Assembly (NCBI GenBank): GCA_001986395.2
Contig: MQVO02000002.1
Span: 2,046,001 to 2,110,000, forward strand
DNA: 64,000 nt
Source: Irpex lacteus
Taxonomy: Eukaryota; Basidiomycota; Agaricomycetes; Polyporales; Irpicaceae
Reading direction: 5' to 3'
Position 1 is the stretch's first letter; each line of letters starts with the position of its first letter. Below the pieces are notes generated by a model, which did no database searches, was not told the DNA's origin, and saw nothing but the letters and a program-made list of their open reading frames with translations. The position numbers and the translations under genes are program-made. Positions 1-64,000 of this stretch are shown piece after piece.

Positions 1-389
1 GATGCAATCCGTCATGGAAGGGCGAGCCAAGATTCGACGTTGTGATTGTAAACGACGGCGACTCTGGCACAATCTTTTGCAGGCTTGTGCGCATTTTCAC
101 GTACACGGCCCCCGAGGAAACACGGATGTACGCTCTCGCCCTCGTCCAGCCTCTCAATGCTTCTGGTGGAACTCGCCCCGGTGATTCCGAACTGGGTCTC
201 TGTCGTATACGCGCCAAGCCCCGTTCTCAGACTCGTGTGCTTCCCGCGAGGGCTATCATACGTGGTGCGTTAGTGATTGAAGACCCGACACATCGCGACG
301 AGTTTACAGTAGTGGATACGATCGATACTGACATGTTTCTTCGTTGCATGCCCCTGTTTCCGAACCGTGACACCGTGAATGTATACTAG
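1..389 (+). CDS. C-terminal end of a large transposon-associated orphan protein (5' truncated by window edge)
   Basis: The frame is open from base 3 to a stop at 387-389, about 128 residues, with no start codon needed at the left edge. The peptide has a beta-rich character with the run ALALVQPL, then RIRAKPR, a stretch RGALVIEDP, and an acidic end VVDTIDTDMFLR. This arrangement resembles the C-terminal domain of large orphan proteins that occur in many copies in Agaricomycete genomes, often next to transposase-like genes. I recognise the pattern but cannot name a characterised function. Only the tail is present, so whether the gene is intact cannot be judged. Confidence 0.6.
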   Translation, partial: CNPSWKGEPRFDVVIVNDGDSGTIFCRLVRIFTYTAPEETRMYALALVQPLNASGGTRPGDSELGLCRIRAKPRSQTRVLPARAIIRGALVIEDPTHRDEFTVVDTIDTDMFLRCMPLFPNRDTVNVY

Positions 390-2372
390 TAGTTCCATCG
401 AGATAAATGCAATGGTATCAGTACATAAACGTGCTACGTGCTCAGATTTGGTACATGCAAGTGCTGCTGTGTGTTAAAAAAACAATCCGTAACTGTGCGT
501 TCACTGCATCATTTACAACCTACATACAACATATCCAATAGGCCACCGCGTCAGAGCGCACTAGCGCTGGCACTTATATTCTCTCACCGACCATGAGCTC
601 TGCTAGGAGACGACAGGGATGTCGCTATATCAATCAATTGCACTCCCTAGTTATGCTGTGAGTATTTATTTGCAAGAAATAGTATGTATCTAACCAGTAG
701 ATCAACCTTGAAAACTCTTCCGAGTCAAGGGTCCAGGCTCGGACATTCTGCATGTTCGAACGAGCAGATTCGGCACCTATACTAGTGAGCACACTCGCAA
801 GACTAATGGAAGTATTCTACATACGTCGCGGAATACTTATGCACGTTTACAGCGACCGAGTTAAGCTTAAAAGCCATATACTATCTTGTTGTATCAGGGC
901 TGCCACGTCGCGCGGCTCAAAGTCTAATCAACCTCAATTCTTCACGACCTCAGGCTGCATGGTAGAGTGTAACCCCAAATCGATGTAAATTCAGTAAGAC
1001 GTTCATATTAACTCACATGACGACTGAAACTTCTGCAATCTAGAGGTTACGATGGCCGCCCCGAGTCGAGTTGGCCAAACTTTGATGCAAGGGCTAAACC
1101 GAGCCCTGCGGAGAAGTATGTGCCGACTTCGACAACGGCAATACCATCGCTTGCCTGCACCGCTGCTTGGCCATGTCGCACATTTGCTGACGGCGATGCC
1201 AGCTATCTGCCGCGGCTCTCTTCAAAGACATGAATATCATCAATATAGGTATGACACCTTCCTTAATCATGATGTTCGGTGAATACCAGTCACGGTGAGC
1301 ATTCAATATCACAGGCGCAATGATTGTGCTGATTTCTCGCACTGCCACACGCATGTCACTTGTATTTCCGTGCGATGTCTCTCACGAGTACCTCATTTCA
1401 CAGCAATAGGAACCCTTGATATATCATCCGTATCTCACGTTTTAACATCCAGTATTCTATTCCGGAAGCAACCAGAGTATCGTTCCTGTCATTTCGTTCC
1501 AGATTTTCACGGCACTTCTGATACCTTCGACGTCAACAGCGCTGCGAATCCGACTCTCCTCTCACTCCCGCGCCAATTGTGGTATCGTGTCGCGCACCAA
1601 GACGTTTGCAAGATGGCATCTTGCCTTCCCCCACTCTGTCTCACTCCTCTCAGTCAACCTAGTCCCGCACTCCACGCAAAACGCTTGTCCCCCATTCTCC
1701 GCCATCAATAGCCCTCTCTGCCAGTACAAATTGAGATATTTATTCTGTCGGTGCGTACTCACACCTACTTGCTTCCTTTTATAGCTCGCTATTTTGGGAA
1801 TTCATGCTAATCTCGAACGCACCTCCGCTTAAATCAGGCCATCAAGTTTTTTTTGTGATATTCGGCAGCCTGGAGACATACCCGTCGTGTTTTCTGCCAA
1901 GGCCACCTCAAGCTCTGACTCATCGACTAGCAGCCATGCCCTATTCGTTGTTCCGTTTGTCCAGTCACCCGTTTGCAACACCCGACTGCCCTCTCCCATC
2001 TCTCCTACAACCCAACCTTCGCCGATCTCGTCGACTGCTCAGGCTCAGAATGCGGCGGCGTTCCACAGCACACGATGAGTATCCCAATCAAGGGTTCGTG
2101 CACAAAGTGCTTTGGTGCAGCCTGCTTTGCGCTATCTGGAGGCTGTTCGGATTGAAGCTCCTGAACTCATCGCCCGCGAGAAACCAAGTGAACCCCCTAC
2201 GAAGCTACTCATCTCTATGTACGTCAACAAGCCCTTCGCCCCTCTTCCCGGTTCCTCCACGACATCTTCGAAGCAAGCATGTAACTCGCTCCCTCCCCTC
2301 TTCCCTCTTCCTTTGTGTACCTCACATGCTGGTTACTAGGGTGCTGACACTTTGTGCTCACCTTCTTTGCTT
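390..2372. other. Intergenic, no convincing gene
   Basis: About 2 kb without a frame I can support. Short open frames occur on both strands, and one of 238 codons lies at 1804-2520, but their composition is not protein-like. The right part could hide 5' exons of the P450 relic that follows: a frame reading FLHDIF lies near 2255-2281, but I could not join it securely. Confidence 0.5.
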
Positions 2373-3462
2373 TAGATTTGACCACATTATATTCGGACTG
2401 AGCCTCTTAACGACCCTAGGTACGTCCTTTCCATGTCATTTTAAGGAGAACGCTCGTATCGAAATCAGGATGATACGCACGCGTAGGCGAGCATCACCGA
2501 AAACAACGGAAGCTCCTTAATCCTATCTTTTCAATTGCCCGTCTGCGGAACGTCACGCCGATATTCTATCAAACAATCCAAAGGGTTCGTTCAACTTTAT
2601 CCCGCATAACGCACTGCGAAACTGATCGGTGTATTCAGCTACGCAATGCTCTGGAAGCAAGAGTGCATGACGCCCCGACGGAGATTGACATGCTACACTG
2701 GATGAACCGCACGGCACTCGAGCTTATTAGTCAGGGTGGTCTTGCCCACTCTTTCGACCCTCTTACGGAAGACGTCCGTCATGTCTTTGGAGACGCCATC
2801 AAGGAAATCGTGTGAGTGTCCTGCTGCTCCATGTTACGTTCGTGAATCCAGCACGGTACACAGCATTAACAAACGAGTTGACAGCCTGACCGCATGGGCA
2901 CTGACCCCGTTCGGGATGATCTCACCCATGCTACGGAACATAGGGACTCCAGGGCTCCAGAGGTGGATCGCAGAATGGTGGCCAAGTCCACATGTGAAAA
3001 GAGCCATTGAGATTATCGACACTCTCAAAGGGACGTTGCGGCAGATTTTGCGCGCGAAGAGGGCTGCATTTGATAAGGGCGATGAAGCGGTCGTGCATCA
3101 AGCAGGGGAAGGCAAAGACATCAGAGTCGGCTGTGTGAGTATTATTCGTATATTGCTCTTGAATTGTAGTGCAAAATCATGATTGAACAGGATTGTATAG
3201 TAAAAGCGAACGTAGAAGCTGCCGGGGCAGAGAGACTCTCCGAAGAAGAGCTCGTTGCGCAGATTTCGTACGTGCACGTTACCGTGCGTCTTTGGCCAGC
3301 ACGGAGCTGATTGTCTATACAGGACCCTGTGTTTCGCTGCAACAGATACGACCCGACTGCCCTCGCAAGCGGTTCATTTACTTATGTTGTCACAACTCAC
3401 GAGAGCGCACCTTACGAAGAAAGGTAAAATCGCAGAGCTCATCTGGGAAGGCGGTAAGGCAT
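2373..3462 (+). pseudogene. Cytochrome P450, truncated at the I-helix
   Basis: Six consecutive exon-like pieces read as a P450 of the type common in Agaricomycetes. A first piece ends TTLG. After an intron comes EHHRKQRK and NPIFSIARLR (C-helix region, about 2488-2585). Next is DMLHWMNRTALELISQGG (about 2639-2811), then a helical stretch ending GDEAVVHQAGEGKDI (to about 3132), a piece with ERLSEEELVAQ, and the I-helix signature FAATDTT at about 3330-3350. Right after DTT the reading frame seems to need compensating shifts. The downstream landmarks, the ExxR of the K-helix and the heme cysteine, are absent before the next gene at 4657. I therefore call it a broken gene that has lost its catalytic half. 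The N-terminal anchor was not found either. Confidence 0.65.
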
Positions 3463-3617
3463 GAGCTTCTACAAGCGGTGCAACCATCATGGTAAGAAGA
3501 ACTATTTCATTCATGCTTTTGATGTGCGCTGAACACATATCTGACACTGCATAGGATCACTTGAAACATCATGCGAGACGCATCAAGGAGTGCACAAATT
3601 GGCGAGATACTGATGGT

Positions 3618-3658
3618 CCCCCACTGCCCCCCCCACCCCCCCCACTGCCCTCCTTCCC
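3618..3658 (-). other. G-quadruplex-forming tract on the minus strand
   Basis: The plus strand carries five C runs in 41 bases, two of them eight C long and separated by a single A. Read on the minus strand this gives runs of three to eight G with loops of one to about five bases, which satisfies the usual G-quadruplex pattern. It sits just downstream of the broken P450. Confidence 0.6.
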
Positions 3659-4035
3659 AAAGTGCCCGGACCAGGTTGGCTTCGTTCAATCAAGCTCTCT
3701 AGCTAGTAAGTAACATCACACTTTTTCTTCGCGATACCCATCAAACATTTTAAGCAGATTGTGTTTTTTTACTCATTGCCAAGAACCTATCAAACTAGAC
3801 GTTAGTATTCTAATTTGTGTCTTATTGGCATGTGTCGAGGAACCCGCACAACATTCTACTACGCACGGCATAGGTACGCGACTACTCCCCATTCAGTTTT
3901 GCAGTGTGTTTAACTCGTGTAGATATCCGAGCAAATTTCCGATCACACCCGCTTTGTACACGTACAGCCAGAGCTACTTGGCTGTCCTCTTTGGTCGCGG
4001 CTGACACTGCATGCGGTACACCGCCGTTTATTCGT

Positions 4036-4460
4036 ACGTCACATTTGCAGCTACGCTCTTCCTGTGAACGCAACACTTACTATTTGATTGGTAGACCCCT
4101 CGTGTTTCCTCGCAATGTGTTCTGCAACCATGATATCGCAAGCTAGATCTTGTTCAATGCTGAACACCCTTACGTCGTTTGCACTGAAATGCGTTCACGC
4201 GCAGGCAAAGAGGGTGAGTTCGAACACCTTCGGATCTGAACTCACGTCACTTTCGAAGCTACCCTCTTCTCGTCAAACACTACTCTTTCTATTTGATTGA
4301 TAGACACCTCGTTTCCCTTCGGCGGCACGTCCTGCAACCAATATCTCAAGCTGTATTTTACTCAACGTACTCGATACCTTTACGTCGCATGCACGGAAAT
4401 GCCTTTGAGCGCAGGAAAATAAGGTGAGTGTTAACGCCTTCGAATTTCAGCTCAGATCAC
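4036..4460 (+). repeat. Diverged tandem duplication, period about 210 bases, two units
   Basis: Several landmarks recur with an offset of 209-210 bases. TATTTGATTG starts at 4081 and again at 4290. CTGCAACCA is in the 4120s and the 4330s. The block TTCGGATCTGAACTCACGTCAC at about 4229 matches a diverged block at about 4439. The units differ at many positions, so the duplication is not recent. Each unit contains a run ending in GGTGAGT, which looks like a splice donor, so the unit may be a duplicated exon or leader rather than a mobile element. Confidence 0.6.
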
Positions 4461-4656
4461 CGCTCATAAACCCTACGAATTCTTCAGCTCGGCACATTTT
4501 TTGACGTAAGCTCATGCTTAGTGCGCATCAAATTCTGCCGCATGTATAACACGATGGACAAAGATATAAGGAGTGCATTTGCAGGCAGCTCAGAGTAAGC
4601 CAGACTTGTTCCACATTTCCTAGTACTTACACCTTCTGACGACAACTTGAACTATC

Positions 4657-6852
4657 ATGATTATTGCCGACCCAGGCTCTGAGCCTGAGGACGAGATCTT
4701 CGACGATCGTTTCGCTGGATCGCCTGGACACTCACACTCAGGCTCTCGCGCACCCTCTACTCATCAAGCTCAGACTGCATCAGGGCGTTCGCAGGGTATC
4801 TCAGCTCGTGCCTCCGTCGCTCGCCAAGCGGACCCTCCAGTTCGTGCATCCGTCGCTCGCCGAGCGGACCCTCCAGCTCATGCCACCTCCGTCGCTCGCC
4901 AAGCGGACCCTCCAGCTCGTGCCACCTCCGTCGCTCGCCAACCGGACCATCCCGCTCGTGCCTCTGCCACTCACCAAGCGGTGTCTGTCGATGAGAACTC
5001 AGAAGTTGCGGAGCTACGAGAGGTAAGTATTGTGTGCTCGTTCGTTTGGTCACCAGCTTGAAGCTAACATAGACGTGTCTTGCTTTGCAGGCCTTTCATG
5101 CTCTTCAGCTCGAGAAGACAATTCTGCAGGAACAGCTTGCTGAAGCGTCCATTACCATCATCGACCTCAAGCACAGAATTGCCGATTTCAAGAAGCGTCC
5201 TGGCAAGAAGGGCGGTGGTGCCTCAGCCGCTGCTGAGGAGGGCGAAGAGGCTGGCGAGGATGAAGAGGATTTGGTCACCGCGAAAGAATATGTGAACACG
5301 GCAGCCCGCAAATACTCCATTATGAACGCCCCCTGGGTGAAGTCGGAAGACGTTGACGAGTTGGAGTACGATGCCCCCAGCTGCACCATCAACGACGCCG
5401 CTCAATGCATCACCTCGGACAACAAGATTCGCCCGGATTCTATCAGAGCGGAGATCCATCAGGCTCTCTCCGGCCATCCTGAAGTGAGAAAGCAGTTGGG
5501 TCGGGCGGGGTGGATAGCAGATGCTGTAAGTTTACTCTGACTCTCTGGCATCCCTCGAGCCTTGCTAAATTTAGTACCAGTTCTACCATACCGTCAACGA
5601 CCAGAGGTCTAAGTTTCTCACTCCGTGCACACAGAACCTAGGCTACATATTTAGGGAGCACAACATCAACGTGAATGAAATCGACACGCCTGCAAAACGG
5701 AAGGCTTGCAAGGCGCTGCAGGCCTTGGGCCTTAAGCCCGATTCGCCTGGCATGTACTTCCCTGCAATGTTTCCGGTAGGACACGTAGGCGACTGGCGGT
5801 ATCTGTACAGGTCCCACGCGTTGACTGCGGTACGTCGAAGTTTATCATTATAGCTACAAGATGTTGTTCTGACCACTACACTATCAGATAACACGACTAG
5901 GCCTCTGTGGTGGTTCTTGCCGCAGCAGCGATAGTATTCCCGCTACCTCCAAGGCCGCTACATGGAAGATCAAACGGGTCACGCCTGGCGTAATGGCCTT
6001 TTCGGTAACATCGGTAAGTGTCAATAAAACTCATTTCGGTTATGACATACTCACGTTGTGCCTTCCTGCTAGCTTGCCTGGTACATCTCAGGTGACGCTC
6101 AGCTTGTCCGGCCGAACCACCCGCAGTACAAGACGACAAGAAACTGGCCCGCCTTCTTCGAATATCATAAGGCGGCGTTGATTCGCAAATGGAACGAGCC
6201 CGGCACTCAAGTCCTCGTTGACCACCTCAGTGCTGAGTTGTTTGGGTCAAACACTTCGGACTCCGAGCAGTCAGGTGCCATCATCGACCACGAGGAGTAC
6301 TTTGCGGCATTAGAGCAGAACCGGGAAGCAGAAGAGCTCTTCGGTGCTCTTGCAACATTTACTCCTCCGCTCTCCGCTGTTCCCCTTGGTGTTCCAATGG
6401 ACATGCCCGCCATGCACCTTCCGCCCTCGCATAATGGGCCTGCTGCGTCTCAAGCTCCGGCTGTTGCTCCCGTCGTCACCGCCGCTCCCGCCATCACTAC
6501 CACTCCCGCCGTTGCTCCCGCTGCCACTCAGGCTGCCGGAGTTGCTCCCGCTGTCGCTCCCGTCATCACTCCTGCTGTCACTCCTGTCGTCGCTTCCACT
6601 GTCGTCCCCGCTGTCACTCCCGCTGCCTCTGCTTCGTCCTCCACTCCTGTAGCCGAGCCTGTGGCAGCCGTGGAATCCCTGCCTCAGCCTGCTCCAGCAG
6701 CTACACAGCGCCCTAAGGCCAAGCCCCGAGTCAACAAAGGCAAGGGCCGTGCAATTGATCCTCCACCTCCGGATGAATGGGAAGTTGTGCCTGCTCCTCA
6801 GGCTGCAGGCGTTGATCGTGAGCTACGTCGTTCTACCCGGCCTCGCGCTTGA
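4657..6852 (+). CDS. Agaricomycete orphan protein with coiled coil and repeat-rich tails
   Basis: Five exons (about 4657-5022, 5091-5525, 5575-5829, 5888-6013, 6073-6852) join in frame to 653 residues. The start is the ATG opening MIIADPGSEPEDE. Order of regions: an acidic start; 4-5 copies of a 12-13 residue repeat around SVARQADPP; a predicted coiled coil (ALQLEKTILQEQLAEA); an acidic-basic linker; a conserved-looking core including NAPWVKSEDVD, AGWIADAYQFYHTVNDQRSK and WYISGDAQL; an Ala/Val/Pro/Thr low-complexity tail; and a basic C-terminus ending STRPRA. The core resembles a family of uncharacterised, repeat-associated proteins expanded in mushroom genomes. I know no function. All exon joins keep frame, so it looks intact. 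Confidence 0.7.
4807..4980 (+). repeat. In-frame minisatellite, units of 36-39 bases
   Basis: About four and a half units with the core CCGTCGCTCGCCAAGCGGACC. Units are 36 or 39 bases long, so each adds 12 or 13 residues without shifting the frame of the host gene. Units differ by a few substitutions, and the last one is degenerate. Confidence 0.8.
6455..6660 (+). repeat. In-frame Ala/Val/Pro/Thr low-complexity repeat
   Basis: Irregular short units built on GCTCCCGTC and ACTCCCGC encode AP, VAP, ITP and VTP steps near the C-terminus of the orphan protein. The pattern suggests slippage expansion and a flexible linker. Confidence 0.7.
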
Positions 6853-7563
6853 GTAGCAGTGGTTAGTATTAGTACTTAGCTGTTGACTCGAAATTCAGTA
6901 TCCTTGCTATGCATTTTGGACATTTGGGATTGTATGTCTTGTACCTACGTACCTCACATTAACAATCCATACTTTCGTGACTATTCTGCTTGTGATCGGA
7001 CGAGATTTCAGTGTATCATGCATTGCGGAGGAGTAAATACTCGACTACCCTTTTGGGAAATGTGCGCGCGCGGGCCTGCATATTCTCACATGGTCCGTGC
7101 GCAACTACCCCCCAATATATAATAAGGTACTTCAGACGTGAGTTCCCCCTCACTCGCGTAGCTTACCTCTGAGTACTCAAAGTAACTAGTATCAATAATC
7201 ATAAGCAGAGTATATACAAATGAATACAAACCTGAATAGAACAAATTAAATAGTAACGACCACGACACAATAAGAAACGAAATCAATAGTGAGTAACAAA
7301 GAGTGAATAAAAGAATATAATTATATAAGAATCGACTATACAAGCGACATTAACATAACAATACTACATGCATATGCGAGTAGATAGATACCGAGAGGCA
7401 CTATGCCGCCTCATGAGAATCGGAGGTACATCTAGATGCCATCAAGAGGGGGCATCGACTCTGGAGGGATTACCACGGCATCCAGAGGCCAGCGCCTGCC
7501 TCGAGATGATGCAATACCATCTAGCAGTCGGCACCTGCCGCGTGAGGTCGCCGGGATCACCAG
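6853..7563. other. Intergenic with an A-rich, strand-asymmetric segment
   Basis: About 7190-7340 is very rich in A on the plus strand and poor in T. This produces an artefactual hydrophobic open frame on the minus strand. From 7400 to 7600 a GC-richer stretch repeats motifs such as CATCTAGA and CATCCAGAGG. No gene is supported. Confidence 0.5.
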
Positions 7564-8873
7564 ATGCCCGGCCTGTCCTCTAGATGTGTTCTTTATCCGC
7601 TAGAGCGTATCCAGCTCGTACCGGCGCCTCCAACCCCATCCCGGCCTCTAGGGGCCGTTTTGATTTCTCCGACAAGATATGAGCTAAACGTGTGGTTAGA
7701 CTTGGAGCTGCTGCACAGTATCGGCAAAGGCTTCGTGCATCGAGATCTCAGTATCGGCAATATCATGTACGATCCTGAAACGAAAACCTGGAGACTCTCG
7801 GATCTGGAATTCGCCAAGTCTCTCGATGAATTGTCGCCACATGACGTTCGCACGGTGCGCTGAACGCTTTTTCGTATCGTCCATGTAATTGTGCTAATGT
7901 GGTCCAGGGGACGAACAATTTCATGGCAGTAGAAGTGGATCTACGAAGGTATTTATGGGCCGAGGACGAGTCAACGGAGGACAAGGAGAAGACAATAGTG
8001 GACGAGCCGATGAAGGACGAGCCGACGAAACACAAGGGCAACCTTCGTGGGGGGAAGAGACTTCAATTCAAAGCGACATATCTGTCAACCATCCCGGAAC
8101 CCACTGTCGTCCATCCAGTCAGCCCTCCCAGCAAAACGTTCTATTATAACCCTGTCCACGATCTGGAGTCTTTGTGGTGGATTGCGGTATACTTTGTCAT
8201 CAATAAAGAAACACGCCTGGCTCCAGTTACCCTGCCGCCTCAGAGCGCTGCCAGCCCAGATGATCCCCCACAAGACACTCAGGCTTTCACTTCTCCGCTC
8301 ACCGATGCCCAACGGAAATACGCTCGCGAGCTCTTCTACACTCGCCTGGCCAGGAGGCTAGCTCTTGACTATGATAGCGACTTCGATGACCAAGCAAAAA
8401 CTTGGCCTGCTCACCTTCAGCCCATCTGTCAAAGGCTGATAACGCTCAAAAACAGCTTGCGACGCCACTATAAGAAAATCGAGCGTGTGGACCATGTTAT
8501 CACCAAAGACGTGTGCGGCGGTTTATACCAGACCTTTGCTGATACGTTTTATACGATAGCATGCGACCTCTCCGCTCAAGATATCATCGTCGCGCCTATG
8601 GCGCCTAATCTCTACGCGGAGGGTATGTGGCTTCCCGCGCGACAAATGGCTGAATCTGCCAGCTCTAGTAGTGCGACGGAGGCGACAAATTCCAGAGACA
8701 AATCAGGCACTCAGGATCATTCCAGTCACGGTACGGTTCCTGTTCCAAGGAAGCACGGGTACCAGACTCGATCCTCCACATCCGCGGAGGCCTCTACCAA
8801 TACGGCGTCGAGGGAAGGGGGAAGCGTGTCCGGTAAAGGCAAGGGTAGAGTGGCAACGCGAAGCGGTTCATGA
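7564..8873 (+). CDS. FunK1-type protein kinase, N-lobe missing
   Basis: Two exons (to about 7854, then 7908-8873; 418 residues if the ATG at 7564 is used) read as the C-lobe of a fungal FunK1 kinase. Visible are the catalytic loop HRDLSIGNIMY (Asp and Asn present), a degenerate activation segment start LSDLEFAKS in place of the usual DFG, then RTGTNNFMAVEV across the splice and the family hallmark NPVHDLESLWWIAVYF. The C-terminal 100 residues are Ser/Thr-rich and basic. Upstream of the catalytic loop I find no glycine-rich loop, no ATP-binding lysine and no alphaC glutamate. The sequence before it is GC-rich repeat-like DNA. It is therefore probably a truncated, inactive kinase or the 3' part of a broken gene. 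The true start is uncertain. Confidence 0.75.
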
Positions 8874-9225
8874 TGATTAATATCGTAGACACTTGTTTCC
8901 TCGAACGTAGTTTACATTAGCTCTCTCATTCTTGTACGATTGTGTGCCCAAATCTACGACTTCAACTTTCATGTCTACGACGAGATTGTCCATAAGTAAG
9001 ATGCTTCTGTCTCAAACTTGCTCTGCAGGGATTTTCCGCGCATGGCGGTTGTCTTCGCACGGTACCGCTCGCCGTATCGTATATGCCGAGCGCATATCGT
9101 AATTCCGTGCCGCGTCATGCCCTGTAACACAACCGAATATTAATGCCTCTGGCACTTACCACTACATCGAGCTTACCACCTAATCACTTACACCAGCTGA
9201 AAAGGACTGCTGGTCGTCTCCCACA
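8874..9225. other. Intergenic, likely promoter of the OPA3-like gene
   Basis: About 350 bases with no coding signal. No specific regulatory motif was recognised. Confidence 0.4.
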
Positions 9226-10036
9226 ATGGCCTCTGCAAAGATAGCAACGCTCGTCATACGAGTGAGTTTCCGCGTCTTCCCGTACGCTTATTACCTCTCA
9301 GACTTAGCAAGACTCTAGCGAAACCTATCAGCAACCAGATAAAGACCCAAGTCAAGCAGTGGGTTAACAGTGTATGCATGTGAATAATGAGGTGTTGACG
9401 GGGCTGTAGGCATGAAACGTTCCGCAACGTCTGTGTCGGTCTTGCACAAAGAATGCATCGAACGGAAGTGCAACTTCGGACAAGGCTGCTTGGAGAAGCT
9501 CCAAAAACCATTCGCCCACTATCCGAGACGAGGTAAGCTATTGAGTCACCTCCCTTGCATACAACTCATAACGTCACATCCAGAGCTATAGAGAACGGGG
9601 CGAATGCCCTAGCTGAAGGTTTTCTATTCGGTGTCGCGGCATTGCTGATCATAGGAGAAACATGGCGCTCCTCAAGAAGTCAAACAAAACGACGCGAAGA
9701 TGTTGATGTCAGGCTGGAGGAACTGCAGAACCAAGTAGAGGGTCTCACGCAACGAGTGGACGCGTTAGTCACGGCCTCAGAAGAGCGTTGGACTGGGGAG
9801 CAACAGAGGTACGCGTCTGCATCATTGTTGTCTCCCCACTCAATTCTGACGAATGTTTCAGAAACGACGAGCTGACTCGAATACTGGAGCGGATCGTCGA
9901 AATTGGGCTGAGAGGCGGCTGGGCGGAATTCGAGGGTACACCACTGACATTACCGCGAATTTCTCTGCCTACAACGCGACTATCTCCACCTCCGGACGTT
10001 ACCAATGATGCCTCTACTAAAGAAACACCTCCATAG
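9226..10036 (+). CDS. OPA3: OPA3-like mitochondrial protein
   Basis: Five exons (about 9226-9261, 9312-9358, 9410-9532, 9584-9808, 9862-10036) join to 201 residues. The N-terminus MASAKIATLVIRTLAKPIS is followed by KQHETFRNVCVGLAQRMHRTE, the conserved OPA3 core. ETRAIENGANALAEGFLFGVAALLIIGE is a single hydrophobic helix typical of the family, followed by a coiled coil (VRLEELQNQVEGLTQRVDAL). The human homologue is a mitochondrial membrane protein linked to optic atrophy; in fungi the exact role is unclear. The first two introns split the N-terminus into very small exons. Length and motif order are normal, so the gene looks intact. Confidence 0.9.
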
Positions 10037-10283
10037 AATATAGTTTGGCTTATTTGCCACAGTAATTCACAACTCACTCCGAACCACTCGATGCGCGCAC
10101 ATTCCCTCGGGCCAATGTTTGGGACGATAGTAATCATGGTATGCATTCGAAACACAAGAGACTCTGACGCAAACCGTAGCCTCTCGTAACAATCAAAAGC
10201 GACAGGTGGTAATGCACAGTTATACAGAGGCGCGGCGTAAGTATAACACAATGATACATCGCAGACGTCGGACGACGCGCTAT

Positions 10284-11974
10284 TCAAAGTTGTGGGGATA
10301 AGATCTGCTCTATGTGCACGATGCGCGTTTCCTTGTCTTCAATTCCAAACGGCGAGTTCACCACCTCAAAACCAAGGTTGGGGCTATTGGTTGCGCTCCA
10401 AACCGTCGGCGGCGGTCCAGTTCCCAGACCAGTAGGCGGTGCCCTCCATCTTCCGGTCTTGCTGCACGTACTGGCAAGAGCCAACAGACCCTTGTACAGG
10501 TCTTCGTTGAAACCGATGCACTGGAGACCGATGCACGCGGCCTTGAGAGCACCTGCGGCGTAGAGTTGGCCAGTTTCGTAGACGTTCTGCGGTGAGGTGT
10601 TCTTTCTCAGGCTCAAGGTTTCTTTCACCAATGCTTGTGTTGTCTATGAAGGGTATGTCAGTAACATGCGGTGCCGACCGAGACAATGCAACCCACCGGT
10701 GCTGGTAGTTGGGTCCACTCTTCTGGGGTGATATCACGCAATCTGAATGTCTTGTAGACTCCGGCATAGTACCATTTACCCTCTTTGTTATAGAAGCATT
10801 CTGGATATTGAGATTGGTTATTTGATAGGAACGGACGTACGGAAGGACATACCGGTAGATTTGTCGAACCCGGACGCGAGATCGAGGGTAGTCCACCGGT
10901 GGGCGGTCGTCACTCGTGGATTGGTGTTGCACTTGAAGACAGGTGTAACAAAGTATCCATGCTCTTCTTGTTCTGGGCACCAGAACGTGGTATTCTCCTG
11001 GAAGATTCGGTAGTTCGCGAGCCTGGTCTGGTGAGTAAGGTCATCCCTTCTACGAGCTATGTAACTTACTGTACTTTTAAATTCTGCGTCGAAGGATCAG
11101 AAGGATGTAGTATTTTACGCAGCGTACACACTCACGCCACTTGCAGTCCCAATAAAGTCTTGCAACGTGTATGGAGACGGTATCACGATTGGGACAAGCA
11201 TATCAGTGGGCATCTCTGGTGGAATTGGCAAGTCGGCCAAGACGGCGTAGCGCGCCTTCGTCACCGCCTCAGCTTCCTGCAGCACTGACTGTATGCTCTT
11301 GATCAGCTTACAGCGAAACAGTAGCTCCCCACATTGACTTACAAACTCTGGTGGATTAGAGAAGAGAGGACTATAGACGTTGATGGGCGGGCTTCTGAAC
11401 TCTTCCTCGAGTAATGGAGACTGATCGACACGTTTAGGTACGGACAATGTGCAAAACCCTGGAAACTGACTGTATGGATAGGTGCAAGGTCGCGAGGCGA
11501 TATAAGGCTATTTGTGGGAGACTGGGATCCTTCGTGCTGCTGCATTAGTAGGGTAACCTTGGATTTCAGATCCTCATTTTCTTGTTCGAGTTTCCGATAA
11601 CGATCTTTGACTTCTTGTGCCGTCTGTCCATCGGAGTCTACCATAGCGGCGCCAGAGGCGAGAGGCGAAGATACAGCAGTACTGGCAAGTTTCTCATTCA
11701 GCTCGGCTTTCTCTTGCTCCAGCTTAGCGATAGCAGAATCCTTGGAACGATTAGATGCACAGAGAGCCTCCATTTGGCGCACAGCGTTGTCCCGAGCGGT
11801 CAGGGCCTCCGTCATACGGAGTCTTTCAAGCGCAGACTCCAGGTTATGCTATCCATTACTCATAGGGTCAATACACGCGATTATTTCGGGGACGTGGCGA
11901 CGTACGTTTGATTGAGCTTGTACAATCTTGAGAATAGGCGAAGGCCTTGTCGCTTCAGCAATAATGGATCCCAT
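10284..11974 (-). CDS. Coiled-coil protein with a DUF6697-like C-terminal domain
   Basis: Read on the minus strand from MGSIIAEATRPSP at 11974, with an intron at about 11849-11905. A long coiled coil follows (ERLRMTEALTARDNAVRQME to QENEDLKSKVTLLMQQ). Further exons give SPLLEEEFRSPPINVYSP, LPIPPEMPTDMLVPIVIPSP, then a domain with FWCPEQEEHGYFVTPVFKC, WYYAGVYKTFRL and TPEEWTQLP. It ends CIGFNEDLYKGLLA and a tail to the stop at 10284. The GYFVTP...WYYAGVYK pattern recalls DUF6697, known only from basidiomycetes; that name is from memory and not verified. No catalytic signature is visible. At least six introns are needed, and the join near 11430-11480 is the least certain. Confidence 0.65.
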
Positions 11975-12408
11975 ATTGAAGATATGTGCCGAAGTCGGTT
12001 GGTGTCAATATTCGACTGGTTAAGTCCAGTGTGGCCGCTGGTCGCCGCGAGACCAGGTGGCAAACAGCAGATGCGGCGTAGTCTAGCTCTTGTGCTCGCG
12101 TCGTTGTCGACAAGATAGTTAGTCAAACACAGCAGGACGATGAGTATGCACTGAACCAAGTAGTCAAGAAGAAAGCCGTGTTTTAGTATGCGACGGCGCA
12201 AACACGGCGACTTATGTCTGGGCGCCTGACATCTTACCAGTTGAACCCAAAGTGCGGCACACAACGTCAACAAGGATGATGAGAAGTGCGGCCGTTCAAG
12301 TAATGCTACAAAGCCGTGGGGTGTATTACATTATCCTGGTGTGTATGTTAAAGTAGTCTAGGTTGATCGTCACAATACTGAGGGACAGGAAGGGTCGAAG
12401 CCACAGGG
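11975..12408. other. Intergenic
   Basis: About 430 bases between the start of the coiled-coil gene and the 3' end of the secreted-protein gene. No supported gene. An open frame on the minus strand up to 12273 has no protein-like features beyond a short hydrophobic run. Confidence 0.4.
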
Positions 12409-13053
12409 TCAACCACTGATAAGACCGCCTAACGCAGTCAAGCCTGATCCACTTGAATGACCTGCGCCAGATGCGCCCAGTCCGAGAGCTCCTACACCAG
12501 GCGCACCTCCGCCACTCCCTCCTAGACCAAGACCAGCCAGTCCCAGACCCGAACCAGGCTGGCTATATGCTTGACGGTGCTTGCTCGCACCACCATACTC
12601 TTGCGTCGTCGATGTTTCATGGATCGAGTTTTCTTCGCCCTCTCCATTGTGGGGAGGAAGCGGCGGGGGAGGCGCAGGCTCGGAGAACTTGTTCGAGGTC
12701 GGCTGCTTGCTGGCAGTATGCGCCGGCGTGTGGATTTCGCGAACTTGCAGTGCGTCCAAAGAGCGCTCGAGAACGTAGCGAGGGAATGGTTCGACACGTT
12801 TGCGAAGGAGATGTGGCTCGGCGGGGGAGGCGCGGTTGTGTCGTTGCTCTGACGTCGCGCGTTCGAGAGCGGGGTCCATAAGGATGATGGGTTCGCGTTT
12901 TGTGAGCTGATACTGGCGACCCATGAGCGTTGTAGGTTCGGACGGAAATACAGAGGGCTGCGTATCAGCGCGAGGGGATCCGTCGACGGGGAGAGCTTGG
13001 ATGGTGGTGACGATCGAGAGGATCGAGGCGAGGATGACCAGACAGCGAAGCAT
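12409..13053 (-). CDS. Secreted protein with Gly-rich C-terminus
   Basis: A single exon of 214 residues. The start at 13053 is preferred over an in-frame ATG 20 codons upstream because it places a clean signal peptide (MLRCLVILASILSIVTTIQA, then LPVDG) at the N-terminus. The middle is charged, with possible KR processing sites (LTKRE, LLRKRVE). A proline run PAPPPPLPP follows, and the last 50 residues are Gly/Ala/Leu/Ser-rich (SGLGLAGLGLGGSGGG). There are no cysteines to speak of and no enzyme motif. It may be a wall-associated or processed repeat-type secreted protein; I do not recognise a family. Confidence 0.65.
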   Translation of the reverse strand: MLRCLVILASILSIVTTIQALPVDGSPRADTQPSVFPSEPTTLMGRQYQLTKREPIILMDPALERATSEQRHNRASPAEPHLLRKRVEPFPRYVLERSLDALQVREIHTPAHTASKQPTSNKFSEPAPPPPLPPHNGEGEENSIHETSTTQEYGGASKHRQAYSQPGSGLGLAGLGLGGSGGGAPGVGALGLGASGAGHSSGSGLTALGGLISG

Positions 13054-13297
13054 TATGGCGAGTATAGAGTGTTGAATTAGTGATTGTGAGTAGTGTAGAG
13101 GAGGACCAGCCAAGGATTAGAGATGTTTAGAGCGTTGTTGGAACCGGTCCAGCGAGAGAAGATGGAAGTCGAGTTGAAAGAGTCGACGAGACGGGGAAGG
13201 CGACTTCACATCGAACTAGGACCAAATAGTGCAAAACATGATTGTGACAGTAACAGCGTGACGGTTCGTCACTCCTCTCGCGCTGCAGGGGGATCGT

Positions 13298-15756
13298 TCA
13301 GACCGGCTCACTACATAGAAACAGAAGAGACTGACCGTGCTCCTGTCTCTTGAGACGAAGTGACTTGGGGCGCTGTATTTTCCGTGGTTGGAAAGGTAGG
13401 GAGCGTGGGAAGTCTGCGGGCTCCGACGACCTCAGCTTGCTCGTGGACAGCTTACCCAGGAAATCTTCCAGCGCCGTCTGCACCTGATCCCTGAGCGCAG
13501 CGGCCTCATCTTGATCAGGGAAGCAGACCGGCAAACGGTAGCTCATCCAAATGTATGCAACCAACGTTCCATGGCTGGCTTCCAAATCTTGTAGAAGAAC
13601 CTGCACCTTTTGTAGGTCAAGCTCTCGGTGGGAAGCCGCCGCGACGTCCTTGAGAGTTTTGGTAATACCAGTTTGGTCGGCGAGGGGTTGCACCCTCACG
13701 CTCAAGTCGTCTCTGAGCATGCGTAGCAGCGAGTATCCGGATGACATCAGCTTAGGGTCTTTCCAGCGGAGGGGCATAGCTTTCAGAGTTAAACGCATCT
13801 GTATAGGCATATCCCCGCAAACGGTATCGATGTGCTGGGTCGTATCTTCGGCCTGTTGTGGAGATTCCAATGCGAATATGGGATGATGCTTGCCAACGTA
13901 ATGGAAGAGCCAAGGTATTGAAGACAACGGAGTTTCGGGAGGTAGCGAAGTGGCGGCAACGTATTGCTGAACACCTGGCGGTCGGTATCTCGCTTTTTTG
14001 AGCTCTTCAATTGGCGCTGCGAGTGCTGCACGTATAGCAGGCATGCTGTCCTCCCACAGGGCTGTGACAGACCCACCAGATGCGTCGTCGCCGTGCAATC
14101 CGAAGCGTCCGGCACGTCCAGCGATCTGCTTGAGGTGACGGACAGTGAGGGGTTTTTCTTCGAAACCATCCCATTTTGATGTACGAGCGAATATCATTCG
14201 CTTGATTTTCCTGACACACACCATTAGCATATTAAATCTACGATGCAGACGAAAGGCACATACAGATTTAAGCCCATACCGACAGCATCACTGCCAACGA
14301 GGACATCGTAGCCGCTTTCTGGGTCATTGAAGAGTGCTGCCTGTTGGCTTCGTACCTCTGGAGGGAGTTTACCGTAAGCGAGAGCGCAACGAAGTCCGGT
14401 GTACTTTTCAATCTTATCGCGAAGCTTGTATATCTGTGAACGACTGAAAGCGACAACACAGTCTCCCTTCTGCACTTGCGAGAGCTGGCCACGTAAAGAG
14501 TGTTTCGCAACCTTCAAGGGTGTGAGTCGCGTATACCGTTTCACCTCGAATTCGTCGCCCACGTCCTCTATAATCCGTTTCACTAGGGGTACAGCCGACT
14601 CTTCTCCACATAGATGAACTTCGCGTGCGTTGACACCTAGTAACGCGTGTGTCCAGGACCCTCCTCGCTCAGCGTCCGAGATGAGTTGTATCTCGTCGAT
14701 AACGGCAACGTCATAATGGCTCGAGCTTAACATCTCGACAGTGCAGCTGACGAGAGGAGCATCTTCGGCAACAATACGTTGGTCGTCGCCTGTGACGAGG
14801 TTGCAGGGCCTAGCGAATTTAGGATTTTCGAGTTTCTGCACAGCTGGTTTTTCTCCCGGGACGATGGCATCTGTGACAGTATCCGGGTCTTCCTCTCCCA
14901 CTGCCTCCGCGTCATGACCAAGAGGTACAATCCGGCCCTTGTTGAGCCGCTCCCAAATTTCGAACGCCAGCATCCGCAGAGGTCCACAGTAGACACCTGT
15001 CCGCGCGGCAGCGAGCGCACGCAGTGCGTTATGCGTCTTTCCACTGTTTGTGGGTCCTACATGCATGATGATCTTGCGACGGGGAGCAGCACGTGCCAGG
15101 TCAAAATGCTTGGCCGGTTGAGACATGTTCGTAGCTTCGAAGAGATTGGATATTCTGGTCAAGGTGCTGTGACTGACTAGAGGGCTGAGGATAGCATGAC
15201 CGATAGGGTTGGCAGCCCACTCGTAGAACAGACGAGTGAGCTGTACGTCGACAGATACACCAGACTCCGGATCCGACAGGTCCTCCTTGATAATTCTGAT
15301 CTGCTCTTCGGTGTAATCAAGTTGCGCAAGGATATCGTGGTTCTTGACATGATTGGCGAAAGCGTTCAGTGCCGGATGGACGTCTTCACCAGAGACACCG
15401 AAAGTGATGAGCCTAACACGGACAGTCTCTAGCCGTGTCCAGCGACGAACATTTTCGACCAAGAACTCTCGCAGGTCGTGAATGTACGAAGTAGAGAGTC
15501 CGGTCGCAGACAGCGGAGGAGCCTTCGTCGGACCAACGAACTTGCCAGGTTTGGGCAAACTCCTCTTTGGAGGGTGTTCAGAAATCTCCTCCGAGGGCTC
15601 AGTGGAGGAAGAAGGCCGTGGGTTGAGCGGACGTCGTTTGAACGCGACATTGCTCCGAAAGGCCTGCAGAACTCGGACTGGTGGCGAGAAGCGGACGCAT
15701 GACGAGTAGCGAGGGAGGAGGGACCTATGCATTAAAGCAAAACCTCCAAAGTGCAC
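13298..15756 (-). CDS. SUV3: SUV3-type mitochondrial ATP-dependent RNA helicase
   Basis: Two exons (about 14264-15756 and 13298-14210, one 53-base intron) give 801 residues. The N-terminus is a basic presequence; the second Met (15732) may be the true start. Helicase motifs appear in order: Walker A GPTNSGKTHNAL, motif II VIDEIQLI, motif III-like LCGEES, VVAFSRSQIYKLR, VGSDAVGMGLNL across the splice, and motif VI QIAGRAGRFG. A SUV3 C-terminal region follows. In yeast and humans SUV3 unwinds RNA for mitochondrial RNA turnover with an exoribonuclease (the yeast complex is the mtEXO degradosome). Length and motifs are complete. It is divergent with the mS33 gene, 235 bases apart, which suggests a shared promoter region for two mitochondrial functions. 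Confidence 0.95.
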
Positions 15757-15991
15757 ACCTTCTTCCTAGACAGTTCTCCAAGTCCTGACCGCACTCCCCT
15801 AGGTATTTCGTTGCAGGCAAGGTCGAGAGAAACAGCGACAGAGTGCCAAGTGGAAACTCACCCAAATTACTTTAGACGCCCATCGATGTCTGCGTGTCAC
15901 GTGATTTAGTCCGTTTTTGGAAGGCCAATCCGAGGCTCGCCACCGGATCTCTTCAAGTTGCTTCAGACGCACTCAGCCACTTCCACCAGCC

Positions 15992-16377
15992 ATGGCAGGC
16001 GTAGCACCAAGACGGCTCGCTGCTTTGACCAAACTACGGTGCTCGCTATTCCAAACCTCGTACAATCCTACCTCAATACGCACCGGTGCCAAATACTTGC
16101 GTACCAGACTCGTTGGCCCTTCTATGGTCAACTACTACCCAGAAACTCTCACCGTGGCACAGCTGCGCGAATGGTCTGGATACAAATGGGATCTTATTGA
16201 TCAGGCAGAGGTGCAGCGGCTGGAGGATATTGAGTTCAAGAAGGCCAGAGGGAAGGGAACACCGAAGAAGGCAAAGACTCCAGGTATGTGTTACACGTTC
16301 TCCGCCGTGCTATCCTTGCATCTAAGAGTTATTCCTCAGGCGATAGCAGGAGATCCGGCAAAGGCAAAAAGCGGTAG
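15992..16377 (+). CDS. RSM27: Mitochondrial small-subunit ribosomal protein mS33
   Basis: Two exons (15992-16283 and about 16340-16377) give 109 residues. The signature is GAKYLRTRLVGPSMVNYYP near residues 35-50, followed by LRIxD-like acidic-basic helix text (QRLEDIEFKKARGKGTPKKAK), as in the MRP-S33/Rsm27 family. The second exon supplies only the basic tail ending KGKKR. The start is the ATG that begins MAGVAPRRLAAL; an in-frame upstream ATG exists, but its peptide is not conserved-looking. It acts in the head of the mitoribosome small subunit. It is head to head with SUV3 and tail to tail with MAK10. Confidence 0.88.
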
Positions 16378-16780
16378 TCGCACCTTTATGTACCTCCACA
16401 TCTACGCATTTGCGACGCTTTACTACTCAAACTCTCTGCATCCTACAGCCTATGCTTCTTATAATTCTCTCTATGATAATGGCAGAAATCATCGGGTCCA
16501 GTACGGCAAGGCTATGCACAGTCGATACCCTATCATGATATAGTAACAAGTATGTCATGAAAAGTGAGTACGGCTGCACCCCCAAGTCGAGAATTTCTTG
16601 ACGACGGTCGTGATCCATTTGGAGGAGCAGTGCGCCCACTTCGAGAATTTAAGGCATGCATACAAAAGTTGTACCAACGTTTGGTTGTGTAGATTAAGTA
16701 CATCGTTGTCAGTTCTAGATACGAGTCCAGCGCGGCCAGCATTCGTCCTGGGTAAGATACATCCTCCATTTTCACCGACC
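16378..16780. other. Convergent intergenic region between mS33 and MAK10
   Basis: Holds both 3' ends. No further gene is supported. Confidence 0.4.
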
Positions 16781-19612
16781 TCATTCCCGCACATCAGGAA
16801 ACCAAGGATGATAGCTGGTATCCCAACGGAGAATACCCGACTCGCTTTCAGTGCGCTGTAGAAGTTGGTCGCTGACGTCAAAAAGACCTTGCGCGAACTG
16901 AGAACCATACACGTTTTAGTACGGTGCATGACATTGAACGGGCGATGCAACTCAAGACAGAGTATACTGTACCTCTTTCCGCATATTAGCCTCCTGTTCT
17001 CCGCACAGAGTTTGTGCCGGAGTCGTGACCAATCGTGAAAGCATCACCCTTGCGAGTTCAGCATACGATCGCGCGCAGCTTTTCTATAATATGCACCGAA
17101 TAAGAAGCCAATTTCAATATTTTCGGAGCTATACACGAACGCTTACATCAGAGACAGCTACGAGGTCCTCCGTATATTGCGATAGAGGTGGTATGTCGAT
17201 CAGAGGTTCGCTGGGGCCTTCATGATACGAAGCGAAGAGCCACTTGTGACGACGCCTGAAGTTGAGTGACAGACGGTTTATTGAAGGGAACGCAATTGAG
17301 GCGGTTAGCTGTACATGCAACCAGGTTGATAAGCTGAGTAACAGGGACTGTTCTGCAAGAGAATACTTACCGAGAGAATTGAGATGCACATTGCCTGTAG
17401 GGAACTCAGGAACGTTATCTGATATTCCCATTCCTGCTCTATCATAGCTCCTACTAGGTGTATTCAACGAACGCACGAATACAGTTCAGATGCACCTTTG
17501 TTTCGACTTACCTGCTAGAGAGAAAGACCGCAGCTTCTCTAATGTGTGCACATGCTGATCTATGACATGGATAACAAGCCAATACGCCAGGGGTCGCTCG
17601 TATGGGGCATACAAGTCCTGCTGAAATCCAGATAGAATGATCTCCCGCGCTGCGGTCAACTTCCATATGTTGGCGGGTTCAGGGAGAGACTTCATAATAT
17701 GCACGCTCCTGGGGTTCTACATACATAATCCCAATTACAGTCAATATCAGTCTCGGGTCACGATTGCTGGTGGTGGATGGCGTACCGTGACGACGACTTC
17801 AGCGTCGAGAACGCAAAAGGCATCTTGTAGCGCTTGCAGGTCCACGATGGACTTCATAAGGTGTCGTCTACGTCTAGGCGGATTGTACCAAAAAGACTGG
17901 ATGTTCTGGGACGCAATCTGACAGTATCATTGAATAGCGTCAGCCGAGTTTGACGTTGACTTGCAAGATACTCAAGCCACCTTTATTATGTAGTTTTCCA
18001 CGTCCTCAAAATGAAGCTGGTCGTCCCCAGCCCAGCTTGTCACCAAGATATCGCAGATATGCTCGTATGAGACGCCGATCGTCTCGAGAAAGAATCGCTC
18101 TACGAGCCATTCCGCTGGATATTGTTCCATAACGATTTGTTTGTCGTAGAAAGCTCCCTAGTCGCGCTCGGTAAGCGATAGAAATCGCGCGTGGTAGTAT
18201 ACGTGCGCCCTCACCTGTATCAGCGATCGAGTATACGCAAAGGGGACCTCGTTATGCGGATCCCATATTGCGCAGGAGCCGAAGACCTACACATATGCGA
18301 CATTGTGAGAGCGATTAAGAGAACAGGTGGACAGGATTACCTGCCAGGAGGTTAGTGAGCTAGTATTTTGTAAGCAGTCTACGTCCTCCCAGCTACGCAA
18401 CAACCTTTCTAGGGACGTCCAGACGGTATCTTGATCTGGCAATTCGACGACGCGAATGGGGATGACTGTGTGTAACCTTCGAGATACACGGGGGTCGAAG
18501 GCAAGTAATGCAGGAGACTTGTCGAGTGGAGCTACGGAAGGCTGACTTCTCACTTGTTGAAGTGTTTCGATGGCGGCTTGCATATATGGCATCGCTATAT
18601 CCAGATTTCCTAGAACGCTAAGGTTGAAAAGTCCCACTAAGTTCTAGAGGCTGTAAGAGTCATAGAACATTTGTATCCAGCGACAGGTTATTCACCTTCC
18701 TCAGATATAGTCTGTCGAGCAGAGCTTGTCGTTGTTCTTGAGGTAAACTTGAAGCAAGTAACCAGCGGCATGCGTCATCAAGCCGTTGGATGACAATGCC
18801 CACGGGGACACCCTCCAGCAGAGACACTTCGCTCTTCTCGCTCTGCCAGTCTTCAATCTACCCATAAAAACGTTGCGTATAAGCACCAGCACTGATCATA
18901 CGGCAGGAATAGACACTTGACATCATACACGCGTCGTTTCGAAAGTTCCCTCCATGCTAGGTCGCAGCTCTTTAGTAGGCCAAACACCGATGCCCGTAAG
19001 ACAACCGTGAGCAGTTCTAAAGGACGATCGGGATCGGGATTCGGGGGCCACCCAGCGGGGAGAAAGTCCGGGTTTAGATCCTGTAGTTCGTGGACGTAGA
19101 GGAGCGTGTAAACTGTCTGTGAGAGGGTATTTCCCGCATGCCATTGCATCTAGAGTAGGACAATATACACGTCTGTACAATCTGACTTGAGCTTGAGCGG
19201 TATCTATTCACCTCGCATGCAAACATCCTGTCCATTATCCAACACACTTCCTCCGGTAGAAGAGGCGCAGTAGCATCGAACGGAGGTCTCTTGTCTTCAT
19301 CTAGGATCATGCCGCTGTCCATACGAGGCTCGCCAATCTGTTTGAGAGTGAGTCACACGAGCATTGACGTGATCAAAACACTCTACCTCGAATGCACTCA
19401 TAGCATCCATCAGCAAGAAACCGTCCGTCAGTAGGACTTCATCTGCAGCCATATCTGTGAAGAAATATGATGTAAGAGTTCATGAAGATCTTTGTCTACA
19501 GGTATTACTTACCTTTCGCAGCATGGATAAACAGAGAAGTTATGTCTTCATAATCATCTCCGCCAGGCAGATCATAGTCCACATCTACGTCCATAAAGTC
19601 TGACTCGGACAT
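16781..19612 (-). CDS. MAK10: NatC N-alpha-acetyltransferase auxiliary subunit MAK10 / NAA35
   Basis: About 14 exons on the minus strand from MSESDFMDVDVDYDL at 19612. The diagnostic N-terminus is YEDITSLFIHAAKDMAADEVLLTD, then LLMDAMSAFEIGEPRMDSGMI, the MAK10 family signature (compare the EAMSAIEMMDPKMDAGM pattern). LPEEVCWIMDRMFACEMQWHAGNTLSQTVYTLLYVH follows. Later exons give RRRRHLMKSIVDLQALQDAF, LYAPYERPLAYWLVIH, and near the end EWEYQITFLSSLQAMC and WDTSYHPWFPD. NAA35 is the non-catalytic subunit of NatC, which acetylates N-terminal Met-hydrophobic proteins at the ribosome. Joins checked at most borders keep frame; the donor of exon 4 (18922 or 18931) is ambiguous. It is divergent with NTH1 across 229 bases. 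Confidence 0.85.
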
Positions 19613-19841
19613 TAGCTGCAAGATGAGAGAAGAGGTCAAGGAGCTCCGAGTCCTTGGCGGTCTGCGATTCAAGGACGCCGATCAGCTGGGATCTGAGATT
19701 CGGTGTTTAGACCTCCAAAGGCCGAAACGGGGAGTCTTGTATAACGACTACATACACCCTACTTACTTGCTTTATATCTTCACTATCTTCGAAGGTCTTC
19801 TCAACTGATACTCTGAACTGTTGCTAATTCATAGAGCTATC

Positions 19842-21317
19842 ATGCCGTCGGTGAAACGAAATGCATCTCCAGAACTGCTAGGTCGTCCGAGTCCGAGCCC
19901 ATACCATGCGTCGGTAACCCTCTACGAGCCAGACGAAACAACCCTGCGACGATCAAAACGAGTCAAAGTCAAGGAGGAGGCTGGAACTTTAGATATTCTG
20001 GAATCTACAGCAGTCAAGAAACGGAGTGTGGTCAGCAAGGCCACCACGTCTGCTGTCAAGGTGGAAGACATCGAACTGAAACTGGTGAAGAGCTCGTCAC
20101 GAATAAAGACCCCTTCAAGTCCGACAAAGAAAGCCAAAGCAATACCACAATCACTCGCGGTACCGCATCCTGCGCCTCCGAGATGGAAAGAGGCGTATGA
20201 CACTATCAAGCGCATGCGAAAACATATCGTCGCACCCGTGGACACAATGGGCTGTGATCAAGCTCAGTACAAGGAAACTGACCCTCAGGTATAGTAATAT
20301 TCTAGCTATGTTTGGAAGTTCCGACTGCTAACGTCGTTGAGTAGAACCGCCGCTTCGCAACTCTGGTCTCTCTGATGCTCTCGTCCCAAACCAAAGACGA
20401 GGTCACGGACGCGGCAGTCTCCAAACTACGCTCGGCTGTCGGAGGCACGCTCTCCGTGCAAGCCGTCTTAGATGCAGATGAATCAGCTATCGCAGAGTCC
20501 ATCGCAAAAGTGGGATTCTGGCGACGCAAGACACAGTAAACTCTTCCGACTTCAGGTACCATATCTTACAGTTGACATCGAACTTGAAACTCCCGTTTTG
20601 AACAGGTACATCAAACAGACGGCGCAGAAGCTAATGGACGAGTTTGACTCTGACGTTCCCAAGACAGTGGATGAGTTATGTTCGCTCCCAGGCGTTGGAC
20701 CCAAGATGGCGTTCTTGTGCTTGCAAGTCGCGTGGAACATGTATGTTATGGCCTATCCCCAGGACTTGTACCAGAAACGCTTGTGATATTGACTAAAATC
20801 TTTCAGCAATGTCGGGATAGGTGTGGACGTACACGTCCACCGTATAACGAACAGGCTGGGCTGGCATAAGCCACCCACCAAGACTCCGGAGGAGACACGG
20901 TAAGGCAATGCTATAGCTCTCAAGTTTTCTTGTGGCCGCCTGAAGCTCATACCGTTTGATAGTCTCAACTTGCAATCATGGCTACCAACAGAACTACACC
21001 CCGAGATCAACCACATGCTCGTCGGGTTCGGTCAAGTCAGTGTTTCTCCTGATCATATTCTCAAGTGATGTACGTACCGACATATGATACTCCAGATGAT
21101 ATGCCTTCCCGTTGGTCCTCGCTGCAACTCATGCGATCTCAGTGGCGGTCTGTGTCCCAGCGCGAACCAGAGCAAAGGCGCAAGTCAGACAAAGGTCAGG
21201 GGTAAGAAGGTCGTTGGAACCGCAACGATCGTAGAGGAAGCAACTCCGATGCCTGGGGCCGGTGGTCCGAAGATTGAGATTTCTGTCGAGGCAGAGGAGG
21301 CGAAGCTTGAAGCTTGA
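19842..21317 (+). CDS. NTH1: Endonuclease III-type DNA glycosylase / AP lyase
   Basis: Six exons (19842-20288, 20345-20535, 20606-20740, 20807-20899, 20963-21035, 21096-21317) give 386 residues. A basic, Ser/Lys-rich N-terminal 120 residues could carry nuclear or mitochondrial targeting. The glycosylase domain shows [14 protein letters not shown], helix-hairpin-helix [11 protein letters not shown] with the catalytic lysine in the family position, and [17 protein letters not shown] with the catalytic aspartate. The 4Fe-4S cluster cysteines read [18 protein letters not shown]. It removes oxidised pyrimidines and nicks the abasic site in base excision repair. The C-terminal 50 residues after the cluster are acidic and variable. 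All joins keep frame; intact. Confidence 0.95.
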
Positions 21318-22023
21318 AGAATCGTAACAGTACTCGTGGCTACTTTCGAGGAGCCCAGAACTAAGCTTAGCTCCATACTCTGTTCATCGTATTGTTCATC
21401 GTATTGCTTTCGTGTGCTTCATATCGCTTTCGCCGTGTACCTACCCTATAGTTCCAACATATTACTCTGGCCATCTTTCACAAACCAGGGAAAACTTTAG
21501 CAAAAGCAATTCGATATCAACCGTGCTATAGCTACATCACAGACGTCAAGCTACGTAAAAGCCAGCGCACAGAGCCAGCGACCTCCGCACGTCCCTCCCA
21601 CTCCTCACGTCGTACAACCTACTGTACGTGCAAGGACCAGTCCAGTCTAAGCTAGTAGACGGGAAGAAGAGAGGACGGCAGCAGCGTCAAGCGTGCTGAG
21701 GGCCGCGTCGTAAAACATAAAGTTAAGAGCAATATCAGGAGAATAGGAAAACGATAAGGGAGCAATAAAGAAGAAAGAGGAGGTAGCGACGCTCGGGGAG
21801 TCAATCCGGAGCGCGTGAGAGCGTCATGCGGCGAGGATAGCACGGTAGACGGATGAGTGAAAGACAGGTCGCGGCGATTGTGTACGCGCGTGCGTGTTAT
21901 GTGCAATGAGCGGGATGTGGGACCTTGTGAAGGTCGGTAGGGATTGTTCGTTTGTCGTCAGGGTCGGTGATCGAGGAGTATCGCGGTCGAGAGGAAGAGT
22001 CGGGAGGGAGAGTCGCGGGAAGC
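21318..22023. other. Intergenic
   Basis: About 700 bases between two converging genes. GA-rich on the plus strand in the right half, which creates Leu/Ser/Pro-rich spurious frames on the minus strand. No gene is supported. Confidence 0.45.
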
Positions 22024-23262
22024 TCACAAATGCTTGGTCACGGAGATGGTAAAGTCGCTAAAGTAGGAGTTCTGGGACTTGGGAGAGCCCCAGTCGGAGG
22101 TGGAGCCTATGTAGGTGAATGTGAGCAATGAAAAAACGCGCTGCTGGAGGGAAGCGTGTACGTACCTCCGAAGAAGGTCTGCGCCATGATACCACCAAAT
22201 ACACCTTTGCCGTCTTGACGTAGGACGAGACCGTCGGCGCTGATGACGCTCTGGCCGTCCGCAAACAGCTCGATCTCGCCGTTCTCCTTGCCCGCGTCGT
22301 TCAAGAGGGCACGGATGGCGATGTTGATGCGCTTGCCGGGAGTGAACTTGAATGCGCCGCGACCAACAGACGCACCGTACGTTGGGTTGCAGTCGGACTT
22401 AGGAGCGATGTTGCACACTCTGTCATTGGCACTGAAGGAGGGAGGGAGATAGGTGTACAGCTCTCCTGCACCTCCCGGGCGGAACATGGCACGAACGGAG
22501 AAGCATGCGTTGTTACGGCTACCACCCGAACAGCTTGTGGAGCCAGCACCAGCGTCACCACCATCTACAGACATACATTAGGGTCCGATCTGACAGAAAA
22601 ATGGCAATTAACTCACAAAGGCCGAACAGCTTGCCACCCTTGTTGAAGTCAAAGCCATCTTCAAAGAGAAGCGAGTATCCGAAGACGACCTCTTTCGCCT
22701 TGGTGAAGTCGAAGCCTGAGGGACCAGAGAGGTAGGCCGAGAGACCACCCAAAGGACTGCCCTGGAAGTTCCAGGAACCCTGGGGGTAGTGAGCGACAAG
22801 AGATAGCTTGCCATCTGGAGCATTCTTGTAGTTCCAAGGAAGAGCGGTGATCTCTTGGTGAGGGTGGAAAGTCGAGTCGCTGAGGGGCAAAGGGTTTGAC
22901 GCGCTCGAGGAGGTCGACCATCCGTTCTGGAATCCAAGAGGAGCGAGGGCAGCGAGTGATCCGTGAGCGTTCACTGTAGCGAGGGTCGTAGCAGCAGCGC
23001 TTGCAGAGGAAGTGTGGCTGCTGGTGGTGTGGCTGCTGCTAGAGTGTACGACCGAGCTACTTGGGCTGGCGTGCAGGGCTTGGGCGGTAATCGAAGAAGG
23101 CGCAGCCTCGGTGCCATTCTTGACTGAGCCAGGTCTGCAGGATCGCGTTCGTACAGCGCGAGCGTGCACGTTATGTTTGAAGACGTCCGAGTGGGAGCCA
23201 TGAGGCAAAGCAGCGACCAGACCGACGGCGAGGAAAGCGACGAGCGACTTGAAAGCGTACAT
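22024..23262 (-). CDS. Secreted polysaccharide lyase family 14-like protein
   Basis: Three exons (22617-23262, 22166-22564, 22024-22106) give 375 residues. A signal peptide (MYAFKSLVAFLAVGLVAALP) is followed by a Ser/Thr/Ala-rich linker to about residue 100, then a jelly-roll type lyase domain. Family landmarks are KEVVFGYSLLFEDGFDFNKGGKLFGLYGG (joined across intron 1), CFSVRAMFRPGGAGELYTYLP, INIAIRALL, GEIELFADGQSV, GIMAQTFFGGSTSDWGSP and FSDFTISV. Relatives in this fold include alginate and glucuronan lyases; the substrate here cannot be told. The linker looks O-glycosylated. No truncation is seen. Confidence 0.8.
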
Positions 23263-24058
23263 CGTGTGATAGCGTGGGAACTTGGGTTAAATGAGAGCTG
23301 GATGAGAGAGCGACTTTTCGGAGACAACGATGACGACGAGATGGCAACACAAATGAAAGACAGAGGACCTGGAAAACCGACGGGAAGAGGGAGGAGGAGA
23401 CAAACGACGGGGACAAGGCAGGCAGCGTTGCAACCAACAAAGACTGGCATTTTATACTTGCGCGTCAATTTTTTGTTGGCCGAAGCGAGCTAGATCTGCA
23501 GGTGGATTAGCCAAGCCTAACTAGAGCCATCATCCTGATTGATCGCATGTGGAGGTTTGTAAACTCATAAACAAGGCTATGCGAGGGCCATTAGAAGGGT
23601 TGTGTATTATTGTAAGACGACCGCCGTGATCACACAGAAAGATAATCAAGCGACGGTCGTCCAGAGTGACCAAACGCGCAAGAACAAAACCGGGCGGGAT
23701 GTACGAGAGAAGACACATTGTGGGCCTGTCAGGGACGCGGCGCATGCAGCACCGCTGCTCGGAGGCGAGATGGCGACAGTACGTGCATCAAGCTTGAGCC
23801 AGATACTACCACGCGCGTGTTGAGCCCGAACAGGCGAACAGGAGTGCCGATATGCAGCATAGGGAATCGATTCCGGTCTCACTGGAAATGATGACCTGGG
23901 CGTAGAACAAACACAGAGCGGTTGCATCTTGAGTGTGTGCACTGGGCAAGAAGTCAGTCATACAGTACTGACAACGAGGAATACAACCACGTAGAGCATG
24001 TCTGCTCACCTATATATGGTCACTCGATGTCCAGATGTTTAGCACTCCGTATCAGATT
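23263..24058. other. Intergenic
   Basis: About 800 bases upstream of the lyase gene, including its promoter. No protein-like frame and no RNA gene recognised. Confidence 0.45.
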
Positions 24059-24768
24059 CTAGCACGTCCCTTCCATGCCCTGCGGCATGTTCATGACGCC
24101 GCTGAACGACCCCATCTCGGCAAGCGTTCCAGAGAACAAGTCGTCAAAACCTTGCTGTAGACCCAGGGTCTGCAGGACGACATCGTAGTCCTGTCCGCTG
24201 GTATCCAACTGAACCATCCATTCCTCCATTCTCGAAGTTCCGCCTATAATCAAGCTTCGCAGTCGCGTACGCTCTGTCTGATTCATCGGGGACGACTGCA
24301 ATGGCTCATCCTCCTCAGTGAATACATCGACTCCTTTCCGAGATTCGGTATCCCAGGCCTGCGAACGCAGAACAGCTAGCCACCCACGATCGAGGTCGTT
24401 CATCCAGTCTAGTAATGCCGGTAAAGTCTCCACGTCCGGTCGATAACCAGTGATGGAACCTAGCACATCTCCGGTGAGGCGGAGAAGAAGAGTGACTCGC
24501 AGAGAAGCAGAAGGATTGACAGGTGGTATTTGGAGTATCATGGACATAAGTGTATGCGTTGCCGCGAGATAGGAGGACAGCGTCTGGAGCGTCGAAGAGG
24601 GATCGGAGCTGCCAGAATTTATGCAACGATACATCCATGTTAGTATTAGACTGACCGCGCAATGGGGGAGCACACAGACCGTTTTTTGTAATTCCGTGTG
24701 ACGTCGAGGAACTTGTCTTCAACATAGTCCATGAGCTTACGCTCCTGGGCCGAAGAGAGTGGTTTCAT
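24059..24768 (-). CDS. Conserved basidiomycete protein of unknown function
   Basis: Two exons (24680-24768 and 24059-24608) give 212 residues. The start is placed at MKPLSSAQERKLMDYVEDKF because the sequence is helical and charged from there on; upstream in-frame sequence is not. The body is predicted all-helical: LQTLSSYLAATHTLMSMIL, LLLRLTGDVLGSITGY, ALLDWMNDLDRGWLAVLR. The last third carries QTLGLQQGFDDLFSGTLAEMG. No catalytic motif, signal or membrane segment. It shares a divergent promoter of about 250 bases with the mitochondrial Trp-tRNA synthetase. Family not recognised. Confidence 0.7.
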
Positions 24769-25019
24769 GAGTTGTTGCTGTTTACCAGCTTCTGCTACTA
24801 TCGTAGGCAAGTAGAATAGAGTATTTCGAGAGTGTGCGGCACCGACAAATACTGGATGCGATAAGTGCCGGTGACAGTCACAGTTAAGGTCCTTCAAGTT
24901 CTCCTAGCCGCTTGCCGAGCGTTTACATTGAACCTCCTTCCGCAAATGGAAGTTTGATCGAGCGGGACGCGTCGCGTCAGCGCGGTCGTAGCGCTGAACT
25001 CTCATTATCGCAAGCGAGC

Positions 25020-26423
<1,404 letters not shown>

Positions 26424-26516
26424 TTTGGATTGATATTTGGTAAAGTTCGTAGTAACTACACTCAATACATTCTCGAGTAATGACATTATTATATCTCGTC
26501 TCTGAAGGCCAGATGC

Positions 26517-26863
26517 TTACTCCGTTCCAATGAAGGAGTCGCCTGTCAAAATGATTCTCCACCCGTCCCATTCCTCGCGTCCGCCTATCCTTGGACCCTC
26601 CATGATATGGATTTCTTCGTCTACTCGTTCAAAGCTCGCAGCCGCCATGATGCCAGCACCATGAGGTGCCCAACTACTTAAGCTTGTCACGCACTTCAAA
26701 CTGCCAAATTCAAACCCAAGCATACTTTTCTGCTGTATCTCGATACTGCGCTTTGGATGATAACACATAGGGTCGAAGACATCGGCACCCGAGCTCCCCG
26801 CCGCTGCAGACAGCCCACCTCTGCTGCTCGAATGACAGTGCATGTTAAATGTTGGGAGAGCGG
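26517..26863 (-). pseudogene. 3' relic of a cytochrome P450 paralogous to the gene at 27,334-28,599
   Basis: The minus-strand frame reads a heme-binding-loop-like FEFGSLKCVTS, then SWAPHGAGIMAAASFERV and GGREEWDGWRIIL. These match, residue for residue in large part, FGLGKLKCVAS, SWAPMAVGIISAVVLEQV and GGREGWDGWSIVL at the 3' end of the neighbouring P450, in the same orientation. Only the last 80-90 residues are present and no upstream P450 exons precede it, so it is a partial tandem duplicate in decay. Confidence 0.7.
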
Positions 26864-27333
26864 AGGTGGAAGGAAAGGCAACACGGGAACTTTGACAGAG
26901 TACTAGTAGTACCACCAGGAGAGCTCCATCTTCCGTTCATTGTGTGACGAAGCTCAGTTGAACAGGGAAGATATTCTGCACATTCGTGCGACCTCTGTGA
27001 AGTATACTTCAAGTTTGAAGCGCGTTTGTAATTGGAATCAGGTTGCTTCAATGATATTTGCATCTCCATGCTGGTGCTTGCATTTGCACGCTTTCATATC
27101 CGAAGCAGTTCTGGTATACTACGTACAACTATAATAAACAGGCTGGGAACAATAGAGAGAGAAACAGATCAGGACGGTGTGCGGTGACTACGGGAATCAG
27201 CGGAGGACATAGTACAAGTACAAAACACAGGGAAGTATGCGATAGCTTGAGAAGAGCAGGAGCAATAAGAACTAACAGAACAAGTACTATGCGATTTAGT
27301 ATCACAGAAATGCTGTTAACCAAGTAAGCTAGA
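26864..27333. other. Intergenic
   Basis: About 470 bases between the P450 relic and the full P450. Nothing recognisable. Confidence 0.4.
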
Positions 27334-28599
27334 TTAGCGGGCGAGAATGACGAGACACGTACATGCTATCGGGAGTGAAACCAATGGGCTGAGTTCGACG
27401 GTAGACTCCTTAACGTTCAGAACGATGGACCAGCCATCCCATCCTTCTCGTCCTCCAATACCGTCACCCTCGACAATCGACAAGGCGTCGCCAACTTGCT
27501 CGAGAACGACTGCGGAGATGATACCGACGGCCATGGGAGCCCAGCTGCTCGCCACACATTTCAGCTTGCCAAGCCCGAAGCTCAGCATCGCCGCTGACTG
27601 CTCTTGCGTGAGCGTATCGGGATGGTGGCGCATGGCGTTGAAGTCTTCAGCGTCGTGGCCCCAAATTTCTGGGTCACGTTGGATGACTCGGATACTCGCT
27701 ACGTGCACCATAGGAAAGGGCGGATGAAAGAGGAATGACCTGATACGGTCGCAAAGCGTGTTGGGCGTATTACTGGCCATCGTGCGAGAGATGGTTTTCG
27801 TTGGTGGGTGAAGTCGCATTACCTCTGATACGATAGCATTGATGCTTGGTCCATCAGAGTGAAACTGGTCAAACTGTCGCTTCGTTGGATTGTCCAGGAG
27901 TTCGTGGAATGCATTCGAGGCAGGCTGATCCTTGTGAGCCATGGCAATAGCGATGGCGACCACTCGCCACAACGTCTCGAATGTGGGAATGACGAAATCG
28001 AGGGGGTTCTCGATATCGGGAATCCAGGCGCGAAGGTGGGCATTCATAGCTGGAAGCAGGTCTTCGGGAAGCTCCTGCCGAGTCTTCGATAGCTTCCAGA
28101 GAGCATTGATGCCGTGAGCGACTAACGCTACGCCCTTATCGTCGAGGTCTGTCGATGGAACCCCGAACAGGGTGTGCAGGATGACCTTCAGGGTCAGATG
28201 CTGGATGAAGAGGTCGAATGGAATAGAATCATTGTGCGCGGACGAGACTATCTCGTCCATAACGGTGGTAGTTGACTCGGCGAATAAACGCCAGTTTCCT
28301 CTGGGAGTGGTCTTCTCCATCAACTTCCGTGCGAAAGTTACGAAGCGATGATGGACGTCGACGTCTGAAGAGACAAACGTGTTAGTGAGGTTGAACGCGC
28401 GTACCAAACGGATATTGGGTAATGAGCGGGCCATGAGCTGGTCCATAAGAGCAACGTCTTTGGGAGCAAGTAGCTCTCGGACACTACGCAACGACTTCAC
28501 ACTAGTAGTGCGAGTCGTGGTGGAGTGTCTGAGAGCACTTGCTCCGACGACGACGAGAGCGAAGGCGAAGAGAACGCTAATAGTTGTGTATGAGAGCAT
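27334..28599 (-). CDS. Short, divergent single-exon cytochrome P450
   Basis: A 421-residue frame without introns, unusual for this window. It opens with a hydrophobic membrane anchor (MLSYTTISVLFAFALVVVGA). P450 landmarks: the K-helix ExxR in VSEVMRLHPPTKTISR, a meander-like RDPEIWGHDAEDFNAMRHHP, and the heme-ligand loop FGLGKLKCVAS with its cysteine. The usual I-helix motif (A/G-G-x-D/E-T-T) is not visible; the corresponding region reads VVAIAIAMAHKDQPAS. The protein is about 80-100 residues shorter than typical fungal P450s. It may be a functional compact form, a retrocopy, or a decaying gene that still keeps frame. A 3' relic of a second copy lies just downstream. Confidence 0.7.
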   Translation of the reverse strand: MLSYTTISVLFAFALVVVGASALRHSTTTRTTSVKSLRSVRELLAPKDVALMDQLMARSLPNIRLVRAFNLTNTFVSSDVDVHHRFVTFARKLMEKTTPRGNWRLFAESTTTVMDEIVSSAHNDSIPFDLFIQHLTLKVILHTLFGVPSTDLDDKGVALVAHGINALWKLSKTRQELPEDLLPAMNAHLRAWIPDIENPLDFVIPTFETLWRVVAIAIAMAHKDQPASNAFHELLDNPTKRQFDQFHSDGPSINAIVSEVMRLHPPTKTISRTMASNTPNTLCDRIRSFLFHPPFPMVHVASIRVIQRDPEIWGHDAEDFNAMRHHPDTLTQEQSAAMLSFGLGKLKCVASSWAPMAVGIISAVVLEQVGDALSIVEGDGIGGREGWDGWSIVLNVKESTVELSPLVSLPIACTCLVILAR

Positions 28600-29056
28600 A
28601 GCTGGGATGGTGGTGGTTGGGGATCATGCCAGCTTTACCGTTCTTATACGTGATTCCAACGTATGTGGTGCTGTTTGTACACTCGGATGTAGCGCCGCCT
28701 ATACGTGAGAATTAGAAGGACAGTACTGACTATGTCCACATTCTCACCGCCTGACCAGTGACGAGGCGCCGCCACCACTACTGTACTGGTCTTCGCACCA
28801 GCTTATAGTGCAAAGAGAAGCCCACTGTCAGTGGAAATGTGGTCTTGCCGAGGTGTCATGAGGTCGGCACTAGCCAATTCCTCGTCACTCATGTTGCCAG
28901 CGTGTTCGTTACATTAAACACGCCTTGTTCGAGCCTGCTATTACACATTTGTTGTGCTATCGCATCGATGGTACAGAATCTACTTAAGTTTATGTGAGAG
29001 TCCCAAGAAACCGTGAAAACAGCTGACACACCGTTCTCTACAACACTCATGAATCA
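28600..29056. other. Intergenic
   Basis: Holds the P450 promoter and the 3' end of the first THI20-type gene. No gene is supported. Confidence 0.4.
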
Positions 29057-31212
29057 TCATGAACGCTGTAAAGCCATATCCCAGAAACCCTTCTCTAGCT
29101 GTGTGCACCGCTCCCAGATGGCCCGCCACTCCGCGAAACGCGCAGGGCTGGGCGGGTCCGCCGCAGCAATGGACTCCAGGATATCTGGCATGTGGAGGTC
29201 ACGATAAGCATAATACGCACAACCACGCACAGCCAGTGGCACTCACCAATCCCAGTCTTGACTGCGCTCTGATACTGTTCACCGCCCCACTGCTCGAACC
29301 ACTGCATGTACGGATTGCCTTCGACCTTGACCCACGTACCGGGTTTAGTTTTCTCTCTTTGGAACCAGAGTCCGACTTCTCCGTAGCCGATAAGACACGC
29401 TGCTGCTGCCATTATTACTGACATTGCGTCGCCTGTTCATCAATATGAGCTGCGAGTACACAGATGGCAGTCTGTATCTTCAAACGCACCTCGCAGCCCG
29501 CAGTCTATCAGGAATGCTCCGTATGCGGTCGTAGCAGTTGATTCGGGTGTGGAGAGTAAATCAGCGTCCGTGACTCCCCAACGAGCCCGGTGGGTATTGC
29601 TTGGTGAGACTTCGTTGAGGACGTCTATGATAGTATTCGAAGCAGCCTTTATCTCGTCAAACGAGGACGATTTCGCTACCAAGAGTCTGTGATGACGTCA
29701 GTACTAGGGCAGAATGTAAGCGGCGTATACTACATACCCATGCGCTCTACCGTAGTATCTCATGTAATGCGTCCCTTGTCTGCGGTGCTATCAGTAAACG
29801 GTTCCTCAACATCCGAGTAGATACGTACTTTGTCACATGTTGGAGGCATTCTATGGGTAACGTCCCCCGCGCGAGTTGCTTCACAAATTCGTGCTCCACA
29901 TATGCTTTCCAATGTTTAGCAGTAGTTTGGATGAGCAGGCGCACAAAAGGGCACGGGTCACTCGGAGTTGCTCTATCACGGGAGATTATTTGCCCAGTCA
30001 GCAGTTACAATAGTAACAACTTCACCACAAACACACCTCGGAATCGTGCAGACCGTAAGTGCATGAGTGTGATTCAAGGGCCCGTGGCCCTTGCCAATCG
30101 GTATGGCTGACTCGATCGCAGTATGAGTGTATTCGATAGCCAATGCAGTGGCGTCTTTCACTGCCAGATTTCTGAATGAGTAGGAAGCTGAAAGAGCGAG
30201 TGATTGAAGACGTACAGGTTTCACCATGACTGAGCTGAGCCACAAGTGCGGCAGAGAGGGTGCACCCGGTACCGTGAGTGCTGGTCGAGTCAACTCGCGG
30301 ATGCAAGAAAAGGGTCATCTTCTCATTTCCTCGTAAGATGTCGACCACGACTTCGCGTGCCAATGGGCTCTGGCCTGTCGTTTGCAGAATCTCAGCGCCC
30401 TCGTCTAACACGTCGGTAGAGACAATGTCAATATCGGGTCTGGTCGCTTTAAACTTCAGGATATCAGCCAGGGCTACTGTCAAGTGCCCACCCTTGAGCA
30501 AGACGTTCTTCGGACCGAGAGTCAAGAGGGCTTGTGTAGCGGCCACCGCACCATGCAAATCTGTGATTTTAGAGGGCTCGAGGCCTCTGGAAGAGAGAAT
30601 GAGTTCGGCTTCTGGTACATTTGGCGTGAAGAGGAAGGTCAAGGGAAGGAGCTCGGAGACGAGGACATTCACAGCGTTGGGCTGGAGGAGCGTGTGTCCG
30701 GAGGTGGACACGCATACAGGGTCGCATACTAAAGGTGGAATCGAAGCGGGTTCGCCATTTGAGCTATAGTGCGCCTGAAGCACCTTGACCACAGAGTGAA
30801 TGGACGCTGCATCGTACAGCATCCCAGTCTTCATAGCCTTGACCTGAATGTCATCGAGGACAGAACGGAGCTGAGAGAGGGAATAATGAAGTGAGTCTGC
30901 GCTGAGCAACATCGAAAAATGTGTGCGCCGCACTTGTTGCTCAATGAATTCAGGGGGTGAAGGATAGATTGCCTGGACGCCCTTCGTGTTCTGCGCGGTG
31001 AGTGCAACGGCAACGCTCGCGCCATAGCAGTTGTGTGCAGTGAAGACCTTGATGTCTGCCTAAAACATCCATTGCACGGGGACAATTGCAAAGGGCTTCT
31101 GTTATGTAACATGCGTGGGTACAAGTAGCGTGAGAACGGTACCGACCTGTATACCAGCACCGCCACCGCTATCACTTCCTGCAATCGTCAATACAGCGGA
31201 TTGTTCTGCCAT
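29057..31212 (-). CDS. THI20: THI20-type fusion: hydroxymethylpyrimidine(-phosphate) kinase plus TenA (copy 1)
   Basis: Nine exons on the minus strand give 564 residues. The N-terminal half is a ThiD-type ribokinase fold: LTIAGSDSGGGAGIQADIK (substrate and phosphate loop), PLVCDPVCVSTSGHTLL, NVLLKGGH, and the anion-hole/catalytic STHGTGCTLSAALVAQL. The C-terminal half is TenA/thiaminase-II: WKAYVEHEFVKQLARGTLP, RYYGRAHG, AACLIGYGEVGLWF and LEKGFWDMAL. In yeast, Thi20 phosphorylates HMP to HMP-PP and salvages degraded thiamine. Exon sizes 126, 144, 42, 197, 186 and 128 are identical to those of the plus-strand copy, so the two arose by duplication. The only structural difference is a longer exon 4, whose acceptor adds SYSFR before NLAVKDA. 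Intact. Confidence 0.93.
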
Positions 31213-31951
31213 TTGTGTCTGACCAGAACTACGATGACCAGGCCGAGTTACTTGGAATTTGGTAAGTAACATGTCAAACTCATAGCCACTGCTAACATTT
31301 GACTCACCTCGCTGGCACCCGGGTCTTTCCTTTCAGGTTATCGATCCTCGACGTCGAGCAAAGAGAACAGTCGCTTACTTTCATTTGGTCCGAGTCCTTT
31401 GACAAATCGACTGTACATGCCACGAGTGTGCAATGGCGTGCCGATCACCGACTCGATAAGCCGGACGGATGGTACCTGTGCCAGAATTTGACGACAAGTT
31501 TCGTTGAGATTTCGGTGTCGAGTGAGGAATATGGCTTCGAGTCGCTTTCCTCCCATTCACGATTGCAAAAAAGCGGTACAGTATTCTGTGAAATCGGTCA
31601 ACGGCGTACTTGGGCTGACTAGAGGTTATGATACTACTTACTGTACTTCAAATTGGAGCACATCGTCGAACGTAAGTCCGGCGCGCTTGTCGACTTGCTT
31701 CTCTCCTCTTTCCCCATGATTGGCTGAGACCAAGAGGACTGCAATCCAAGCACTCATCTAAACCACTACGATGTGGCTCCATAGAAGTCGTGCTCATTCT
31801 CGTGGGCACTGGACAGCAATAAATCGATTTAAAGTTTCATCTCTGTTGGTACCTCGGCCGATATCTAGAGTGATTATCTCAGGCTTGGGTTTTGCAACGA
31901 CTCGAATCAACTCTTGGCTCCAAGCTCAACCACCATCTCTCGCATACACCC
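31213..31951. promoter_or_regulatory. Shared divergent promoter region of the two THI20-type genes
   Basis: 739 bases lie between the two start codons, so both genes must be driven from here. I could not identify a known thiamine element by eye. The spacer also contains minus-strand open text (about 31335-31757) starting MSAWIAVLLVSANHGERGEK and another piece ending KRLFSLLDVEDR. The pieces do not join simply, so a small gene in the spacer is possible but unproven. Confidence 0.5.
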
Positions 31952-34094
31952 ATGGCGGCCGACGCTCAGCCTGCCGTGTTGACGATAGCTGGAACAGATA
32001 GTAGTGGTGGTGCTGGTATACAGGTGCGCTCAGAGCTCTAGTCCGCGAGGGGCAAATTCGAGACTCATGCGCAGCCTACAGGCAGACCTGAAGACTTTTA
32101 CTGCACATGACTGCTATGGTACGAGCGTGGTAGTAGCAATGACTGCACAAAACACGACGGGGGTGCAAGCTGTACATTCGGCACCGCCAGAGTTCATCGA
32201 ACAGCAGGTGAGCGACATCCTCCAGCCTGGCAAGTTACGCTCGCCAGAACGTCTTCTCGTGCCTCGCTAGTTACGCTCGGTTCTCGACGACATCAATATC
32301 AAAGCCATGAAAACTGGGATGCTGTTCGATGCCAAATCTATCCGTGCAGTCGTTGGTGTGCTTCGAGCCCACTACGCGGACAGCGATGCATCATTGCCCC
32401 CTTTGGTTTGCGATCCCGTATGCGTATCGACATCTGGACACACACTACTACAAGAAGATGCTCTCGATGTTCTAATTAGTGAGCTACTGCCCTTGACCTA
32501 CCTTGTGACCCCAAACAAATCGGAGGCGGAACTCATTCTCTCTTCCCGCAATCTCGAGCCGTCCAAGATAAACTCCCTGGACGACATGCTGAGCGCCGCA
32601 CAACAGCTGCTCACCTTAGGCTCGAAGAACGTTCTCTTGAAGGGTGGACACCTGACCGTTACTTACGAACAGGTACTGGGCTTCAAGAAAGCGAGATCTG
32701 ACGTGCGCGTGGTGTCGAACAGCTTGTATGGCGAAAACATGGAAATATTGCAAGTGTCTGAAGAAAATTTGCTCTCTCGCGATATCGTGGTTGACGTATT
32801 ACACAACTCCGATGGGGCGACTCTATACCTTCGTCCCCGGATCGACTCGACGAGCACCCACGGAACAGGATGTACGCTGTCAGCTGCGCTCACCTGTGAG
32901 CTCAGTCGTGGAAAGAACAGTGAGTAGAAACCCTTCCACGCTTTGTATACCATTCTTGCTGACAATACAGTTCAGTACATGATGCTACGGCTTTAGCAAC
33001 GGAATATACTCATCAGGCCATCGAGACCGCGGTGCCGATAGGCAAAGGCTTTGGTCCCCTCAACCACATGCATTCGTTGACAATTCGTAGCATACCCAAG
33101 TGAGTACTCTGCTCTATATATGCAGTATGCAATTCTCTCGTAGTGCTAAAGCCAATTCTGACGATCTTCAGGCCAACGGCGAGCAACCCTTACCCTTTCA
33201 TCCGTCTCCTCATCCGGTCAACCTCAAACATCTGGAATGAATATGTCGAACACGACTTTGTTAGGCAACTTGCGAAAGGGACACTACCAAGAGATAGCTT
33301 CCTCCATTTCATCAAGTACGTCTCTTGTACGACAATCTGCATGAAATTGATCATCATCAATTTAACAGGCAAGATTACCTCTATCTGCGCTACTACGCGC
33401 GCGCATATGGGTACGCCCTACCCACCTCTCCAACCGAAAAACTGAACGAATGAATCGGCTGACATCCTCGTAGCCTCCTCGTCGCTAAATCAACGTCGTT
33501 CGCAGCGATAAAGTCCGCAACTGACACGATCATCAACATCGTCAACGAAGTCTCCACTCACAAGTCTTTCTGCGCGCGGTGGGGTATCAGCGAGGAAGAG
33601 CTCCTTTCGACACCAGAGTCTCCCGCGACAACCGCTTATGGGGCATACCTCATCGACTGTGGCATCCAGGGTATCTCTATGCATTCCTAGTATCTTAGTG
33701 ATATATTGATCTCATTCCGTATGCAGGGGACGCGACGAAGTTGACCATGGCGGCAGCAGCTTGCCTCCTTGGCTACGGTGAGGTTGGGCTGTGGCTCAAA
33801 AAGGAGTCACAAAAGCCTGGGACGTGGGTCGCCACCGAGGGTAACCCGTACGCGCAATGGATGGAGGACTATGGCGGCGAGCATTACCAGAACGCAGTCA
33901 AAGTTGGCATTGGTGCGTGTCTTCATTTGCTTTGAGAGAGTAATTACTGATATCGTTGTTTGTTAGCTACGATGGAGGCGATCGCTGCTGCCGATCCGCC
34001 CAGCCCTGCTCGGTTTGAGGAGTGGAGGGCTGTATGGGAGAGGTGTACGAGGTTGGAGAAGGGGTTCTGGGATATGGCGTTGAACCTGCTGTGA
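31952..34094 (+). CDS. THI20: THI20-type fusion: hydroxymethylpyrimidine(-phosphate) kinase plus TenA (copy 2)
   Basis: Nine exons (31952-32023, 32082-32207, 32271-32919, 32976-33099, 33172-33315, 33369-33410, 33474-33670, 33727-33912, 33967-34094) give 555 residues. The same two domains as the facing copy: LTIAGTDSSGGAGIQADLK, PLVCDPVCVSTSGHTLLQ, NVLLKGGHLTV, STHGTGCTLSAAL, then TenA with WNEYVEHDFVRQLAKGTLP, YARAYG, ACLLGYGEVGLWLKK and LEKGFWDMALN. Most divergence between copies is in kinase-domain loops (around residues 180-260). Both copies keep catalytic motifs and frame, so two active enzymes are likely, perhaps with different regulation or compartment. No clear organelle presequence is seen on either. 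Confidence 0.93.
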
Positions 34095-35378
34095 TACATA
34101 TTTATGAGTATCTAAAGTGCGAGACTGAAAGTAAGTCCTAATACTATAGCATCACATCGAGTTAATGACATGAAATTTGTAGCGTAGCATATTTAGGGAT
34201 GGCGAGATGTACCTCAAATATCACCACTAGATTCAATATGACCTGCGCACAACAAAGAAATCGCATGAAATCCATGGAGGGGGTGTGAAAACTAATCGAG
34301 ATGGCCGCTCCGCTCCTATTCGCTGGGCAGTGTGAGAAGATGGCCAGCTGTGCATCTCAGCGAGGTCCGACTATGTGTTTGCGGTAGGGGGTCTACATCC
34401 TGAACCTGGCGACAATGTCGGAACGAGTATACTATAAGAGACGCTCAATCAACAAATGAGCTAAGTTCCAGTATCGCCTTCGTGTTCTCTGGCTCATGAA
34501 ATCTAATGTCTAGGAGTGGCGATAACGTTTTCTTGGCCGGCTTCATCATGAAAAGCGAGCACAGCTAATGTCGCAAGCTCACGTTATGGTTGCACCGACG
34601 AATACGGCACCGTATAAATATCTCACTGCGCTCGGTTGTCCCAGCGATCGCTGTCCCCTGCAACAGGGACTGCCATCGACGCTGGAGACTTGTCACCCAG
34701 GATACGTCCCATCTTCCGCGGCGTCTCGGCGGCGAGTAAGCAACGTAACCCCCACACGTTGAGATAAGTAGACAGCGTCTCCCTTGTGAGGGATCTGATT
34801 GCCTTCATTTCAGCTTGAAGAGACCAAAACATACTACGTATCCACTTGCCGAACACAAACGCGAATGAAGCTTACTTTCTCGTTTCAGCTGAAACAATCA
34901 CATTGACAATGATTTAGATGGGATGGGACGTCGAAGATGGGCAGTAGACTCCTTTGCAATGCGGACCATAGTGGGTCAACTGCGTTTTATTCTCTACTTA
35001 TTAGAATTGACTGAGGTTAGGTGGAAGCCATTACCAGCGACAAACGACATCTTGCCGCAGATAATGAAAGACGGCCCGTACCAGGGTATGCGCTCGCCGA
35101 GAGTTGCTTTACGGCAGAAGTTCCCCTGCCACCTTTTGCTTTTGTCACTTTACTCATGATGAACAACAGATGTCCTACGCTGCAGGTATGTCTTCGGCAA
35201 CTTTTGTCGCGTAGGGAATTGTCATTTCAAAAGGTGAGGTTTTATGTATTACAACGTGAGATGATTGATGATAGGTAAGCATGGCTACTGTGCGAGTCAG
35301 TCTCGAAGGGCCCCCGCTCCTGGCCTTAGATGCATCCTTCCTTCACCACTCCCCCCCTCTTCAAAGCAAGCGTCAACA
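34095..35378. other. Intergenic, 1.3 kb
   Basis: No gene supported on either strand. A 77-codon minus-strand frame at 34623-34856 and short plus-strand frames look like chance or degraded coding text. The last 100 bases are the likely promoter and 5' leader of the GH76-like gene (CT-rich run just before its ATG). Confidence 0.45.
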
Positions 35379-37712
35379 ATGTGCCGTCTGTCGTGGCTGT
35401 CTGTTTGTCTCATACCTGCCCTGGTTTCCCAGGCGGCAGGTCAGAACTTCACCACACCTTCTAACTGGCGAGTAAGTGCACACGATGTATGTTCATTTGG
35501 TCAGACCATTGTTAAACCGTGCGTTGTCACAGAAACCTCAGTCAAACCTCCAACCCTCAGGTCTATACACTTTGGTAGACGGGCTACTCAGCACTGTGTA
35601 CAGAACTTTGAACACTAATGGAACATTCGAAGGTATGTCTCGTCTGCCTATAACGCATGCTTAGTAAGGTTTTACACAATTCGAACAGGACTCGGGGTTG
35701 CTCAATCTGCGAGCATGTTGTGTGCCTTATCCACCGGTGACCGTATCAATGGATCCACGACCAACAAAAACATTGTTTTGAACAGTATTACCACATTTTT
35801 TACCCTTGCGCCCAATATCACTGGCACTGAGTGAGTTGTCCATTGATGCTATCTCGAGTCCATCGGCCTGAAAGGATTTGTAGAAGCAACGTGCTACTTA
35901 ATAGCGATGTAGCGTGTGTACTTGCTTTCCTATGCGCGTTTTGCATGGACCATTCATTTCTTTTTATAGTATATGGGGATTGGCCGCAATCAAAGCTTAC
36001 AGCGCCTACCATGACCCGACTGCTCTGCACTACGCTCAGTCAGCATGGGTACAAATCCTTGCGTACATGGTTACGCCCGAAGAAGCAGCAGCAGGTCAAC
36101 ATCCAATGAGGAATGTGCCCATCTCTACAACTTGCAATGGTGGTAGGTAGTAATACTTGAATGCTCTCTGCGAAAAGTCCTGACTTTACCATGGTAGGTA
36201 GTACGGCCGGAGCGGTCTTCTTCGTAGGTGGCTTCGGGCGCCTGCATGACCACCCATGATTCACCTTACTTATTGTCGGTGGTGATACATAGATCCAAAA
36301 CTCGCCCGGAAATCTAAACGTGAACGGAGAATCTGTAGCGTAAGTCTTCCTCCTTTTGTTGCGCAGTATTTCCGTGTCCTGAACGCGCACCGTAGGGCTT
36401 TCATGGCGTAAGTGAGCTTATTGACTTGCTGAGTGGTCTCAACTTGATCGAACCAGCTTGTCTGCGCAATTATACGAGCAAACGTCAAATGCTACATATT
36501 TGTCTACGGCAACACTCTCTGCGACCTTCGTGCTCAACCAGCTCTACAACGGGGTGATTATCTTGGACAGTATGGATCTAGGAACATGCACCAAGTCGAG
36601 TCTGATTTTCACGTACAACTCGGGCTTCACTATCGATGGACTCAGTAGTTTGGCATCAGCAAACAACTCTTACAAGGCCACGTACGTGGCTTTCATCATT
36701 TGATAGCACACACTTACTTATTCTCGTAGGCTCTCTGACTTGGTCTCGACCGTGATACCCAATTCTGCTTGGACAAATGCGTCTGATGGTATTATTATAG
36801 AAGGTCAGTGCATCATCAGAGATCCTGCATATGATGTTAGTCCATTCACGAAACATCTTACAGGTCCTCACAGCGCGTCGGATGCAAACAACCCTAACAT
36901 TAATCAGGTCTTTAGAGGTGATACATCGCGCAGGGTCAGATATCAACCTACACCACTCATACTCATACTTGTAGCGGTCCTCATCCGCAGTTTATACGAA
37001 GTCTTCTCCAGAAGCCCGCAGACTTCCGCTGAGGCCGCTCTTATTCGCAGCTTCATAACTGTACAGGTAAAACTCCCTACCAGTAGTGTCCAAATCATCG
37101 TTTCCTGATACTGCCATCCAGCTGAATGCCTTGCTCGACTTGGCATCAACGGTGGGAAGCAATGAATATTCGACACGATGGGAAGGTCCGCCGCCATCGC
37201 ATCTATTACCTTTCGGACAGCTAGCTGCGGTTGACGTCCTTTACTCTGCTGTGGGGCTCGTACTACATGACAGCCCATCACCTCCGACTGCTAGTATCTC
37301 TCTGACGTAAGTAGCCGCGCAGTGTCGTCGTATACGGTTACTAAGATTAGTGTCTATTCTCTGGCACACTAGTATGACCCCCAGGCCCAGTTCATCCCAC
37401 GATGCGTCTGCAACCGCTATCTCAGAAGGTGCAGATTCAAGTGGCAACCACCATGCTTTATCATCTGGAGCTATTGGTGGGATGGCTGCCGGCATTGTAT
37501 CACTCTTGATCGTGACTGCACTCCTCACCTTCCTCGTCCGCAAGAGGAAACAGAAGCACGACACGCTGTTGGCGCTGGAAGCTGCAGCTCGCCCGTACGC
37601 CGCAAGTCAGGATCCTCATACACCGCCCATTTGCAGTCTGGTGACCGTCGTACGAGTTGATCGGTATGACGAGCGGGGCGCTACCAGGGGAATTCACGAT
37701 AACGCCCTCTGA
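35379..37712 (+). CDS. GH76-like (alpha-1,6-mannanase family) membrane-anchored protein
   Basis: Thirteen short exons join in frame to 520 residues. Signal peptide MCRLSWLSVCLIPALVSQAAG; then a helical (alpha/alpha)6-type domain with GLYTLVDGLLSTVYRTLN, DIWGLAAIKAYSAYHD, STAGAVFFIQNSPGNLNVNGESVAAFMALSAQLYEQT, VLIRSLYEVFSR and a C-terminal membrane helix (GGMAAGIVSLLIVTALLTFLV) followed by RKRK, giving a type I topology. The fold and motif order match the GH76/Dfg5-like proteins of mushrooms, which act on wall mannan or GPI-linked proteins. The usual catalytic Asp-Asp pair of GH76 is not evident in the expected place, so activity is doubtful. Exon 7 (36396-36407) is only 12 bases. Confidence 0.75.
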
Positions 37713-38089
37713 CGATCAGCGGAAACGTTAGGAAAGATCCCGCGGATATCCCTCATCCCTCTGAAATTCCCATGGCAGCACGCGTGTATGCCATGGGTTA
37801 CCTCTGTATCTACGTAGTGTTGCAGCGCACGAATAATATATGATCGTATATTCAGTTTCTCAAGGGAGCGATTGTGTGATCCTCAGGTGATAAAATACCA
37901 ACAACCTTCTGCTCAATCTGCGTTTGACGGAAAATCTCTCGGTTGTGTTATAGCGCTCATAATCGCAAAAGCCGGAATCATATCGCGTTTAGGCACCATT
38001 GTCATTATAGCTCTGCATACTTGTACGTGTGTAACGGGTATGAGAGCGAGAACATTGCAAAAGATACCACAGAAAGCTCAAACCCGGAA
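37713..38089. other. Convergent intergenic region
   Basis: 3' ends of the GH76-like gene and of the module 1 partner gene. Possible left border of the module 1 mobile unit; no terminal repeat was recognised by eye. Confidence 0.4.
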
Positions 38090-39647
38090 TTACTCTTCAT
38101 CACTCTCACCGGCATTCACACTGCCATTCCTCCCATTGCTCTCGGAGTTACCAGCATCTGTATCGATGTCGATGGTGGCAGCCACTTCGGACGCGAGAAG
38201 CACTTCGTGTTGGGCATCGGACTCAGCCACAGTCTTGAGAACTTGAGGGCTTGTTGGATAGCCATAGAGCGCGATGTCGTTACTGAGAACAGAAGCAAAG
38301 AATCTGATTCATGATGTGCGTGAGGAAGTGAGGTTCACGATAGACTTAAGAGGTGTTCCGTACCTGGTTTGCGCCTCCAGTCCACCTGGGCGCGAGGTTG
38401 GAAATTCACTGCGCACGGTTTCCAGCCCTTTATCAACAGCTGCCCAGAGCTTGGAACCGTTGGTCTTCACGTAAATGTAGCGCTAATATATTGCCAGTGC
38501 ACAGACAGTGAGATAAATCATTGAACAAGATTGTATTACCACTTACCAGGTAAGCAAAGCGTGCACATATCTCCGCGGTGATCACGATGTACGATTTGTC
38601 ATTCCCAACACACTTCTTGACAAGGGCTTCGACGTTAACGGCATTTTCTCGTTTCTCAAGTTCCGAGTTAGACCCAGCACTGGGCTTGCCAACCGACTCC
38701 TTGATCTGATACAGGTAGTCAGAAGCCAAGTCAGGTACACTATGAAGGCTATAAGTACTGTGATATGACTTACATGCCTCTTGAATTCCTTTCGTGAGTC
38801 TGAGCATCGGGTTCTCGCATACTTAGTGATGACCTTGATCTTGGGAGGCGAGTCGCTGATAGCCTTCGTTAAGCCCCAAGACGGATTGCGAGACAATACT
38901 CCCTGTGTAAAAGAAACATCCCAGAGACGATTAGTTTTGCTGGAATTGGGCTGCTGTGCACGTACGATTATAAGACGAGGGGCATCGATTAAGTAACCAG
39001 GGGTATGGTGGGACGTCATAACAACACACTTGTACTTCTCGAGTTGTGTCTAGAGTAGACCGTATTGCATTGGTCAGTATCGACGAATAAATCGACCCAT
39101 ATACCACGCAACGTACCTTCAGTTCACCGCCATTGATCAGTTCAAATGGTGCATCAACCGGTTGAATGAGATCAATACGCTCGTGCAGTTGTAGCACGGC
39201 GCAGTATTCCATAATGTTGCGTTCAAGGTCGGGCTATTATAAAATATTGAAATGTCTTGACGTGCCTTTGGAGAAGTGAAGACTCACCGCCGACGCATAT
39301 AGAGCCAATTTATCTTGGATACCTTGTGATAAGTTGGTTCTGCGATGAATGCGGCGAACAATACTTTCTGCTTCTCCGGGTGCTTCACGCCGTTTCCTGC
39401 TCAGCGTATTCAGCTGTAAAGCAAAGGGTCCGACAACCTCAGATGATTTGGAAGCTTGCATGGATCCTGACATCAGCGCCTCGTCTGCTTGCACGGAAGC
39501 AGCACGTTCCGGGTCCAAGGGCAGAGACAACAAATCATCAGGATCAGTGGGCAAGGGCCTTCCGACTGGTGTTGTGAGACGTGCTTGTGATTGCTGCATC
39601 TGAGCCCTAAGGTCTTCGATAAAATTGTCAGGTAAAGAGCTGGCCAT
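38090..39647 (-). CDS. Partner protein of module 1 (Agaricomycete orphan family)
   Basis: Seven exons (39288-39647, 39117-39233, 38966-39049, 38774-38902, 38547-38705, 38364-38482, 38090-38303) give 393 residues from MASSLPDNFIEDLRAQMQQ. The N-terminal third is polar and low in complexity. Conserved-looking elements: RTNLSQGIQDKLALYAS, PSWGLTKAISDSPPKIKVITKYART, VITAEICARFAYLRYIYVK, SKLWAAVDKGLETVR, FFASVLSNDIALYGY; the tail is acidic (SESNGRNG to ESDEE). The gene at 62,706 shares this plan: WGLPPNIE and HHRSEIKKK, FWDVVDDVLSTIR, FAAILDADRKKYG. No known domain recognised. It is divergent, 261 bases from the large module protein, which argues for co-regulation. Confidence 0.75.
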
Positions 39648-39908
39648 TGAGTTGACCACGATGAGAATAAAGGAGTGATTAAAACAAAGATGAGAGTGCG
39701 TCGTGGGCGAGGGCGTGGGGGAAGTTGTGGTCCCAGCTGGAAAGAAAACTTCATATGGCAACCCCGGACTTAAGTTGTCTCGGAGGAGCTCAATGACGAT
39801 TCACTCGGTTAGAGGATCAAATCATTTGCACGGGAGGAAGCCGTACCTCTCGATGAGGAAATTGCAGTATCTCAGCTGCACACTGCGTCTTTTACCTTTG
39901 AGTCAAAA
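39648..39908. promoter_or_regulatory. Bidirectional promoter spacer of module 1
   Basis: 261 bases separate the two divergent start codons of module 1. Module 2 has a spacer of similar size (238 bases). Content is GC-mixed with no recognised binding site. Confidence 0.5.
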
Positions 39909-42900
39909 ATGCCTCGAGTCGGTAAACAGAAACAATTGCCTGATGGTAAGTTCTTGAACACACTTATATTCGTGAAAGTAACTCACAACTTCACAGAGTT
40001 CATAGAACTCCCACCGATAGATGGAAACGACGGCACCATTATCCGATGCGTGCCATGTTCTGAACATCTGGGCGCAGAACATCATCTTCGTCGAGCTGGT
40101 CTTGCAGGGCATCAGAAAGCGACAAAGCACAAACGTGCTTTGCTTTGGTGCGAAGAGCGCAAAGAGCACAGGAGAGCAATTGATCGTAATGTCAGAGCAG
40201 ACCTGGCAAAGATTGCTATTCTGCCACACGTGCTGCTTTCACACACACAGCCCACGGCACCGCAGCTGGAGTTCTATCCTGAGAGTTGTCTCGATAATCT
40301 TGAACTTGATGATAACGGACTGCTCACAGATGGGACGGGCATGCCTATTATGTTGGGAGCAGGCCAAGATCCAGGAGCAAAAGCCGACATGGACCTGCAA
40401 GCAGAATTGGAGAACTTCTGTTTATACGGACACTTAAATCCACGCACCTCTGTTGCCGGAGAAGATCTTGAAGGAATGTTTACCATGGAGGAAGATATGC
40501 CGTTGATAACAGCTCAATTGGCGGCAATGGGTCAGTGATTCTATACTTTATAAAGTAGCAGCTTACTGATGGACTGTCTCGGTTATCATCCTAAAGGACT
40601 CGATGATAGAGAGGAGGAGGAAGAAGATGTGACTACTGGGGGTCCCTACGCTAGCGATAGAGCTAAGAGTAATGAGTGGCATCCTTACGGGACAAAGACA
40701 GTAAGTAAACTTGAATAATGACTCGCCTTGATACGTACTAGTAGACTAACTTCTGAATCGCCATAGATGTTCTTTGTCGCATTTCTTGACAGTCAGCCAC
40801 GACTTCGATTGTCAGACGACCACTTGAAGTCCATTCTTTGGGTAATGAAAGAATGTGGCACACCAAACGTGCCATCCTTCTCCGCACTTCGCAAGCTCCA
40901 GGCAAGGCTTAAATCTGTGATTGGCCCAGCAAGTCAGCATCATGTCTCGACTCTTGGAAACGAATTTTATATGAACAGTGCAGCCCAGATCTTCCGTCTT
41001 GTCAGTTTCTCTTCCTTTCATAGTCTAGATGGTATACTAACCTATAGGGCAGGATTTCGCGAACCCACTTGTCCGTCCGCAGCTTCATCCGTATTTAGAG
41101 GAGTCACCATCGATCTCAGAATTCTATCAAGCGGCACGTCTGAAGACAGAGAGGTCCGACCTCTTACAGTTAATGTGGGCAGACTTTAAGAAAGCTCCGC
41201 GTCAGCATTACTACATCAAAGAGGTGGCGCAGATGTCAGATGGTACCTTTGTCATCCCCATGAGATGGGTACGCGTTGTTAGAGATAACAACCAGACTGT
41301 TGACTGCGCGGATGCGCTTAAAGTTATCTATGATAAGGCAGTGAGTAATCTGCGTGATAGAAGAGGTTTGTTATCTTACTAAGCTATTGGCTGATGTTGT
41401 GGTAGACCGGCCAAGCGACATTTGCAAGCAACCAACTGGTTCGGATTCGAGCAAAGGACCTGCAATATACATATCTGAACCTATGCGAACAGAATTACAC
41501 CTTCCGCTTCAGCGGTACGTACTAAAGTTAGTGCACAAAGTTTGAACATCTGAAGACTAAAGGCTATCATATAATGTTTACCAGAAGGCGCACCTGACTG
41601 GTGCGGAAATATGCCACATCCGGTGCGAATAAAGGCGAAGGGTCGTCCTACATTTACCATCGGAGTCATGAGTTGGGCAGACGACGTATCTGGAAATAGA
41701 ACGAAACAGTATAACGCGCACACCAACGTTTACCTTGCAAATCTGAACGCACCTCATGCCATGTTGCAGCAGGAATACTTCGTCCGGTTTTCTGCTACAT
41801 CACCATACGCATCTGCGTTGGAGCTACTCGACGGACTCTCAGATGATTTCGGTTCCGACCTGTGGCACGAAGCATATGACTGTGAGCTGGAAGAAGACAT
41901 AATGTTTCGACTTATACCAAGGATGGATCCGGCCGACAACCCTCAGCAGTCCGAGCTCTGCTCACATATTGGGATGAAAGGGAGCTGCTTTTGTCGACGA
42001 TGCAAAGCAGGAGGAAACTTGCAGCATGTCACCAGCGAGGTTGGATACGATGATCTATTCAGAGTAAGCAATTTAGCTGTCACAGCCGCTGTACATCATG
42101 TCATTAGCCAGCTCACCATGGTGTCTGATTAGCCTACAGAGGCACGCACCGCAGCAGAAACAGTGTCTGAGATCAAGAAACAACTCACTGTTGCAACACA
42201 TGGGGTTTCTGCGACTGTAGAGGCGATGCAAACTGCATCGGGAATCAAGGACCCGATTGCGCAGCGCTGGGTTAATATACTGATCACAAAAAGCAGAATA
42301 TTGCGCGAACAATACATTACCAATCCATTGACTCAAGACAGACGCTTCAAGGCTCCTGCATTGACAAAGCAAGCTCGTCAAGAGATCCGAGAAGATGTTG
42401 AGCGGAGGATCGAGGGTGAGCTGCTCGAATGGCTTGCTCAACAACCCCCGCATCGCTACGCAAAGATTCCTGAAGACTCAGGTGAGTGGAGTAATTCCGT
42501 TCAGAGTTACATGACTACTTACAGTTCATCGAATAGCTTTGCGACATCAGATTCGCCCTGGAGATCATTTCAACAAGTTACTTACCATTGATGGTATAGA
42601 TCCATAGACTTTCACTGTTATTGATGTCTTACACGTTTACAGGGCTTGATGTCCATCGTGATACACTCGTCGAGATTCTACATACCTGGTCGCTTGGTGG
42701 AGGAAAATATGCCTGGCATAAAAGTACGACAACATGGAACGAGCAACAACTCACTGTGTTATCGGTTCGGCTTCAATCGTCTTCGGTCGACGGGCTGTCT
42801 GTGTTTCCAATCCGCGGAGAATATCTTGTGAAGTACAGGAATGCCCTGGTAGGCAAGCATCTAAAAGCCATCCAGCAGGTTATAGCATTCCACGTGCATA

Positions 42901-44468
42901 GCAGTCTTGACGACCCTCTGTTACTTGCACTCTGGAGGGCGACCGGTGAGATGGGAGCATTACTTCACTACCACAAGATTGATGATCTTGAAACGTACCT
43001 GGTATGTCAAGGTACCTCCGATTGGATGTCGTTGAACTTGCTAACAATACAAACGTTGGATACACTTAAAGGAAGATCTACAAGTCCTTATAGACAATGT
43101 TCTAGACGTCTGGTCAGAGATCGACCCCCTGCGGATTATTGAAAAAGGAAAGCTGCACATACTTACACATCTGATTGACGATATCCGAAATGCGGGGCCT
43201 GCCATTATCTACTCCACAGAAATCTTTGAATGTTGGAATGCGGTGTTCCGCATGTGCAGCGTGCTGTCCAATCATCAAGCACCCAGTCGTGATATCGCAG
43301 AGAGCTTGGGAGAGCTTGAGTGCTTCAAGCATATAGTCAGCGGTGGATGGTGGATTCCGGAGTCAGGTGGTATTACACGCGCCGGAGACGGTGTGCGAAA
43401 CCTGTTTACTTCACGTCCGGACGTTCAGCGGAGGCTGGGTTGGGTGAATAAACCGCTTCAAGCCCCAGGTAAGTCAAATTAGCATGTCACATTAAGGAGT
43501 GCTCGAAATTCTAATGAGCTTTACCATAACTCGGGCCAGGTTCCGTTAAGCCAATGAGCCAAAGACAACGTACCGCAAAGTCTTGGGATTTAATATGTGA
43601 ATCTGAACACCTATCGCAAGGCACGCTTGACCCGGTCGATGCCAGTGTCCATCCCAAGAACGCATGGGAGTATGGAGTGCACGTCATCTCGCAAGCTGGA
43701 GATGCCTGCAAGGAAGGATCATGGATCTTCTATGAAAGTGAGAGTACATTGGTAGCACTGCAGGTACGTTAATAAAACTTGCTACCGCACTTGAAGCCAT
43801 TGAGCATCGCTTACTTACATTCATCATATTTAACCAGCCCATAGCTTCACAAATTGGGCGAATTCGACGTATCTTGATATCAACCATCACTGGTTTGGCC
43901 TTCGTACTCGTGGATCAGTACCTCGTATTAGAAGAGCCAGACCAGCGCATAAACATGCCCGTACTTGTTCGCGAGCGCATACCCGTATCCCACATCATTG
44001 AGAGTACGGTAAGAAGGCAGCTCGGAGATAGTTATGAATCTGATCACGATACTAATTAACCTGTCGTTACAGCGCGTCAGATTTATCTTCAACGCACAAC
44101 ACGATTGTCTTACCGAGGGCTGCGAGATTGAAGAAGTCGGATTTATTCGACAGGAGCGCAACACTACGTCCCGGCCTCACAAAGCAGTCCTTCACCGCAA
44201 TCAAGTTCGCTTTTTCTTAAATATGCATGGGCTCCACAATGCCGCTCTCATACGCCAGGCCCTACCTCGACGTTTCTCCAAGCCAACGCATTATCTGAAA
44301 GACAGGATATCAAAGCATCAGGAGTACGCGGCTGCCGCAAAGAAGCTGATGATAACCAAGCGGGCAGAGGCGGCTGCTCGAGCAAAGGCAACGCGCGCCC
44401 GAAACAAAGCAGCTGCAGAAGCTCCTGCATCACGCGAAAACGTACTTGAGGAACTGGTTGCAACATAA
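39909..44468 (+). CDS. Large zinc-finger, transposase-like orphan protein (module 1)
   Basis: Many exons, from MPRVGKQKQLPDG (39909-39944) to a basic tail. In order: a BED/C2H2-like finger CVPC...HQKATKH; an acidic linker; VPSFSALRKLQARL; HYYIKEVAQMSDGTFVIPMRW; a block MPHPVRIKAKGR...WADDVSGNRTKQYNAH with an Asp pair; DNPQQSELCSHIG and a cysteine cluster SCFCRRCKAGG; GIKDPIAQRWVN; DTLVEILHTWSLGG; ECWNAVFRMCSVLSNHQAPSRDIA; FNAQHDCLTEGC; MHGLHNAALIRQALPRR; and a Lys/Arg/Ala-rich coiled C-terminus. The layout is that of a DNA-transposon protein (DNA-binding finger, central candidate catalytic core, metal clusters), but I cannot assign it to a named superfamily. All blocks recur in module 2. No disabling mutation seen. 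Confidence 0.75.
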
Positions 44469-45500
44469 GTTGCATATCTTATATTGTATGCCTGTAGCCG
44501 TTTACGCTAAAGAATGATATTCATGGTGCAGCTGTTGAGATAGTATGATGTTACATACTTTGTATTGGCGACGTCAATGCGAGGCGGCTTGTGGGTGGCA
44601 CACAAAGAACCACGGGTGGGCCACAATAGCAGCACAGGCACGGGAGAAGTGGTGGCGGAGTATGAGAGATCATGATGACAAGGGCACAATTATGCGAATC
44701 GTTGGCTGGAACTGGGCGTTAATGTTCACCAGCCAACGAAATGCGTAAAAATGATCTTGTCAGCGGAGATAATGGCCGAAGTGCGACCAAGAAACACCAA
44801 CAGTACTGAACAGAGACCTATCGAGTGGCTATCATCACAATAATGCAGGTAGTGGATGAATAGAGCCGGTGCAGAGGCCAATCCTAGGAGTCCAGGGCGC
44901 ACAGAACAGCCAAAGGTTCATAAAGAGTCGAGGTATGAGCCGCATGGCAAGAGAGAGGCAAAAGTGAGCCAATATTGGGCAAGGAGCAGAAGTACATACA
45001 CATAGGCTGACAGTTTGCAATAGAAAAGAGAGGCGGTAGCGGAGATGATCGAGCGAAAACACGACGTGGCATAACATGTAACACGCTGGCAAGAGTCAAG
45101 CGGCGGATGGATGTGGACGAATATACGTCTAAAAGAAGCAATTACCGGATCCGGCAAAAAATCATTGGACGGATTCATGGGAGGACATCCTCCTTTATAA
45201 TATAAATTAGACTATGATTACACAACGAAATACCTCTATGTCTCTTCAGATTCAATATGTCTGGTAGTACTCAGGTATACCGACGACGATCATTGTGACT
45301 GTCGCAAGTCTCGACCGAGACGCTTCATCGTTTCCCCATACGTGCTTGCACCAGATCAGCGCTCGATGCTCAGCTGTCCGTCAGAGTTATCATCTTACCA
45401 GTCAGGAGTCTGAGAATCAGAAGAAATCCCGCAGGCATTTCTCTAGGCCATCACGACCAAGTCCTCCTGTAACTATCGCGGGGCGCCAAGTTGGCGGTGT
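44469..45500. other. Intergenic
   Basis: About 1 kb right of module 1. No supported gene. Three overlapping minus-strand frames around 44,835-45,178 are Ser/Leu/Cys-rich and look spurious. The right border of the module should lie in the first few hundred bases. Confidence 0.45.
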
Positions 45501-45839
45501 ATGCGATCTCGAGAGGGAGTAGACGGGCCACTGATACTTCCGCCTTCTCGGATCCCGCGTGGAACGAAATATTCTGGGAGAATGCCAGAGACTTCTGAAG
45601 TCGAGGAGCACGCCCAGGTCTCACAGTTGACACCTTCATTTTCCGCATCCGAGAACCCTCCTACTTCATCATCCAGGTCTGTTAACCCAGAAAATCGCAC
45701 GAACACTTCAGCAAGCAGTCGGCCTGTTGTAGTCGACGTATCGACTTTGCCTGGCTTGGTAGAACGTCTCACAAGACACATCCTGGCAGAACGACGACCA
45801 TCTGTTGAGGACGAGGAGCCACCGCGCTACGAAGAATGA
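45501..45839 (+). CDS. Small protein with acidic PPRYEE tail, probably incomplete at 5'
   Basis: A 112-residue frame that ends LPGLVERLTRHILAERRPSVEDEEPPRYEE. A helical stretch followed by an acidic Pro-Tyr ending is common among small mushroom proteins. The first 45 residues are Ser/Pro-rich. Upstream text from about 45257 (MSGSTQ...) may contribute 5' exons, but I could not find a join that keeps frame with an intron of normal size. A minus-strand frame of similar length overlaps; I prefer the plus strand because of the tail. Confidence 0.4.
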   Translation: MRSREGVDGPLILPPSRIPRGTKYSGRMPETSEVEEHAQVSQLTPSFSASENPPTSSSRSVNPENRTNTSASSRPVVVDVSTLPGLVERLTRHILAERRPSVEDEEPPRYEE

Positions 45840-47203
45840 GAGAACCGTGATGTACCTCTTATATTACAGAGATGGCACGTCTATAATACTTTCTACTTAC
45901 TTCGTTACTTCAAGCTGGCGTCTTATGCTGCCCGGACTGCCGGTCTTATATACGAATCCCCTCCAGTAGCTATCCCACGGTTACCAGCTCTCTCTTCAGC
46001 CTTCGTATACGGTTCCGCAGCTAGAGTTTTAGCCACAAAGTGGCTCGTCGCAAACATCTGCCAAGTAGCTCCACGTCCTCACCGTTTCGGACGCCTTTAG
46101 TACAGTCACGAGGCCAATGTTCACGTAGGCATTGTTGGGTTCCACCGCCACACACTGGCATCGGCGTGTGCTAACTATACATGTTCTCATTGCTCAGACA
46201 CTTATCTAGGTTCTACCGGCACATGTCTCATGCCTAATAGATATATATATATATAACACCACGAGAGTAAGATCATGGGCCGCATTCATCTTGTCGAGTC
46301 TCCATCCCAGTCTTCGTTTCCCGTCCCCAGCCATTGTGGTTAGTGCGAAGGAAGGCGAAGTCACACTAAGACTTCTCTTCCAGTCATTAGCAGCACAAGA
46401 TTAAGGCCTTCTGCTGCTGTGACTGGAAAAGCAAGTTCTGTAGAGGACATTGTTTTAGCCTCGAAGTCGATATTTTCAGTAACGGACAAACGGTGCGCGA
46501 GCTTCAGTATGCTGGAGTAATCAACGCTGCTCTAACTGCTGCCTCTTAACCTTCAGGCGTCACAAATCGAGAGACGTCTCCCATATAGTCTGGCTTCGGC
46601 TCAACATGACGCAGAGCCGAAACCGTGACTCCGTGAGCCCTCAATCTGAGCCATAGGGACAAAGCTTAGGTACTGTGGTAGTGCCATCACCACTGACGGG
46701 CGAAGTTCTGGATTGAACTGTCAGTAGCAAGTTGACTGTTCAAATTAACGGATTTCAGCACTGCTTTGGCTTGCTAAGACGTGCAGCACAGGCCGCGCCA
46801 TCGGGCAACATGCCATAGTCAGATGTGGATCGCCGGAGGGTCCCCGTAGCAATCTGGCACAGTAGAGCCATTTCGATGACAGGTTAACATGTGCTCATGT
46901 TATGTAGTAGCATCCTCATCTGCGGCGTAGCATGTTTACATCCGCCGCGGCGGGAGGAGGCCTCACGTCGGACACGAATATCATGGTCCATATGTAGTAG
47001 TACTACGGCATGTTATATTCAGGACGTGTGTGATTAAGCAGCGTGTAGTTCTCAGAAGTAATGTGGGCTGAAAGCTTAGTGATAGTTGTACAGCGATCCG
47101 TATCAATGTTCGAGTCCCTGATCGCCTTTTCTAACTTCCTGAATCTAAGCGAAGCGCTATCGGTCTTGTTACATTTACGCAAATACGCCGATCCTATAAG
47201 CAA
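45840..47203. other. Intergenic, 1.4 kb, with a short AT dinucleotide run
   Basis: No gene supported in about 1.36 kb. A (TA)n run of about 16 bases lies near 46241-46256. The rest has many stop codons in all frames. Confidence 0.5.
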
Positions 47204-48122
47204 TCACTGCTTGACGGCACGTGCGACGAAGAATACAAGCTTCATCCCTTCATACGTAGCCTCTGCACCGAACCTATAATCAACCGCCGTCAAGCCCGCT
47301 TTCTCGACGATGCCACGAAGCTGCGGCTCTGTGAAACCGTGTTGATGAGGCACGACATGGGCGACCTTCTCATACATCTTGGGGTCTGCGTCGACAGAGG
47401 CTTCCGGCATGAGGTCGGTGATGACAAGGGAGCCGCCTGGCTTGAGGAAGCTGGCGAGGACACGGGTGATGTCATCAACGTCTGAAAAGTGGTGGTACGC
47501 AGCCGTGCACTAACGCGACATCATGATGCGGAGTGAGATACACTAGTTCACTGTGATTAGAGGAAGACAACTTACGATTACAACATCGAATTTGGCACCG
47601 TTGAGCTCTGTATCTTCGCCCTTCAGCACGGCTCGTACCGCCTTCAAGTTCTCCGGTGGAATAGCATGCTCAGTGACACGGCGATTGTAAACATCAACCT
47701 GCATACAAAGTCACATGTGTGCACTATCGCGATCATCTATTCAGCTTACTGATGCTTGACTGATGTCAACGCCGAGGATAGACTTTACGTGCGGAAAAAG
47801 CTCTCTGGAGACTAAGCCTGTAGCAAACGACGCGTTAGCAAACGGCCATGTTTTCAGTTTCGTGGGCTACTGCCAGTGGCATACCTGTACCGCAAGCGAA
47901 GTCCAGGACTTCTGTCTTCTCTTTCTCAAACAGCGTCGGGTAAGCCTTGAGGATCACCTCGACGGCGTCCTGAGCGAGTTTCTTCCACTCAGGACGGAGG
48001 TCGTTGGCTTCGGCAGTAGCATCGAAATGGGATTCGTTCGCTGCAGCGAACTTGTCATGCTCTTTGTCTGCTGTAGCCTGGTGCTCGTGGTGCTGATGGT
48101 GGTGGTGGTGAGAGTCAGACAT
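47204..48122 (-). CDS. Class I SAM-dependent methyltransferase
   Basis: Four exons (47885-48122, 47750-47817, 47576-47698, 47204-47509) give 244 residues. Motif I VLDFACGTGLVSRELFP is joined across intron 1; motif post-I ILGVDISQASV; then NGAKFDVVICTAAYHHFSDVDDITRVLASFLKPGG and a C-terminal FGAEATYEGMKLVFFVARAV. The layout matches Ubie/Coq5-like small-molecule methyltransferases of filamentous fungi; the substrate is unknown. The N-terminus is a natural histidine-rich stretch (SHHHHHQHHEHQ), which is unusual and may bind metal. Intron 3 is about 65 bases. Intact. Confidence 0.85.
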
Positions 48123-48450
48123 TGTGGATTGATGTGTCCTCGTTAGCTAATTCCTGCTGGTATATGTAGTCGAATAGATCGGCGTACCCCCACAGTTATC
48201 GGAATTCAGAGTGAATTGGACTGGACACCGCCAGTCCAGTCCGCAGCGGATCGTCGGCCCGAGAAAGACACTGTACTAGTGATTGACTAAATCATAATCA
48301 CCTTCATTGCATGAAGAGATGCCAAGATTAATCCATCTTCAACGTTTGGATACACGAACAAAAGACGTGATAATACAGCAACAACTAAAATTACAACATA
48401 GACACTCGTACTACAAACAATATCCTGATAGCATTCGACAGCTACATAGT
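48123..48450. other. Intergenic
   Basis: About 330 bases between the methyltransferase promoter and the 3' end of REV1. No gene is supported. Confidence 0.4.
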
Positions 48451-51400
48451 CTAGCGAAGAGATAAGCGTCCACCAAACTTTGCCCGTGAAACCGAGTCCA
48501 TCTTCGCCTTTACATTATTAAACGCTAGCCACCAAGCCCTCCCAGGGTTAACCAGGCTTGTGACCCCAGCATCTGGTGTACACGGTTCTACCGTCGACTG
48601 CTCCTCTGGTGGCAGCACACCAAACTCCCGTCGCAAGAGCACCTGCCACCACTTCATCACCTTGATCCCCTTCTCCAAACCGCCGTCAGTGGACATCTTC
48701 CCATCGACGCAACGTACCAGCCAAGTTTCAAAGAATTCTACATCCTTCGCATTCGGCGCCTTCTCTCTGAACGTGTTGAACCACTTCTCGACCACGTCTT
48801 GTATATCCTCTGCCTCCGTAAAATAGAACTTCTCGCCTTTGTTCTTCCCTCGTTGCTTCAAGCTCGGAGGCTCGGGAAAGTAAGCCCTGGGCGGAGGCGG
48901 TGGCGGTATTACGATTCCTGGTGTTCCTAGTCTGCGAGTACGCTTCGCGGGCTTTAACACTTTTCTTTGCGTCGCAAAGTAAGCGGTTACGCCAAGCGTA
49001 ATCGGAGCCCTCGAATGCCTGGCGAGCGCAAGTTGCTCGCGCTGTACACCAGGTGGCAACGCCTTGAATACTTCGGGATCGATGTCCAGCTGCCGTAGCT
49101 CTTCTTCCGACATCTTAAGCTTGACCGAGTTTTTGATGGCGTTCGAGATGATTGGCTTTTGAAAGAGCGTGGTCTTCTTGGGTGAGAGCCCTGCTCGGCT
49201 CTTTGGTGCTAGCTGGCGTGTGATGTGTTTGACGTTCAGGTTGGACGTGCCTTTCACTACGATCTTTCTCTTTCGTGGCCAAGGTTCTCGGAAGACGGAT
49301 GCGGAACGAGCTCTCTTCATTGGTCCATAATCATCAGGTATTGCTGGAGTGACCGAACGACGTTTATATTCGGCTTCGAGTTCGGCTCGTAGATCCTCCG
49401 GTAGAGCGTCGAACACGGACTTATCAACTTGCGAGAAGGAAGGCAGATCAAACATACCCGCCGAAGCACCTCCGCCAGCTACCGGGCCAGCAGCAGCCGA
49501 TCGCTCGTCGTCGACTACTGCATCGACTTCACCTTGACTCTCTGCCGTGTCGACGATCCTTTCCTTTCTTGGGCTCGTCAGAGGTCTGAAGGGCAAAACC
49601 TTCTGCTCTTGGTCGCCCTCACCGGAAGTTACGTCTGACTTCTCCAATTTCTGCATTTGTATCGCAACGCCTCTGAGTTCTTTGGGGTCGAAGTTCATAC
49701 CCTTAAGTAGTTTCCAAGCGTGGTCTCCGATGATCTTGGCATCGCTAGTCGCTCGTCCACCCGGTGCAATAACGGCCACTTGTTTGGTGAATGTCTCACA
49801 TATCCCGTGTCCCATGAACTAACATGGATATACATTGTTAGATAGAGGTCGATGAAAGCGGAGTAGACTACCTTTGGGGCTTCCACAGGCGCTGAAGGAT
49901 CTCGTTTCATGATCTTCAGGGTGAGAGACCGTCCGCCCGTGGATATGTTTCGCAATCGTCGCGATACTTCCTCCGATAGCTGATAGATAAACGCCTCTGC
50001 TTGCTCGTTGTTCTCAAACCGGATGCCATACTAAACATAGTTAACCATCGTGAAGACGAGAACATATATTTGAGTGGGTCCAGGTGCGACGATGACTCAC
50101 GTTTATGTCGCAAGACACACTCCGTCTTGGTTTATCACTTTCCAGCCTCTTATCGTCGATCCCTCTGATGGCCTTATACAACGTCTCGCCCGTACCCTTC
50201 CCCAACGCATCACAAAGCGCGGCCTTACTCTTCTTCGCTAGCTCCCGCAAGGACGTCGCACCAAGTTTTTCTTGAGCCTTCTGGTGCGTCGCATATCCGA
50301 AGCCGTGTAAATCGTCAATGTCCAGGTTTTCCATGAAGGACGAGACGTTCGTAGGCAGGAGATGAAAGGACCCGGCGGGTTTGGCTTTTCTGGAGGCAAG
50401 CCGAGCCAACATGACGTTGTGCGCAATCCCAATGCTCACTAGAAAACATGCACGTGATCAGGATGAGGGCGATTACGATTAAGGACAAAACGTTACCTTC
50501 GCACCCAGTAGCATTTCGTACTTGCGTGCGAATAGCTTCCGCGAAATCCTTCGCAGGATCACCAATAACAGCCAGTGAGTCTTCTTCTCCGCTCTGACTG
50601 AGGGAGATTTCGGTCCTTATGCGTCGGACGCTGCTAGTTACATCGAGAAGAGCCTCGTCAACCGAGACCGCTTGAAGGTCGTCCGCATGCGTCATGAGGA
50701 TGGTATAGAATTGCAACGAGAACTCCTTGTATCTGCAGAGCCTGATTAGTTATATACGTCAATCCTGCCGGAATTGTTTCCATACCTTTGAAACTCGTAC
50801 GGGATGGTGACGATTCCCGAGCACAGTGCACGCGCTTGCTGCAAACTAATACCGTCATATCAGCGTGCAACTCTGCGATCTGAGTACTGCAACGATACAC
50901 ACCTCATCCCGCTCTTGACACCAAACTTCCTGGCTTCGTAGCTTGCGCTGGCGATCTCGCTCGTACTACTCTGCCCGCCCTGCGCGCCATGCGAGTGACA
51001 GACCACAACAGGTTTCCCCTTCAAATGCGGTCGGTCTACCAACCCGGCGGAGACGAAGAAACTGTCAAAGTCGCAGTGCATGATCACACGTTCTCCATCG
51101 TCAGCAGCCTTTTCTTTGCCTTTCCCTTTGACTAGACGTGCGCCTTTCATACTGACGTCTCCGTCCGCACCGGACCCCACCCAATTCTTGCCATCCATGT
51201 TTTCACGTATGACCTTCGTTACCGCGTTATCCTCCTGGGCGGCTGGTAGAGAAGATGCGTTGGCCTCGTGAGTGCGATTCTCGGAACGCTCCTGAGCCTC
51301 GGAGACGAGATGTCGTAGCTCGGCTTTCCACATTGATAGGTGGTGTAATCGAGAGTTACGGTAATATCCTTCGATGAAGTCAGGGGCAGCAGATGTGTGT

Positions 51401-52629
51401 GCAGCTCGCCATGCTGGGTCGGCCATAGCGCGTTGCGCAGCTACGTTAGACTTGTCTGCGGCATAGGCGGGAGCTCGAGCGGCTTCATCTTCATCGGGTA
51501 CGGGTGGATCAAGGTACTGTAGGGGGCGGGCCGGTGTCGTAGTGGTAGACGTGATTTGAGGCTTGTGAGGACGAGGCGGGACAAGAGCGTCTACGGCAGT
51601 CACCGGAGGTTTTGCAGGTTCGGCAACCAATACGACTTGCTTGGATGATCGATAAGAGCCTTGACGGAAGTCATCAGCTGCCTGCTCTGCTACGGCTCTT
51701 TGCGACTGCGTGGCTGCGCGAAAAGCCGACTGAGACACGAAGTCACTCAACAGAGACTTCTGAGGAGCTTTCTTGCCCTGAGTGGCCTCTAAACGTTTGT
51801 TCGGCTCATACTTGAAGTCGTACCAAGGTAAAAGCACTCCTGCCTCGACGCTCTTCACCAACCAATCCGGCGTTGCCACCTTCATGTGTTGAAATTCCCG
51901 AATCTTGGCAGGCGTGAGGGAACAGGTAATAATATGAGTGCTGAAGAGCATAGTCAGAAACCGATGCGACTCGAATGTCGTGATACTACTTACACAAGGG
52001 ACTTCTTATCCAAGTAAGCATGGAATACGCCTCCATATTGAACAATCATCTTCCGCAACTCCTGCACAGAGGGCTCTGTCCATCCGTTGATCTAGTCCGA
52101 GACTCTGGTATGTTTTCCATCGACATGAAGTGAAATCTACACTCACATATATTTGTAGACCTTGGAAGAGATTGAATGACTGTGAGTTTGGACCACTATC
52201 ATCCATCGCCGAGTTCTGGATTTGTAGCTTCTGTCGCTTCCTATGCATGTATTCCCCGAAGTCACCGAAACGAGAGGCGCCATAGGTGTCAGAGGATAGG
52301 TAGCTGGACTTGGATTGTCCCTGGTCATGGTCAATAAAGTCGATTGCATTGTGATGTGAGGTAGTCTGGACGCCGTCGTATTCTCCTTCGGATGAAGGAC
52401 TCCTATAACGTCTGCGTTTGGCACCAGCCTGAGGTGAGAGAGGGGAAATGTCTCTTTTTTTCTCAGGTTTGAGATCTAAATCGTTAAGCCCCACACTTGG
52501 AGTCGAAAACGAGCCTTGAGCCTGAACATCCGGGTTGCCTTGAAGTTCTGGTATGTTAACTTCTGCAAGAGCCTTCACAAACTCGGGGTCATCGTCGAAG
52601 TAGTCTGATGAAGCCGTTGTTTGCGACAT
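48451..52629 (-). CDS. REV1: REV1 translesion DNA polymerase (deoxycytidyl transferase)
   Basis: Eight exons, about 1,260 residues. N-terminal acidic-basic region with a nuclear signal (GAKRRRYRS); a BRCT domain from NLFQGLQIYINGWTEPS to VATPDWLVKSVEAG; then the Y-family polymerase: VIMHCDFDSFFVSAGL (first metal ligands), KPVVVCHS, SYEARKFGVKSGMSLQQARALC, AVSVDEALLDVT (catalytic Asp-Glu), VSIGIAHNVMLARLASRKAKP, and the little-finger domain ending around FMGHGICETFTKQ. The C-terminal third has ubiquitin-binding-like helices (FDALPEDLRAELEAEYKRR, FKALPPGVQREQLA with the LP core) and a Rev7/polymerase-interaction type end. It inserts dCMP opposite lesions and scaffolds polymerase zeta. Divergent with calcipressin, 279 bases apart. 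Confidence 0.93.
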
Positions 52630-52908
52630 TGAGATTTATCGTCAGCTTGCTATGCAGTTCCTGCACTGCTCATGAAATTCAATCATGTGGGATTATGCCA
52701 GAGTTTATGAGAGTTGGAAGAGTATATGCTCAGCAAACGTCCCCGGAAACTTCAAGTTGGACTCGGAGTGAACGCCACAAAGCTGATGCTTACATCAGCC
52801 ATTCTCACGTGCAACGGGCGCTTTATCAAATAATAAAAATTGCACAAGGCGCTTCTGTCATCTCATCTCTCTCTCTTTCCTCTCGACGACGAGGTGCTTA
52901 ACGTTTAA

Positions 52909-53674
52909 ATGTCTGGGCGACAGAGTCCCACAACCCCAGAGCTGACAGCGTCCGACACACCGGTCGTCTCGAGAACGAACACGCTCGTAGTAACATCGCT
53001 GCCACCTTCCTTTTTCGAGCCTGTGGTGCTCGAGGCTTTGAGAGCACACTTCGAATCCTACGGTGATGTTCATACCTGGGCACCACTGAAGGCGTTTGCT
53101 CGTGTTTTTCTCATTTACTATGACGAGGAAGCTGCCGAGCTCGCCAAGGAAGCATGCGACAACCTGTATGTCAAAGAGACAGCAGAATGGTGAGTAATCA
53201 TGGCATTTTGTTCGCATTTACTCATCGAAGCCTAGCCCGCCAACATTGCTGCGTGTCTTCCGTGGTGACCCTACACCTCTCGATCAGTTGGATAACCCTG
53301 ACTTGTTACGTCCGCCCGCACTGGAAAAGAACTTTCTCATCTCGCCCCCAGGGTCTCCGCCCGTAGGGTGGGAACAGATACGCGAGGAGCCACCTAACAA
53401 TACGCCGCTTGCCGACGATCTCATTGCTGCTCTGACGAAGCTACAACTTCAACGCGAAGCACCTGGACAGCATGGCGTAGAGGTCCTAGTGGAAGCGGAG
53501 GAGGGTGTGGGCATCAGCATATGCGTCGAAGATTGTGGAGGAGGCGATCTGCCGACTCCACCCGAGGTCGTAGAAGGGCATCGATGGTCTTATGGCTTGG
53601 GCGCGATAGCACAAGCCAAGTCGCAATTCAAGCCGGTGCCAACAGCTTTACCTCCAGCCCCGTCCACATCATGA
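52909..53674 (+). CDS. RCN1: Calcipressin / regulator of calcineurin (RCAN)
   Basis: Two exons (52909-53189 and about 53236-53674) give 239 residues. The N-terminal RRM-like domain runs TNTLVVTSLPPSFFEPVVLEALRAHFESYGDVHTWAPLK...RVFLIYYDEEAAELAK. After the splice comes LRVFRGDPTPL and the hallmark FLISPPGSPPVGWEQIREEPPN, the conserved SP-repeat and ExxP region phosphorylated and bound in calcineurin control. The acidic C-terminus (EVLVEAEEGVGISICVEDC) is also typical. It modulates calcineurin, and thereby calcium-stress and growth signalling. Intact. Confidence 0.92.
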
Positions 53675-54459
53675 GATACCCTTCGTGAGTGTCCCCCTCC
53701 CCGCTTTCGATATCCACCATCATTTGTGATGATACAATTTCTCAGACCTGTACCGATCCCATGAGGACGTGCGGATACCATATATTGCCTTTTATCTGAC
53801 ATTCCCCATTTTATGCTTCATCGTTGCCAGTGACTGACATACTTGTATTCAGGCTACACCACACTCCCTCGTCATTGGATCATCTATTGCAGTGAGTGTC
53901 GTATTCTACATTTTTCTTGTAGGATGAGAAACATTCAGACCTGTTCTGACCATAACTCGTGGAGAAAACCAAATTATTGCCAATTGTTCCTTCTGATATT
54001 CGCTGCTCTCTCTTCGTCTTGAACGTCGTGCTGACCAGCTCCTTACAGTTGTCTTTTCTATCTCCTGGATTCGCATCTGTACCATATCAACATCGCATAT
54101 CAAATGGACTCTTGGATTGTCTCGATTTGTACCTTTATGCTCGTAGTCCGTTCGTTGTATGAATACTATACCCATATCTCCATGCAATTGCTAATGTGTG
54201 CATCCAGTCGAATGATGGAGAGATGAGATATTGTTGTCAGTAGCAAAGGTACGGCTACAAGCGATGGTGTACGTGAACGAGAGATGTGAACGAAAGGAAT
54301 GGATATACAATATTACGGCAACAAGCCGATGAAATACAGCGTCCACGGATGTATACAGTACGTGTCCACGAAAATAGCGCAAAGCAAGATAAAAGGGCAT
54401 ATTGTAAACGTATGTATGGATCTAGACATCAGTATGCATCAGTATCGAACAAGTGCAAC
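53675..54459. other. Convergent intergenic region
   Basis: About 785 bases between the 3' ends of calcipressin and the membrane protein. A further small exon or UTR intron of calcipressin is possible near 53,690-53,880 (donor-like GTGAGTG). No other gene is supported. Confidence 0.4.
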
Positions 54460-57400
54460 CTAGAACTGGGCGTCGCGAAGAAACGGATTACGAGAATTGC
54501 CAGTATGGGACGGGGTCATCCAGTACGCCCCACGAGCATCAGCCACAGGTTGCTGCTGCTGAGTGAGAGTGTACTGCCGCGCAAACTCCTGCGCGGGGGT
54601 AGGCGGTCTCGACGTCTTCAACAACTCCTCCATCGTCGGGGGCGGACTAGCCTGAGTCTGCCGCGGCGGAACAGACCTATCCGACGTAGTATCCGAGAAT
54701 CTCGAAGGCAGCAGATCCCTCGCGTTTCGCACCGGCTGTCGCGGTTCAGGTGCTCTACGTGGTAAACCAGTTACCTGAGAGTAAATCGAATCGTGCGTGA
54801 GCGATGCCCCAGAGAGACGTTGGCGGGCACGGTCTCGGTGATATTCATAGTCTTTCAGCGAGGGTAGCGGTGACGGCCCTCGACTGGATCCCGCTCGAGA
54901 GTACTCGTATGACTCGAGGAGCTTGTCCATATCCCGATCGTAGCCAGCCTCGTCCACGGAGCGCGAAGTAGGAAGCTTCTCCATCCTCACCTGCTCGACG
55001 TCGTACCTGGCGGGTACCACCATCCGGCTGCGTTTGTGGCCGAAGAGCTTCTCGCCAAGGCGGACCAGACGCCACCTCCAGCCGCCGGGACGGTCGAGAC
55101 GTTTGGCGTTGGCGAAAAGCGCGGTGGCTTGTGCACGCTTCTTGCGGGCGTGACGTCTCCAGAGCATGAGTATGACGACGAAGATGAATGCGCACCCCAG
55201 GGCCATGAGGAGAATCTCCCACCATTCGAGGGGACGAGACGTCGAAGTAGTGGTGGCGGGGGTAGAAGGAGTGTCTATTCCGCTGATGGTCGGGAGAGGC
55301 GCCACAGAGTTCGTCCCAGATGGCTTGGGTACCAAGACGAGGTCGGAGAGACAGAGTCCAAGGCCTTGTACGACGCTCGAAGAGCCGCTGCAAGTAGTGG
55401 ATACACAGCTTCCTCCTCGCAAGATCTGTGTTGAGCTCGAACATGCTAGACAACTGCTGGGACCAGCCCCAGAACAACTCGAACAGCTGGAATCGCAGGA
55501 CTGGCAGGAGGAAGAGGTCTTGTCAAAGTATTGCGACTTGCTACACGTAGGCAGGCATCGGCCGTTCGTCAGCACCGGACGATCCGAGGGGCAGCTCGAG
55601 CACTGGTTGAAGGACTGTCCGCTGCATGTGGCGCAGTCCGGATGGCATGTGATACAAGAGCCGGACGAGCTAAAAGTGTTTGAAGGACAGGACGCAACGC
55701 ACTTGCCGTTTGAAGCGAGCTGGTTGTTCGCGCATGTCAAGCAGAATGTCGAAGAGCCAGCGCATGTACTGCACGATGAGTCGCAAGCTGTACACCTCAC
55801 CATCAGACACGGAGTTATGAAGTTTAGGAGAGTATAACGTACCGGTACACGTCAGATTATCTTGAGGACTCAGGAAAGTCCCAGAAGGACAGCTCTCGAC
55901 GCACTTGCCCTGAGATAGGACGAATCCAGGTAGACAGCCCGTGCACTGCACCTGATCGATAGTGGACGCCACACTGAAGTTCGGGATCTTGCAGTTCGTG
56001 CATTTTGACGGACAGCTGTCACATTCATGCTTGTTGTTATCAGCAATCATGCTTGAGCCTTGACAGACACCATTTCCGTCCGTTTGCACACAAGTTCCGT
56101 TCAATGTGTACTTGCCGGAGCCGCAGACGATACAATCGTTGGACGTGGATCCGGTGCACGTCTGGCAGAGTGGAGAGCAAGCAGTACAGGAGGTACCGCT
56201 AGAGAAGCTGCCATCAGGACAAACGGTGCCCGTGGAAGTGACCGACTGAGGGGCAATACACTTCGTCCGGTCGTTGGCGTTCTGAGTAAATCCGGTCTTG
56301 CAGGAGATGCAGTCCCCCGTGCTGTCAGCGCACTGAGAGCACCCAAGTTGACATACTACCAAATTATCAGCATACATGCACATATACGGACAGAAGCGAC
56401 TCAACATACCTTGGCAGTTCCCGTCAGAGTTCAAGAAGAACCCGTCAGCGCACTTGGCACACGCAGTCCCATTCGTACCCGTAGTCCATCCTGCGTTACA
56501 CGTACACTCCCCTGTCGAGCCACACACGCCGTTCAAGCAGTTGCAAGACGACGGCGGGTTGCTCACAGGCGCACTGAGGCATCTGCCACTTCCAGAGACA
56601 CCATCGTCGCAGGTCTGGCAGCCGTTTGGACATGCTTGACAGTTTGGACCGAAGAAACCCGTAGCGCAAGACTCGCACGAGGAGCCTGAGAACCCAGGAG
56701 GACAGGTACATGTCCCAGATGCAGAGCATATACCTGCACCAGAGCACGGCGGTGAACAGGCCGCAGATTGAATGTCGAGCAGGGCGATGCTATTCAAGGT
56801 AGAGCCAGAAGGGAGTTGTGAAAGGTCTGGTATCGAATCCCACAGGACCAGGCGCTCCGAGGAAGAAGGTCCAGAGGATACGGCGGCCCATATGTTGGAC
56901 GCAAGGATCACGGAGTTGGCGGCGGCACTGGTTGAATCGCGCGTCGCGTTCGAGGTGGGGAGTGCTGTGAAGACGGCCGCACCGGAGTAGTTAGCACCAG
57001 GGTAAGTTGCGATTCCTGGTTGGAGGGCGAGGTTAAGTGGTAGAGAGAAGGTGGTTGAGTTTCCATTGGCGAATCCCGGAGACAATGCAAGGGAGGGAGA
57101 GGACGACGTGAGTATTGAGCTCAGCAGTTGCGGGTTCGTTGTGGATGTGTATTGTCCAGGGAGGAGTTGTATTGTTGTCTTTGCGCCTGAAGACGAGATT
57201 GTTGCTCCGGCTGAAAGGTTTCGTTAGCTTGGACGCGTTCTCTATGGCCGGAAAGTAATGACAACAACATGGGCAGGACGCCTATAGTCTGCCGGACACT
57301 CGCTCCATACCCTGCCCCAGGCCACACAGCGCGAGCGCACTATTCCTCACTGTCGATAGAAAACTGACACTCACTCGTTATATTCGTGAAACCCTGAAGG

Positions 57401-57546
57401 CATTGACCCGCAACGCAAACGACGGACGGGGTGAATTGTGCAGCTAATCCAGCAGATTAGACCCGGCCCCGTTTGACACAAGACACGTACTCACCTGTAG
57501 ACACAACGAGCGAGAAAGGAACGACAGCGAGAAGGCTCGAAAACAT
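54460..57546 (-). CDS. Large cysteine-rich type I membrane protein with EGF/furin-like repeats
   Basis: Five exons (57495-57546, 57375-57443, 56410-57210, 55843-56355, 54460-55787) give 920 residues. Signal peptide MFSSLLAVVPFSLVVSTG; a Ser/Asn-rich ectodomain of about 250 residues; an EGF-like unit (CSGAGICSASGTCTCPPGFSG); then many furin/TNFR-like units of the C-x2-C-x3-C-x2-C type (CHPDCATCSGQ, CDSSCSTCAG, CPSKCTNCKI). One membrane helix (ILLMALGCAFIFVVILML) is followed by a basic stop-transfer RRHARKKR and a 230-residue cytosolic tail rich in Ser, Pro and Arg with poly-Gln. It has the architecture of a cell-surface sensor or adhesion receptor; the ligand is unknown. Intron 2 (about 164 bases) is the longest here. 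Confidence 0.85.
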
Positions 57547-58013
57547 GGCGAGCTCACCAGGAGGAAACCGAGAAAGAGGCGGGAGGCAAGAGACACGTCG
57601 TCCGCCTATTTGGGGTGAGGGTCAGTCCAGCGGGGTGGTTTCTAAAAATGATTGCCATGGTGCTCTTTTGTCTTTGTGACTTTGCTCGACGACGCGGAGT
57701 GAGCGCAGTGCTTGTTATTGTCCTTCGCTTGCCCGCTTCGAGTTATTGTTCCCAAAAGGGAAATAGGCGCATCAGATATCTCCCGAAATGGTAACCACGC
57801 ACTACACCGCCAGTCGAACGAGGTGTGACTATGAGATAGAGCGCCTATCTGTATCCCACGCGCGTGGCCGTCTAGCTCCCTCGTGGGTCCCATGTAAATT
57901 CCAGACGATGTACCCTATGTAGATCATGAATAGATGTTATGGGTAATCCATATGAAATTCTTGCGGTATATTACATAGGTGAAGACATAGAATTCAGATT
58001 GAGTTGAACAAAA
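57547..58013. other. Intergenic
   Basis: Promoter of the membrane protein and 3' end of the module 2 large gene. No gene is supported. The left border of module 2 probably lies here. Confidence 0.4.
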
Positions 58014-61000
58014 TTACCCGGTAAACTCCTCCATAATGAACTCGAAGTTACGGGCAGCGTCGTTGTGTTGATCATCGGAGTCCGGTGCAGGTGCGTCGAT
58101 GCGGGGTCGCTTGCGGCTTGGCTGTGGTACTGTTCTAGTCTCCATGTCCGAGTCCGGCTCAGGTTCGTGCAAAGCAGTGGCTGGACCTGCCTGTTTTCCT
58201 TGCGCTTTCTTCGCGTCTTCACGCTTCTTCTTCTGTTCTGTGCGCTTTGTCTTCTGTGTCCTTCGTAGTTGCGCTGCCCACTCGGTATGTTTAGCGAGAC
58301 GGTCTTGATAGATACGCTTTGGTGCAGATAATGTCCGTGGAATAACAGCACGTGTTAAGTGCGTGTTGTGGAAAGAGTGCATGTTGACAATGAAGCGATC
58401 AGTGGACGAGGTGTGAATATGCTCGATGAAGCTCTCAGTAAGTCCAGACTCAAGCCGCTCTTGAATCTGTGGTCGCTGTCCAGAGGCCGTGCATCCAGCG
58501 TGGATACAGTCATGCTGGACATTGAAGTCGAACTTGATGTCCTGGATATTAATGAAACCACTCCGTTGATGTCGTCACTAACACTATATCAATACAAATA
58601 TCACGTACTGTTGTCGGAACGATCATGGTTGTTCGTTCTCCATGGCGTTGCTGGAGGTACGGCATACCAAATGTCACATGTCGCTGCGCTGCTAGAGACC
58701 ATACATGAATCACGGCAATTGCTTTCGTCGTGGTGTTTGATGATGGCTGCGCAATCAAAATCTCCTCGATGCGCCCAGCAAGAGTCTCCAAACTCTGAAG
58801 ATGTATGTTAATTCACTGTTGTGAGGGATCTCAAGGCTGATACATACATCAATTGGCGAGGTGAAGAATACCCATGCACCAGTAGCACATCGATCTTTCG
58901 CTTGCGATATGACAGATTGTGCGGGAATCCAAGATGTCTGCATCGAGGTTGAATATGTGCCATAGTTTATAGCGTCCTTTGCTGTGGTATCTGCCAGTAA
59001 AAGCGTAGTTCGTGTCTTCGTTCCGCGTGCAAGGGGTTTCGGTTTAGCGTCGCCTAACGTAGTGACATTGAGAATTTGGGCGATACAAAGTACGAATTTA
59101 GGCTCACCGGCGTCCACCACCTCTGGTTGATTCCATCCAATGAGTCTCTGTATGATCGGATGCCTGGCCAGCATTACCCGAACACCGCGACCAGCAGCGG
59201 TCCATGTTCCATCCTTCTTCTGCCATAAGCCGCCAGAGAGTCGATGCTTGAGACCCTCTTGATCAGCGAGTTGCAAAGCGATGTCACGGCTAGGTGCTCG
59301 ATGATTGGATAAAATAGAACAATTTCGAAACACAGCGTTGAATGATTCGAAGGATTCCGTGCATACACCAACCAAAGGACCAAATCGCAATATATCCTCA
59401 CACATATGTGCGTGCAGGTGTAGCTTAATCTTCTGCAGAATCCTCGACGGATCTGACTCAGCCCAAGTGTCCAAAACGTTATCAACAGCAATAGAGACGT
59501 CCTCCTATAGCGAGATCAGTCACAATTCGTTCGAGGGACTCAGATGCACTTGAACAAAAGTTTCTTACCATGTACTGTGCCATATTCTCAATCCTAGGAT
59601 ACCACATAAGTGCCGACAGTTCTCCGACAGCGCACCACAGTTGAAACTTCAATGGAGAGACCAGATCGTGTATATGAAACACCGTCGTTTGCGTCAATGT
59701 CTTCAGCTGTCGTCCGATGAGGGAGTTTGCATATTGCATGATGTAATTGGCTCGGATAGCATGCACCGATAGTCCGTGAGTCATTGTACTTTGCAATCGA
59801 AGAGCGTAGGTGGCTTTCTCAGCAGCAGTCCATTTCGTGTGTGTTATATGCCACCCGTACTTTACCAATCCTAACAGAATGGTATGCAGGATCTCAACAG
59901 GCGTATCTTTCGTTGGATCAAATCCTAGAACGTAGGTTTCTCAACCACGAGCTTCCGACAAAATACGTGTGAAGTGCTTACCTTTCAAGCCCAGAAACCC
60001 ACTATAGATGATATCTTTATTATCCGCCACCCATCGAAGAAGCTGATCGTGAATCTCAGCATCGCTCAAGTTGCTAGATTCATCATCTTGCATCTCCTTC
60101 GCACGAGCCAAGAGAGCTTCGATCCACTTCTGCGTATAAGCATCCTTCACACCGGTTGCGGTTTGTAGGTTCTTGATTGGCTGCATAACCCCAGAACACG
60201 CAAGATCCAGCTGCTTATCAATGCATTGAATAATCTCCTCCTTCGAGCGAGGTGGTCCTGGCTAGATGCAAATAAGTGCACTTTAGCATTTGATCTGGGC
60301 GAATCGTTCAATAGTTTACTCACGTGGAATAGACTTTCAAACCCGTTTGTACTTTCTTTCTCCTCTGTCGTACCTCCCACTTTGCATTTCCGACAATTAC
60401 AGTTGCCGTTACCGCCAATATGTGCGGAAACTTCACTCTGCATCGGATTATCAGACGTCTCTGCACTCACGAAAAGGCGAAAGCACACAGGCTTTTTTGT
60501 GATCGCATCAATAACGCGTGCAGGTTCACGATGAGACCTCCTATACGAAATGAATTTAGCTCAGTTACTCTACCTATGGAGTTTGTCAGTACGTACTCAA
60601 GAATTTTCTTGAAGGCTCCGAATTGTTCGGTTGTAGTAGCATGTGTAGACGTTGATATAAAATGCGTATGGTACTGTTGTTGTACCAGCTCACGCGGTAG
60701 ATTTCGGTGTGTGATATAGGCGTTTAGGTGCTTGTTCCACGCCTTTGATACGTTCCCAGAGACGTCGTCACCGAAGTAGTCCACAAAGCTCGTGTAAATA
60801 GGAGCACCATCTGCGACTTTACGCAAAGGATGCGGCATTACGACGGTAAACTCTTCCGATGCAGATCGAACTATCATTACAGTTAGTTCCAATGCAATGC
60901 ATAAGGTAGAGTTCAGAACTTACGGTCCCATGACAAAGGTAATAGCTGCGCAAATTCCAGATCAAAATAGTTATCTTTGAGATCCGTTGCAGGAATCATG

Positions 61001-62467
61001 ATATTCTCGTCAAAATGAATGTGCGCGATATTCTGAACAATACAAGTCATTATCGCAAATGGTTTAGTAGGGTAAACAACTACTGACCGATGCATTAAAG
61101 GTGACTCTCCAGGACTGTGCATGGAGTCGTCGTCGGTATATGATCCAGCGGAACGGTATCACAAAACTTCCGTCATTTGTGCGAGCAAGCTCGTTAACGT
61201 AGAAATGTCGCTCTCCGACTTCATACATTGGACTTAGAACATCCAAGTCAACATCCTCGCGCCACTTAAGTCCATGCCAGACTTCACTGACTCCATCGCT
61301 AGGTATTTCGGGATACAGTTGAATGTGTGGTCGTATTGAGGGATTCGACCAGTCCTATAACAGAGTTAATAGGTATATCACGTTAGTGGCAAATCAAAAA
61401 CGTACTCGTCCAATTATTGTGAGTGGATCATTGAGATAGAATATATTCCCGAGTGGCGACTGACACTTGATTGTAGGGATACCAGATTCAGCTCGAAGTT
61501 GCGCTTGAATTTTACGAAGTCGATAGAACGAGGGCACATTTCGAACACCTGCTTCCTTCATGACAAAGAGGATTGCATGCATCATCTCGTCTGATATTCT
61601 CATACGTGGTAACTGATCTAAGAAGTCTAGAAGAAACTCCTACCAACCAGTGGTCAGTATGTCATCATCGCTCTATGCTGTGTCAACAGAGGCTTACCGG
61701 TTTGGAGCTATACGGTGCCCATTCATCATCTGAGGCTGCAGAGCTCTCTAAGCTATTTATGTGGTCATCATCTATAAGTACACAAGCCACGAACCGAGTT
61801 TACTTAGCAATCAAGTTACACAGAATGGTTTGATACAACGATCGACTTACAAACTTTACTGAGAAGCTCAGCAAACACGACATCTTCTTCGTCATTATCT
61901 GCCAATACTCCCTCTTCTTCGACACCGATCGGCTCCATTGAAGCAAATCCCAGTTGCCGAGCAGCTTCCCCAGGATCGCAAAGGATGAGATTGTGACAAT
62001 CACGATCGAGCGCGTCACGTGCAGCATCTCGTTCGGCGTCAGGGTTGTCTCCTGCAGTGAACGGAAGTTGGGCGCCCTGCAAGTCGAACTCCTCCCACAT
62101 CATCCTCTCATGCGCCGACATCCGACCTCTTGTCTCTGCCGGCTCTGGTGCTATTGGACGGCTCTGGAGTTGAATAAATGACTGCTGGATGGCCTCCTGC
62201 TGCTTGACTCTGTTTCGTTCTTGGATCTCTTCGGCATCTCTTTCCGCCATTGCTCTCGCATGCTCTCTCGTTTTCATGTGGCCGTTCAGGTTTGGTCGCC
62301 GAATCCATGCTTTTTCAGGATCTCGAGCAGACAAGATGCAAATTTTACATCGTACGTATTCTCCATTTTCTTTTTCTTCAAAGACTGATTCTGAATTCAG
62401 TGAGCTTCTCTGAGACGCGTCATATAGAATACTCACAGGCAGGAATTGGCTTGCGATGAGCTGGCAT
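58014..62467 (-). CDS. Large zinc-finger, transposase-like orphan protein (module 2)
   Basis: Minus-strand multi-exon gene. The first exon (62437-62467) reads [10 protein letters not shown] and joins by a 52-base intron to [17 protein letters not shown]...HMKTREH, a BED/C2H2-like finger. Blocks shared with module 1, in the same order: [47 protein letters not shown]...[28 protein letters not shown] and [92 protein letters not shown]. It ends with a Lys/Arg/Gln-rich coiled region. Identity with module 1 is low outside these blocks, so the copies are old. No stop or frameshift was needed. Function unknown; likely DNA-binding and transposase-like. Confidence 0.75.
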
Positions 62468-62705
62468 CGCGTCCCAGATGGCTGAGCAGTGTGTCCAGTG
62501 CGTGAGGGGAAATATCAGGTGCGTGGCCGTTCACTTTCTCAGCTCCGATGCTCAAAATAATGTACGGCCGTGGCCTGAGCGTGGCCGCAGAGGCCTTTTC
62601 CCCAAACCGGCCAACAAGACTCTGCCAGAGGCCAACATCTGTCTGGCTTATAAAAGGTGAGTTTACGGCACCTTTTTTTCTGCATCTCACTCTCCTGTCC
62701 GCACA
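62468..62705. promoter_or_regulatory. Bidirectional promoter spacer of module 2
   Basis: 238 bases between the two divergent start codons, matching the layout of module 1. No site recognised by eye. Confidence 0.5.
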
Positions 62706-64000
62706 ATGGGAGGTCGTCGCAAGAGCTCTCGCAACAACAATTCGACTGCTGCAGCCCCAAATGCTGCTCTGCAAACGTTACTCAACACCATCCGGGAAGC
62801 CGAAGAAGAGTCGCGCATTAATCCTCAACTGAATCTCTCTATCCTCGGCAAACGCACTCGTGACGATGGCGATGGCAATAGCGACGGCGAGGGATCACAA
62901 GAGCCGGCTGAAGATGACACAGCCGACAACGCTTCAACCGCCGCCAACCCAAGTGAACCAACAACTCACGACAGAGTCAACCAGAATATTGCTACATACG
63001 CGCGGAACTACGCGTCTCGCCATGGGTTGCCTCCCACACAAGTCAAAGAAGTCGAAGAATTCTCACAGGTATGTTTTGATGTCTCTTATAATCGTGGTGC
63101 ACGGTATCTCTGACACAGACAAGGACTCCGAGGCCGCACAACGCATCAAGTCGTTTGTCAGACTGCTGGTTGTCGAGAAGAAACTCGATCAGATTGTCAA
63201 GGACGCTGGATTCGAAGTCCCGACAGAGCTTAAGGTACGTAGCGTCGTGCTTCTTTCAAATAACATTGCATAGTACTTAACGTTGTCTTGGCAGGATAAT
63301 ACATATGATTATGCGGAGAAAGTCCTTCTATCAGCTGATGTGGCACAGTATCGCGGAGACTCGTTGAAGGTGAATGCCGAGGTAAGCCATTTATACCAAG
63401 TCTCAGTGCATGGCCGTAACTTCACCCATATCTATAGAAGGTCATCAGAGACTGCCGGTGGGGTCTTCCCCCAAACATCGAAAACAACCATCACGCCTGG
63501 AAAAAAGTACGCAAAATGATTGACAACGCATTCACTCACCATCGGTCCGAAATCAAGAAGAAGGTGAGTAGGACGCTATGATCACAGCTCACCTATACCC
63601 TGAACGTCTTCTATTAGGTGCGCAATAGTATGGAAAATGAAGATCCGGCGAAGTGCTGGTCCATCATCGAACTGACTGAAAAGCTCGTGGCTGGACGGAA
63701 CATCGAGGTCTCTTGGCCGTTGTGCGGAAGGGTGGCTCTGATGGTGAGTACACTTTGTCAAGACTTCAGATTCAATTTACTGACCGTAGGTGCATCCAGC
63801 GCGCAACCTATCTCACTGAACCGGGAGATCCGTTCTGGGATGTCGTTGACGACGTCTTGTCAACTATCCGCAGCAAGAAAGATGATTTCGAAGTCCGCAA
63901 GTAAGTAATAGTTTTATCGATCGATTCTTGAGCGTGTCATTGACCACTTCTCAAAGCACATTCGCGGCCATTCTCGACGCTGACCGTAAGAAGTATGGGC
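62706..64000 (+). CDS. Partner protein of module 2 (Agaricomycete orphan family), truncated by window edge
   Basis: Starts MGGRRKSSRNNNSTAAAP and continues through at least seven exons to the right edge. Regions: polar N-terminus with an acidic stretch (RTRDDGDGNSDGEGS); VNQNIATYARNYASRHGLPP; SEAAQRIKSFVRLLVVEKKLDQIVKDAG; YDYAEKVLLSADVAQYRGD; CRWGLPPNIENNHHAWKKVRKMID; HHRSEIKKK; FWDVVDDVLSTIRSKK; FAAILDADRKKYG at the edge. By comparison with the module 1 partner only the C-terminal tail of a few dozen residues should be missing. The family is unassigned. It is divergent with the module 2 large gene. Confidence 0.72.

Follow-up and report, generated by a model that had tools for sequence, protein, structure and literature searches.

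Two divergent gene pairs in a 64-kb stretch of Irpex lacteus DNA (hereafter the window, from a genome of 44.3 Mb in 317 contigs, its genes and introns being of fungal character) are interpreted as two DNA transposons of a single superfamily, each with two genes and complete in appearance, that inserted independently. Each encodes a DDE transposase and a partner protein, for which the likeliest role is that of a TnpA-like or RAG2-like cofactor. We assign this reading a probability of about 0.75; that the units are transposons, taken by itself, is very nearly certain.

Gene pairs, element boundaries and target site

Spliced gene models confirm what the initial annotation had proposed, that a divergent two-gene module occurs twice in the window in inverted orientation, and the spacers have the lengths given there (Table 1). 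The models come from a custom splice script, which in degraded copies elsewhere in the genome (C58 and parts of C313) may have taken stretches with stops for introns; one C313 exon that it skipped has an open frame. The block-by-block correspondence claimed for the two modules holds for the large proteins, which align collinearly from end to end at 32% identity (560 bits, with E given as 0.0), and holds thinly for the partners, which compared one against one are 26% identical over 196 aa (E 6e-12). Both homologies exceed chance, the partner link being thin in view of the genome searches described below. There are no Pfam hits above cut-off in either large protein or either partner.

Table 1. 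Features of the two elements and of the gene interrupted by element 1, in window coordinates.
Feature	Position	Strand	Details
Left part (open frame) of interrupted membrane-protein gene	37,350-37,618	+	
Left TA target-site duplication, element 1	37,619-37,620	.	within last coding part of membrane-protein gene
Element 1, DNA transposon	37,621-45,499	.	7,879 bp, ends CACCGCC...GGCGGTG
Partner (accessory) gene 1	38,090-39,647	-	7 exons, 393 aa, spliced gene model
Divergent intergenic spacer, element 1	39,648-39,908	.	261 bp
Transposase gene 1 (large 1)	39,909-44,468	+	13 exons, 1223 aa, spliced gene model
Right TA target-site duplication, element 1	45,500-45,501	.	
Right part of interrupted membrane-protein gene	45,502-45,839	+	ends EEPPRYEE stop
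Left TA flanking element 2 (target-site duplication)	57,803-57,804	.	
Element 2	57,805-64,415 (in window to 64,000)	.	6,611 bp; right end read in neighbouring contig sequence L002
Transposase gene 2 (large 2)	58,014-62,467	-	14 exons, 1205 aa, spliced gene model
Divergent intergenic spacer, element 2	62,468-62,705	.	238 bp
Partner (accessory) gene 2	62,706-64,041 (in window to 64,000; last 41 bp beyond)	+	7 exons, 315 aa

The genes lie where they had been placed, and the true units are longer than the modules first delimited, being bounded by transposon ends; the interval between them measures 12.3 kb, not the 13.5 kb or so first reported. Elements 1 and 2 are both bounded by CACCGC...GCGGTG, each end adjoining TA, and the transposon segments are bounded by TACACCGC. 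The right end of element 2 lies 415 bp past the window. Two further loci, C313:1.097 Mb (L040) and C51:0.634 Mb (L041), carry a partner-family gene divergent from a large gene, and together with the two modules they constitute family A. Element 2, L040 and L041 have the common ends TACACCGCCARTCG and CAACRCGCGGTGTA, and the blastn similarity between L040 and L041 breaks off exactly at these ends. The 14-base end pattern occurs five times genome-wide and never in a reversed control, and three of the five occurrences are element 2, L040 and L041. The other two exact matches to TACACCGCCARTCG, at C187:1007361 and C308:2938035, have no known large gene adjoining and could be degraded copies or non-autonomous ones. 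Two TACAC/GTGTA pairs lie in the flanks of module 1, the better of which is TACACCGCC at 37,619 with its mirror ending at 45,501, a 9-nt match; 8-mers like this pair are expected in both flanks by chance with a probability of about 2e-4. The noncoding right part of element 1 also holds an inverted repeat at 44,700-44,740, CGTTGGCTGG / CCAGCCAACG, noticed by eye, whose 10-mer occurs twice in the subterminal-repeat count.

Element 1 interrupts a host gene, and this gene supplies the decisive evidence. The open frame to the left of 37,619 encodes a transmembrane-looking stretch. When the flanks are joined with exactly one TA a single open frame results, and when they are joined with none or two it does not. 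The joined protein aligns over the join with all four paralogs that were read as DNA (one has a stop), with conserved blocks on both sides and a loose middle. A genome search with the joined protein returned 28 matches at E ≤ 1, two of which are the two halves themselves, 7.9 kb apart; 12 of the 26 others run unbroken from query residue 9 or before to residue 160 or beyond. Because the one-TA join restores the frame and paralogs align across it, element 1 is an insertion into a membrane-protein gene and TA is the duplicated target. Terminal repeats with TA are found on both modules, around which the initial annotation had advised looking for them, and the duplication of TA is established at element 1.

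Searching the genome with large 2 yields 56 exon matches at about a dozen loci (grouped by eye), L040 and L041 among them. Degraded and interrupted copies occur, and there is a sister family, family B (C188, C40, C313:165k and C21), three loci of which were checked at both ends. The ends of family B are CACGC...GCGTG, beside TA. TA adjoins both ends in all seven elements checked in the two families, the family-A search pattern having itself contained TA. The C188 and C40 elements are 94% identical over 9.5 kb in unrelated flanks; their similarity begins exactly at TACACGC and on the other side extends four bases beyond GCGTGTA.

Several observations concern the wider repeat landscape. The family-B copy at C21:53001-73000 (L048, L049) contains an insert of about 7 kb between two identical, LTR-like direct repeats of 538 bp, and the C188 copy is interrupted by a single repeat that is 97% similar to the 538-bp C21 repeat. 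The whole C21 element is surrounded by a 50-bp inverted repeat (C21:55328-55377 and 72259-72307, 96%) that starts TAAGGTAGGCG, so that it looks as if nested in another transposon. Degraded copies at C1:1.75 Mb (L045) and C187:0.998 Mb (L046) share pieces that are 87-94% identical and reach several kb past the transposase fragment; one piece between them is inverted. In the window, 45,862-46,800 aligns over 985 columns, up to the query end, with a place close to the transposase fragment of C187:876k (L050 2643-1688) to which it is 80% identical; this segment is probably a dispersed repeat because its frames are broken.

The transposase and its affinities

The large protein is a DDE transposase with the signature D, D, C(2)C, H(3)H, E. 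In 49 of the 120 homologs listed, D468, C573xxC576 and H815 are present in 49/49, E836 and H819 in 48/49, and D554 and E839 in 47/49; E836 and E839 are both candidates for the catalytic glutamate. By eye, the N-terminus is a zinc-finger-like stretch. Structure prediction, which had been recommended for this protein, gives a catalytic core that resembles RAG1, an enzyme of the human immune system, and Transib, and a C-terminus that resembles BAH domains; the transposase probably ends in a BAH-like domain of the kind found in chromatin proteins. The structural re-alignments were drawn from Foldseek's own candidates, and folds missing from them mean little. The BAH resemblance is to PDB entries that we take to hold BAH domains. 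At the level of sequence, the BAH Pfam profile matches none of 11 members even with E allowed up to 10, five cellobiohydrolase rows at E 1.5 appearing instead, and a PDB search with the whole family returned three matches, none meaningful (E 1.6 or worse) and none giving sequence-level similarity to RAG1.

One protein-database search recovered 1,066 homologous proteins. The best 120 of these, named as hypothetical or uncharacterised, come from mushroom-forming fungi, many from Mycena, and lack a Pfam domain.

On the four features tested the family fits the CMCT clade (CACTA/Mirage/Chapaev/Transib). The clade usually has 5'-CA..TG-3' ends and a target duplication of 2-5 bp, and here the ends are CAC...GTG and the duplication is TA; a catalytic core of RAG1/Transib type is likewise found in the predicted fold. 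Within the clade, Transposase_21 (PF02992) has no match in large 1 or large 2 at E up to 1, nor in two other copies from the same genome, and profile comparison with a Transposase_21 frame of this genome gives a weak similarity (E 4e-4, Prob 35). The Plavaka profile (PF18759) has no match in large 1 or large 2, and hhalign to a Plavaka frame gives E 0.28. The 107 Plavaka exon matches in the genome include none at loci of the large-protein family. With no Pfam match, and with the genome's own matches to both groups lying elsewhere, membership in either group was rejected. One of the 107 is at C308:2044232-2044417, about 1.6 kb to the left of the window. Plavaka shares with the present family its Agaricomycete hosts, the CMCT clade and, in part, 2-bp duplications, whereas its ends, in the published descriptions seen in excerpt, are TGT..ACA or CATCA..TGATG and not CACCGC.

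CACTA/EnSpm elements combine a TnpD transposase with the accessory protein TnpA, which binds subterminal repeats. Plant CACTA ends are of CAC type, and RAG and Transib ends begin with CAC. For the comparisons that follow we used excerpts of PMC12730594, PMC1636069, PMC9674265, PMC3599309 and PMC7204232. CACTA/EnSpm elements resemble those described here in their CAC-type ends and in a second, fast-evolving protein, and 2-bp duplications are reported for one of them, SmTRC1 of Schistosoma (PMC1636069); they differ in that the ends here are CACCGC (family A) or CACGC (family B) without the CACTA core, the target is TA and Transposase_21 has no match. As excerpted, the same source states that SmTRC1 starts with CCC and that its accessory protein, thought to be fast-evolving and without relatives found, was proposed to be TnpA-like; that protein is a splice form, whereas the partner here is a separate divergent gene. 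ESTA, an EnSpm-like element of rust fungi, shares CMCT-type motifs, TA duplications and a transposase that is RAG1-like by HHpred, and differs in its rust hosts and in carrying TET/JBP genes, the comparison here being by description alone (PMC12730594, in excerpt). RAG-like elements and Transib share the predicted core fold, the combination of a transposase with a second gene, and CAC ends; in RAG-like elements the second gene is convergent, whereas here it is divergent, the duplication is the 2-bp TA and the transposase has a predicted BAH-like module. The kind of element is already known. Among the open-licence papers listed by our literature searches we found no description of this lineage, of its partner families or of its BAH-like module, and recognised no transposase with a BAH domain; the BAH protein of PMC3599309 is not described as a transposase in the part available.

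The partner gene

All four loci with a complete partner model have the large gene in divergent orientation, with 216-261 bp between the modelled start codons. The initial annotation had made the pairing depend on how often the two families adjoin, and in this one genome every complete partner gene (4/4) has a divergent large gene within 261 bp. Ordered by identity to module 2, the copies rank alike in both genes across the four pairs, with C51 first, C313 next and module 1 last. The C313 and C51 partners are 74% identical over 319 codons, with dN 0.18 and dS about 2.1, near saturation; these values indicate purifying selection on the pair.

The partner family is otherwise sparse. When the whole genome is searched with either window partner, only the query itself is found. 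The C51 partner as query finds partner 2 at E 0.07 and does not find partner 1, and it recovers a truncated partner remnant on the twin contigs C4 and C140 and a weak match on C255 (E 6.5e-7); no large gene occurs within the 4.9 kb read on C4. Both protein-database searches with the partner gave a single relative, P0001 (181 aa, 38% of the query), the second search having scored the 7,999 candidates that share most words. RUN, PFU and DUF3306 matches to partner 2 are all under their cut-offs. Among viral contigs, considered as a source of cross-species pairs, 22 pattern matches were found and none was confirmed.

In families A and B together the divergent slot is occupied in eight of eight elements (4/4 in family B), the exception being the C58 copy, for which no divergent partner gene was found. 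The partners of the two families show no similarity to each other (hhalign E 0.88), and the slot is therefore conserved while its protein changes.

In the mechanism that we favor, the large protein is the cut-and-paste DDE transposase, with a zinc-finger-like N-terminus, a predicted core of RAG1/Transib type and a predicted BAH-like module at its C-terminus. Cutting would take place at the CAC...GTG ends, and the excised element would insert at TA and duplicate it. The divergent partner would be a working component of the element that evolves fast, in all likelihood a cofactor of TnpA-like or RAG2-like kind that aids recognition of the element ends. We infer the activity of the transposon and the role of the partner, and the two proteins presumably act together; by analogy with CACTA/EnSpm elements the partner may be a TnpA-like accessory factor. 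The ends, the TA and the recurring divergent pair favor the initial proposal of a transposase plus accessory factor, in which the accessory role is the conjectural part.

A less probable alternative, to be taken seriously nonetheless, is that the large gene encodes the transposase and the partner is a passenger, a transposition repressor or an anti-silencing protein that takes no part in the reaction. A slot that holds different proteins in the two families would be consistent with such a role, as would the TET/JBP genes of other fungal DNA transposons, thought to counter silencing (PMC12730594, in excerpt), whereas the filling of the slot in all eight elements apart from C58, and the purifying selection measured in one pair, speak for a working component.

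Searches for subterminal repeats, such as a TnpA-like protein might bind, found none that is convincing in family A. Element 2 has three copies of the 8-mer CATATGAA, against a shuffle maximum of 3, and the pooled C313/C51 ends have four of the 10-mer TACATGTATA (shuffle maximum 3); no claim is made for either. In the family-B element C188, GATATCC occurs nine times in the two subterminal regions (L051/L042; shuffle maximum 6).

Origin of the two copies and its implications

The genes are intact, near-identical copies of them are absent from the genome and selection on the partners of C313 and C51 is purifying, all of which might be expected of a two-gene host system that had been recruited to a cellular role and is now immobile, as the initial annotation had allowed. 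That explanation is very improbable, given that TA lies beside the ends in 7/7 elements, that degraded and interrupted copies exist, that family-B elements with 94% identity occupy unrelated flanks, and that element 1 disrupts a gene that has paralogs and is a plain insertion.

The relationship between the two copies was examined with FastTree, using 49 database proteins and five from this genome and rooting on the C58 copy. Irpex and Cytidiella proteins and the C51 copy form a group with large 2 (support 1.0), and large 1 falls outside these and the other database proteins. The database proteins were fetched with large 2, which leaves the relatives of large 1 under-sampled, but the two are not sisters. 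The identical gene order, the inverted orientation and the distance of 12 kb could also stem from a host gene pair that was duplicated as a segment long ago, with one copy inverted in this region; such an origin is less probable still, because the tree keeps large 1 and large 2 apart and each unit has its own transposon ends. The earlier view that the modules are strongly diverged and not recently duplicated agrees with this tree. The modules are two independent insertions from separate lineages, and their inverted arrangement is probably due to chance.

For a set of proteins now filed as hypothetical, these results supply a likely identity as transposases together with the sequences of the element ends, the target site and a partner gene, which could serve to correct how transposons are annotated in mushroom genomes. 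The split-gene allele at element 1 offers a direct test of excision. More tentatively, the elements may represent a large unnamed lineage in mushrooms in which a transposase of RAG1 fold is fused to a chromatin-binding module of BAH type and paired with a divergent, fast-evolving cofactor, a possibility that we consider doubtful on present evidence. If true, it would be an independent fungal parallel to RAG1 and the chromatin-reading RAG2, with cutting or insertion steered by chromatin state. The combination of a predicted RAG1-type core with a probable BAH-like module would make it possible to test for transposition guided by chromatin outside the animals.
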